Of a stretch of 64,000 nt of DNA, positions 1 to 64,000 are shown piece after piece. Each line of letters begins with the position of its first letter. Positions within the stretch are counted from its first letter, which is position 1. The position numbers and the translations under genes are program-made. The stretch is taken from NCBI GenBank assembly GCA_037893245.1, contig JBAIAA010000416.1:434001-498000 (forward strand), given 5' to 3'. Source of the stretch: Crossaster papposus (Eukaryota > Echinodermata > Asteroidea > Velatida > Solasteridae). Under the pieces are notes generated by a model. It was not told where the DNA came from, did no database searches, and saw only the letters and a list, made by a program, of their open reading frames with translations.

Positions 1-1859
1 ACGGGAAGATGTAGGGGAGACTGATGGGAGGGAATTTGAACGCAAGTGTGGGGCGATGCCACTAGTTTGTGGAAATTTAGAAAAAACAAACACTGGCGCA
101 TACTTCACACAATGTGTGCAAATAGTCGAAAGTGTTCAGTGGATAAGATTTCCAAAAAGCAAGTGTATATGTATGCATTTGTGAAGGGTTCTTGAGATTT
201 TGCTCAGTCTTATTTTTATACCAGAGAATGGCCGGTTTAGAAAAAAATATTTTTACCAACATAAATAACAATTTGTTTACCCAAGTACATGGAAGTTGTA
301 GTCGGTGACATGCATCTTATATCAGGATCAATAAATGTGCTGAAAGGTGAAATGCACGAGTCTGAATATTCATTTGTTTGTCTCTCTACACTCTTTCACA
401 ATGAAAAAAAAACAAATCAATTTTGTGCAGAGTATTGTATTTACAAAAGTGTGTTTTTTTTCAACCATAATTTATTTTCAAAAGAAATATATACTTTATA
501 GGCCAACTCTGCAAAAGCAGAGAATTCATACAATTCTGATCCAACAAATAGGCGTTAAGTAGTAGTAGGTGTGTATCAAAACCGAATACCTAACCGCTAA
601 TGTCGGCAATTGGTTCCAGGTTAAGGTGCTCAGAACCAACTTGACAAATTACTGGGCAACTCTACAGACAAACATTTGTAATGCCCTTTGTGGAGATTGT
701 CAAAATGAAAACTATGCTACACTCGACAATGTACATGTATATTGAAAATCAAAACAGATTTCAAGTTTATGTGCATTTTGACAAGATTTGAATGTTTGAG
801 TCGGTTTTTTTTGTTTACGGTTACCCAATTCTGGTACACCACTAATTAATATAAATTAAATCAAACAAGATCTTCAAGACCACATTATTTTCGAGCCTGC
901 TTCATTAACTCTACAATTCCAAATCCATCAATTTCCATACAAATTTTCACACACCCTAGGGGTTAGGGTTAAAAATCATATTCCACTCTTTCCTTTTTTA
1001 ACAAATACTAAAAAAAGAGATCGGAACTTTTTAAAGTTAAAAACCTGTATAATTTACATTGTGTATGTATCAACATTGTTTTCCTGTGATACATTGAGGA
1101 TATGGCTGCATCTGAATTACTTGGCTACGACTAGGAATAACAGGCAGATCTATAGGGTGTGGCTACAGCCACTTTCATAGGTATGCATGTAATTTGTGGC
1201 CATAGCAAAGTACTTCTGATACGGCACTTCATTCTTACATCATAATGGATACAAAATGGTGACTGTTCAGTGGTGATCAAGATGTCAAGGTGCCCGGTGT
1301 TAGTCGGATGTTTAAACAGTCTTTGACACTGTACAATGTCGGTAAACTTCTCACACAAGTGACAAGTGTCTCACGAAGATCAGTGTCTCACGAAGATCAG
1401 TGTCCTCCAATGACAAGTGTCATACAGTTCCGATGTCTAGTTTCCTGTTGCTGCGTGGTCGTCAACCAAACCCTTGCCAACTGCAATGGTGGCCAGTCAA
1501 CACAACAGAGTGACAATGTCTTACAGAGATCAGTGTCCTCCAATGACAAGTGTCATACGGTCACAAGTGTCATACAGTCCCAATGTCCAGTTTCCTGTTG
1601 CGGTGTGGTTGCTAACCAAACCCTTGCCAACTGCAATGCTGGCCAATCATGAGCAAACGGGATGGTCACATGTCGTACACCAATATGTCGTACAAAACTA
1701 CACTTTGTGCATTGCACACCACAAAATGTGCAGAAAATGTGTTTTTTTCCATTCTGGGATGTCACATTACTCTCGATGGGTGAATAATAAAACCAATCAA
1801 GGGTTAAGCGACACGCCAAGCCGGATACTATGAGATTCTACTGCAATGAGGTGTAGTAA
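1..1859. other. 3' flank of CPSF4, no gene seen
   Basis: No convincing coding exon is seen on either strand. The stretch lies downstream of the CPSF4 stop codon and may hold its 3' UTR. No poly(A) signal is close: the nearest minus-strand AATAAA noted is at 471-476, about 1.4 kb past the stop. The stretch includes a degenerate tandem repeat (1355-1655) and otherwise AT-rich DNA. Confidence 0.6.
1355..1655. repeat. Degenerate tandem repeat, about 133-150 bp period
   Basis: Two long units can be read. A segment beginning AGATCAGTGTCCTCC occurs at 1394 and again at 1527. A segment CAAACCCTTGCCAACTGC occurs at 1467 and again at 1617. The first unit is preceded by a short internal duplication (TCACGAAGATCAGTG), and the second has an extra 17-bp duplication. 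Short open frames cross the array, but they look like repeat products rather than genes. Confidence 0.8.
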
Positions 1860-4800
1860 CTACTGTCTGTTGGGTTGCTGGTTCTGATCGCTGTTGGCAT
1901 TGCTCATAAACGCCAGGTATCCTTTGGGGCATTTGTTGGCAAAATGGCCGAGCTCACCGCACTGAATACAAAACAAAAATAAAGAAACAGACGCCGAGTT
2001 ATTACATGCCTCTAATAACAATGGATACTTACAAGGGCTTGACGTTATTATTACCCCTGATCATCGGGCCAATGAAACATTCCAAACACAATCTCAGCTC
2101 GCTGTGGAGTAAACGGCTTAATGCTGCCATTTCAGTAGTCTATGGAATATCCGCTCGTTGAACGAGCGTCTATAATAATGTGAGAAGATTCGGTTTGTAA
2201 TTATGCAAAACAGGACGGCAATTTGACCTTAATATTCTATCTATTCAGCAGGCGCTTTCCATTTCGATATTGCGTCGTCCGTTACAAGTTGCTACGTTAC
2301 AAAAACATGGCAGCCAAATTGGCCAATCGGCAGCTTTGTACACATTTCTGTTCCAAATTATGTCAGTCGACTCCGATTGGCTGGCAAACGGGGTCGCATA
2401 AAATTAACATGTCTAGATTTATCAGACCTTATCTCGTATGGGTATAATGTCCGATACTCAGACTAATATTTTAGGGAAAAACTCAATCACAGTAAATATC
2501 TCTGGCGTTACGAACACCCATTTACCCCTGGGTGGGGAGAATCAATAGTGACAAAGTGCCTTGCCTAAGGGTACAAGCACCATAAAGCAGGCTGGACTCG
2601 AACCCACAACCTGCAGAATTACCTGTAGACTACAAATTCAATGCTCCATGAGGAACTTGAGGACCTCGATGGTCCCGAGTAACCCGTGACTCATCACTGC
2701 GCACATGCAATACCAAACTGGCAAATTAATATTGCAAATCATACCTTAAAACACTTGATGTTTTCCAAATTCCGGTAAGGGCGGTTACTTGTGAAGCTTT
2801 GTTGACCGTTGCTCTGTGGATGACCGGCGGTCTGGCTAGTACCACCACCTGCATTCGTGTCTACCATGCCCAACACACCAACAGGCTATTTGTAAAGAGG
2901 GAATAAAAGACAAAATTGCATCTGAGGACTGTAATGATTGTATGGTTTAGGGTTTTATAAATGATCACCCAAGGGAAATTTCTGAACAAAGAAAAAATGG
3001 GGAACTGGCAATTGTATCGGGCTGGATGGGCTCTGTGCACAAGTAGCCCCTGGATGGAAAGAAAGGGACAGTTATCGTCTTCAAAATATCAAGACGTTAT
3101 ATTTATTAAATACAATTTTCCCTACGTTTTAAATAGGTTTTTTTAGGCTGTAAGAATTGAATATTAGAACTGTAAAAATGACAAATTTTGTCTTTGACCG
3201 AGTGAAAAATTAAAATGGGTACTATTTCTGATTGAATTATTTGTTGAGGGTTACAATATTCAGTTTTGTTTTACATCTTAATTTTTTTTTGAAAGATTGT
3301 TACAACCTGACGCTGCTTTTTTTTCTTCTTCATATATCATCTCACTGGAGTTTAATCAGCGCAACAATGTTAAAAAGACATAAATCTGGGCATTTCTAAT
3401 TTTGTTAGGAAATGCTTAGAAAATTATCTCGACTCTCCATAGACTTTGTACACAACCACTGAAGTACCGACAGAATACTACAATCTTTCCAATTTTTATT
3501 TGGCGTACAAAATGTTGTATATAAAACCAGGCCAAGCAGCAGACTGTTTCAAGTCTCTAGTACTGACCCTGTCTGCTGGTCTGCCTTGCTGACTCCATCC
3601 ACTCGATCCCTTGGGGCAATTGATGGCCTTGTGGCCCGCCTCCCTACAGGTGTGGCATATGATCTTCTTGATGTTATCCTTGACCTCCAACACCGGAAGG
3701 TCAAACTTGGGGCTGTGTATAAAACAAATAGATAATAGTGTTACAAGGAGTGATTGATAAGTTCATGACCTAAGGGAGAAGTCAGTTTTAGAAAATCAAA
3801 ACAAAAATCAACATAGTTCTCTCCTACATCAGCCCACTTGGGTCCATCTGTCATAGAGCATCTTGGGCCCTCAGAAAGTGGCCAACGGCGTCTGAGGCAA
3901 AATGGTGACCACCGAGCTGAGGGTGCCAAATCAAAAGAATAGAGCGGGTGTTTGACCAGTTTCAATCCACATTTCTGGATGGCAGACATGACCACTATGG
4001 ACGTGTGGGCCGGAGCATTGCTCTGGTGGAAGAGCACCCCTCGTCAACTTCCCATGCCAAATCTTTGTTCACTCCCATAGCTGTTTTCAAGTGACCACTG
4101 AGCTAGACGGGGTCAGCTGGCTGGTTCGAATCAGTAATTGCTCGGGACAACACCGAGTACATATATACAGAGTTTTATCAATATGTGACCCAGCACGAGT
4201 AAATGAGACACTTTGCGGCAAAAATAAAAATTGAGATTTAGATTTCATCATTTAAAGCTTGTTTAGCTTTAAATGATGAAATCAAAATCTCAAATTTTAT
4301 TTTTGCCTCAAAGTGTCTCATTTACTTGTGCTGGGTCACATATATGTTGGAAAGGGCAACACCCAATATTTAATTTACATGACCCTGATACAATTCCAAT
4401 CGTGGGAATTAACGGCTACTTACTGCTGAAATTTACAGTTGGAACCCTCCAGACAGAAGCCATTCAAGTAATTCTGGCACATGACTCGTCGTACGTGTCG
4501 GTTTTTACACAGGGGCCCTACATAATGGCATAAAATACAGATACAAATTAACAGGGAAGATTTAATACCAGTCTAGCAGAGTTTATTAAACAGATGTTCA
4601 TTGTTTAACCAACACGAAATATCAATTTAAGGAAAGAATTTCATATCTGGAAATCATCAGAGTTTCTGCATACAAAACTTACTGGCCAAGACAGAAAAAG
4701 TATTGTCAAGGAAAAATTAGTAGCAATTCCTGTTTTTAAAAAGAAAATAAATTGATCTATGTGTACATCTTGGGATGACTTACCGTGTTTGCAGAATCCC

Positions 4801-6638
4801 CTGTCATACCAAGGGCAGTCTCGGACTTTACTCTCAGGGTCTACGTGTAGAAACGGACACTCCTTGTTGCTACACATACCTGCAAGAAACCCAACAAACC
4901 GTCGTCCCAATTACTCCACAGATCCTCCCAGCAAAATGCTCAAAAGACTGCACAAATTAGATTTTAATAATAAACATTCACCAATTCAATTTTTAACTGC
5001 ATCTACTCATTCTTCGTTCAGTTTCAATCTTTCTTTTGCCATTCTTAGGACAGCAACAGTTTCATACGACAAATGTTTCAAAGCCAGTCTGAGGAAATTG
5101 TTTAACCCAATTTAACCTGAATCTCAAGACAAAATATAGTATCTGAGACTCCTTTATCCCTAACCCCGACGGGGTATTCTGTGAGTTCTCTGCCACCCTG
5201 CTCAGTGCCGGAGATCCATCAGGGCCCAATTTCTTGGCTCTGCTAACCACAGAATTCCGCGCTTACGGTCATTTTCCGCTAACCGCGCTAGCAAAAAAAG
5301 TTTTGTCCCAATTTTGCTTCTTTCGGCATCCCGAATTTGCTTTTTTGTATTTATTCCTAGCTCATTGCACTTTGCCATGCTGCATCTCCCCTACATATAT
5401 GTAAGCCGTGGCTTCCCTTAGACTCACCAAACTTTGTGAAGAAGAAGCACTCTGGCATCTTTGTCATGTCGTACTGGTGAAGAAACTCACACTCGTCTCC
5501 CTTCTTGCACAGTCCTCGTAGCCAGTGCTTGCAAACCACACTTTTCTCACCCCCAACGTGGCGGTACGGACACATCACCCCCTTGCTGCAGTTATTCTGC
5601 TTGTAGAACTGACACACAGCAGCACCAGATTCTGGTGAGATCAGAAACATAAACAAAAATGTGAGGCGTTCTTGCAAAATGAGACGGAACTGGGCACAGG
5701 ACCTTAGAAAAAACTGCAAAATAATTAACACTAGGTGACTTTTTGATGTATTCATAATCTTTTGTATGCCTACATTTTGTTAAGAAATAATATGGAAGTA
5801 GTGGAATAAAATGTGTTTTTATTTTTTATTGAAAAAAACAACTGACATTTTTGACCATATCACTTGTACAAAACTCAAAATGTTTTGTTGATAAATGCAA
5901 ACTTTAAACAGCCAAATAATTCTGACTATGGGCATTAAATAAAATTGTCAGTCAAGGGGACCAGACTGAGCAATATCGTGCCGGTGAGGGCAGGAAATTA
6001 ATTGGTGAGTAAAGTTTTATATTTTACAAAAATTTGTCATTTAGATAATAGATGGTATATAAATTCGTCTTCGCGAGTCTAAAAGTAGTATAGACCAGGA
6101 TTTAATATGTGCTGTTTTAGGAAAGTAATGTTTGATAAAGTGGAATTCCAAACCTGAAAAAAACCTCAATTCAAACATTGTCAAATCCCATTGAGTTTAA
6201 TACAGCAATACTATATCGCAATACTTTGTAAAATAAATGCAGACAGGACGGCCGGTAGCCCCATTCTGTGGCCGTATACAGGACTCACTTCGATAGCCAC
6301 AGACAGAATGGGGGCTAGACGACCGGTGTCTTACATTTTTGGAAGTATGGGCAGTGCGGCCGATTACGACTCGAGCTAGCAGCGTTAACCACTCGGTCAT
6401 ATGCTGGCTAACAGTAGGGACAACTCATTATGGTATATACTTGCATTATGGGGGAAATACAAAGTGCCTACAGAATTTTACTTGATGTTAGTTATTTTAT
6501 CACGAAATAGGTGCAACTATGCTCCATTTACTTACTATCCATTCCAGGAAAGGGCAACGGTTGTGACCCTACTTGCTGCTCCAAAGCAGTCTCCAAATCG
6601 AACCGCAAGCATTCCACATTTGCAACTATGCTCTCCAT
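1860..6638 (-). CDS. CPSF4: Cleavage and polyadenylation specificity factor subunit 4 (CPSF30 family)
   Basis: CPSF4 is the zinc-finger subunit of the nuclear complex that binds the AAUAAA signal during mRNA 3'-end cleavage and polyadenylation. Coding exons, minus strand: 6638-6536, 5631-5428, 4879-4784, 4517-4424, 3712-3568, 2885-2745, 1961-1860. They sum to 885 nt, giving 294 aa with a TAG stop. Five CCCH fingers follow one another from about residue 41 to 169: CX7CX5CX3H for fingers 1, 2, 4 and 5, and CX8CX4CX3H for finger 3. The last histidine of finger 5 is formed across a splice junction. Two CCHC zinc knuckles follow, near residue 182 ([14 protein letters not shown]) and near 260 ([14 protein letters not shown]). 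Human CPSF4, as I recall, has 244-269 aa and one knuckle; fly Clipper has two. The ATG gives the usual N-terminus ending FPGMDK. Confidence 0.95.
2507..2660 (-). mobile_element. tRNA-derived SINE fragment in CPSF4 intron 6
   Basis: On the minus strand a B-box-like GGTTCGAGTCC is followed by CTTAGGCAAGGCACTTTG and then a segment ending GGGGTAAATGGGTG. The same layout (B box, 'CTTGGGCAAG..CACT', 'GGAGTATAAAT') recurs at about 18668, 37935 and 58108. The 5' half is degraded. Confidence 0.6.
3745..4060 (-). pseudogene. Mariner-type transposase relic
   Basis: Minus-strand translation shows [11 protein letters not shown] followed by [14 protein letters not shown], the C-terminal part of a mariner transposase (family consensus HxDNAPAH ... 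YSPDLAPSD). Both catalytic aspartates in this part are replaced: Asp by Ser in the DNAPAH motif and Asp by Ala after APS. The frame breaks soon after. The 3' edge near 3745 carries a GATTGATAAGTTCATGACC-like end typical of mariners. The relic sits in CPSF4 intron 4 and cannot encode an active enzyme. Confidence 0.8.
4184..4340. mobile_element. Near-perfect palindromic MITE, copy 1
   Basis: The whole 157-bp element is an inverted repeat running from TGTGACCCAGCACGAGTAA to its complement, with the centre at the AAAGCTTGTTTAGCTTT segment. It is flanked by TA dinucleotides (4182-4183 and 4341-4342), as expected of a Tc1/mariner-mobilised MITE. A second copy is at 42074-42232. It lies in CPSF4 intron 4, next to the mariner relic. 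Confidence 0.9.
5158..5200. repeat. Solo end of the CCCTAAC foldback family
   Basis: CCCTAACCCCGACGGGGTAT followed by TCTGTGAG is the reverse complement of the right end of the element at 19490-19757. It is preceded by TTAT, as in that copy. Only one terminus is recognisable here. Confidence 0.5.
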
Positions 6639-8777
6639 TTTTCTCAACGAATTTTGTTTTAGTAAGTTTGAGAAAAATTATTGTTTATTGTTGGATTTCT
6701 CCCCGCGGCCGTGCGAAGAAATATTACACCGCTTTATAAGCCGCCAGTAGAGGGCGCAATCAACCAGCGCGGCTTGTGTATCGTTTTCCAAACCCCAGCT
6801 TAGGCTATTTGGCTTCATCACAATTGTCAAACCATAAACACTGCGCGAATGAAGTCGCTGGGTTTGGAAAACGGCCCAGTATCCAGAGTCGCGTTTAGCT
6901 TTACCAAGATCTAACTGTTTTTGACGTCTTAACTTTGTCTGGCCAATTTTGCGATTTAAAGCGTGTTGTTCTTTTAACGCGCGAACGCGTCTGGGTGTCT
7001 AGTTAACTTTATTGCTCCATGGTTCTTCCAATCCCATCCTGTTATCTCTTCTTTTTGTTTCTCCTCCAATCCATACTTGTGTGTTTCTCCTCATTTTCGT
7101 TAAGATCTTGTTAAGATAGAAATATCATAAACTCTTAATTTATTTGATTTGTATAGCTGGGCCTAATTTCATAAAACCCGCGTTAAGCACAAACAAAATT
7201 GCTTAGCAAAATATTTGGCCGAAAACAGGGTTACTATTACGATTTTTTGCGGGTAATGTATACTGTTTGTGACTGGTATTCAGTGGTTTTTGCTCAGCAT
7301 GAAAAGCATAGGGCCTATGGAGTTGATAACCTGTTTTTACTGAGCAGGACTGTTTTTGTGCTAAGCATTTGTCATGTGTGTGTGTTTTATACTAGCAGCC
7401 AGTTTATGAAATCGGTACGAAACATTTGCAGCGGTATGCCTTCACCGTAAACGCTGGACATTGAAAGGTTGAATCCCGCTCTTATTATTTGTTTTGTTCG
7501 GTATTAAATTGAAATGTTAAAGATAGATGTGGTCAACAATCGATTTTAGGCACAAAACAATTTTTCAAAAATTTGAAAAAGCCGGCTATTCGGGATAACA
7601 AACACTACCACAATCGCGTTTTTTCGTTTCTTTAACGACATATCGTGCTAGCATACATTTTTACAAAATACAGAAATTGGATGATCATTTAAAATTTATA
7701 ATTAACAAACGAATGTATATATCACTTAATGAACACTATGGATAGCCTAATACATGTAATAATAATATCAAAGAAACTAATTGCAAATTACACGCTGCTG
7801 GCAAAGTGTATAAAGTATGTCACAACTCGGGTGTGGTTGTCTCTCACACAAACGGATCATTATGTACAGGACATTGATAGATAATGAGCAAATGGAACCG
7901 CAATCTGGTGCGAGTTGACCTCCAAATTTTGCGAGATTTTGCGAGAATATAACACATCTGAACATCATGTATAGAACGTGTCAAACATCCTGGGTCTTTA
8001 AAAAAATTATTTTGCATCATGACCGATGGTCCCGGCCATTATGTCCGATAAAGGGCAATAGATAGATATCTGTGTTGAACACAAATACAGCATTCCAATT
8101 TACAACATAATTAAAAATACTGCCAATTTCTGACTATTTTAAAATATAATTTGTTGACTCCAACTTCTGTTCAATCGACCACGCAGATAACAGTTGGGTA
8201 AATTCAAACGCGCGGAGTCTGTAACTAGACTTGGTACCAAAGACATTCACCGAAAACGTGTTGATGAACTGGCGAGACTTACACGGTCTATTAGGAACTT
8301 CGTATTTGCACTGATAAACCTATACCGTTCGGACCCACGAACCAAAAGGCAAAAACGATGAATGTTCACAACCATCCAAGTTTTTTTTGCTCATCTCAGC
8401 TAATATTATTCGCAAAATACAGGGTTATTGAGGCTTCTCAAATCAAATAGTTAATTAAATAAAGATCTTTTCTGTTATTTAATTATAAAACTATTTTATT
8501 TGCCCGATATGCCATATTAATAAACAGTATGATAAAATTGCATAGAATGTATAGTCCTATAGGCCTATACCAGACGATATCCGTTGTTCTATTAAACTCA
8601 GAGCATTGATATAATGAGTGCCAATACGTTGTTGTCTTTATTTTAAAAGCCATATAGTGACTAAATGTGGTATTTTGAGGCTACGGTTCGGTTGTAATTC
8701 GGGCGCCTCAATAACACCTAACCGTCGTATGCCCATACTACCGGGATACCCAGGGTTGTCATAATGGCGTGGGCCTA
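6639..8777. other. Intergenic, CPSF4 5' flank to 3' flank of stomatin A
   Basis: No coding exon is supported. The stretch should hold the CPSF4 promoter just above 6638; no clear core motif was found. At about 7155-7450 there is a diverged relative of the MITE at 41492-41736 (shared 'AATTTCAT..GCTTAGCA' ends). The remainder is AT-rich unique-looking DNA. Confidence 0.5.
8637..8642 (-). terminator. Candidate poly(A) signal of stomatin A
   Basis: AATAAA on the minus strand, about 135 nt downstream of the TAG of gene A. The position is reasonable, but no cDNA support is available here. Confidence 0.45.
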
Positions 8778-10922
8778 CTACATTTTCGAATCCAATGCTT
8801 TGGCAAACATGTTGATGGGCAGAGGGAAGATGATGGTAGAGTTCTTCTCGGCCGCGATGGAGTGAAGTGTCTGGAGATAACGGAGCTGGAGGGCGCTGGG
8901 AGACTCAGCGATGATGTCAGCAGCCTCCTTCAGGGCGCGGGAGGCGTTCTGCTCACCCTCCGCAGCGATCACCTAAAACGAGAAAAGCATAAAGTATGAA
9001 ACGATAGTTACGCTGCCACCAACAACTTGTTCCAACGTTCTATTCGCATGCAGCACCACGTACATGTTACACAGCCACGATAGCACCAATACAAAAAGAG
9101 CTGGATAAGTTACAGAACTAAGTCGCTGGGTTAAAATTAGCTTGACAGCCCGAATGAAAAGCGCAGCTGATTTATGTGACAGCATCAAACCATAATCTTC
9201 TCAATCATCTAATCAGATCGTCAAGATGTGACTTCTTACCTTCGCACGCGCCTCTCTTGACGCTTCAGCCTCGGCGGCCATGGCACGCTGCATCTGTCTT
9301 GGAAGGCGCACGTCCTTACTGTAGTAAACAAAATATATCATCACAATAACTGGTAAAATCCAACTTTTGAGGACCACTGTAACTTTGTGTTCCAGAAAGC
9401 AGAAATAGCCTAACTTGCTTTGTATATCCTTAATCACACTTACATCTCAACTCTCTCTACTTTGACGCCCCAGGGATCGGTAGCGGTATCTAAGATCGAC
9501 TGCAGGGTGTTGCTGATCTCGTCCCGGTGGCTCAACACCTCAGCCAGGGTCTTGGTGCCCAAGACGTTACGCAGGGTGGTAGCGGCAAGGAGCTCCGTGG
9601 AACGCTTGTAGTTCTCCACGTTGATGATCGCCATGGTGGGGTCCTGCACGCGGAAGTAGACCACTGCGTCTACAGTCACGGTCACGCTGTCTTTGGACAG
9701 GACCTGGCAAGAGAAATAACAGTTAGGAAAATTATGAACATCTCACCATAATTGTATTAACATTGGAGAATAGTAAATCAGTCTCATACCTCCTGGGGCG
9801 GCACATCAAAAGATAAAGTTCTAAGATCCACCACTTGAATCTCATCAATGCAGGGGATGATGAAGAACAGACCGGGGCCCTTGGGTCCTCCGGACACCAG
9901 TCGACCGACTCGGAACAAGATGGCTCGCTCGTACTCGGTAATGGTCTGAGTATAAATTAAATAATAAATAGAAAACTTGTAGAATCTGCACCGAGTGGAA
10001 GTTTTTACGGTATTCAAATTTTCTAGTGAGATTTTCGGTTGAAGACGGAGCTGCTTCGAAGACGCATGTTCCAAAGATTTACGACTGTCATGAAATTAAA
10101 AAGGGTTGTTCAACTATGCTGTAATTTTGTTGTTGTTAAGTAATACCAGGTTGATCACAATCTTTTTTAACTTTACTTGTTTTACATGACCATGTCTTGA
10201 TCCTATAATCATATATATTTTTTTTTTTTTAATTCAGAAAGTAAACAAAACAACAAACTTATTTTGTAAGTTAATTTGTCTGGAGGTAACGTCAAGGCAA
10301 CAAAAAGAAGCTCACCTTGAAACAAAACCAGATAGTAATTGGGAACGTCAGACTGATGAAAAGAACAGAGAAGAACCAGAGAATGTAGGTGCAGCATGAC
10401 ATTCCCCCAGTATCTGGAAAAAACGTCGAATATATACCATTATTATGTGTTGAAAATTACCAGTCAAACCACAGAGGTAAGGTCGACAGAAAATATAACC
10501 GAGATAAACTTGCTGTGACGTAACTGACATGTCGACCATAAGTTAAGTACGAGTTTTTGGTGTCAAGTTAATCAATCGGGCCACGACAGGTGATGGAAAG
10601 TGATCACAAAATGTGAGCCTGTACAATGATGGTTGGTGAATTTTAAACAGCACATAATTGTCATAGGCCTACTTTATATAGGATATTAGACCAAGCGATT
10701 CCACACAATTCGGGAAAACTATATGGCTCCTTCCCGAAGCACAAAAAAAGGAAACACTTCAAAACGAAAATGCTCCAGGCGGTCAATGGTTGTTGGCAAT
10801 TTCTCCTGTCATTGGTATTACTTTTTTTTGACGGGAATAACCCACCTACCGTTTCTCTCCTGCTCGTGAAACCGTTGGCCTCCCGTGTCCTCGCGTTTGG
10901 CTCCGCTAATGCCTGGCTCCAT
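8778..10922 (-). CDS. STOM: Stomatin-like SPFH membrane protein, copy A
   Basis: Stomatins are monotopic hairpin proteins of the inner leaflet. They oligomerise in cholesterol-rich membrane and tune channels such as ASIC/DEG-ENaC (MEC-2 in worm touch neurons). Coding exons, minus strand: 10922-10850, 10413-10316, 9945-9790, 9703-9444, 9318-9240, 8972-8778; 861 nt, 286 aa. A short polar N-terminus (about 24 aa) leads to a hydrophobic hairpin (about residues 31-57) containing [12 protein letters not shown], with Cys at its start (SCCTY). The SPFH domain follows ([32 protein letters not shown]), then the [16 protein letters not shown] helix and the conserved [18 protein letters not shown] tail. 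It ends in an unusual [11 protein letters not shown] instead of DLLSGYM. It is the last copy before CPSF4. Exon 4 is about 96% identical in DNA to that of copy C. Confidence 0.95.
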
Positions 10923-11348
10923 GTCTGCGTTCGTTGTTGATGTCACCAGGGGAATTAGGTGTTCTGATTCTAGTTTAGTCATGTGAGCGGAAAAAAAACT
11001 ACTGTATGGAATACGATGAGATTAGGAGAAACTAAATTACGAAATCAAAGTACAGCTGCTGTCCAGATAGCTGGCTATCGGACTTTGATGTTTGATGGGT
11101 TGACGGAGCACACGATATACATCCACACAATGCAGTCAAACAAACTTTTGGTTTGTATGTTTTTGTAAGCCAGACTTATAATTATAACCCCTTCAAGCTA
11201 AATCAATGAGGAGGATTTCTTTTTACCCCTTAATAGCAAGGTGATGGTATTCACGTGAGCACTGACTAATGTTCCCCTTTTATTTTCGCATGCTACTATA
11301 AACGAAAGCATTAACCGAGAACAGTATCACAAGGACCGGAATAACACA

Positions 11349-11356
11349 TGACGTCA
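11349..11356. promoter_or_regulatory. CRE-like palindrome upstream of copy A
   Basis: A perfect TGACGTCA (CREB/ATF consensus) lies 427 bp upstream of the copy A ATG. A second perfect site lies upstream of copy B. Function is only inferred. Confidence 0.25.
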
Positions 11357-14300
11357 ACACTTGATTTGTTCCACAGTAATTAATTAATAATTATAAAACT
11401 GTGTGCATTGTAAGCCGAAGTATTGCCTGGAGTTTCAATTTGTTTTTGACATGTTCGAAATAAGGCGTTTCAGAAACAAAAATCTAATTTTATTAGACTG
11501 ATAATTTATCAAAACTAGTCGGTAAAACGCATTTATACCCCAATTAACCTAGCGAATTATTATGTAAAAGATCGCGTTGATTAAAGAGTGTACTGGTACA
11601 CCACGTGAATATTTCATCTGGTTTAAATTAGTGTTTTACACAAAAATAAGAATTGTAGGTAATTTCCAACAATCGGTCAATTATTAAATGCATCGTTGGA
11701 AAAAGAGTAGTACAATTTTGTTTCGCGATCATGATTTTTTTATTTTTTCCCCTAGAAAATTGTAATATCCAGTGAGCTGAAACTCCCAACAATTTAGGTT
11801 TTCAACATTATTTTGGGGTTTACAGTAGTGCTAATTTGGAAACAAAATGCGTAAAAAGTAAACGTTTATAATTATTATAATGCCTTTGAACGTAATGCAA
11901 AGTTCAGTAAAAATGAAAACAAAAGTAGTTTCATTAATATTAAATCGCATGCTCTGGACTACAAATAAGCCACAGGTTACTGTTCTCTTGTTGCAAACTA
12001 CGCGCAAAGACGTCAATGAAACCATTACCACAAAAACCCCAACATTTTCAGTTTCAGATTCGAAGTACATGTACTATGAAAACACAAATAAATCACAGGC
12101 ACACACTGTCGTTTTTGTGCACTTTTACTTTCGAAAGACAGATACTGTTTACGATACAGGAAATGGTTACAAAAGTCTCTTAAAAAAATACACTAAAACA
12201 ATGCACCAAGTATTTCAACGTATAGTCGGGACGCTTAATGAGTGGTATATTTTGACATGCACCTGTAAAAAGTGTATTTTCTAAGAAATATCTGCTCGTT
12301 ATTCCCGTATACATTTTTAAAAACCTCCTAGGTTAGATTGTACCATAATTTGCATTTAAATCTGCGCAGTCTTTTTTTCTGGGTCAAAAATGAAACTTTT
12401 GGGGGTCAAAATTACGTGAAAAAAAATCTATTTCACTTTAAAACGTGTTATTTTCGAACCGCAAATTTAAAGACTTAGATACAAATGTGCAGATTTAGAT
12501 ACAAATTCTGGGTGAATCTGACCCAATGTCCGATACTCGGACTGCAAAAGGCGAATAACTTTTGGCAGTTTTGTTGTGTATACTTTACCCTTTTTCAAAT
12601 ATTGGCATCTTTTCTTCTTTTTTTCTAAATCAGTGATCTCTTTAAGATCACACGTTTGAAAAATGTGAATAATTATTACATACTTCAAAAACTGCATAAT
12701 TATTTGAGATTGAGAAAACAAAAAATTTGGACTATAGTACACGTGCGTAACTTAAGATAACTGCGTAAATAACCCAGTACTGTTATACAATCACAAAATG
12801 AGTTGGACTTTGGTACTAAATTAATAAATTGTTAAAGATATAGTTATAATATTGAATTCAAACTCAGAAAGAGTTGATCTTAAACGTTTGCATTAACAGT
12901 TACATGAGGAAAAGTAACTCTGCCATTGAAAAGTATTACACCCTCTTTTTTAAACACAAAATTCAAATGTGAATATTAAATTTCAAAAATTTGAAGAAAC
13001 AAAAATCGAAAATGCAAAGACAATTTTTTCTTCACTAGCGCGGGAGAAAAATGTGTAAATGTGTACATTTAAGCTATAAATATTTTTAATTTACTTTATA
13101 GAATACAAAATCTATGATTAAATGCAATTCTACCATAACACCATGCAAATATGCTAATGCAAAAAAACAAACACCACCTAATAATACAAACATTTCAAAC
13201 ATGGAATGTTATAGGTGTTTTTTTCTTCTTCAAATTTCAGTCAAACTGTACTAATCATAAGTTCTGAGCACGGCAAGCTGATGAAAAAATTAACTTGTAA
13301 AATCGACTGCTGGACTTCTTGCAGAACCAAAGTTGTAAGATTTCCAGTGCGACAGTGTTGTTGCCAAGTCCAACACAAGTTCTTTTATTAGTAAATCGCA
13401 GGTCTAGTCACAAGTTCACTGGATCAAATATCAACAAAAGAATGCCTTTATCGAGTGTATTAATTTAATAGCTCGAGTCTTGGCGCTTAAACTGAGACTG
13501 AAGGCTTAACTTGTAATGGACTTGAAAAAATTGATTTGAAATTAGTTTTGAAAAAGGTTAAAATCGTTCCATTATAATTAAATTTATGTTTTGGGTAATA
13601 TGCAACATTTATTTTGAAAGAAAGAAAAAACGAGAAAAAAATAGAACCACTAAATTCTCATCGTTGGGAAAAACAGTTACTCTTCAAATAATGCCCCCAA
13701 TTTAGTAAGCCCACATAAGTTACAAATAAATCAGTGAATAGGTGCACAAACAAGCCAGTCCGATTCCCTGACCTGATAATTCCTTGACAATATAAATTGC
13801 TGTTTTGTATAAGTAGGGTAAGGGAACCAGACTATAAGAACAGTATTTTTCTCCCTTTTTTTTCTAGCTTCTATAAACATAAAACTTTAAACAGGTCAGT
13901 GCAACAACATTTGCTACAATAAAATAAACCCCAAATCTATCCACTTCTGAAAAATACAGCAAAAGCCAATGTGGTATATTACCTTTAGAGTTTTGTTTTT
14001 CTCCCAACAACATTAATGTACATTAGTATACACACATAGGCCTGCATGTTATAAACAATCCAATATTATGGAAGACGTTAACAACAGGGATAAATAATAT
14101 TTCATCTGAAATAGGTAAACATATTATTAGACATCACAGTATTTCATTTTGTTTAAACATTGTTACAATTAGCATTGCTTGGCATCAATTTATTTGCATA
14201 ATAAAACTAGATATTCTGTCTCAAAAATTTCGGATTGTGATGGGGTCATGTGACTTGTCATGTGAATAGTCATCTGACTTATTCCCAAGGATCATCCAGT

Positions 14301-14944
14301 TCCAGATAAGCATCATATTACTGAATACTGGGCTATACACTGTGTCTCCAATACGAAAAGTCTCTGAACCATTCTGAAAAACAAAACTACCTTATTTAAC
14401 AGAAACACTTCAGTGCAAAATAAAGTGTGGCTAAAAGCAGTATTACCTAAAACATATGAATCATTCATTTGAAATACTCTACTAGTTTTTGCAAATTTTA
14501 ATGGAGTAACATAGTACAAACGTGTATAATATACATTAGAATGATTACATGTAGAAAAACAAGCAAAATATGATCGGTCCGAGTACATTTCTTGTTGTGT
14601 GTACACTAAACTGAAAGTTGATGATATAAACACAATTGCATTAGCTGATAGCACAGCTTGTGTTGTTGGGGAAAATACAAACAAAACAGAACCTTCAAAT
14701 TGGACACAATTGAACAAAGAAACACGTCACATGCCGATATTTACAAAAATACTCATCTTTTGCCAAAATGTCTAAGATCTACGGGAGCCCGTTAGCCTTT
14801 GGGACCCCCATGGGGAACTACGTCCTTCAGCAGCTGCAGTAACAATACTAAACATTTTTGTTTGAATTAAGAGCCATTTCTTCCATGATCATTGATATCA
14901 GTCTCAGTCAAAGATGTTTATGAGTTTCACCGACACATTAAGCA

Positions 14945-15110
14945 GTTTGTGCCGGGATTATTTTGACATTGACCGAGCCCAGGCAAGGGATTGTTTATCA
15001 CAAACCTCGATCCCAAACGGGTTCAGGCCCCCATCTGTGGGTAGCACACATTGATATTTTCGGCCTTGGTCGCTGTAAGCGGGTTGCTGACAGAAATGTC
15101 TAGCCTCGCT
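14945..15110. repeat. Dispersed repeat, copy 1 of 2
   Basis: It shares TTTTGACATTGACCGAGCC-like, CCCAGGCA, 'TCTGTGGGTAGCACAC' and 'GCCTCGCTCG' blocks in the same order and orientation as 56431-56590. Family not identified. Confidence 0.55.
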
Positions 15111-16779
15111 CGTCGCGTATTTAGCCGCCATCTGTTCCGATTACTACAAGCAGCTGACACGTGATGGTGAATGGACCATTAAATTCAGCTCTTGCTCATG
15201 AATATGAATGAGGTATGGTAATTATGCATATGGTGGGCACAAAAGAAAGTAGTTTAGAAAAGTATATGTAGATGGTGCTTAACAGATAGGTACACACTAA
15301 GCACCATTTGCATGCAAGAATCAACCTGTTTAATAGTCATTCCTTGCTTCTTGTGAGGTCACATCTTCATCTACAATCCATACACACCTTACATGGTGTC
15401 GACAGTGGCTATAGATCACATTGCACTAACATCTGTTCATCTAAGAGAACCTCTAAAACCAAACAGTACCACTTGGAATAAGTTTTCTAGTATATGTGTA
15501 ATATAAAATGCGACTTCTCTACAATTACGTACAAAGTTATACAATGTATAACATCGTCTTCCAAACAAACACAATACAAGCCATGCCTCTAAATACCTTC
15601 ACAGCACCAGTTTCCGTATTACATTGTATAAAGAAAGGGCTCCCCCATTAAGTCCGCCAAAATGTGGGAGTTTTAACCCACTCGGTTAAGAATGAAATGT
15701 GGGGTAAAGAGGCAAGGGTAAAAAAAGAAGGAATTTGTTGTGCACTAATTCAACATGATATTATTGGTATGACCCACTATACCATCATCCCCAACGGCAG
15801 TTGGGCTTGATACAAGTACATGTATATATAGTTGGGACTTCTGTAAATACAATCGGGACTATACCCACCCACAGTCGGGGTGCTACATCACTATTTCAGA
15901 TTCAAACCAGCCAGCCAATGCCAGGCCTTTCTATAAAGGAGTACTGGCATCTACACTGGCAAGCAAGAGGTTATGGGTTCAAGTTTAAACCCGAACGTGC
16001 TTGTGAATTTAATTTAATTTTTCTGCAAGCTCAGCTGCAGGGTTGTCCAGAATATACTGAGCGCTCAAATTAGCACTGATTATACAGTTCTTACAAAGAT
16101 TATGCCAATAAATGGGTAAAAGCCAATATTAAAATATGCTTTTATAATCACAGGTTTCATGCATTTGAATGACGAACATATGAAACCCATGAGACAGTCA
16201 AGTCTTGTACAAACTTTATCAAAACCTCAGAAGAAATAAGGCACCATTGTCAGGATTTGAAAATGGAACGGAGCAGAAATCCACAAGGTGGATGTTTTGT
16301 CACCGGGTGCAAATGACATCTTTTTGTTTTAGTTGTGAAGTCCATGTATGTGAGAATTTGTGTCTAAATCTACAATCAAACAAATGAACCTATTTAACTA
16401 AAATAACTTCTGAGTAATCATTGCAAATAGTTATCCGCATCCAAAAACCTTTCCCCCAGTTAACCTGAACCTTCGTAAGTCCCACACTCAATCAAAAACC
16501 ATCGACCCTAATTGGGAGAATTTGGGCAAAGACGTGACAAATTGCTCACAGATACCATGGATGATCATGAACAACATTGAACATTTGAAATATCTCAAGA
16601 CATGACTGGGAACTAGATGAATTCTTGTATCGACTTGGGACGCAGAGTAAACTCTTGTTAAGTCAAATCTTAACGGATGGGCAGAAACAATGAGATATCT
16701 TGAGTTTGAGTAGATATTTTCTAAAGTCGTATCATCTGCGGGCAACCAACCTTACACATGCCAACTTACGGAGTACCTC

Positions 16780-17176
16780 AATAAGCCATTTGCGCGTGAC
16801 CCCGAGTTAAATTTGAATAACATCTGGTACACTGACTTGCTCACACAGCTTGGCACAGTTTAACTTTAAATTCTCCAGACCAAAGACGCTGTTGCTATAT
16901 CACGTGATTCGGGGCAAGCCTTACGCGTCATACGCTAGCAACCCCCAGCTCTGGAATGGTCTGGTGTCTTTTTGCCATTCTCACCCATTGTAAACAATGT
17001 ATTGGTGCTGAGCGTCTCTTACGTAACTATGCAAAAGCTTGCCCCGAATCACGTGATATAGCAACAGTGTCTTTGGTCTGGAGAATTTAAAGTTAAACTG
17101 TGCCAAGCTGTGTGAACAAGTCAGTGTACCAGATATTATTTAAATTAAACTCGGGGTCACGCGCAAATGGCTTATT
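16780..17176. mobile_element. Foldback element of 397 bp with about 140-bp arms
   Basis: The left arm begins AATAAGCCATTTGCGCGTGA and runs to about 16922. The right arm (about 17038-17176) is its reverse complement, with only a few mismatches by eye. The arms enclose about 115 bp of unrelated DNA. No coding capacity; a non-autonomous transposon is the simplest reading. Confidence 0.85.
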
Positions 17177-17585
17177 GTCTGGTCCTACTTCTTTTCTATT
17201 CTTCTCCTTTGTTCCCATAGTTCCTATGGACTGCCTGGTTTATGGACATAGGTTCAAGTTAAGTGGAGTTACCAACAATTCAGGTGTATCACATCCTCTT
17301 GATGGGAATAAAGTGTAACTTTGAGATAGGCGGTGATTTGAGTAATCCAAAAATGAATAATCGAGAGTTTACTGTACTTGTAACTGCTAATAAGGACCCA
17401 AAACGTGTTTTTGAAATTCATTGTTTTCGCAATATTCAGATTTAAATTTTTGCAAAAGATTGTTGACGTATTAACGTTTTGATATTCCTTTGACGATTTT
17501 GACGTGTTAGACTTTTTTGACGTGTTGGTGTCTAAAGTATAGGTTAAGCCCAGTTACCACTTCCCTTTGTTTAAACTGATGGTTT

Positions 17586-20500
17586 TTACTTTCTGTTCAT
17601 GTATCCAGACAGCAGATCAATAGGCAGCGGGAAGATGATGGTGGAGTTCTTCTCAGCCGAGATGGAGTTAAGAGTCTGGAGGTAACGAAGCTGGAGGGCG
17701 CTAGGAGACTCAGCGATGATGTCAGCAGCCTCTTTCAGGGCGCGGGCGGCATTCTGCTCACCCTCCGCAGCAATCACCTGATCATAGGAAAAGAGTCGAC
17801 TTAAATGTTGTAAATGAACCTATTGCATTATTTTTGTTGTATGGATTCCGTGCGCAATTACTAACTCAATAATGACAAGCAAGGTGTAGAGTTGTAGTCA
17901 AGTACATTCCGAGTACCAGCTTAACTTCCAGATATTAGGATGATTTGGTATGGATTTATAAAGCTGCATAACACAGACACTAGACAGTAAATACCTTGCT
18001 AAACAAAGTGAAGACTTTTTACAATTATAATCTTGTGTGAATTGAGCTTTTAGGTCAAAAGCTTTCCGTATGTCCTTGATCAAGTACTTTTTGAAATACT
18101 CGGAAAGTACTCGACTACAACTCTGGCAAGGTCTCTAGGCTGCAGGTTTGTTAGGGTGCGCTTGAGTAGCTCACCCGGATCGACTCGGGCAAATGCCACG
18201 AAAGCCATGCTAATTGAACGCTCAAACACGGGTCATCACACGATCCTCACGTGATGTTCATAGCCGCAGTCATAGCCATTGACAAAACACTTGATTTACC
18301 TTGATTTACTGCTTTTCCGTGAATCGAAGTAAAAAAACACCAACGCCGGGCTGGAATAACCACTTTTTAAAGTTGCAATGAGGTAAACAAAATAATAGTC
18401 TTGTGTACTCTTGCACTTTGATCTCAGACATTTCGAGCATATAATGGGAGTTAGCCAGCAAATTTAGAGACTTGCTCTCCAGAAACCACTGAGCATTTAA
18501 CACCTCAGCTTCCAACCACTGCTGAAGAGAGTAAAGGGAGCCTGTCTCACCTTTGCACGAGCCTCCCTGGACGCCTCAGCCTCAGCAGCCATAGCACGCT
18601 GCATCTGTCTCGGAAGACGAACGTCCTTACTGCGATCAAAACGACAAGAAAACAGTGTCACATCGAGAGAGGCCTAGTGGTTAGGGTTAGTGACTCGTAA
18701 TCAGAGGGTCAGGGGTTCAAATCCAGCTGCTTTTCCACATGTTGTGTCCTTGGGCAAGCCTCTCCCCAGCCGGGAGTATAAATGAGTTCTGGCGTTAGGC
18801 ATAAAAAAAAATGTTATGTTGGCGTAACGGGCCCAAATAAATAGGGTAGGTAGGTAGGGTTTTTTTTTTTTTTTTTTTTTTTCTCCCAGCAATGAAAATG
18901 ATATGTTTTCTAATTGTTTAAGCCGGTAGTGATACACGATAGCGTGTCCAGGTTCAATATATACACAATCCACACACACAACAATGAGAAACGGTCAGAA
19001 ATGGTTTCAAACGTATTTATAACTAGATTTATATAGATTTTAATCATTAAATTTCGTCCCTTGAAAAAAAATTATCCAGGGTCGGGTTACGCCAACATAA
19101 CTTTTTTTTTATGCCTTAGCTGGAGATAGTCTAGTATCCCATCCAGGGGAAATGAAAATATTCTCCATCATTACATGGCAAGTAAATTGGAGTATAATTC
19201 TTTCCTGGGTTCAAAACAAGCTCTCTTTCAGAGGAATGCCATTAGGCACAACAAGCTGTGGTTGCCCTTATTGTAATTGTAGAATTTGTACTAACGTGGG
19301 CGTGACCTAAATTTTGAAGTCGGAAAAAAGTGTCACCTTCAGTCTTGCCCTTTTCATCTGTTTTCTTGAAAGCACTTTTTAAACTAGATTTTCAATTGTA
19401 CGTGTTCATTAAATTGTTTAAACATTTTCTTAAATATTAAATTCTAAATCACGTGAATTTTTTCTCAATTATTTGTAAGATTTCCTTATCCCTAACACTG
19501 CCAGATGCAGTGTAAACAAGTCTGGTGCACTTTGATGCATTCAGCTAAATGACCACAGTCTAAAACTATGAGAGCTAATTGAATAATGCCAGAGATGGAT
19601 TCTGCTTAGTTGGGTGACCGCAGACTCTGGAGCAGTTTGACCTTGAGATTTCTGACCTGATGAATCTCGCTTCACTGGGCAGGGTTGTCACTTTGACAAA
19701 TGATAAAGTTTGCTGCGTGTGGCAGGAAACTCACAGAATACCCTGTGGGGGTTAGGGTTATTGGGCCAACTTACATCTCAACTCTCTCTACTTTGACGCC
19801 CCAGGGATCGGTAGCACCATCTAAGATCGACTTCAGGGTGTAGCTGATCTCGTCCCGGTGGCTCAACACCTCAGCCAGGGTCTTGGTGCCCAAGACGTTA
19901 CGCAGGGTGGTAGCGGCAAGGAGCTCAGTTGAACGCTTGTAGTTCTCCACGTTGATGATCGCCATGGTGGGGTCCTGCACGCGGAAGTAGACCACTGCGT
20001 CTACAGTCACGGTCACGCTGTCTTTAGAGAGAACCTGAAAACAAGCACCACGAAACCGGGGAAATAGAGCGAGTGGTGAAAACCCATGATAAAACAGGGC
20101 AACTCAAGTTTGCAAGACTTAATAGAAACCTGAAAAGCTTGGAGAATAACACAAAAAAGTTCCCTTGCAACCTGAACCTTGGTTACATTCTTATATAAAC
20201 AATTGGCGCAAACAGCTACTTATTAACTCCTTGATGCCAGTAAAAACGACATCTTATTTCTCACTGCACTAGATTATAGGCATGAGTGCACAGAAGCCTT
20301 TGTCTAGTAGCTGCACTGCACAATGGACCGCGAGTGCAGCTGCCTCACAGGCCGTGTTCTACAGCATAGCACAGCAATCCTGATGGATTAGCAGGCCACA
20401 GCTATAGCCACTCTCCAGCAATATGTGGTTAATTCACTCATGAGTAGAACCCTATTGGCAAAAGATAAATTACACACTGGTCCCTAACTGTTACTTATTT

Positions 20501-22260
20501 TGAAGAACTCATTTCTCGTTACCTCTTGCGGTGGCACATCAAAAGAGAGAGTCCTGAGATCAACGACGCGTATCTCATCGATGCATGGGAGGATGAAAAA
20601 CAGACCGGGACCCTTGGGTCCCCCAGCCACCACACGACCAACTCGGAACAAAATAGCTCGTTCATACTCTGCAACAGTCTAGAATTTACAAAGGGCATTT
20701 TCAGAGAGAGAAACAAAGGGAATTTTTTTTTATATTCAGACATCTCTTTTTGTTAGGCTGAGAAAGTCCCAGCTATTACCACAAACAATGCTTACATTTT
20801 GAAAGTTTGGAGAACACTTTTGGGGAATGGGAAAACTAGCGATATAAGTTTTGCCTTGACAATACAGGAACTTAGATGATACCCAGATATGAAATTCTTT
20901 CTAAAAACAGCTTTAGGAATCCAGATAATTCTTTTGAAAATCTTGGTTGACCTTAATTGTGATTATTTATAAAAGACAAAAATAGCGTCAGGTTGCAACA
21001 TTTTTTTCTTTCTATACTGGTAAAAATGGGGAAACTTACCTTGAAACAAAACCAGATAGTGATTGGAAATGTGCAAACAATAAACAGTATGGAGAAAAAC
21101 CAGAGAACCCATGTACAGAAAGACATGCCATCAGGTTCTAAAATATAAAACACAGAAAAAAGTTATTCAGAATTTGTTTCAATCATCTTAAATTCTTGGT
21201 ACCAGTTCAGACAGGGTTCTGGACTGCTGAAAATCATGCAAAAAATATTCAGGCCAACTTTGCTTACTTTTAAAACCAATTTTTAAGGAGAGTTTTCTTT
21301 GACATTTTACACTCAAGAGTAAAGCCACATGGTTTCATTTTGAAGATTAAGGAAAATCTTTCTTTAGAGACCAGTTTCATTCACCTTTTACCCGACACTC
21401 AAAATGAGGTGAATATCTAATGAGCCCCTAAGTGATCACCTGACCTCGATGCTAGAGGGCCCTGTACAGATCTAAGATGGCATTATCCACAAAAACGACT
21501 GCGCAATATCCGTAGCCGTAGCCATTCGACAAATAACAACGTTCAGTTAATACATACATGGGCAACTCGTAACTGTAAAGTTAATAAATGACAATATTCA
21601 ATTGATAATCAATGAGTGCGAGCTGTTGTTTTTATCGAAAAGCGTATGTGTGAGAAATTACTGTACGCGGTTTAGGGTGCAGCGCAGGATCGGCCGCGTA
21701 CGCATGCAGACTTGTACATTGTACGCGCACTGGAGATATGAAAACACCACACCAGCAAACGAACGTCGTTAATAAGCTGTTTCACAGTAATACAATACAT
21801 AAACATGCGCCATCTTGTTTACTGGGCAAATTTACATGCATTGCTGTATACGCATCGTTGATCGAAAACCTTTGCGCTTCCATTCCAATTCATCATGCGT
21901 TCTTTCCTAAATGTGCGCGCGTCTAGCAACGAGTGTTCTTTTTTTAGCCCCGGGAATAAGATACCCTGAAACACCTTATTGTCCAATCACAAAATGACAA
22001 TACTAGAGCTATTGCGCAGTACAGTGCGAAACGGCTTATAATAAAAATGTTAAATAATTAACCAGTCAAGACAAACCTTGCTAAATTAGTAAATGGTATT
22101 GCTAGACAGTCATGACACTAGACTGCAGTGGGAATGTTTATAAACTAGAGCAAAGAAATCCTAGCTTACCAGTTCTCTCCACTGGGTACAGACTCACTCG
22201 CTGCTCACCACTAGCACCCGTCAAGCTCGTGCTCTGTTTTGCTCCGTGATCTAGCTCCAT
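17586..22260 (-). CDS. STOM: Stomatin-like SPFH membrane protein, copy B
   Basis: Coding exons, minus strand: 22260-22170, 21137-21040, 20678-20523, 20034-19775, 18629-18551, 17777-17586; 876 nt, 291 aa, TAA stop. The N-terminus ([20 protein letters not shown]) is about 30 polar residues. The hairpin ([13 protein letters not shown] ... [11 protein letters not shown]) keeps the Cys matching the palmitoylated Cys30 of human stomatin (from memory). SPFH core [14 protein letters not shown], helix [16 protein letters not shown] and tail [15 protein letters not shown] are all intact. Intron 4 carries a SINE with a second element nested in it, plus the repeat at 19490-19757. A CRE and a TATA-like site lie about 180-200 bp upstream. 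Exon 4 differs from copies A and C at only about ten positions. Confidence 0.95.
18668..19160 (+). mobile_element. tRNA-derived SINE interrupted by a nested MITE
   Basis: An A-box-like GGCCTAGTGGTTAGGGTTAG and a B-box-like GGGGTTCAAATCC are followed by CCTTGGGCAAGCCTCTCCCC and GGGAGTATAAATG. The body is then split by the element at 18798-19115 and continues after 19118. It lies about 40 bp from the exon 5 acceptor in intron 4 of copy B. Copy E has a SINE of the same family at the matching place. Confidence 0.75.
18798..19115. mobile_element. PIF/Harbinger-like MITE nested in a SINE
   Basis: Inverted ends GGCATAAAAAAAAATG / TTTTTTATGCC extend into a second inverted block, TTATGTTGGCGTAACG / GGTTACGCCAACATAA. 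The element is flanked by TTA on both sides (18795-18797 and 19116-19118), the 3-bp target duplication usual for PIF/Harbinger MITEs. It contains a long poly-T run. Confidence 0.75.
19490..19757. mobile_element. CCCTAAC-terminal foldback element, copy with TTAT flanks
   Basis: Starts CCCTAACACTGCCAGATGCAG and ends CTGTGGGGGTTAGGG, with TTAT on each side (19486-19489 and 19758-19761). Internal blocks GGTGCACTTTGATGCATTC and TGTCACTTTGACAAATG recur at 36976-37201. It lies in intron 4 of copy B. The terminus resembles telomere repeats only by chance. Confidence 0.7.
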
Positions 22261-22440
22261 TTCGACTAAATTAATGAAATTCTTCACCAAACTGTTGACA
22301 CACACACTCAACAAATCGACTTCGTGCGTATTTTTTGTTAATGACCTTTTACCTCGAGCTTAGACTGGAAATTCAGTCCTACGTGCGTTCGTGCAGGCTG
22401 CGCTATTGATGACTAACGTAACTCGAACCGAACTCAGACT

Positions 22441-22462
22441 CTATATCAGTGCAATGACGTCA
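22441..22462 (-). promoter_or_regulatory. Candidate core promoter of copy B: CRE plus TATA-like box
   Basis: Read on the minus strand, TGACGTCA (22462-22455) is followed about 8 nt later by GATATAGAG. The ATG of copy B is about 180 nt further on. Spacing fits a promoter, but the call rests on short motifs. Confidence 0.35.
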
Positions 22463-22543
22463 CATGGTGGATTGGCGCGTGACCCGCCTGTTGTTTTTTC
22501 CATTTACGGCTAAACCATTGAATCGTGTAATTACAGACATTAC

Positions 22544-22587
22544 GTACAAGCATGGAGGAATAAGGTCTTATTCCTCCATGGTACAAG
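22544..22587. repeat. 30-bp perfect palindrome flanked by 7-bp direct repeats
   Basis: CATGGAGGAATAAG and its exact complement enclose a GT centre (22551-22580). GTACAAG occurs immediately on both sides (22544-22550 and 22581-22587), like a target duplication around a very small insertion. It lies about 290 bp upstream of the copy B start codon. Confidence 0.85.
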
Positions 22588-23544
22588 CTTATTCATCACA
22601 CCGAATTTATACTAAAAAACGGATGGTGGATTTTGTTAAATTGTACACAAAAATCGGGAGCCAAATAAGGCATATGAAGCAATACATGGGACGGAATACC
22701 CCCCCCCCCCTCCTTTGTGGTGATCATTGCGCTTGCGGAATGTTGTGGTTTCTTTGAGTTTCTTGGGGCAGGGGTGCGTTAGGTAACAATAGTCTAGAGA
22801 GTGTATAATGGGGAACTTAGAGGGGGGAGTCGCTCGGTCCCATATCTTGCTGGGTATAAAATAAGGTGGTCGGGGTAGCCGAATGTTTGGCCCACTGTAC
22901 ATATGAAATTTAATGGTAACACAATTACAGATACAAAACAGAATGAGAATTTGTTTAACGGTGGCGTCAAGTGATCTGATACGGTTTTGAATACTTTTAG
23001 TAGAGCTGTTGTTTTTTTGAATAATTTACTATTTGTTTATTCGAAAATGTACATAACCGAATATTCAAAACTCGCCGATCAAGTTGTACACGCTAGGTAT
23101 GCAGCTGCTTCTGATTGGTCAAAAGTTTTATACAAAGCGCGCAGGTTAGAATTTACATGCGGCAACTTATGGTTGCCATTGTGTTTTGTAGTAAGCGCCA
23201 TAACGATCGCCAATATTAGCACAAAAGCCACCCAACTACGTATTTTAGTAAATATTAAACTACTCTTTTAGTTTAAAAAAAAAACATGCAAATTTAATTT
23301 TCATTATAGGAGAATAATGAAATCGATCATGTTGAAGAGCAAGAGTAGAGCAACTTCAAGAATATTGTGGAAAAAATGAACAATACTGCTGCAAACTGCT
23401 TACAGACACTTTTCGACTTAATTTGAAAAAAAAATTCTGCTTAGATTTGAATGTTAGGCCATCTAACTACTTGATTCACATATTAATTAATCACTATGGC
23501 TGTGAACGGTTTATGCTAGACTAATCAAGATTTCAAACCCCCAC

Positions 23545-23790
23545 CGACACTTAGGGAGACAATTCTATAGGGATGTACACAAACTTAAATCAGTCCTAAG
23601 TTGTTTACCCTTACCCTTTTCTCTAAGATCTTCAAGATTTATGCTATTTTGACCCCAATCTGTTGTTTTAGGTATCTAGACACTTAGGGAGGAGACACTG
23701 AAATGTCTCCCTAAGTGTCACTTTCTTCTTATTACCTAAAAACTTACGCTAATTTGTCTCCCTAAGTGCTCATTAAGTGTAATATGGCAT
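23545..23790. repeat. Foldback repeat with 'cttagggagaca' hairpins, copy 1
   Basis: Blocks such as ACACTTAGGGAG and CTCCCTAAGTGT alternate, forming hairpins around 23690-23720. The outer part (GGGAGACAATTCTATAGGGA) matches the reverse complement of the outer part of 29525-29795, so the two copies are in opposite orientation. Confidence 0.7.
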
Positions 23791-24432
23791 ACCCTGGAAA
23801 CGCTCTGATGGGAGCAAAGTTCGACTGTTATCTAAAAAAAAAAGTATTTTTAAATTGGTTAAAAACATTCTTCAAATCCTTAACATGATTCGTGGTGCAC
23901 AAGAGCGATGAAAGAATACACAAATAATACTTAGCTAGTACATGGGGTAATATTAATAGTAAAATAGTACCAATATGATTATATAATATATTCTTTTACC
24001 ATTTTGATAAAATATAAATCAATTATTTTTTATCATAATGATTTGAAATACATGCAGCATGTTTTTAAAATGTACAATCCGGCTGTTTTATGTTTTGTCC
24101 GCTCATTAACGTATTTTTTAACAGCCATAGTTTATTTCGGTATTTCGTTACATATTCGTTTGTTTTAAGGAACTAGACAAATTGAACTGACAGGTTTTTT
24201 CCCCAATTGTCATGAAATCTAATAATAATCATCAAGAAATATACACAAATGATGGTAACGTGTGAATACAAATTAACAATTTGTTGATGAAGTTCGTAAA
24301 TTTATAATAATTTTAAATGTCACAGACTGAACAAAATTAAAATGCACTCGACTTGTGTGGCATCTTATGCAACATCCAGGGAGGCAACGGGATGTGGATC
24401 GTTTGGCTAATCCAGTTCGACAATTAATCTAA

Positions 24433-24442
24433 TTTATTTATT
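24433..24442 (-). terminator. Candidate poly(A) signals of copy C
   Basis: Two overlapping AATAAA motifs lie 20-30 nt beyond the copy C stop codon. They belong to sequence that matches the coding end of copy F (see finding), so they may be inherited from an older 3' end. Confidence 0.45.
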
Positions 24443-24462
24443 TATGAGACCGGAGATGGTTT

Positions 24463-27248
24463 TTACTTTTTGTTCATGTATCCAGACAGCATATCGATCG
24501 GCAGCGGGAAGATGATGGTAGAGTTCTTCTCGGCCGAGATGGAGTTAAGAGTCTGGAGATAACGGAGCTGGAGGGCGCCAGGAGACTCAGCGATGATGTC
24601 AGCAGCCTCCTTAAGGGCGCGGGCGGCATTCTGCTCACCCTCTGCAGCGATCACCTGAAAAGATTTGATAAGAAGACAAAAAGTGAAACCTCGGATAAGA
24701 TTATATTTTGGTGTTAAATCTCCTAGCTGTCCTCGTAGGTAATACGTTTGAGTTGTGGAATATTCTAGTCGGTTATTTTGATCTTAACGACTCACCTTTG
24801 CACGAGCCTCCCTGGACGCTTCAGCCTCGGCGGCCATGGCACGCTGCATCTGGGTCGGCAGACGAACATCCTTACTGTTTTGAAAAAACAGAAACGAGAT
24901 ATCGCATTAGATCTTTGTCTTCTATGAACAAAATTAGAGATGAAATTGCGGTAAAGGGCCAAACAAGCTTTTTCATTGTGCTGAAGTTCCCGCAAAGTCC
25001 TTAAACTTACATCTCGACTCTCTCTACTTTGACGCCCCAGGGATCGGTAGCACCATCCAAGATCGACTTCAGGGTGTTGCTGATCTCGTCCCGGTGGCTC
25101 AACACCTCAGCCAGGGTCTTGGTGCCCAAGACGTTACGCAGGGTGGTAGCGGCAAGGAGCTCAGTGGAACGCTTGTAGTTCTCCACGTTGATGATCGCCA
25201 TGGTGGGGTCCTGCACTCGGAAGTAGACCACTGCGTCTACAGTCACGGTCACGCTGTCTTTGGACAGGATCTGAAGACAAGTTTTGTTTTCAGAAATTTT
25301 GTAGTCATGATGAAAATATTTTGTTTTTACTTGGTATCTGTTTTGTGTGGAATTCATGATTAAGATTGGAACGTTTATCCTCCCTTCAGGTTGTTGATTT
25401 CCCTAAAGCTCTATAACAAAACGAATTGCAAACATATGCAGAAAACTGCCGCAGGGACAGCTAGAAAAAGTTTGTGTGGTAAATTGTAACAGATGTTGTA
25501 CGGAGCACGTACGGAGCCCCTTGTTGACTGTGAACTCTTTCAGCTTGCGCTCCGGAAACAACATCCGAAAACGAGCTCCGGAAGAAACAATACACTGCTT
25601 AAAAATGGTTTTCTTTTGTTTAGATACGCAGAAAGGGTTTGGCCAAATGTCAGAAGGGTGGGTAAAAGTAGCCAACTCTTTTGTAAGACGTTGTCTTTCA
25701 AGCCAGGTGGCAGACTCAGACTGAGTTCAGTGAGTGAGCATCTATCTTTGAGAACCCAGTAAAGTTGATAATAACGTTGTGCTGAAACTAGCTTACTTGT
25801 CAAGTCTAGAAGTTTTGCATTTGGCAATAAATTGGACAATGACCCTAAGACAGTGCCAAGATGTACTTTTGCAATTATGAGTTTGGTGCTGATTCTGGGA
25901 TACATATAATGCTTCGATGGATAAGTCCTTATTATACCTCCTGGGGTGGAACATCGAAGGAGAGTGTCCTAAGATCCACCACTTGAATGTCATCGATGCA
26001 GGGGATGATGAAGAACAGACCAGGGCCCTTGGGCCCCCCGGGCATCAGTCGACCGACTCTGAACAAAATGGCTCGCTCGTACTCGGCGACAGTCTGCAGT
26101 AAGAGTGAAAGGAGTAACAACTTATAATAAATGATAACGTTTAGGGATTTAAGATTTCACAGAATTTGTTTCAATTTATTTCAAAGGTAAACAAAATTCA
26201 AAATAATAATCGCAGGTGAAATTTGCTAATGTTGTTTTTAAAGAAAAAAAAATCATACAAATTATATATGATCTCAAAAAAATAAATACTTTTCTTTTTT
26301 ACCAATTAAAACAAAAATAGTTTCCCAGTTTTCTGTATAGTATCAGATCAACATGTAATTGTGATAAATGAACTCACCTTAAAACAAAACCAGATCGTAA
26401 TGGGGAACGTGAGGCTGATCAACAAGATAGAGAAGAACCATAGAACTATGGTGCAAAATGACATGCTATCGCGCTCTGGAAATAGTACAAATCAAATCAT
26501 TAAATGGTTTGTGTGAAGAAAAACAAAGCACCACAAAATAAAGGCCCACACTGTACAAAATAAAGTCACGCAGCCTAAAAAAGGTGTTTTTTGGATTATT
26601 ATTATTATTTATTTATTTTGATAATTGCGGCAATAATTAAATGGTTAATGATTTTATATTTGCCATATTTACTATATTTACCCCCCCCCCCCCCCCTCTC
26701 CACAAGATAAGCATTATTCAAGCACCCAAACCTATCCCAGGGACTCAAACAGTGGCATAAAATAGCCCACCACATATTTGCCTCCCCCTTGTCGGAGGGT
26801 CGTACCCTTGGGCCCCATGTGCCCCAAATTTGAAATTTCGAATTGCATACAAACATGGAGAAATAAGAATACTACAGCCATTGCCATTTATGCCACCATG
26901 AAAAATTAATTGGTGCCACGCCATTTTCCCCCTAATTACAAATTGAACTCTTTGCCATAAACAGCATTGCATTGTCTTGTCGTATCGCAAACACTGATGC
27001 TAAACAGTACGCTAATTTCGAACATATATTTACCATAGACATGGAGGGAAAAAAACTCCATGTCTATGGATTTACGTCAACAAAAAATGAACTGTTGCAT
27101 TAGCTGTATTACTATTGATTATTCTGTACATTTGTAAATTGTACATGTAGTACTTACCATCAGCATCACTCTCATATCGCGTGGCGCCGGCTGATGCACC
27201 ACTTTTCGTTCGTCCACGGGACGAGTCACCACCAGGTTCACGCTCCAT
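24463..27248 (-). CDS. STOM: Stomatin-like SPFH membrane protein, copy C
   Basis: Coding exons, minus strand: 27248-27158, 26475-26378, 26093-25938, 25270-25011, 24874-24796, 24654-24463; 876 nt, 291 aa, TAA stop. The N-terminus ([20 protein letters not shown]) is polar and Ser/Arg-rich. The hairpin reads [13 protein letters not shown] ... [12 protein letters not shown], with the N-terminal Cys kept. SPFH motifs [18 protein letters not shown] and FDVPPQE, the [16 protein letters not shown] helix and the [15 protein letters not shown] tail are intact. All splice sites are GT-AG, with the same phases as the other copies. The 3' flank contains a 20-nt match to the last codons and stop region of copy F. 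Promoter motifs were not recognised. Confidence 0.95.
26681..26699. repeat. Poly-C tract
   Basis: Run of about 16-17 C followed by TCTCC, in intron 1 of copy C. Confidence 0.9.
27033..27069. repeat. 14-bp-arm hairpin in intron 1 of copy C
   Basis: CCATAGACATGGAG and its exact complement enclose a 9-nt purine loop. It shares the CATGGAG core with the palindrome at 22551-22580 near copy B. Confidence 0.85.
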
Positions 27249-28618
27249 GTTTATGCTTGACAATTCAATGGCGCTATATATTTACCAGACCGAAATTTTA
27301 CTGCGAGAAAAACAAAATAGAAGCATTTATACGGAGTCGATCAGGCGTACGTACGTACACATATACGACACTACATACACCGTAAAACAAAATATGGATC
27401 AATTATGCAGGGCCTATACTCACAGCTCTCGACTTTATTTACTAGCTAGGACATGGAATGGACTGAAAATATTCCACCCCTAAAATCGTCACACACAGTA
27501 CGAAGTCCGTATTTTAAAGGGATAATGCGTACCGCGTATACCACGCACTCGAGTGACACACGGACGGGGGATATCGGATCGGGAACGAAGAGGAAAAAAT
27601 GAATCACTCCCGTCCCGATCGTAGATCAAAATTGAAATTTAATTTCCACAACGCGTTGGCAGTTTGCCAGCGTATCGGAAACTCGTCATCGCCAAACAAA
27701 TTTCTGGGACTAATAAATCTGAGCCAAATTATCATTATTTTTTACAAAATAAATTCACGAATAAGAATTCAGCTTGGAGAACCTCTCGACATGAACAATG
27801 TTTCTTTTGGGTTATTAAATCCTTCGGGAGCTGAATGATATTTTGTCTTTGTCTCGGATTATGTTTTGTATCTAAAGCTTTCATTTTTATGTCTTCTTTG
27901 TAAATTTGGTCTGTGCATTTGTTGATGTTTTCCGAGAAATAAAATAGAGAATAGAGAATTCTGACTCAGTACTACTACTACACATTTGTGACCAGCAGAT
28001 CTTGACACCGCGGTTATTTTTCCTCTTTTGTTTGGCACACAATGATAATTCAAACTACATGCTCGCGTGGGTGAGATATAGTATAGCTGCTGCCTTCAAC
28101 TTCAAGGTAAAATTTTATTATATCTTCAGGAAGCAATATACAATTATATGGACTCAATGGGGGGTGGGGGTAGCCCTATACGCCTTTTTTGTGCATAACC
28201 CGTCCCAAGTTGTATAATTTTGAAAGCCAGTTTGACAATGTCACAATAGGCCCTTTCTCTATGGTTTTACTAAATTAATTTTCACGGTGAACAATTTAGA
28301 CAGAACAGCGACACGTACGTACAGCGTACGGACATTATAGCGACTGTACCTATTTTGTTACAAAATTATTTGGGCACGCTGTAGTGGCTGTACGTATAAT
28401 TGTATCATAAATCAATCACAACACTCGCACGCGCCAGCAGTAAATGTCACGTAGAAATGACACAGGGGTAGTATCTGGGATTTGTCGCAGGGGTGAGGGA
28501 GGAGGAGTCATGCAAGCCCGTTTTGGTTAGATTGTTGGGGACAGACGGTCCTACCATAGAGCATTGTTATATATTTCATGTTTCTATTGTTATATATTTT
28601 GTGGGTGTCAGAGCAGGG

Positions 28619-28665
28619 GGTCGAGCCCCCCTCCCCCCCCCCCCACCCCCCCCCCCTTCCCCTTC
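28619..28665. repeat. C-rich low-complexity tract
   Basis: Nearly uninterrupted C with single A and T bases. On the minus strand this gives several G-runs that could form quadruplexes. Confidence 0.9.
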
Positions 28666-29524
28666 CTCTCCATCTGTGCCTGTTCTACAAATTAAAAGGT
28701 CCGATTATAAAACTTCATTTAGCCAAGCAACTCCCGTGTCAAGTGACAACAACTTGCACTGCAAAAACTGCGGTGTTTTGAATGTAACACCATTATATAA
28801 ATAATTATAGGACTATCTAGTGTTAAATTATCATTTTTGTTGTCCTGTACAGATACCGAATGGTATGAATTAACTTGTCTTTGTAATGTAGGTACTCAAA
28901 CTGCCCAATAAAAAATGGTTTTTTTAGCTCCCTGTCAGTTGCACATTAAAGGTGTAACTCTATACCAAATTGTCCTGAAACAAATTCCCGTCTTTAATTC
29001 ATGGTCATTATTCATACCCATAGAGTAAAATGCCAAATCAACCACAACTACACCAATTGCATTCCGTGCGACTTTATTATTTTTGCAAGATAAACATAAT
29101 GCGTAAAAAATGCTGAAAAACTTTCAAAGCAAATCCAGTATATTTGCAAGTATATAAAGTGCAGTTGTCAAATTAAATTTGGTGTTATACTATTATTTAG
29201 GAAATTAACAATACAACCGGGTTTTTTCGCACATTTTGGTCTGCTGTTTGGAAATATTTATAATGGCTGTCGGGGGGATGTTTGTAAACCAACGACTTTC
29301 AGCCGATTTTGAAAAGGTATTTCAATAGTATGAGGAAATAAAATATATAAATTCACCAACCGCAAGATTGAATGTGCTAAATATATTTTGCATCACAAAA
29401 CAAAATTGCTCACAATTGTTCAACATTAACTGAAATTCCCCTATGCACAACATTAATACACAACAACAACACTACTTACACTTAGGCCTACAGTGGATGA
29501 AGGTAAGGATAAATTCTTCCAAAT

Positions 29525-29795
29525 AGGCACTTTGGGAGACAAATTAGCGATAGTTTTGATTCACTTGGGAGACAGTGGCACTTAGGGAGACATTTCAGTG
29601 TCTCCCTAAGTGTCTAGCTACCCCACAAAACGATATTTGGGAGTTATTTTTGCTCGGAGAAGACAGATTTGGGTCTAAATAGCATAAATATGAAATTTCG
29701 TGGAAAAAGCTCCAGGTAAAAACGGGTTAGGTTACAATAAAGATTGTGCACGACTCTATGGGATTGTCTCCCAAAGTGCCCATTTGGAGGTATGG
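29525..29795. repeat. Foldback repeat with 'cttagggagaca' hairpins, copy 2
   Basis: ACTTAGGGAGACATTTCAGT followed by GTCTCCCTAAGT forms a hairpin at about 29580-29612. Outer parts match 23545-23790 in reverse orientation. Confidence 0.7.
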
Positions 29796-29898
29796 TAATA
29801 ATTACAAGATTAATAATTATTTTCGTTTTCAAACAGATAGAAAATCTGTGTAGTGTTCAATAATATCAAATGCTAACCAGATAACAGTTTTAATTTAA

Positions 29899-29985
29899 AG
29901 GTAGGATACACCATCTGCAGACATCGAACATGTTTACGACTGAATTATTAAGAAATCTCCAACTTATTTGAAAGTAAGATTTAAT
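29899..29985. mobile_element. TTAA-type MITE, truncated copy
   Basis: TTAA (29895-29898) is followed by AGGTAGGATACACCATCTGC and then sequence matching the reverse complement of the right ends of the copies at 35716-36059 and 46404-46777. The other end is missing. Confidence 0.65.
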
Positions 29986-30677
29986 AGTACAAATATATAT
30001 TGGGACATTTCATGTTTAGTCTCATGATAAAAAACAAACTGCAAATAAGTGATAAAATGTATGTTCTTTTTAAATTTCTAAAGAATAAGGCTACCAAAAA
30101 CACATAAATTTTCACATGTACACATGTACAATACATCAGTTTTTTCTGTAATAACAGCAAAAGCGTTTCCAGATACTATAAAAAACAAATCCAGGAAAAA
30201 CACTCAACAATTTTTAACAATTAGCAGAGACTAATTGACTTATTTCTCCATGATTTCACTGACAGTTTCTCATGTTCGTTTGGTGCGTCACGACGACGTC
30301 AATTAACTGATGCACGAAGCAAGATAATTAATTTGATTGGTAATTCGATTCGCTGCTGGTCCAACTGGGCGACACGATTAATATGCTGACATTTTGGCGA
30401 AACTGTGAAAAAGGGTTTGTTGATTTATGGTGTTAATAAAATAGTCAGAAAAAAAACTAAATTGTAAACACACAAATCACGAAAAAAACCGAAGTGATCT
30501 GCATCTCACGCCAAGTCCACTAAATCTGAGTGGTATTATATGCAACAAGGACGCACTATATTTTTTTCATGAATGATGACGCGCGGATAACAAATTTATA
30601 TTCAACTAAACTTGGTGCACAGTCAAGATAGAACGTGCGAGATTATCTATTATTTGTGTGCAATTGAATATTTGCAA

Positions 30678-30850
30678 TGAAGGGGAGGGGGGAGGGGGAA
30701 GAAGAAGCCTGGGAAGGGGGGAGGAGGGAGGAGGAGGGGAGGGAAAAGGGGGGAGGGGAAGGGGGGGGGGGGAGGGGAAGGGGGGCGGAGGCGTAACGGG
30801 GGAGGAGGGAGGGGGAGGAGTAGGGGAAAAAATATCGGCCCCCCCCCCTA
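30678..30850. repeat. G-rich purine tract, quadruplex-prone
   Basis: About 150 bp of GGGGA/GGGAGG-type sequence on the plus strand, followed by a short C run. Many runs of three or more G with short spacers fit the general G-quadruplex pattern. Confidence 0.9.
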
Positions 30851-31311
30851 ATACCTTTGTATTATTAACATCTGTCTAACCTCTAACCTCCCCCTCCCCT
30901 TATAGGCATTTTTTGTCAACCCCCCCCCCCCAAAAAAAAAAAAATTCATTTTAAAGTAGCGTGATACAAAAAATAAGCCTTTTTTTCATCGGGCTACAAA
31001 ACCGTCGTCACCACACCAGGCTTCCATAAGAAGAAAAGAATTGGACAAAGTTTATATGCGAGTGTCGACACTTACAATGAAATGACATTATATTATAATG
31101 TTATAATCTTTTCAGAAATTACTTAGAACAACACAGACATTTCATGAACTAAAGTACATTGTAAATGAAAAGAAAAACAGGGGTGAATCCAGGTTTTGTT
31201 TACAGGGGGGCGAGTTTAGGCCCTCAGATTTTTTGTAGGTCCGACTGTTGTGGACAGGCTGATATAAATGCTGCACATTCAGGTGCGGATCTAGTTTTGA
31301 GCAAACGGAGG

Positions 31312-31575
31312 GTGGGGGGGGGGGGGGGGGGGGGGGTTGAGCATGGGTTTGGAACGACCTATTAGGAGGGGTCCGGGGGAATGGCCTAAAAAGTGTGGAA
31401 ATCTACAATGCTTTTACCTGCATTTTAAGGCAATTTGAGAATAAATTTAGAAGCTCTGTGCCCATTTATGGCACCATTTTGGTACAGTGTAGTATGATAT
31501 TAGTTTAGACACTGACAGGGTTTGTTTGTTTTTTGGTCCGGGGGGGGGGGGGGGGGGGGGGGGGAGGGGTTAGTT
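31312..31575. repeat. Two long poly-G runs
   Basis: Runs of more than 20 G at about 31312-31336 and 31540-31564, separated by 200 bp of ordinary DNA. Exact lengths may be unreliable in the assembly. Confidence 0.85.
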
Positions 31576-31765
31576 TGAACCAATATAACCCCCCTCCAAA
31601 CAAGAAAAAGAGAATATACTGCGCGACCTCGCTTCGACAAAACTACATTTACTTTGAAATGACTAACATTTACAAGTACAAGCTACAAAATGATTGTCAG
31701 TTACTCCAGTAACTGCATGCAATAAACTTGTGTCAATGCTCGACAAATGAGAGAGGCTCTTTCAA

Positions 31766-34307
31766 TTACTGGGGCCTGTCCTTGTTCATGGATCCAGAGA
31801 GAAAATTAAGGGGTAGTGGTAGAATGATGGTAGAGTTCTTCTCGGCTGAGATAGCCTGAAGTGTCTGGAGATAACGGAGCTGGAGGGCGCCGGGAGACTC
31901 AGCGATGATGTCAGCAGCATCCTTCAGGGCGCGAGAGGCGTTCTGCTCACCCTGCGCAGCAGTCACCTGTAAATATCAAATAAAATCTTGAACTTCAGAG
32001 TTGTAATCGAGTCAGTCACAAGTCACCACAAGTCACCACAAGTCAATCACAAGTCATTAAGTCTTTAGTCAACTCACGTACTTGGGAAGTTTTAACTTTT
32101 TACCTTTGCACGAGCCTCTTGCAACGCTTCAACCTCAGTGACCATGGCAAGCTGTATCTCCGGTGGCAGACACACATCTTGTCTGTTAAACAATCGATCG
32201 TCACTTGATTAATATTTGGAATAAAGAGTCCTACTGAAAGAATCGTCAAAAGGTTGTGTATGGCTTTCCACCGTTCTCTCAAAAAGTGTATTATCCACTA
32301 AGCTGAAACTTCAACAGGTTAGCTTTTAAACATTCCTGTTTGGGGGTTTGTGAGTTATTAAAAACAAATGCAAAGACTTGAAAAAACCTACATCTCTACT
32401 CTTTCTATTGTGACGCCCCAGGGTTCCGTAGCTTCATCCAGCATCCAGCACAGGTTACTGGTGATGTCTTCGCGTTGATCCAACACCTCCGAGAGAGTCT
32501 TAGTGCCCAGGACATTGCGCAGGGAGGCAGCAAAGAGCAGCTCTGTAGCGTACGTGTAGTTTTCTACCTTGATCGTAGCCAGGGTAGGGTCGTCAACGTG
32601 ATAGAAGACTGATGCTTCCAAACTGATGGCTACACCGTCCTTGGTGATGAGCTACAGAGACACAAACAAGTACTCTGTTTTATTACTAAGGGAATACAAA
32701 TGTGGTTGGCCGGTTTTAAACAAACATGTATGTACTTTGAAACCGGCCCATGAGCTGGTTTTAAACATACTTGTTTAATACGGCAAACTAGGGTTAAGAG
32801 GTAGTGTGAAAACAGCTAGGGTTAGGGTTAATAATGCCTACCTCTTGGGCTGGGGCCTTGTAAGATACAGTCCTGAGGTCCACCATAACGAAGTCATCCA
32901 GGCAGGGGATCTGGAAGAATATACCAGGCCCCTGGGGCCCCCCGGGGAACAGACGACCTCCTCGGAAGGTCACGACTCGTTGATAGTCCCTAACTTTCTG
33001 CAGTCAAGAGAAGTACATCACCAGGCAATTAATTCACATCACAATACTAAACAAGGATCTATGACCCAAGTTTGATTGCAATTGAACTTCAAGTTTTCAG
33101 ATGAGACAAGTTTTACAATTCAAGCCTTTTTTAGAAATTGCCCTCAAATTACCTCATTGCTTGACCTTTTGACACAAGCATCATATAAAGGTTACAAAAT
33201 TGCATGCATGGCCTAAGTTTAAAAGTACATGAAATTGGACTTCAAGCTACCAGTTTGCATATATAATTTTTTTGAAACTAAATAAAATGAGACATACAGA
33301 CGGAGTGCATTTAGTCTATAGGGCGGGAAGGAGAGTGAAATACATGGACCTCATCTAATTTATTATGCTACAAGGATCAAGGCTTTTTTTTCACTTTTAT
33401 TTTACACCATTACTTGGTGTAAAAATAGCGACTGCCAATAATTTCTACCAGTTGACAAAAGTATTGTCCTTTTCAGCATAAAGAACAACAGCTTTAAAAT
33501 TAAAGACTGAAAATAATAAGGAATATCAAAATTTGATATTTTGGGGCAAATGAATGTTGATAATGCACATTTACCTTGAAGCAGTACCAGATGGTAAATG
33601 GAGCACTGAGAAACAGCAGAAGTATGGAGAGAGCCCACAAGAGATACAAGGGGAACGAGACTGGCCCTGCATGATCTGTACCAACAAGAACGAATTAAAC
33701 AAGTAAACAAGGGGATGTTGGAAGTTTAGTGGGGCAGATAAGAGAAATATTTGGGGGAATTGTGCCTTTGATGACACAAGCATGGAATTAGGCACACAGT
33801 CAGAGTATGTCATGAGAAAGATACGAACAATAGGACCATCACAGATTCCTCCTTTTTTTTGTTTTTTAAGATGTTCACTTTTAAAGGCAACACTACACTG
33901 AAAAATATTTTGCCTACGTTTAATTATTAAACTATTTCTTAACAATTTCTAAATATATTGGCCACCGGACAATAAGACTGCTCTTGAAGGGTGTGCTGGT
34001 TCCCAACCCCACCAGTATCAATATAATGTACAGACCGGAAACCAGCTAATCTTATTGAGGCCAAAACAAAAACCTAACATTTTTTAGAGGATTAAAGACA
34101 TCTTTAAAAGGTTTTTGTTGGAATAAAACATACAAGTTCAACATGCATTTGTTGAAGAGCACAGAAAATGCAATTGTACAATTACACAGATATTGCTGAT
34201 AACTTACCAATATGATTGGGCCTAGGCTTGAAGCCGGGGTCAATTTTGATTTGACCGGTTTTCTCAAGCAGGATTGTTTCCACTTCTATCTCCACCTTAG
34301 CAGACAT
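31766..34307 (-). CDS. Divergent stomatin-like protein, copy D
   Basis: Coding exons, minus strand: 34307-34208, 33675-33575, 32997-32842, 32651-32392, 32182-32104, 31966-31766; 897 nt, 298 aa. Frame and splice sites are intact, so it is probably expressed, but much of the protein departs from the family. The hairpin (FPLYLLWALSILLLF ... APFTIWYCFK) lacks the Cys that the other copies have at its start. The SPFH start is [17 protein letters not shown] instead of [13 protein letters not shown], and the segment before exon 4 is YKAPAQE instead of FDVPPQE. The exon 5 helix reads LAMVTEVEALQEARAK instead of [16 protein letters not shown]. The last exon is by contrast almost like the other copies ([21 protein letters not shown]). 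A changed partner or loss of membrane targeting is possible. Confidence 0.92.
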
Positions 34308-34791
34308 GATCACAACAAGTCCAGGAAAACCTGACCGACTTAGTAACCACAAACACCCAACAGACTTCCTTCAGATTCGTACTCAACACTTATTGTATTA
34401 GGCTGGCTGTTGTGACACTAGTACTTGCATCAGTGTTACCGGACACTTGTTTTTAACACCGATATACTCATCAAAATTAACCAATTAGCCACAGGCTTCA
34501 GGCTGGCTCATCTGTCATAATGGAGCTGTCAGATTACTGAAAAAATACGACAGACATTAAAATTGATGCCTGGGTCTGGGAAAATGAGACAGAATTAACT
34601 CGGCATAAGTTGAAATGAGAGTTTTCAAGCATTAGGAAAAGAGAAATAATGTTTGACGTGCTTCAATCGGACATCCATTAATAAGGTTTACTAATATTAA
34701 TTGACATGTCGCCAAAGTTAAGGAAAAGGCCTCAGTAAAGTTTCAAGTTTTGCACATGTGATAAGGAAAAAGGCCAGTTGTTTTTCCTTAA

Positions 34792-35310
34792 CCCTAACCT
34801 CCTTGGCTCTCGCACTAGAAAGCATACCAAACCTAACAAACTTCAACAACTGCACACAGGTTCAGTAATTATTGGTACTGAACCTAACAGTACTAAACCT
34901 GCCAAACTCAAACTGTTGAAGTTTGATTGACTTAGTACAGGTTCTGTGCATTGTTCAGTGTTCAGGATCAGGGCTGTGATGACTGGCCATTGGTTCTATG
35001 TGTTTCAGTGGGGACACACAGGGTGTACAATGTACACTTACAGTTGACCAAGAACATCTGCCTCGACCAACTGTAAGCTCACCCACTAATAAATCCCTGT
35101 GCATTTCCCAAAACTCTAACATTTTTACAAGTCTCATGCCTTTCTGCCCTGAACCTCACAGATACAATTCAACAGGTAGACCCTGTTGAATTGTTATCTG
35201 TGAGGGGCCTTGTACCGAGTCAAACAAAGTCCAACAACAAGTTGCTAATGTTTGGTACCAAACCTAGCGAACCCTGCAGTTGGAATTTGATGGGCTTGAG
35301 GTAGTTAGGG
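34792..35310. mobile_element. CCCTAAC-terminal element flanked by TTAA
   Basis: Starts CCCTAACCTCC and ends GTAGTTAGGG, with TTAA on both sides (34788-34791 and 35311-35314). An internal hairpin (ACAATTCAACAGG / CCTGTTGAATTGT) is present. Its right half, with CAAACAAAGTCCAACAACAA and GTTTGGTACCAAACCT, recurs at 60905-61095. Confidence 0.75.
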
Positions 35311-35715
35311 TTAAACATTTTTATTCCACTAGTTTCTAATTATCACTTTACGAATATATTAAAAATAAAATTAAAAAAAATATAAAAAATAATAATTATC
35401 CTATTATAATTTTTTCTTTTTCTCCATTGTTGCCTGTCAGTTCTCTTTCATTTCGCCAGATTGCCTAACATTTACATGGGTGCAAGGATATGATACATGA
35501 CTCACGACTGTTACACTATGACCAACAAATGGATTAACTCAATTTTTTCAAGTAGGGGTGTTTATTAGAGTCTGTGGAAACATAAAAGGTATTTCTGTAC
35601 CTGCTTTATAATATTTACATGTTTATCTATGATAAATAATATCTTAAATGTTGAGTAGTTTTAAATTTGCACACTAATTTCATTGAGTAATTATCTAAAT
35701 GAAATACTCAGTTAA

Positions 35716-36059
35716 AGGTAGGACACCATTGGTAATTGCTTGAATTATCATTAATGGGTGGATTTGGGGGGTTGTATTTTATAATAAATATCGTTTAACT
35801 GACCTGTCTGAAGTTTTACAGTCATTGATGCCAAGAAAAGCATGAAAAACAGCGTTTGTTTTCAACCGGGGTCGAGCAGTTACTCTTATGTAATCTTTGT
35901 TTTTTCGCGATCGCTCAGTGTCCGGATCAATTACAGGATATCTAGCGCAAATCATTTTGCTGGATGCCTAGAATCATTATTTACTTTCAAATAAGTAAGA
36001 TATTTCTTAATAATTCGGTAGTAAATATTTTTAATATCTGCAAATGGTATATCCTACCT
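35716..36059. mobile_element. TTAA-flanked MITE, copy 1
   Basis: 344 bp between perfect TTAA duplications (35712-35715 and 36060-36063), with inverted ends AGGTAGGACACCA / TGGTATATCCTACCT. Body matches 46404-46777. TTAA duplications suggest piggyBac- or Kolobok-type mobilisation. Confidence 0.85.
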
Positions 36060-36975
36060 TTAAATACAGGGTGTCCCTGAGGATCATATACTTCAGGAAT
36101 AGTCTATCGCTCTAATCAGCTTCGGACACATGTTATAATCAGGTCTTAAATATCTTTTTAAATATGGATAAGTTGGCAAGAAATTGGAACTAAAACTTAT
36201 GTTGCTCTCCCTCAGTTCTTGAGAAAATTTGATATTTTTTTCTCCTAATGAATATACATTTTGCATGTTTTCTTTTGGAAATTTGCAACCCTCAAAAATG
36301 GCTTTTCTTTGGGTTGCTTTGGCACCTGTAACATACAAAGGAAGTTCCGTTTCAGTTTTAATCAATATTTGTGTCTGATTTCAACAGACAATATGAAATA
36401 TAAATAAACAGGAATATAAAGCTCATTTTGGAATTGGAGGAACAACCAAATATGCACAGCTTATGTTAGGAAGTACTCAACAATTAGCAAAACACACAAA
36501 GTACATATAATGACCAAATTCGGGTTTTTTTTACAAATAAAGAATGCACTTATCTCAAGCTGTTTTAGAAAAATGGTATTAAATATTAACTGTTAACTAT
36601 TAAGTGCTTTCAGACCTAAGTGTCATACATAAGCACCACAAATACAATTCTAGACAAAAAGCCCCCAAATGCCCAGGTATTTGTACAAGAACTCAAAATC
36701 AAGTACAAGGTTGTTTGTTTTTTGAAAAACAATGTCAACTTTTTTTTCTTGCCGGTGCCAACTGCGTGTGTAAATTCTCACAGTTCTACTCTGTCGGAAC
36801 AACTTTGAAATTTAGTGGTCAGGCTAGATCATGATCATGCTTAATGGTCTTCTAACCAGCCAATTACAATGCAAAGGTGCAACACTGCTGACCCTACATT
36901 GCCATTGCAAAAGTTAGATAACATTTCGTATTGCGAATCAATTCAATTACGGCACATTTTAATTATAGTTTTTAA

Positions 36976-37201
36976 CCCTAACCCTGCCAGACGCAGCCCA
37001 GTGCATCAGGAGAACAAAAAGTCTGGTGCACTTTGATGCATTCAGCTGTCAACAACAGTACATTAACACCCCAGTCTAAGACTATTGAGAGCTAGTCCTC
37101 ATTGAACAATGCCAGAGATGAATTGATGGAAGAATTGTCACTTTGACAAATGGTGCATGTTTCTGCCTCTGGCAGGGTTTCTAGCCAAAATACCCTGTTA
37201 A
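36976..37201. mobile_element. CCCTAAC-terminal element, right end decayed
   Basis: TTAA then CCCTAACCCTGCCAGACGCAG, with internal GGTGCACTTTGATGCATTC and TGTCACTTTGACAAATGGTG blocks shared with 19490-19757. It ends near TACCCTGTTAAAG without the full terminus. Confidence 0.6.
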
Positions 37202-37454
37202 AGTGTGTATGTTCCCAACTTTCGCAAAGGTTATGGTAAAACTTACGCAGCCATTTTCTGTGGTTTTTGTTATGCTGTATAATACCCAAATCCTTGATCG
37301 AAAGGTCTATGGACTGAACTACAATACTAACTTGATATTGTTAATTTAATCAACTGTCTAACGTCATATTTCTTAGAAATTGTTGAATTGATGCAGGAAA
37401 TTTTAAGATAAAGAGATTGTGCTTTGGTCATTATACTCACAGCTCCCGCAACGT

Positions 37455-40400
37455 TTAACTAATGGAGGGCTTGGGCATATTACCGGGATAGTCTTCCCTG
37501 GCCTTACGACCCTTGTTCATGTATCCAGACAGCAGGTCAATCGGCAGAGGGAAGATGATGGTGGAGTTCTTCTCAGCAGCGATGGAGTTAAGTGTCTGGA
37601 GATAACGGAGCTGGAGGGCGCCGGGAGACTCAGCGATGATGTCAGCAGCCTCCTTCAGGGCGCGGGAGGCATTCTGCTCACCCTCTGCAGCGATCACCTG
37701 ACAGACCACGACAAATAAAAATATCAAATCTATGCCAATGGGTCTCTTCTCGACACATTGTCGTGCTTCCTGAAATCAAGTGCAGGTCCCAGTTCTAATG
37801 TCAGATTTATTTTACCTTTGCGCGGGCCTCCCTGGAGGCTTCAGCCTCAGCAGCCATGACACGCTGCATCTGAGTTGGCAGACGAACGTCTTTGCTGTTG
37901 GAAACAACACGAAATTCGGTATAATTTAAACAGGCAGAACATGGGCTAGTGGTTATTATTGGGGTTTGTGAGTTATGATCAGAGGGTCAAGGGTTCGAAT
38001 CCTGCTGCTGGCCATATGTTATTATTTAAATTATTGGGCCACAGCGGCAGAGGGTGAGAAAAGAACCGCTTTGCCAACCTGACTCCCATTGTGTTCTTGG
38101 GCAATCCACTTTACCCCTACTTGCCTCTCCATTAAAAGTATAAATGGGAACAAGCATTATTGGAAGTAACCTGCGATGGAGTTGCATCCGATCAAGGAAG
38201 ACAAATTAAATGTTCTCTGTTGTGCTTGTCCTGGGTGGTTTAAATAGCAATTGCAAGCTTTTTGCGTTAACTTACATCTCGACTCTCTCTACTTTGACAC
38301 CCCAGGGATCGGTAGCACCATCCAACAGCGACTGCAGGGTGTAGCTGATCTCGTCCCGGTGGCTCAACACCTCAGCCAGGGTCTTGGTGCCCAAGACGTT
38401 ACGCAGGGTGGTAGCGGCAAGGAGCTCAGTGGAACGCTTGTAGTTCTCCACGTTGATGATCGCCATGGTGGGGTCCTGCACGCGGAAGTAGACCACTGCG
38501 TCTACAGTCACGGTCACGCTGTCTTTGGACAGGATCTGAAGATTCAATTCAAATAGTGTTTACCCAAATGAAAAAGAAATACTCAAACCACAATGGTCAT
38601 GAAAAAAACATTGATGGCTTCTGACAAAATGCGTCTCTGAGACACAACTTTGCGCTTTTCATTATTTTCTTCAAGATGAAAGCATGCTAGAAGGAATAAT
38701 TTTAGACTCATTATACTATCTTTACATTAATGTTTGGATAGTTGCAAAAGGTATACTGTCCCTTTAATGCAGTGAGCCCCCAATAGTGACTATATAAACA
38801 GTGAATTACCCAACAAATAGTTTCAAGTCTTCTCCCAACCTTGTCCAATATTACACAGTGTCCTCAATATTATTATTCCCCCAGGAAATAGTCTACCTCC
38901 TGGGGTGGCACATCAAATGACAGCGTTCTAAGATCCACCACTCGGATGTCATCGATGCAAGGGATGATGAAGAACAGACCGGGACCCTTGGGTCCTCCTG
39001 GTAACAGACGACCAACTCGGAAAATAATCGCCCGCTCGTACTCCGCGACAATCTGGAGTCAGTAGAAGGAAAAAACAACAATAAATAAGCGTAATTATCT
39101 GACGATATTGCAATGGAGTCCATATGGGCTAGCACTAGGGCCAATATGACTGAACTCTGTTACATTTATATTAACTCTAACCCTACATGTAGGGTAAATA
39201 ATGATGAAGCATCATACGTGATACAGAGTCGTCAAAAGAAAAACGGAATGGTCTATTTTTAGTATCCTCCTATAAACAAAAATACTAGTCTTAATGGACA
39301 GGGAATCTTTCTAGAAAATAAATATGATACCAAGTTCAACCGTTTCGGTTTAGTAGTTTTCATTCCAGAGGCCTCTTTCTGGAACTTAGTGGGTGAGGGA
39401 GGGGTAGTGTCTGAAGCGCGAAAGAAATGAAAAGGCCTGCCAATTTACCATCGACTTGGTTCCAGCAAAGGTCCCTAAAATGAAAACTACTGGGCCGAAT
39501 TGGGTGATCTTGGTATCATTTTTCATCTAGAAAGATTTCCCGTCGTCTATCCAAACTAGTTCTGGTCGGAGGGTACTGTTAATAGGCCGCCCCGTTTAAT
39601 TTCAAACCATCCTGTATATGTGTACCTTAAAGCAGAACCAAATGGTGAAAGGGAAAGTTAAGGTCACCAGAAGAACAGAGCAGAACCAGAGGACATAGGT
39701 ACAACCTGACATTGTGTGCCCATTGTGATTGTCTGTAGGATTAAACACAGAAAATCAGTTAAGGATATGACAAATTTTAAGTTTTTGTACTTATAATAAA
39801 TAAGCAATAAACATTTTGAATTTGTACACCAATATTACCAATTTTTTTTTTTTTCCCTAAAGCTATTAGTAGTATTAGAAACAAGATACATGTAAATGCA
39901 TATATAGGTTCGTGTGGTTTTTCCGCGCCGATTAATATGCATATCCATATCGCCATCCATGGATCACTTGGGGTCAAACTATCAGCCAATGAACTGAGAG
40001 GTCGTCAAAAAGGTGATAATTCCCAAAATTTTCTCGTATTTTTTCAACATTTATATCATTCCAACACTGTTTTAATCATAATATACAATCTGAGTATTAG
40101 TCCTTTATAATCAATTCTATAGAGAAATTTAGTCATGAAGGCCACTCAGATTTCTAATTTTAAGTCGCTAATTTGAAGTCTACTTAAAAAAAAAATGGAC
40201 AATGCGCCCATCTACTGAGTACTATATACAAAATTGATGTAGGCCTATACATTTACACGCACATTGGCTTGGTCAGATTTTACGAAACAATAGGCCGATG
40301 TTTCGTTGCATATACAAGTAAGGGATTATGTAATACTTACTAGGGAGATTTTATGGGATGCTCTGATTGGCTTATATTGGACTGGCCTTCTTTCAACTAG

Positions 40401-40552
40401 GTATATAACTATAATGTAGTAATAGTATAGGTGCGAATAGTATAAAATTGTTCTCCTTGTAAAACCTGTGATATGCAAAACTTACCCCCCTGTATAGTAT
40501 TAGTATCCCGATCACCTTGACTTGTCCTGTATCTTCCTGTATTGGTCTCCAT
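37455..40552 (-). CDS. STOM: Stomatin-like SPFH membrane protein, copy E
   Basis: Coding exons, minus strand: 40552-40486, 39732-39626, 39052-38897, 38535-38276, 37894-37816, 37697-37455; 912 nt, 303 aa, the longest copy. The N-terminus ([20 protein letters not shown]) is short and polar. The hairpin [13 protein letters not shown] ... [12 protein letters not shown] keeps the first Cys. The SPFH core is [18 protein letters not shown]. The helix reads [16 protein letters not shown], with Val for the usual Ala. The family tail [14 protein letters not shown] is extended by about 17 residues ([18 protein letters not shown]). Intron 4 carries a SINE at the same place as in copy B. Introns and exons follow GT-AG with the shared phases. 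Confidence 0.95.
37935..38230 (+). mobile_element. tRNA-derived SINE in intron 4 of copy E
   Basis: GGGCTAGTGGTTATTATTGG and a B-box-like GGGTTCGAATCC are followed by TTCTTGGGCAATCCACTTTA and AAAGTATAAATGGG. The head begins about 40-45 bp from the exon 5 acceptor, as in copy B. Confidence 0.75.
39285..39560. repeat. Foldback element in intron 2 of copy E
   Basis: GGGAATCTTTCTAGAAAATA and ATGATACCAAG on the left pair with CTTGGTATCATTTTTCATC and AGAAAGATTTCCC on the right. An inner pair, TTTAGTAGTTTTCATT / AAAATGAAAACTACT, also matches. A related structure may lie at 47600-47830. Confidence 0.65.
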
Positions 40553-40920
40553 CTTTATATGCCAGACTAGTCAGGGCACCTACACAAAAAGACCACCGGT
40601 CAAAGATATTAAAATGAGAGGACTTCTAAATGACTGTATCGAGGCCTTAATATGCACTATTCTTTCGCAGCCAACTAGGTTAAGTGGTATTTAAAAAAAA
40701 AAGTTGTTCTGGAACAGCAAGATTGGACTATTATCTGCAAGGTTCACAGTCACTATAAACCATGAAATCATCCACAACAAGATAAATTCATATAGGTCAT
40801 AGCGCCACCAACCGGAAGCAACCTCGCATCGACCAAAAAAGAAAGAGGCAAAAAAACTAACAAACAAACAAACAAACTCAGTATCACTATCAGCTCGCTA
40901 AAAAATAGAGGGCGCTCGAA

Positions 40921-41255
40921 AGTCTCATGTGAGGAGCACTGACCTCTACACCTGGACGGATCATTGTCCATATTCTGCTGTGCTAACACTTGAAGTCGGC
41001 GCGAACTGGAAGTGCAACATGGCGGACCCGAGACGTCACTGCTGTGAGCCAATGAAATGTCTAGGTGTAGAGGTCCGTGGATTTATTCTGTACATTTTGT
41101 ATTTATAAACATTACGTAATACGTATCGTACCAACACCTGGACATTTCATTGGCTCACAGAGTGACGTCGTGGGTCCGCCATGTTGCACTTCTCCGCATG
41201 CCGACTTCAAAATGAAACAATGATGATCTGTCCATGTATAGAGGTCAGTGGTGAG
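40921..41255. repeat. Foldback element upstream of copy E
   Basis: Two arms of about 140 bp, with GAGCCAATGAAATGTC on the left and GACATTTCATTGGCTC on the right, further pairing through the GTCCGCCATGTTGCACTTC block. The spacer is about 50 bp. The inner arms carry ACGTCA half sites. It starts about 370 bp upstream of the copy E ATG. Confidence 0.75.
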
Positions 41256-41491
41256 GAGTCGTGTGACGTCGCCGACCAGTAAAATCAACTTGTTTCCATA
41301 GATCTCAATGATCATATTGATAAATATATGGCCCCGTTTTTGAAATTGTCCCAACTCTCTATAGGCTAAGTCAAGTGTTTCAGACACCAATCAATCAATA
41401 AAAATTGTTTTCGTGATCTTCAATTTTTCTGTTCAATTCCAGTTTCTATTCTTGCGGCTGTCCATTAAAAACAGCGGACGTCCTCAGAACC

Positions 41492-41736
41492 TGGGGCCAA
41501 TTTCACGGAGCTGCTAAGCACACAAATTTGCTTAGCACAAAAAATTCTTGCTCATTAAAAACAAGTTATCAACCAAAATTCTACGTGTTTTTCATGCTAA
41601 GCAAAAAACCAGCTGATTATCAATCAAAAACAATAAAGATCACGTGAAAAATTGGTCTGTAACCTTGTTTTTACCAAGGACAAATTTTCATGCTAAGCAA
41701 ATTGTTGTGCTTAGCAGCTCCGTGAAATTGGCCCCT
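41492..41736. mobile_element. MITE with GGGGCCAATTTCACGGAGC ends
   Basis: Inverted ends of about 35 bp (GGGGCCAATTTCACGGAGC, then TGCTAAGCAC) enclose about 180 bp rich in 'GCTAAGCA' motifs. A diverged relative is at about 7155-7450. Confidence 0.8.
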
Positions 41737-42073
41737 GGTCATTAATACGCAGTGAATTATAGACCGGCGATTCCCTAAATAATCACTCGGGTGGGACTCA
41801 AAACCACGACCTTTTGCTGTCTGGTGTGATCAGTACTTATCACTCAACCACCGAGCTAACTGGGGTCGGCCGGCTGGTTCGAATCTGAATAGCAGTGCAC
41901 CAAAACCAAACAAAGATGGATTTTGCGGTAAATAAAATCCCTGCGCGAGCCCTGCGCGATCGGAAACAGGGGTTATTTTCTCAGACCGAAAACAATCACC
42001 AACAGTTTAGACAGACGCTCAGAAGAAAATGCACGCATATAATTTAAACGAAATAGCCTAGCCTAGTGGCTAT

Positions 42074-42232
42074 TTGTGACCCAGCACGGAGCAAATGAGA
42101 CACTTTGAGGCAAAAATGAAAATTGAGATTTTGATTTTATCATTTAAAGCTAAACAAGCTTTAAATGATGAAATCAAAATCTCAATTTTCATTTTTGACT
42201 CAAAGTGTTTCATTTACTCGTGCTGGGTCACA
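42074..42232. mobile_element. Near-perfect palindromic MITE, copy 2
   Basis: Same palindrome as 4184-4340, from TGTGACCCAGCACGGAGC to its complement TGCTGGGTCACA, with a short AAAGCTAAACAAGCTTT centre. Only a few differences from copy 1 are visible. The flanking dinucleotides are not clean TA here. Confidence 0.9.
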
Positions 42233-42986
42233 TTTGGTAAGTAACAGAACCCACAAGTGGCGTGGACGTCGGTGGAATTGAATCCCGCTTGTTTTGTTTT
42301 GTTAACTTCGCACCCTCAGTCATTAAGCTTTAAATGATTTTAAAAACATGCCATCCCAAAATAATACGATTATTAGCTCCATCGCTAGGCGTGCTGCTAT
42401 CAGCGAAGTTCAGTAGCATCTTCATACAGCTCAAAGACATTTACTGGTCACTCGGGCATCAGGAGTTAAGGTGCCGTCCTGTTTCCTCCCTTGTATGGTG
42501 ATTGGTCTTCGGGCTAATGAATGGACAGGGAAGGAAATGGGTGGGACGGGAACGCCGAGACCTCAGTGGAGTCAGTCGCCCGGTAATGGGTTCATCAAGC
42601 CGTGTAACTTTTGCTCTATGATGAAGGTGCAGTGGGGAAATCCGATTTGCATTTACGCCGGGGCAGCGGTGTGTTATAAAAATCAGACTGTATGGAATTA
42701 TCAGTGACTCGTTACAACTTTGCCAATTTGCCTGAAAACTGAAAGTGAATGGATAGAGCAAGCTTGGGGGTATCACGTTTCGGGATGCGAGTTCGTTTTG
42801 GTGTATTGAAAACGTATTTTGGCTAACCCACCAACAATTAAACATTTTATGAAGGACAAGTATAGACAACAGTTTAATTTTTGTTTGAGAAACACCAGTA
42901 GTATCGGCTTGCACTATTTAGCACTGAACTCTGCTGATTTTACAGTGTGTTTTACTGGGGCTTTAATTATTGTTGTTCAACATTAA

Positions 42987-43373
42987 AGGGATCGTATACG
43001 TTTGGTAATTACTCCAAAAATTAATGGCAATTAAAACTTACTTGGTAAGAAGTACAGCAGCTTTGGATAGTATAATGCATTTTTAGAAACTTTTCACTTC
43101 GAAGTACTGCGGTTACGGGAAAAGATATCACTTTTTAGCCCAACAAATTTGAATCTGAGAAGCGTTACTACAGTGACGTTTCTCAGACTGTGTATTCCAA
43201 TGCAGATTATTCTTCCTGCGTGGACATAACCGCTCCAGATTTTCGGCAAAATTTCGAAATCGCTACCACCTTTTGAAATGAAATTTTTCCAGGTTAGTTT
43301 TATGGTATATATCTACAACTATATAGGATTGAAACAAACAATGGGTTCCAATTACCAAACGTGTACGATCCCT
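42987..43373. mobile_element. TTAA-type MITE, second family
   Basis: Inverted ends AGGGATCGTATACGTTTGG / CCAAACGTGTACGATCCCT enclose 387 bp. TTAA precedes the left end (42983-42986); the right flank is TTGA, probably a mutated TTAA. Confidence 0.8.
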
Positions 43374-44205
43374 TTGATATAAAGATCAATCTGGATTCTA
43401 ATCCACCCTTAATTCACCGATTTTAATTCATTTCGACCATATGGATATAATTGAAGACGGAGTTCATGACGACAAAAGACGATGTAGTCAGTAACTAACA
43501 CAGACCTTAGAGAGTGAGCAAGTCTGGGTAAAAAGGAATACAATATATAATTGGGAAAAAAATATCAAAATAAAAATATTACAAAACATAAGACAACAGT
43601 TTCAGATTCTGATATTGATTTCCACCCGTCTGTGAAATAAAATAAATTTAATGCAAATGCAAATTAATGCATAATACAAGTGAATAGCTGGTTTTATATG
43701 GCTGATAAATAAACACTGTATAAGTGGGTGCATATAATTAACTACAACGTGTATATTCAATATGATTATCGTAGAGGAAAATCAATGGGACAACAATTTA
43801 AAAGTCACCCGTGTACACATTAAATGCTAACAGTAACAGACTACAATAAAATGACGTTTTGACAATCGCTCGGTCCCACCGCCCATACTTGGCGCAAGCA
43901 GATGCGCTTTACATATTTCTGTGAAGGAAACGCACGGCATTCTAGGTAGGGTATCGTGACCATAGATATTATAATTAATACGTATTGCACACAGCGCGCG
44001 CAGCTGAGCAGCGGCGGAACTGGCGACATTCACTAGTCACACGTCACCCAAAATATATTCAATCACAGCTCAAATTTCGCAGCAGCGCTTCTCAGCGCAC
44101 AGTATATAGGCGGTTGGACCGAGCGAAGTTTTGACATGGTTAACTTGACACCACTGTAAATTAAGCCACGCTTCTTCGTTCTTTTGGCAAATCCCGTTTA
44201 TAGAA

Positions 44206-47200
44206 CTATTGTTTATTTATGAGACCGGAGAGCAGATCGATCGGCAGCGGGAAGATGATGGTAGAGTTCTTCTCGGCCGCGATTGAGTTAAGTGTCTGAA
44301 GGTAACGGAGCTGGAGGGCGCCGGGAGACTCAGCGATGATGTCAGCAGCCTCCTTAAGGGCGCGGGCGGCATTCTGCTCACCCTGCGCAGCGATCACCTG
44401 TTTTGTAAGAAGTTGAAAAACGAAGTTGCGTCATAAAACGCATCCTTGTTAAATATCACGTCTCCAATGTCTATATGGAACCCGTGTAACCGATTTTAGA
44501 CGGTTTTACAACCAAAGGGTGAAGATAATGCGTCCAATCGAGTTTTTGGTCAGGATTACCAACAGACTTTTGGTTTGCAAACCAATTGTATTGATAAACG
44601 CAACCAGTTCGTGGTTTTGAATGGATAGTTTTGACCAAAAGATAAGTCAGGGCTCCGTGGTCAAGGTAACCATGCAGTAATCGTCAAAACTCATGAAAAT
44701 AATATTGGCTAAACCCATGGGTTCAGGTATAACTGAAATACTGGTTGAAATAGCCAAAAGTAATGCGACCAAATAAAGTGGTTTAACCAATGTGTTGTTA
44801 GCCTCAGTTGACGCACCTTCGCACGGGCCTCCCTGGACGCTTCAGCCTCGGCGGCCATGGCCCGCTGCATCTGAATCGGCAGACGGACGTCCTTACTGTA
44901 ACAAACGAGGGAGTACATGTACATTAAAAGAGTTATTAACGTAGTGAAATGTGAAAAGTTGAAAACAAAAATTCACAAAAACTTGAGCTAAACATGAACA
45001 TAAACCTAAATGAACAAAAACGTTCATCAGACTTACAGAAGGCAGTTGTGAAGCTTACTTTTTTTTTTTCGTTATTCATATTATTTTGGCCTAACTATGG
45101 ACATAAGTTCTGATGTTATTTATTAAAATTAAAGCTTATAATTTTGTCAATTCAGCGCTTAGAAACACTTGTATTAAGCGCTATATTTATTATTATTATT
45201 ATTATTATTAGTATCGTTTGAAGCTAGTGCTGGTGCATGAAAACTTTCATCTCTGTGAAAGCTGTAGGCTATATTTTGAGAAAATGTGATTTTTGGGTTG
45301 AAAAAAACGGCGACAATTTGTCGGACCTTAAAATCGTATACATGTACTGCGATTGGTCAATTTTTTTAAGGGATGTGGCCTAATGACAGGTAGGTAGTGT
45401 CTGTCAAATTAACAGGGCACACCATGAGAACTTACACTTCGACTCGTTCTACTTTGATACCCCATGGGTCGGTGGCATCATCCAGCTGAGTTTTGAGTCC
45501 GGCGCTGATCTCGTCCCGTTGGCTCAACACCTCAGCCAGGGTCTTGGTACCCAAGATGTTACGCAGGGTGGTAGCGGCAAGGAGCTCCGTGGAACGCTTG
45601 TAGTTCTCTACGTTCAACACGGCCATGGTGGGGTCCTGCACGCGAAAGTAGACTACTGCGTCTACTGTCACAGTCACGCTGTCTTTGGACAGGATCTGCA
45701 AAATAAAGTTGTGCGCGCGTGCCATTTTCAAATTCAGGTAAAGTAAAATTTATAAGTGGTGACCCGCGACGATTACCGATTAATACTGACATTAATAAGG
45801 TTTTTTTAAATTTTCTTGAGTTCATTATTGAGATTATCCATGATGTAATAAAAACCCCATAACCAAACAAAATTGTTATGACAAAAGCGCGAACTCAAAA
45901 TACAGACGCCCTGTTTCGTTAGTCATTATGGAAAGGGTGGTTTTCGGGACAAATTTATACAGCAAATGAAACTTTGTTTTGGCTCATGTCGGAATCCTTT
46001 GCTACATAAATAACTCATAATTTCCTTTCGTGATGTGACAACAAAATATTTCTAGAGGTCAGACAAAGGAACCCACTTCTTGTGGCGGTACATCAAAGGA
46101 GAGAGTCCGGAGATCGAGGACTCGGAATTCATCGATGCACGGCAGAATGAAGAACAGGCCGGGCCCCTTGGGACCACCCGGCAACAGACGGCCAGCCCGG
46201 AAGATGATCGCTCGCTCGTACTCTGCAACCGTCTGGCAAAAAGTCAAAAGTGATCTGGCGACTGAATTATTCTTTAAAAAGCTTATTTGGATTAAAGATC
46301 GAACTGGTACTGAACTCCTTGTGAAATTATTACGTCTGGTTTGCTGTCATTAGAAGAAAATGATCATAGATCCTACAATCCAACATAACTGGGTATTGTT
46401 TAAGTATAGGATACACAATTGGTAATTGCTTGAATTATTATGAATGGGTGTATTTGGTTTTTTTTGGGGGGGCTGCATTTTATAGTAAATATCGTTTAAC
46501 TGACCTGTTCGACGTTTTACAAACATGGATGCCAAGGAAAACAAGAAAACCGGCGTTCGTTTTCAACCGGCGCCGGGCAGTGGTTATTAGTATGATGTTC
46601 TTGGTTTTTCTCATGATCGCCGTTTTTAATTAAAATTCAATTTTTCGGAACAATTATAAGATATCTAGCGCAATCATTTTGCTGGATGCCTACAATCATT
46701 ATTTACTTTTAAATAAGTAATTCCTTAATAATTCGGTAGTGAAAATGTTCGATATCAGCAAATGGTGTATCCTACCTTTAATCTGCACTTATTGCCCCCA
46801 ACATAGGAAATTAATAGAGCATGAGATTCAAGATGTACCGTCCAGCAAATTGCCGGGCTGAATTAATCGTGTGCATCAAGGACAACCCGCTCTGCCTTAA
46901 GTGCTTGGTATACAAACATTGCCAGATTGTTTGTCCCTTGTGCATTATAATGGGCCTCGCTTTCTCATGACTCCTTATGCATAAATTATTACAGTAATGA
47001 ACAGGCTTATGAAACCTCGAATCGCAGGCACCATTTTATTGTTTAATCGTGCGAAAAGTCACCATTATAGCCTTGTTCGCGCGCACAGAACGAAAGCGTT
47101 TTTCCCGTTTTTATTTTGTCCCCTTTAATATCCCACTTTGACCAGAAAGTAATGCATATGAAAAGTTTAGGGCCTTCCCTGAAGAAACAAATTAAATGCG

Positions 47201-48965
47201 AGAAAACAAACTTGAAAAATTGACCCCTGTATACATGGGCCAATTTAGCTTCTGGCCTTACTGCGCATCAATATCTTGTGACTATTTTAGCTGCGTGCAT
47301 CGGCGCTTCGACTTATATTTCTTGAGAACTAGACCAACCTTGAAACAGTAACAGAGAGAAAACGGGAGCGTGAAGACGAATAGGATATAGGAGAGGACGA
47401 CTAGGACACTAGTCGCGCATCCTGGGCCATCCTGTGCCTCGTTTGCTGATATAAAACAAATAAAGAAAGAAGCGATAAAACGAATCGGAATATGACGAAA
47501 GCGCGACCATGTATAATAGGTCAAATAAAAACGGCAACATTATACTTCCAATATCCATGAACCTAAGCCATTGATATATGGATAGGACATTTTGTTAAAA
47601 GAAATATTATACAAGACCTATGCCGAAAGTGGGTTTAGTAGTCTCGATTCCAGTGTCATTTTAGAGAACCAAGGTCAGGGCGGGTTATGTTAACTACGAT
47701 AATCCTAAATTAGAGCTCCTAACAATAGTTCTAGAAAATGGCGCTGGAATCAAAACTACTGCACCTAAATCTTTGGATGGGAATTTATCACAAAAGGTAT
47801 TTGGTAAAACCTCCCATAAAATTGAACAGAAACTTAAAGATGATGAAATAAGCTTTAATTTTATGTGTGTCTCAAACTTCTTAAAGAGTTAGAAGTATTG
47901 TTTTTCCTGAATTTTGGAAGTGGACGTTTTTATTATTGGGATTAAAGTTTGTTATCATCGCATGGTCATTGTAATGGTTCTACATATTGACTATAGTCAA
48001 CTGAAACGTCCATTATAAAAGGGAAATGCATGGTTGAGTAACTTTAGTGTAGAGCAGATCGCCTTGGCAAAAAAAGAAAAGATGACATAGGCCCCTATTG
48101 TTGACTTTGGTACTCGGCACCATTATGGTAATTTTTGACAGAAAGTTTCAGTGCACGTAATTCAGTTTGTTCGCAGTGTATTGTTGAAGTGGCCATGGCA
48201 CCGTCCTCGGTAGCATTGTGTAGGGATCACACCACAAAAAGCCACCGCACAGTGCCAACAAAATAAATGCCAGCCATGTAAAGCTGATGGGGTTGGTTGA
48301 TGACAATAATATGATTGTTGACAGCCAGCGAGGCGTGCAGTCGTGCAAACATATGCGCTATGCGTCTTCTAAGAGTACACAAAGTGGCAAAATCACATCA
48401 GGAAACTGTTTGATTTTCATGCAGTCTGATCACTAATGGTATAATTAATGATCTAATCCAGCCATGGAGGCTCCATGGTCCAGCCCAAACAGCATGAATC
48501 AATGGATCGATAATTCGATGAATCTATGATTCGATGAATCTATATATCATGATTCGATGATTCGATGAATCGATGAAACACTGGTTTTAATGACATGTCC
48601 AAATACAGGATAATTAGAGTACTGTACGGAATGCACTAATTTTTAAGCAAAATACAAATTAGTGTATTTTTGTGTATAAAGTTCCGAGTCATACTGTTTC
48701 GGAGTACATGTACAACTTATTTTTAGAGAATCGAAAAATGATGTGATTGTTTTTAAGCTTGGAAACCAAGGGAGTCTTACTAACTTCTTACGATAAGAGT
48801 AACGCGACGTAATGTACAGTTTATGTTCGTAAAATATGACACATATCATTGGTGTCCCAGTGTTAACGTATATCGATGGTATCGTCAACCTATATAAAAT
48901 GAACTAAGCCATTATTGGTCGCAAGGCCACTTACCTCCATGGACACGGTTGTCACCACGCGCCAT
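44206..48965 (-). CDS. STOM: Stomatin-like SPFH membrane protein, copy F
   Basis: Coding exons, minus strand: 48965-48935, 47445-47339, 46232-46077, 45695-45436, 44895-44817, 44397-44206; 825 nt, 274 aa, the shortest copy. Exon 1 encodes only ten residues ([10 protein letters not shown]) plus one base, and was placed by its ATG and GTAAGT donor in the right phase. The hairpin ([17 protein letters not shown] ... [11 protein letters not shown]) differs most after copy D. The SPFH core [18 protein letters not shown], the helix [16 protein letters not shown] and the tail [15 protein letters not shown] are normal. Donors of exon 2 (GTTGGT) and exon 3 (GTGGGT) are weak but lie at the conserved junctions. 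An AATAAA overlaps the last codons (Asn-Lys) and may serve as poly(A) signal. Exon 1 is the least certain part. Confidence 0.92.
46404..46777. mobile_element. TTAA-flanked MITE, copy 2
   Basis: 374 bp between TTAA duplications (46400-46403 and 46778-46781). The body aligns along its length with 35716-36059: shared ATTGGTAATTGCTTGAATTA, CGTTTAACTGACCTGT and CATTTTGCTGGATGCCTA. It lies in intron 2 of copy F. Confidence 0.85.
48500..48580. repeat. Short tandem repeat of 'gattcgatga' type
   Basis: Eight or so imperfect copies of GATTCGATGA / GAATCGATGA in intron 1 of copy F. Confidence 0.8.
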
Positions 48966-49619
48966 ATTGCCGTATATATTTATACAAAAACAAGGAACAC
49001 CGATGAAAAATGTAGAAATAATTTAAGCGAGAATCGGTTGCTGGACTGTTTGCAGTTACAGCGGCCACACTTCCCAACGTAAAAGTAATTTCCTCTGATC
49101 GTCGTGCGGTTTATTACGATTCCATGTAATTCGCGTACTACTACGTGTACATGTACTGAGGTTTGCTCAATGAATGCATTGTTGCCGTGTGAACGCTGAC
49201 GATTCGAAATTCATTAGCCTGTGGAGTATGTGTACCGTTGAATACGTAAACACGATGGCACCACGTATGTTACGTAATCATTGAAAAGTGGTAGTGTGTG
49301 TATACAAAAATGATGCATTTATGATATTATTCTTATTTGTAAGTAAAAAAATTGTAGTTCAATTTGCTAATTTATATAGAAAGCACACTCTTCTCTTTTC
49401 TATATTTTCTCCCTTCGTTTTGGGGTGTTCTGATAAAAACTGTCAAATTTACTGAAGCGTGTTAACTTCCGCTTGGTCTCCTTTCTGCAACTTTATACAC
49501 ACACTATGAAATGTATTGGGGGATTATGCTGTCTGGGCTGTTTTCCAGATGAGGCTCATCACCATCACGAAACTGCATGAATTTAGCCAAAACGGAGACG
49601 AAGTTTGGGTTAAGAAAAG

Positions 49620-50405
49620 AAGAGTATAAAACGGGCGCGTGGAGTACAGCGGGCGCAAGACGGGTACATTGGAAGTAAAATAGAAGTATAAAACGGGCGC
49701 AGTGGGGTACAGCATGGAGGAATAGCGGGCGCAAGTCGGGTACATTGAAAATAAAATAGAAGTATAGAACGGGCGCAGTGGGGTACAGTACAGCGGGCGC
49801 AAGTCGGGTACATTGGAAATAAAATAGAAGTATAAAACGGGTGCAGTGGAGTACAGTACAGCGGGCGCAAGTCGGGTACATTGGAAATAAAATAGAAGTA
49901 TAAAACGGGCGCAGTGGAGTACAGCATGGAGGAATAGCGGGCGCAAGTCGGGTACATTGAAAATAAAATAGAAGTATAAAACGGGCGCAGTGGGGTACAG
50001 CGGGCGCAAGACGGGTACATTGGAAGTAAAATAGAAGTATAAAACGGGCGCAGTGGGGTACAGCATGGAGGAATAGCGGGCGCAAGTCGGGTACATTGAA
50101 AATAAAATAGAAGTATAGAACGGGTGCAGTGGAGTACAGTACAGCGGGCGCAAGTCGGGTACATTGGAAATAAAATAGAAGTATAAAACGGGCGCAGTGG
50201 AGTACGGAGGCGGGCGCAAGTCGGGTACATTGGAAATAAAATAGAAGTATAGAACGGGTGCAGTGGAGTACAGTACAGCGGGCGCAAGTCGGGTACATTG
50301 GAAATAAAATAGAAGTATAAAACGGGCGCAGTGGAGTACGGCGGCGGGCGCAAGTCGGGTACATTGGAAATAAAACTAAAAGGAGAGATATAAAACGGGC
50401 GGGGT
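49620..50405. repeat. Minisatellite, about 11 units of 63-78 bp
   Basis: Units contain CGGGCGCAAGTCGGGTACAT, then TGGAAATAAAATAGAAGTAT and AAAACGGGCGCAGTGGGGTA. Three unit types differ in a short insert (TACAGTACAG, ACAGCATGGAGGAATAG, or none). All three minus-strand frames stay open across most of it (247, 231 and 303 codons), giving 'LLFYFQCTRLAPA'-type peptides. This is explained by the lack of stop codons in the unit. Varying unit length makes a real protein unlikely. Confidence 0.95.
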
Positions 50406-50948
50406 AGTTAACCATTTCAAGTCAACCTGATATAAAATTGAGCACATATATACTCTAACATTCATTCTATTTCTACCGAGCACATTTTAATGAAGGCCTG
50501 CATAACCGAAAAGGAGATGGGTACATTCCATAAAACCACAAGAAACAGACGAAATTAACTACTACTGTATGTGAACTAAGCATGAAAACTGACATTTGGG
50601 TACGACTACATGTGCTGCTAAACCATATTACACTATACGGCCTGTCGTTTTGAAAAACTGTACACTTTAAATTGTTCATTTTCCAGATTGAAAAAGAAAA
50701 CCTACACCCTTACAAAGGTAGAAAACCTTCGAAATTATGCAAACCAACTAAAAACTCTTTGGTTCAAGGCAGAGAGTTAAATTTTGGTTTTAAAACCATA
50801 GCTAGTAAAAGACAAGAAATTGTTTAAATAGCAAATTACTAATTCTAATAGCTAAAAAAAAAAGGAAAAGAAAAACACCAAAATATATGCAACGCTGTGG
50901 ATAAGCAAAGTGAGATATTACAATACTAATTTTACTCAATCTGCCGAT

Positions 50949-50958
50949 TTTATTTATT
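50949..50958 (-). terminator. EIF3B: Candidate poly(A) signal of EIF3B
   Basis: Two overlapping AATAAA motifs on the minus strand, about 330 nt after the EIF3B stop codon. If used, the transcript ends before the minisatellite. Confidence 0.5.
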
Positions 50959-51285
50959 TTTAATTGTGAGGCTTCAGAAATTATTGTACTTAAGAAAATG
51001 TGAGAAACAATGATTTTGCTAAAATGAATCTGTGAAGATATAAAACTGACGCTCTTAAATTATGTAAACCGATCGTAATCAAATGCTACTTTCAAATTCG
51101 GTTTAACACAAAAGTGGAATTTATATTTAGAAATATTGACTGACGCCACAAAAATTCAAAACTAGATGTTATCACTGGGTGTACGACCACTGTTGTGGCT
51201 AGTTCAGATAGTCGTTATGTGGTGATTTGGCCCCGTGGGTTTGGCCCACAGGGGGAAGGGAATATGTACGTTAACGGCGTGGAGA

Positions 51286-54200
51286 TTACTCGCCCTCAAA
51301 TTCGTTTACTTCGATGACTTCTTCCCCAACAAAGAATTCAATAATTTCTTCCTCTTCCTCCTCCTCGCCAGCGTACATGCAGTCGGTATCTACACCTGAA
51401 ATCATTCAACAAAACAAAACGAGTTATTGCCAAAGTCACAGGACTATACTGTTGTAACATGTGACGTATTTTGACAAACTGAGACAAAACTTGTAAAACA
51501 ACCACCGATTTTCAGATTTATTAATATTTGTAATATTTCAAAGTGAACAAAGAAATCGGCAAGGCATGACTTGAACCTGCGACCTCTGGAATACTGGACC
51601 AGCGCTCTACCAACTGAGCTATCTTGCCCTATGTTGGCGGTCTCCGAAATTGTCAGTATCTTTGTGCGAGGGGGCTAGTCAGAAGTCATAAACACCAGAA
51701 TGTCGTGTGGCCAGAGAGGATCACGCCCGATTTAAAGAAACAACCTGGGAAGAGACATTGTGAGGATCTCTCAATGAGGATTCTCCCTTTTTGTATCTTA
51801 TAATACACAAATAAACCACAAGGGAAACTGACTAGGTACATTTGCATAAATTTGGGAGACCGCCAACATAGGGCAAGATAGCTCAGTTAATAGAGAGCCG
51901 GTCCGGTATTCAGGAGGTCTCAGGTTCAAGTCCCGGCTTTGCAGATTTCTTTATTCATTTTGAAATTTATGCAAATGTACCTTCCCACAAACCCAACATA
52001 TGCCAGCTACATATATGTGCACATATGTCCTTACCTTCTCGTAGCTCCGTGCGTATCTGCTTCTCCTCTTCATATATCTCCTGCTGCCTCTCACGTAACT
52101 GATTGAACTCATCCAACATCTGCTGTCGTTTCTCAATCAGCTCCTGCAAAGATCAAAACAAGGTACGGCTAAGGTTAGGCGGTGCTGTAGTTCAGTACAT
52201 CTCCATGTGTAGAAGTACAAGTAGTTTTAGTAAGGCAGAAAGGCGATGGAATATTTGGCTATAGGGCCATCACAGATCTGTGCCATACCATAGAGATCTA
52301 AAGCTGCGTTCGCATTGGACTAACTACTGTCAAACGTTACCGTACGTGATTGTCAACAATCCACAATGGTTATTCTTCTGAGCGTCTGCGCCTCATGTCT
52401 CGTAACTCACCTTGGATGCTTTGGAGTGACTCATCCGGTCCTTCAGCTCAAACTGTTTGCTGTAGGACTTCATGTTCTTTTTGAGATCCTATCAGAAAAT
52501 AAGAATCAACAGATTTTCAGTTTTTCAGTCGGTCAGTTTTCTTGTTTCTTTTCTGTCCACCACTACTGGAAAAAAAAACCCAACTATTATGAAATACTCT
52601 ACTTGACTGTTGGTGAATGACAGAAAGCATCCTGTAAAATTAGTGAGTGAGTGAGTTTTGGGTTTAACGCCGTACCGGCATCAGTGGCCATATTCACGGC
52701 GGGAATGTGTACAAATATAAGACAATAGTTAGTAATAAAAAAAACAATCAAGTGAACTGTGGAGAATATAAGGACTTGGAGTCGGAAGGAACAATTATCA
52801 CACAGGAAAAGAATGAGAACGATTCAAAAGAATGAAAAACGATTGTATAGAAGTATAACGATAGACTGATTCTAGGCAGTTTTCCAGGAGAATCCCGTGG
52901 AAGGCGGGCCACGGAGGATTCCCCAGACACACGGCACCCTGTCTAAATCCTGTAAAATTATAGCACCTGGTGTGCCATAATTTTCACGAAAAGTGTTATT
53001 TTTTTATATCAATTTCCAATGCTGGTCAGTCCACCAGCATTGAAAAAAACCCAAATAATACCTCCAATTTACCATATTTAGTTAGTCCACATATTTTTAG
53101 CAATCTATATAAAGGGGTACAAGCCAGCTAGACTGGTTCCCTGACTGTATAATTCCCCAACGTTTACAAATAGCTCTATTTCCTCTTAAGTGGGGTCTAG
53201 GAACAAGACTACAAGAACAAAATTGTTTTCTTGATTTTTTCCTCCAGCGTTTTTGCTAAACAATACTGACCCCCAAATCCATCCATTTCAAAAAATTACA
53301 GCAAAAGTAAATGATGAATATTCCCAATAAAGTTTGTCAGTGTATTTTTAGTTTCTTGAGTGAATGCCACGATCTCCGGCTATTGTACCTTGAGATGTTT
53401 CTCCGTCAGCAGAGATGGTTGACGAGGGCGCCAGAGCATCTGACAGAACCGTTCTGGGGCACACTTCTGCAGCAGACGACCCTGGAAGCTCCACACCCAG
53501 TAGGCATTGTCAACCTGTTAACCAATCGACAAAGAAAAATAGAGCTTTGCAATTTGGGCTTATTTAATACACCAGTTCGGTATTCAAACTGCGCAAGTGC
53601 ACAACAAAATTCAACTATTTTTCTCTCGGGATAAACACGGCAGACAAATGCACACAATGCTATAGGGGACGTGGTGACCAATCTGCATTCTGTGCAATTT
53701 TTTGTGCAATTGAAAAGACGATGACAATTTTTGTCCAAACAAAATAAACAATGAAATGTTTTTTCTAGAAAAACCAATTGTCAAATCTTGTGCACACGCG
53801 CAGTTGGAATACCGAAATTGGCTTATAAGGGCTAAACTAATTGAAATCATTCAATTTCCAAAACTTCAGAATTACATTCAAATTAATGTATATGTATATG
53901 GCCATGTCCATAAATAAGTGGCCCATTTTTTTCTGACAATTTTGTTATTTTATTATTTTGGACACATTCTTTGATGCTTCTATCTTCAATAGCCATTACA
54001 TACAATTTTCAATCAAACAAAATTAAAACAAAGCTTTAAATAAATTTTACTGACACTTGCATGGGAAATGTGGGAAATTATACAGATTAGCGGTAACCGG
54101 GTCACAAAAAAGTCTCCATTTTTGGACCCCTTATTTATGGACTGACCCATATGTCACCTATTCCAACGAAACTCTAAACAAGTCGCACATGCTGATTTTG

Positions 54201-57200
54201 TGCTACAACCGGTCACAATAAATATCTCACATCACATCATATGAATCTGTAACATCTGTTTTGGTGCTCAGTTGAAAGAGCACCGGAACACTGGCCCAAA
54301 GGTCATTGGTTCTAATCCCAAGGCTACTGACCTTGTGACTCCACCAGCTGACCCCGGTAATGACGTAGCGTCCAGTTGGGTCCCACTCCAAATCAGTCGC
54401 CATAAAATGCTCCGTCACATTCATGCAGGTCATGTCACCGGTGTCGATAAACTCAAACGTTCCGTTCATACTGGGATAGAGGGGGGTGGGGTTGAGAGAA
54501 ACATAAAACATTAACAGATTAATACACCATTATTATCATTAATTGTCAAAGTTACATGGATGATTGCCTCAGCAGTAACAAAATGACATCTGTTCTGAAA
54601 TTTACAACTGATTTTTTTTAAAGTAAGAATGGATTAGTTAGTTATTTTTTGTTATCCAGGCCTGTTAAAAATGTTGTAATACACGGACGACTCTATAAAT
54701 TTTGGGTGCAAATCGTTTTCCTGTGCATGTTACACCTTGGTACTTTGTACTTTGCTTTTTAAGTATCATTAAGTCATTCCAAAATGTATTCGTTCTGTTG
54801 GTGCATGTGGTTACCTGACTTCTTAACAATGAAACAGAGCAATTAATAGACGTCAGGGAATAATCGGCTTAGGAAACCAGACTAGTTGGCTTGCACAATT
54901 GAAAGCCTACCTGCGGAGTCCAGCCAGAACAATGAACTGTCCGGTCGGCGACCAGAAGATACAATTAGCCTGTCTTCTCTCTAGAGTCTCTGCAAAAAAG
55001 ATGGATAAAACAGCTCGTATGTTCAAAACTTACTAACTTCCTGAATAATTCAAGAACAATTAATTTGTTTATAACACTTGAGTCCCAAGAAGGTGATATT
55101 TCAATCTCTCAAACATCCTGAAGAAAAAAAATCAACATAATTAAAGCATTTATCCTTGATGTACTGGTTTTCGAGGGTGTAAGGATTAATGCCAAGCAAA
55201 AGAAATACTTTTGACGTTGCAGTTTCTTTTATGTATTCTCCTGAATCAGATTAGGCCTATCAAATCTGCGCTACATGTGTGGCATAGACGGTCAATCCTC
55301 GAAAACTAGAATCCTATAAAAACAGGTACATAGACGATACTCCTACAAAATAGTATTACTTCATGTACATGTATACGTCGCAACTTACTGACGAGTTCCA
55401 CTTTGCCCTTCTCGTGGATTTTATAGAAGCTGGCAGAGATTCTTGGCGCTTCGCCGTGCAGGCAACAGAACCGAGAGCCCATGGGCTCCCAGGCGAAGGC
55501 AGTGATAGTCTCCTTGACCTCCACCTGGTCGACGGGAATCTGTTTCTCTCTCATGCGGAACAACTCAAAATTCCACAACGACACCTGCGGGGATGGTACA
55601 ATAGAGTGATCCATTAAGACATGCCCATTACACACCTGAGGACAACTTATGGCGAGGAATCAGAGATTTCAAAATCTGGAGATATCAAAATAAGTTTATT
55701 CCTTTCATTATTTGTGACGCATTCTGGTTACGAAAAAAAATTAACGAAAAAACAACAACTTGAAAGCCTGATTGTGATGCACAAAACAAATCTTGACTGC
55801 CAGACAAAACGCTCAAACTTGGTAAAAAGTATTTTTTTTAAAATAAACTGTTTTAGTTCCAAAGCATTTTGACAGTCACCTTTTTATTCTTGTTGGTGTA
55901 GCGGTCAACCTTGACCCCCAGGTAATCGCCCTCCTTCTGCCAGTGAATCTTGCAGTCAGCGACGTTGTAGAGCGTCTTAGCGCGGAGCTCTTTTCGAGAG
56001 GGTAATTCCACCAGGGTGACCCTGGCTGGACTCTCACTGACCTCTGGCACCCAGTAGGCTATGACGTTGTCAGCGGGGGACCAGGCAAAATCCCTGCCGG
56101 ATAAAAACACAGCCACGTTTAACACCTTTCTTGGACTCTTTATCCCTCCCACTTTTCGTGCCAATACGGAGCTAATTACCATTTCTATCAAAACCTATAG
56201 TAACTCATGCACTACATGTATGAAAGAGGAATTTTTTTTAGTTTTTTTTTACAGGTTGTGTTAGTTATAACTGTAGCAGGGTTAATTTGGACGGAATGGC
56301 CAAACCCAAATTCCCTGCCAAATAAAACTTACTACCACAAAACCCTTTTTAATCTTTGGTTACCTTTGATAATCTTTGATAGTCCTTAAAATAATTGGAA
56401 TGAAGTCCGGTTAACACCTCCGTTTCTTGACCAGTTTAATTACTTTGACATTGCCCGGGCCCAGGTGCGGGCTTTGTTGCCATGAACCTAGATCCGGGAT
56501 GGGTTTAAGCCGGCATCTATGGGTAGCACACCCTGATATATTTTCAGCCTCGCTCGCTTCGTGCTGATTGCTGACACAATTCTGCTCGGAATTTTCTGAG
56601 CGTTTATGTGAGCCAAGACGACCTATTCGAAGACCATGGCGAGGTCTACAGCATATGTTAGAGGGTGCCTGCATCGGCAGCCTACGCACACTGCATACCA
56701 CAATTACGACGTCTGGCAACCAAGACTACTTCTTACCTAATGTCCGTAATCTTCATACTCTTTTTGTCCAGAAGGCCAAAGGACGGTGTCTCGTAGATGC
56801 TCAGCGTGTCCTGCGACTGCTTGGCAAAATACTTGCCATCGTGGTTCCATCTAAAAGGACGGTCCACAGAAAGATGGGTTGATCAAGTTAACGGTTGTCG
56901 ATTGTATGAATCAGCCAAAAATGCACTCCATTCTACTAATTATTCCTAACCCTGCTTAATGCAACAGAATGCACCAATGGTAAAAAGAAGTTGCAGGCCC
57001 CGAATTACACGGCGGCCACGACGGCCAGTGCCGTCGATGCCCTTGCAACTGGCCGTGGTGCCCCTCAAAAAAATACCCTTTTCACGGCTATAATGTTGTG
57101 CCCTTTTCCCCTGTTGGCCGTCGTGCCCTTTCCCCCATTGGCCGTCGTGCCCTTTTTATGAAAGTTAAATATTTACAAAGTTTGTGTTAGTTTTCAGCCT

Positions 57201-60200
57201 ACGATGCATCTTGTGCTTGTGACGTGTTTTAATGTATATCCAGCGCATTCCGCTCGAACGAGTCAAAGGAAGTTGCACTAGCGTAAATTGTTTACGTTCA
57301 ACGCATTCGCGACTCTCTCTGCACCCGTTGTACACGAACACCCGACATCTTTAAACAAGGGACCAGTCTAAAATAAAAAACATTGACCAACAGAGGGCGC
57401 TCTCTGTTGTTTGAACACCCTCTTCTGGTGGAATTGTTGCACCGCATGACTATTAACTAACGTGACAATCTTTTGTTCAACGGATCAATAGTTATTATCT
57501 TGGAAACTTGTTCAATAAAGAGGCCTGTTTTAGTGTTTAAGTAATGAATCAACAAAGTAGTTCGCCGTTGGTTGTAGTTTGTTTTATAACTTTCATAACT
57601 AAGTGGCCTTCGTGCCCTTTTTATTTTCAAATTCTAGCCTTGGTGCCCTTTCTACTGCCCTTGGTGCCCTCCCAAATTTTGAATACTCCAAGGCCAAAGT
57701 GGCCTTGCCCTAAAAAAATTGTAATTCCAGGCCTGAAGTTGCAAGTTGTTGCACCTAGCAGGCTTGCTGGACGGTACACCAGAATAACCCTACACAATGC
57801 AACAGAATCCACTGTTGCATGTTGTTGCATTTAGCAGGGTTCTATTTCAGCTGTGTCGCATTTTGTTGCATTTGACAGGATGCTCACAGAATACTCTGTG
57901 GGGGTTAGGGTTTAATCAGGTTAATTTTGTTCATGACTTACTTGAATATCGGCCAGTGTGCGGCGCTCTCACAATGGAAACCTCTCTTCTTTTTGCTCGT
58001 CTGTACGTCCCATATGATAATAGCTTGGGGGTCATCTCGCATGTCAATCAGAGGGCTAAAGGTCACCAGATACCTAAAGGCAGAAACAATTCCAAGAAGC
58101 CACTGAAATGTTTGTGCCCTTGGGCAAGACACTAAACTACAATTGCCTTTCTCCACTCAGGAGTATAAATAAGTACCTGTGAGGGTCGAGGTAAAATCTG
58201 AGAAGAATCTTTTAGGGCAAAGAGTTTGTGCTAAGGGATCTCAAGAAAAGAGATTTAAGTTTTCCTACTTTTCACACGGTGAGAATTCAATCAGTTGTAC
58301 GCCTGGATGGGCAAATCTCTTGATTTGTTCAAACTTGGGTCCGCCCCACAGTGCTATGCCTCGATGATGGAATGTGGAGAGGTAGGTTCCCTGCGGTGAC
58401 CATCTGACGTACGTCTCTGTCCATTGCTAAAGAAATCAACAACACACAACATGCAGTGTCAACCAAAACCCACTAACAATAATGCTTTCATATTTATACT
58501 TCTAGTATCATGCGCGGATCCAGGGGGGGGGCGCACCCGGCGCGCGCCCCCCCTAAAAAAATCTCGAGAAGATTGAGAAGATCTCGGCGTTGGGGCTTCG
58601 CGCCTCCTGCGCTCCCATATCTTCTCCCAATATATTATGTTGACAATTTTTGGCGCCCCCTCTAACCGAAATTCCTGGATCCGCCCCTGAGTATAACATT
58701 TGTCAATTCGGGCGATTCACAATGCAGTGCGCCACCAAGCGTTTGACTCAAAAGAGCCACTTTTAAACTTTACGGTCGACTTCTTCCGTACATTATACTG
58801 TAGTGAAATATATATTCTTCATTGTTCACGCGAGGTACAACACAAACATAAATGTATCTGGAAGCGTCGTTGATTAAAACATTGTTATATGCAGAAAAAA
58901 AATTGGAACTTTATTCGTGCGCGTCCAAAAAGACGTAAAAACTAATGAGTTCATGCAAAATGAATACCATTTTTCAAACTGATGCCGACTTTTCCCCATG
59001 ATGCACTGCGGGTACAGCAGGATTTGCGCCTCCAACGGCAGCTTCTAGGTAATGTGAATCGCTCGAATTATGCATTTGTATCATTTGAACTGCCAAAAGT
59101 TACTCAAACTAAAGAATGGTGCTTGACAATTAACCTGACAAAGTTTTAACCCTGTGAATGCTGTATATTGCGAGTAAATACTTTTCTTGCGGGTTTGTTT
59201 GACAAAAAATACTATTCCAAGATTTCAATTTTGACCAAACTTCTTATAGAAATTCCCAAAATGCTTTTCTAAGACGCATCTTTAGATTTCTTTTAGTACT
59301 TTTTTCAAAATGGGGAAACAAAACAGGATAAAATGGAGGACCAAATCAGGATGAAAGGAGGGCTTTTGTAGGCTTTCAGGAGTAGTCACTCAGAAAGATT
59401 GGTGCACATCTGTGATGGCCCTATATCAAAATATCTTTCTCAATTCATACTATGATTGTGTGCCAAATTTCATGCCTTAATCGTCAAGTGAACAATTTTT
59501 AACAAACTGCCCGACTGTCCACAGCATCATAAGCCTCATTTGGCATGTTCTGTACTCACAACACTTGTGCTCCATCCTCAACTAAGCTCTTGGAAGTACA
59601 GTGGCAGTACTCCTGCACCCGAAACCCTTTATCGTGTTGTTTACATTCGACAGTGTGTAACACAGTTATGAACAATATTTAACATGTTTTATGATACTTT
59701 TGAGTCGTGAGACAAAAGAAAATAGGAAATAGTAGGAATTTCATGAAAAACTAGGAAAAGGTAAGAATGCTTTACTGAATCAGACAGTTAAAAGTTAAAA
59801 TAAAAACTGGGACTACAAACTGCTAAAAAAACATTCTCACTTTTCTTTCTTCAACGACAGATGCTTCTGTGGATGAGTTTAGGAAGATGGCGGTCTTCTC
59901 CCCTCCGTCAAAGATGACACTGTACTGATCGTTACAGTCAGCATCTTGCAGCCAAAACCTCATATTGCCCTGCAAACCAGATACAAGACAAAACAACAGT
60001 GTCTATTTACAATGGAGAGAAGTGGTGAAAGATGTGTCCCAGGTTTTTTGTGTACATTTGTTTTTATTTCATTTATGCCTTATTTATGTCTGGCCAAATT
60101 AGACGGAACTGGGCATGGCCCAAAGTAGAAAACAAAATGAAATGGGAGATTTTTTTCTGGGGGATAAAATATGTGGAATAAAGGTGTTTTTAAGGAAAAA

Positions 60201-63200
60201 ACATTTGGCATCTTTCATTTTTACGAATACAAAACTCAAACCTTTGTTGGGCCTTTTCCCTCAGGTTTTTTCACTGTTTGACATGTCCATAAATGCAAAC
60301 TTCAAACAGGCATAACTCATCAACAAAATGTCCGAATGTAGTGTAACAAATATGGGAGGAAAACCCCAGAAGAATATTCTAAGGAAAACCCACGGAATCA
60401 GGCAGGGACTGCAAACCCAATCCACACATGGCCCAGGCAGGATTCGAACTCTGGTTAAGGCTGGTTCATATTTGGCGCAAAAGCGAATTTGTGACGTCAG
60501 AACAAAATATCCAGTAGCGTTCATGTGAAGTAGGAACCGTCCTATACAGCGTGGAAGGCAAAGAAAGAACCGCTACGCCAACCTGACTCCGCAGATACTT
60601 ACAAAATCTTTGTACGTTTCAGGTTTCGGCGGTTCCCAATTGTCATCAATCTGAGTGTACCTATGAGGACAAAACAATCAGACAATCATCGTGGACAATC
60701 ATCGTGGACAATCATTTAAAGAATGTGTATTTTTAATACATCTGTAAATATTTCATTAACATTGCCACAGGACATTCAAGTTTAAAAACCTAAACCTGAA
60801 AAGTATGATGCATATTGCGAGACGATTTGTTTCAATAAATAAATTAGTGAAAATCTCCAAATTGAAGAAATGCAATACATTTGTTACATAAATTTGTGCA
60901 TTCTACCAAACTCCAACATTTGTACAAGTCTCATGCCTTTCTGCCCTGAACCTCACAGAATTTAACAGGGTCACCCTGGGCCTTTTGTACTGAGTCAAAC
61001 AAAGTCCAACAACAAGTTGCAAATGTTTGGTACCAAACCTGCCAAAACCTAGCAAAACCTGCAGTTGGAGTTGGATGGGCTTGGGGCAGTTAGGGTTAAG
61101 CAGACACCTGCTAAATGAATACATGTAGTTTGAAGTCAATCGATACATTTGATCTCTGGTTCTGCTCCATGTTCACAAGGGTTACATGGTTACAGCGCAA
61201 GGCACCTTGACAAGCCTTTGGCTCGACCACGTTGTAGCTGCAATTCAGCTTCTTGGCTGTGACTAAGAATGATTAACCCCCCTAAATTATTATTTATTAT
61301 TATTATATTATATCTTTTTACATTACTCACTTGTCTATGTCAGAGAAGAGATTAACTGAAAACGTGTGAGTCTTGTCTAACCGGTATCCGTTCATCTGCT
61401 TTGCGGCTTCAATTGCATTAGCCGGTGATGAAAACTCCAGAAAAATAAACCTAAAGGAAGAAAAACAATTAGCAGTATTTGTTAGGGTGAGATTTTACTT
61501 GCTAACCCCCCCCCCCCCCCCCCCCCCAGCCTCATGTGGGAGAAAGAAAACATAATTGGAAAAGAATGTTGCAGCCTGATGCCATTTTTGTTCTTTCTTC
61601 ATATATCATCTCTCCACCCAGGAGTCAATGAGAACCAGCGAGGGCGGAGATGGTTATTATCAGATGCTTTGCGCCATCTCGATCCAGGTATTTTAAGGCA
61701 GTACAGCATCAACGTACCCCTTTGTGGTGCCATTATCATCCGGGTAATGCTCGGTGATGATTTCGCCAAATTTGCTGAAGATTCGACGGATGACGTTTTT
61801 GAGTTTCGGCAACCTTTCTTGGCCGATGCTGGGGATGTTGTCAACCACGATGACGGATTCGCTACCAATGGCCTTCTGGGGACGCTGCTTTAGGATGTCG
61901 CCAAGCAGTTCTGATTAGACAAACAAAAATTATGTAAATGTACAAAACATGTGGTAACTGAATAAGGTATCTACTCCCAGAGTTTTTCTCTCACAAGTGA
62001 ACAAAAAACCACTGGGAATGCATGTAAAGTTTGGGGAACCTTTACAGTTCTAAAAGTAGCTGTAGCGGCAATTGTTTACTTATGCCGGTGCCGTTTCTAT
62101 ATAGGGAACAAAATCCACTTTGAAGTTATTAGTCTTGCCAAACTAGCTTGCGACATTAGAAATATCGTACGTGGATTTCTGTGAGAAATTTGGGGGTATA
62201 AACAACGAAGACAATTACGAAAAAACGGATGCGTGAACCAAATGCTGATGTGAATGCGCCAGCATTTTGGGGTGTTACGCATCCAGGTAGCCATGCGCAC
62301 CCTGAATAAAGCCTATTAAAGGGCAAGGCTACGATGCAGAATGAACACGCAAAACCCGCATTGATCACAAGACAGCACAATAAATTACAAAATATAGTGT
62401 CATTTAGAATTGAAGATTATACTTTAGGTAGGGTGTTCAGTTCACTCACCGCGACTGAAGACATCCACACACAGACTGTCCGTGCGCCGAAAATCTAACC
62501 AATGTTTATCCCCAAAATTGTACGACTTTTCTATGTCAGAAACTGAAAGTAAAACCTTCATTTGAAACCCCTGACTTTCAGCTATCGAATAATGCACATA
62601 AAATAGCAGTAGGGTGGATGTACGACAGCTTATACTTTTTGTGAATGAAGCCCTTTTGCTCCGCCCAACTTTTCCCGAGAAAAACCGATCCACGCGTCCA
62701 CGCGTTCGGGCCCAGAATTTTCCCGTAAAAAAAATAAACATCGTGGAGTTTTAACTCTCCGCGATTTCCGAACCCCGGAGTGACAGTTGAACGGGTTTCA
62801 TTTTGATCCCGAAGGGGTACTGAACACGTTTACTCGATCCCGATAAACAATTTAGAACGAAAGTTACGAAAAAAGTAAAAATAAACTCAATTTTTTGAGG
62901 TGCAATCCTCAAAATTCAAGGTAGGAGTTATCATTTACATAAAGTTTACTTGTCTTGTCTACTATACCTGTTATTTTTAAGTCTCTAATGTGCGTAGATT
63001 CGGGCGGAAAGTGTACTTTGTAAAGCTAGATTCATGACAGCTACGCGAATGTATGTGTGAGCTCCGCGTTTCGCGTGCCGTGTGTGAGGCACGTTTTGGG
63101 GTCATTCAGGGATATACACAATGTATGTAAGGACCGTCTTCATCGAATGGGGTGAATTTAATCAAATAAAACAGGATTTCTCAAAAACTAATTATCCGAT

Positions 63201-63714
63201 TTTCTCGATTTAAAAAGCATTGTATTTCTTTCATCAAGACCTTTTATTTGGTGTATAGTTTGAGCATTTTGGAGGAAGAATAATGTTTTTACCTGAACAC
63301 CCTACAGTCTTTAGGTTGATAAAGTTATTTTGGAATAATAACAAAAAGCTTTCACTCTTATTTTATCAAAACATGAGCGGGGCTCGTAACTACACAATCG
63401 CTGTAGGGTCTCCCGGCGGTAATTCCTCCCGGCGGACCGCTCCCGGCAGCGACTAGACTACGTAGGCCCATTGCGTACACTTCCGGCACACGATTGCATA
63501 TTCCGCGCGAAACATACGGCCCATTAAAATTAACGTTAACTTCAAATGCCACTTTACCGTCGTCTTTCACGTCATCTACGTAGTCCTCTGGATCGCTAAA
63601 GTTAGGTTCCATTTCATCGCCATTCTGATCTGCCTCATTCGAAGCATTTTCGTGAGACCTGTCCATTTTTCGGCCCGACGTCTGCCGTTCTTTCTCCACG
63701 CTCCCCTCCGCCAT
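51286..63714 (-). CDS. EIF3B: Eukaryotic translation initiation factor 3 subunit B
   Basis: eIF3b is a core scaffold of the eIF3 complex on the 40S ribosome in the cytoplasm. Coding exons, minus strand: 63714-63558, 61910-61718, 61450-61331, 60660-60603, 59969-59841, 58426-58269, 58073-57942, 56850-56737, 56093-55880, 55584-55389, 54989-54911, 54470-54332, 53514-53389, 52488-52411, 52143-52035, 51395-51286; 2112 nt, 703 aa. An acidic N-terminus with [11 protein letters not shown] is followed by an RRM (about 71-155; RNP2 VIVVDN, RNP1 KGFIFLEF). The WD40-like propeller (about 180-605) has motifs [41 protein letters not shown] and [10 protein letters not shown] charged helical part leads to an acidic tail ([16 protein letters not shown]) that in relatives binds eIF3i/g. 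The start ATG has a good context (AAAATGG). It is shorter than human (814 aa), mainly at the N-terminus. A possible extra exon lies in intron 1. Confidence 0.96.
51533..51651 (-). repeat. tRNA-like unit, left arm of an inverted pair
   Basis: On the minus strand GGGCAAGATAGCTCAGTTGG, TAGAGCGCTGG and GCAGGTTCAAGTC give A- and B-box-like motifs and a partial cloverleaf. The T stem and anticodon loop do not fold properly, so it is not a working tRNA gene. It pairs with 51849-51968 over about 120 bp. Confidence 0.75.
51834..51982 (+). mobile_element. tRNA-like unit bounded by 20-bp perfect inverted repeats
   Basis: AGGTACATTTGCATAAATTT (51834-51853) and its exact complement (51963-51982) enclose a tRNA-like unit: GGGCAAGATAGCTCAGTTAA followed by CAGGTTCAAGTCCCGG. 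It lies in EIF3B intron 15 and its right edge comes close to exon 15. Confidence 0.8.
52643..52946 (+). mobile_element. SINE-like retroposon with 14-bp target duplication
   Basis: A 304-bp insertion in EIF3B intron 13 is flanked by perfect ATCCTGTAAAATTA copies (52629-52642 and 52947-52960). It begins GTGAGTGAGTGAGTTTTGGG and continues TTTAACGCCGTACCGGCATC, resembling a short-repeat family I recall from molluscs and other marine invertebrates ('TTTACGCCGC...'). No coding capacity and no long A tail. Confidence 0.85.
56431..56590. repeat. Dispersed repeat, copy 2 of 2
   Basis: Shares TTTGACATTGCCCGGGCCCA, 'GGGTAGCACAC' and 'CAGCCTCGCTCG' blocks with 14945-15110, in the same order. Lies in EIF3B intron 8. 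Confidence 0.55.
56944..57910. mobile_element. CCCTAAC-family element split by an hAT-like insertion
   Basis: Left end TCCTAACCCTGCTTAATGCA and right end CTCTGTGGGGGTTAGGG are those of the CCCTAAC family. Between them are several 'TGCAACAGAATCCACTGTTG'-like hairpin blocks, interrupted by the 740-bp element at 56995-57734. Lies in EIF3B intron 7. Confidence 0.65.
56995..57734. mobile_element. hAT-like non-autonomous element of 740 bp
   Basis: Inverted ends AGGCCCCGAATTAC / GTAATTCCAGGCCT (12 of 14 bases) are flanked by perfect 8-bp GAAGTTGC duplications (56987-56994 and 57735-57742), as expected for hAT. Both subterminal regions carry degenerate 'GGCCGTCGTGCCCTTT' repeats; the middle is unrelated DNA. 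No transposase frame. Confidence 0.8.
58108..58175 (+). mobile_element. SINE tail fragment
   Basis: TGCCCTTGGGCAAGACACTA followed by CTCAGGAGTATAAATAAGTA matches the tail of the SINE family at 18668 and 37935. The tRNA head is missing. In EIF3B intron 6. Confidence 0.6.
58509..58689. mobile_element. MITE with GGATCCAGG / CCTGGATCC ends
   Basis: Inverted ends CATGCGCGGATCCAGG / CCTGGATCCGCCCCTG enclose 181 bp with a G/C-rich left side. AGTAT occurs on both flanks (58504-58508 and 58690-58694). Lies in EIF3B intron 5. Confidence 0.75.
60905..61095. repeat. CCCTAAC-type element, partial
   Basis: Ends GCAGTTAGGG followed by TTAA and shares ACAAGTCTCATGCCTTTCTG, CAAACAAAGTCCAACAACAA and GTTTGGTACCAAACCT with 34792-35310. 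The left end is missing. In EIF3B intron 3. Confidence 0.65.
62450..62542 (-). other. Possible cassette exon of EIF3B (phase 1-1)
   Basis: In intron 1 a stretch ends in a GTGAGT donor and begins after a pyrimidine-rich CAG (exon 93 nt) or a TAG 12 nt downstream (exon 81 nt). Both lengths are multiples of three and both fit phase 1 on each side, so inclusion would add 31 or 27 residues (containing [20 protein letters not shown]) between the DDVKDD and LLGDIL segments. I recognise no domain, and known eIF3b proteins lack it. It could be lineage-specific or chance. Confidence 0.35.
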
Positions 63715-64000
63715 TTTCTTCGTGCACGCGCACATGGATCTGGATATAGATAATGGAATACCCTCTAACTCGGTGATTATTTTCAACTAGCAAAATTAAC
63801 AAACTGAGAGGGCGCTATACAACTTTTACGGTAATGAAAGTTTCACAATCCGTTTCACACCCTTAGTTCTAATATTTGATCTGCACCTGTATCTACAGAC
63901 CTGTTACTGATGATTGCAAACAAAATGTGGACTAACTAAATGGTCCGTTTGATCAGTTAATCCCCCATGATCAGTTGACGAAACGGATGATCAGATGACG
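63715..64000. other. EIF3B: 5' flank of EIF3B
   Basis: Expected to contain the 5' UTR and promoter. The frame upstream of the chosen ATG stays open for 24 codons and includes further ATGs, so a slightly longer N-terminus is possible. Near the window end, short 'GATCAGTTGACG'-like repeats occur. No other gene was seen. Confidence 0.5.

Follow-up and report, generated by a model that had tools for sequence, protein, structure and literature searches.

Homogenised Exon 4 amid Diverged Introns in a Tandem Array of Stomatin Genes of Crossaster papposus

Six complete stomatin genes, g1 to g6, lie in tandem and all on the minus strand in a 64,000-nt stretch of Crossaster papposus DNA (contig JBAIAA010000416.1), here called the window. 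Four of them have a nearly identical exon 4, set amid diverged introns and exons. From these sequence comparisons we propose, with good confidence, that interlocus gene conversion within an old array explains the pattern.

The Array and Its Gene Models

The genes were rebuilt with six exons each, separated by GT..AG introns; all are encoded on the minus strand. g1 (8778..10982; exons 10982-10850, 10413-10316, 9945-9790, 9703-9444, 9318-9240, 8972-8778) encodes 306 aa, or 286 from the second Met. g2 (17586..22260; exons 22260-22170, 21137-21040, 20678-20523, 20034-19775, 18629-18551, 17777-17586) and g3 (24463..27248; exons 27248-27158, 26475-26378, 26093-25938, 25270-25011, 24874-24796, 24654-24463) encode 291 aa each. 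The divergent g4 (31766..34307; exons 34307-34208, 33675-33575, 32997-32842, 32651-32392, 32182-32104, 31966-31766), the exon 4 of which is not homogenised, encodes 298 aa. g5 (37455..40552; exons 40552-40486, 39732-39626, 39052-38897, 38535-38276, 37894-37816, 37697-37455) encodes 303 aa, and g6 (44206..48965; exons 48965-48935, 47445-47339, 46232-46077, 45695-45436, 44895-44817, 44397-44206), homogenised in the middle of exon 4 only, 274 aa.

The models end exactly at the array limits, 8778 and 48965. Minus-strand flanking ORFs carry an exon of CPSF4 (5357..5779; E 3e-44) and one of EIF3B (55306..55659; E 2.1e-26). The sequence-only reading, which placed six intact genes of 286, 291, 291, 298, 303 and 274 aa between CPSF4 and EIF3B, is thus reproduced. 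The identical exon phases that it described are also found: in 6/6 genes, the length modulo 3 is 1 for exon 1 and 2 for exon 2, and exons 3, 4 and 5 measure 156, 260 and 79 nt. A tblastn search with g1 and g5 (E 1e-3) found no further stomatin copy in the 10 kb past either window end. Rfam, at gathering thresholds, reported one tRNA only within the window. The mitochondrial genetic code of the assembly is that of echinoderms.

Family Membership and Protein Features

Both the gene models and the family are directly established. Three of the six genes were scanned against Pfam, and their Band_7/SPFH domains score 110–140 bits against a curated cut-off of 23.6 (E 1.6e-40 for g1, 1.3e-31 for g4, 4.7e-39 for g6). 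A phmmer comparison of g2 with the PDB matched human stomatin 9oh9 at E 5.3e-117. Across 218 core residues, the six proteins are 55.5–72.5% identical to human STOM. The likeness to the STOM, STOML3 and podocin (slipin) family lies in the Band_7/SPFH domain, in the hairpin proline (the P47 equivalent, ahead of the SPFH domain) and in the C53 and C87 equivalents, putative S-palmitoylation sites; all of these residues are kept in 6/6 genes. The C30 column, a third such candidate site, holds Cys in 4/6; g4 has P there, and g6 has A with a Cys one column earlier. The W51 column is C in g6.

Four further stomatin-type genes, g7, g8, g9 and g10, lie elsewhere in the genome, unlinked to the array. In the tree, g10 (on C95) joins human STOM (99), followed by g9 (100) and g8 (98), and the array plus g7 lie beyond them; that is, the array is not placed as the direct STOM orthologue. 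Two introns of the C95 gene, the closest STOM relative, are absent from nine of the ten stomatin-type genes found, and the equivalent of the 260-nt exon 4 is split 204+56 in that gene. The array differs from the slipin family in the gathering of six genes at one locus, in the absence of these two introns and in its exon-limited homogenisation.

The earlier description had the array as a local expansion in which N-termini and hairpins vary and the SPFH core is conserved; this agrees with a pN of 0.15 in exon 2 against 0.02–0.06 in exons 3–6 (g1, g2, g3 and g5). Mean dN/dS over comparisons is 0.03–0.35 in exons 3–6, which suggests purifying selection on the copies.

Homogenisation of Exon 4

The genes g1, g2, g3 and g5 are called the core genes. 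Exon 4 DNA is 95.8–97.7% identical among them (minus strand; g1, 9444..9703; g2, 19775..20034; g3, 25011..25270; g5, 38276..38535). The exon of g3 is nearest that of g5, at 97.7%; the first codons of g2 are unlike those of the other three and may mark a tract edge within the exon. The identity stops at the exon border: the flanking 24 nt match at 9–15 positions, splice sites included, whereas exon 4 matches at 249–254 of 260. The introns are nearly unalignable between copies. Six short intron matches reach E 0.01 or better, the longest being 67 bp at 77.6% (intron 4 of g2 and g5).

Homogenisation extends to silent sites. Among the core genes, pS is 0.09 in exon 4 against 0.51 in exon 3 and 0.52 in exon 5, and mean dS is 0.09, 0.90 and 0.99, respectively. 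Codons for the same amino acid differ in 27/486 comparisons in exon 4, compared with 110/276 in exon 3 and 54/137 in exon 5. Silent-variable columns number 8/79 in exon 4 versus 43/64 in exons 3 and 5 (Fisher p 7.6e-13), and column permutation gives 0/20000 for exon 4 and 2/20000 for exon 6. GC3 is high in the homogenised part (0.82–0.86); as exon 4 of the unlinked genes is also GC3-richer than their exon 3, this is no evidence of biased conversion.

The unlinked genes serve as a control. Against g7, g8, g9 and g10, core-gene pS is 0.54, 0.63, 0.77 and 0.73 in exon 4 and 0.68, 0.73, 0.75 and 0.67 in exon 3. Divergence in these comparisons is similar for the two exons; an intrinsic silent constraint on exon 4 is thereby ruled out. 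The contrast is imperfectly clean: g7 is somewhat nearer the core genes in exon 6 (pS 0.38) and in mid-exon 4, where 66/200 same-amino-acid codons differ, versus 93/175 in exon 3. The silent-site pattern, and the fact that it is concentrated in the array, are directly established; because the homogenisation of exon 4 is seen between array members and not with the unlinked paralogues, we infer gene conversion as the cause. The sequence-only reading, which treated the core as conserved in the usual way, was therefore incomplete on this point.

The g6 Mosaic and Exon 6

Exon 4 of g6 (45436..45695, minus strand) is a mosaic, close to the core four in its middle and diverged in its last third. Same-amino-acid codons of g6 and g3 differ in 9/51 and 10/19 cases on the two sides of a step near core codon 111 (p 0.006). 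The same comparison shows no such step in g4 or in g7–g10 (p 0.24–0.78). In exon 6, silent divergence of g6 from each core gene is below that of exons 3 and 5 (p 0.00005–0.013). Exon 6 of g4 shows a significant reduction against g1 and g5 and not against g2 and g3.

These observations bear on an alternative without recombination, in which lineage-specific purifying selection acts on silent sites of exon 4 in the array, through splicing enhancers, RNA structure or an overlapping element. It would fit the almost uniform exon 4 DNA of the core genes, and antisense ORFs of at least 80 codons do cross exon 4 of g1, g3, g5 and g6. Yet the silent constraint is absent in g4 and in the unlinked g8–g10 and is slight in g7, g6 shares it over part of the exon only, and in exon 6 the same effect involves a differently composed group of genes. 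We regard such selection as improbable, though it is the strongest of the alternatives.

Tests for Recombination

Proportional branch lengths across exons are rejected (LRT p 9.5e-5 to 6.8e-7, three trees tried). Exons 4 and 6 reject the tree that is best for exon 3 (p 0.0026 and 0.013), and exon 3 rejects the tree that is best for exon 6 (p 0.001). Of 105 topologies, nine are acceptable to all four exons, so the exon trees do not strictly require recombination. A run-length permutation test of silent identity is not significant for the core genes alone (global p 0.72–1.0) or with g6 added (best p 0.089). With all six genes, 4/15 pairs are significant (global p 0.0004–0.011), a result that needs the inclusion of g4.

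Differing best trees between exons are also expected if chimeric genes arose, as the array grew, through repeated unequal crossing-over that broke within exon 4, and the machinery of ectopic recombination is the same. This process should, however, leave whole introns common to parents and chimeras on one side of the breakpoint, and the introns share almost nothing; it is, in our estimation, slightly less probable still than selection on silent sites. Collapsed or falsely duplicated haplotypes merit some thought in an assembly of 1841 contigs. There are strong differences in the introns and in exon 3 from copy to copy, which show that these are not falsely duplicated haplotypes. A whole-genome DNA search with exon 4 of g1 gave at least nine matches; of the nine, six are the array genes themselves and three, on other contigs, are more diverged, so that no second copy of any of the six is among them. 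An artefact is very unlikely. Least credible of all is that the six genes duplicated recently and without conversion, their introns and other exons simply evolving fast. This would account for 96–98% identity in exon 4 of four copies, but it is rejected on the dS contrast between exons of the core genes: a tenfold gap in mutation rate is not expected between exons a few hundred bases apart.

A Conversion Model

We suggest that gene conversion proceeded as follows. The tandem array, of six stomatin genes with intact reading frames, is an old one. Once duplicated, the genes came to differ widely at silent sites, in the introns as in the hairpin exons, exon 3 and exon 5. Exon 4 of g1, g2, g3 and g5 would meanwhile have been overwritten repeatedly by ectopic recombination without crossover. 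The same process would have acted on the middle of g6 exon 4, as well as on exon 6 of g1, g2, g3, g5 and g6 and, in part, of g4. Diverged introns would block exchange, confining each tract to an exon. Exon 4, at 260 nt the longest uninterrupted exon, would be converted most, a length rule based on four exons. Exon 4 of g4 is presumably too diverged to participate there.

Relation to Known Systems

Both stomatin duplication and exon-restricted conversion are already known. In Tigriopus californicus, the passages of PMC3728101 on GOT1Sd and GOT1Sr describe interlocus conversion that is largely exon-restricted, beside an intron now unalignable. The array resembles this pair in having conversion mostly in exons next to diverged introns. 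The GOT1S system, as presented there, has two copies, one of them decaying; the array has six copies with intact frames, in which single exons are converted and neighbouring exons are not. In African cichlids, according to the relevant passages of PMC7408487, a one-exon fragment (exon 3) was copied between the duplicated paralogues aqp3a1 and aqp3a2. That case concerns fish aquaglyceroporins, with one exon and one pair. The abstract gives tandem duplication as the major mode by which these channels expanded in echinoderms.

The account of slipin evolution in PMC2258279 reports many duplications and species-specific paralogues among invertebrate stomatins, as seen here; the words "tandem", "intron" and "gene conversion" are absent from its main text. 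The sequence-only reading held that most animals have only a few, dispersed stomatins; this claim is weakened by the same account, as by the four additional genes in the present genome. Among the literature matches listed, in a search with subscription papers mostly outside it, none described a stomatin tandem array or conversion between stomatins, and there was no report that combines stomatin duplication with exon-restricted conversion.

Implications for Stomatin Assembly

The passages of PMC12344292 on the human stomatin 16-mer ring list inter-subunit salt bridges of E59, R70, R205, K220, E227, K235, E243, R251 and E262. These residues are kept 9/9 in g1, g2, g3, g5 and g6 and 7/9 in g4 (E59D, R205L). 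They are encoded by exons 3, 5 and 6, none by exon 4; keeping these contacts therefore cannot explain the homogenisation of exon 4. Most likely, the array proteins build stomatin-type membrane-scaffold rings with a common SPFH core and differing N-terminal anchors. Given the residues kept in five copies, mixed rings of array paralogues are possible.

A more speculative proposal, to which we give a low probability, is that the array supplies combinatorial membrane scaffolds. Conversion of exons 4 and 6 would keep subunits interchangeable in their SPFH core and cap/barrel, allowing five paralogues to co-assemble in mixed rings. The unconverted exons 1 and 2 would give each subunit its own membrane anchor, g4, with R205L, might be a modifying subunit, and the loss of two introns may have given exons long enough for lasting conversion.

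The array is a natural gene-conversion experiment, with six linked and four unlinked copies, and converting and non-converting exons, in one genome. Whole-protein stomatin trees from such arrays may mislead, because exons can differ in history. In passages of PMC12344292, stomatins are described as single-gene homo-oligomers without pairing partners. The array offers a test of whether duplication can turn homo-oligomeric stomatins hetero-oligomeric.

Array and Gene Models

The six intact tandem stomatin genes (g1–g6) described in the sequence-only reading are real. Their exons, on the minus strand of window 8778–48965, were recovered by tblastn and by reading of the sequence, and 6/6 models are complete from ATG to stop codon, with GT..AG introns throughout. 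With peptides of exons 2–6 as queries, tblastn recovered the complete set of five in five of the six genes and exons 3–6 in the remaining gene; exon 2 of g6 and all first exons were located by sequence reading and a donor-site scan. The array has CPSF4 and EIF3B as neighbours. In the assembly (1.02 Gb, 1841 contigs), where the window is C416:434001–498000, tblastn with g1 and g5 (E 1e-3) found no stomatin exon within 10 kb beyond either window end.

The surroundings include a minus-strand tRNA-Thr (AGT) gene (window 51556–51629) and, upstream of g6, a minisatellite (49623–50375; periods of 68, 134 and 351 bases) with long open frames in 3/3 minus frames. A repeat block occurs in two copies, upstream of g4 (35723–36063) and in g6 intron 2 (46413–46781), which are 81–96% alike in pieces. 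Intron 4 of g2 holds an abundant dispersed repeat of ~250 bases (19510–19760), which matches dozens of contigs, mostly at 76–89% identity among the 40 scored of 3161 candidates.

Exon 4 and Exon 6 Are Homogenised

Among the core genes g1, g2, g3 and g5, DNA identity is 95.8–97.7% in exon 4, 80.1–86.5% in exon 3 and 79.7–89.9% in exon 5. Pairwise dS is 0.04–0.13 in exon 4, 0.53–1.27 in exon 3, 0.48–1.80 in exon 5 and 0.20–0.38 in exon 6. Silent-variable columns number 8/79 in exon 4 versus 43/64 in exons 3 and 5 together (p 7.6e-13). The 24 bases flanking exon 4 on each side have 9–15 positions alike between copies, splice sites counted. Introns are nearly without similarity between copies, with six short matches reaching E 0.01 or better. 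Of these, the longest, between intron 4 of g2 (window 18671–18731) and intron 4 of g5, is 67 bp at 77.6%; judged by eye, the g2 segment reads like a tRNA-derived repeat.

Silent-site constraint intrinsic to exon 4 would also appear in the unlinked paralogues g7–g10, which thus serve as a control; by and large it is not seen there. Core pS versus g7, g8, g9 and g10 is 0.54, 0.63, 0.77 and 0.73 in exon 4, and 0.68, 0.73, 0.75 and 0.67 in exon 3. A partial exception is g7, the unlinked gene nearest to the array: same-amino-acid codons differ at 66/200 in mid-exon 4 versus 93/175 in exon 3; for exon 6, pS between g7 and the core is 0.38. One reading is an older exchange with the array before g7 became separated. 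Silent differences within the core, divided by those between core and unlinked genes, give 0.106 for exon 4, 0.388 for exon 6 and 0.728 for exons 3 and 5. When codon columns were permuted, a contrast as strong as that of exon 4 arose in 0 of 20000 trials, and one as strong as that of exon 6 in 2 of 20000. Thus, the homogenising effect is concentrated in the array.

Mosaic Copies and Strength of the Case

Compared with g3, g6 differs at 9/51 same-amino-acid codons in the middle of exon 4 versus 10/19 in its last third (p 0.006); no comparable step inside exon 4 was found for g4 or g7–g10 (p 0.24–0.78). Against every one of the four core genes, g6 is less diverged in exon 6 than in exons 3 and 5 (p 0.00005–0.013). 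The divergent copy g4 has an unconverted exon 4 (pS 0.55) and lies near the other copies over a stretch of exon 6 (sliding pS 0.09–0.24, codons 168–203), a closeness that over the whole exon is significant versus g1 and g5 and not versus g2 and g3. The opening codons of exon 4 in g2 are unlike those of g1, g3 and g5, which indicates a tract edge inside the exon.

Run-length tests were significant for four pairs with g4 included, and not significant for the core plus g6 (best global p 0.089) or for the core genes only, whose exon 4 varies at few sites. Nine topologies are compatible with all four exons, and the best exon 3 and exon 6 trees reject each other. Branch-length likelihood-ratio tests gave p 9.5e-5 to 6.8e-7 across the three trees tried. 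GC3 does not discriminate. In the case for conversion, branch lengths and the unlinked control weigh more than topology.

Stomatin Complement and Intron History

The last-exon peptide has 18 listed matches, comprising 10 full-length last exons (six in the array; g7 on contig C5, g8 on C578, g9 on C756, g10 on C95) and eight fragments. The fragments lie in series just downstream of the intact g7 last exon (about C5:2654061–2655469), spaced by 166 bases in 5/7 steps. By its splice sites, g10 has the exon 3 region divided 73+83 (=156) and the exon 4 region 204+56 (=260), with two extra introns absent from the array genes and g7–g9. In vertebrate STOM and podocin genes the exons measure 73/83/204/56/79, so the split state would be ancestral. 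The protein tree joins g10 to human STOM (99), next g9 (100) and next g8 (98); the array and g7 make up the remainder, with weak internal support. Stomatin-like exons on C682 and C232 resemble STOML1- and STOML2-type genes, names that we infer.

Elsewhere in the assembly, COX1 is present on the 16,330-base contig C1841. Table 9, the echinoderm/flatworm code (AAA=Asn, AGA=Ser, TGA=Trp), gives an ordinary COX1, and at 7 of the 10 AAA codons listed the usual COX1 residue is asparagine. On the strength of this code the source animal is regarded as an echinoderm. Contig C8 (>5 Mb), with an HflK/HflC-like pair and stop-free COX1-family frames (about 2.09, 2.87 and 5.21 Mb), resembles a bacterial genome, from a symbiont or a contaminant, within the assembly.

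Known Precedents and Functional Meaning

Stomatin duplications in invertebrates (excerpt of PMC2258279) and exon-restricted conversion (excerpts of PMC3728101 and PMC7408487) were already known. Their combination here, with unlinked copies as control and two absent introns, appears to be new within the literature searched.

As described in an excerpt of PMC12344292, human stomatin assembles into a ring of 16 subunits (16-mer), and the salt bridges between subunits are named there. Mapped from it, 9/9 salt-bridge residues are found in g1, g2, g3, g5 and g6, and 7/9 in g4 (E59D, R205L). None of the named residues maps to exon 4; the simpler reading of conversion there is thus a by-product of exon length, rather than selection for assembly. 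Across four exons only, we infer that conversion scales with exon length (260 > about 195 > 156 > 79). The hairpin proline is conserved in 6/6 array proteins, W51 in 5/6 and C30 in 4/6, and exon 2 is the fastest exon (core pN 0.15). Given the residue mapping and the fast exon 2, the array proteins are likely stomatin-type ring scaffolds with different anchors, and mixed rings of array paralogues are possible.
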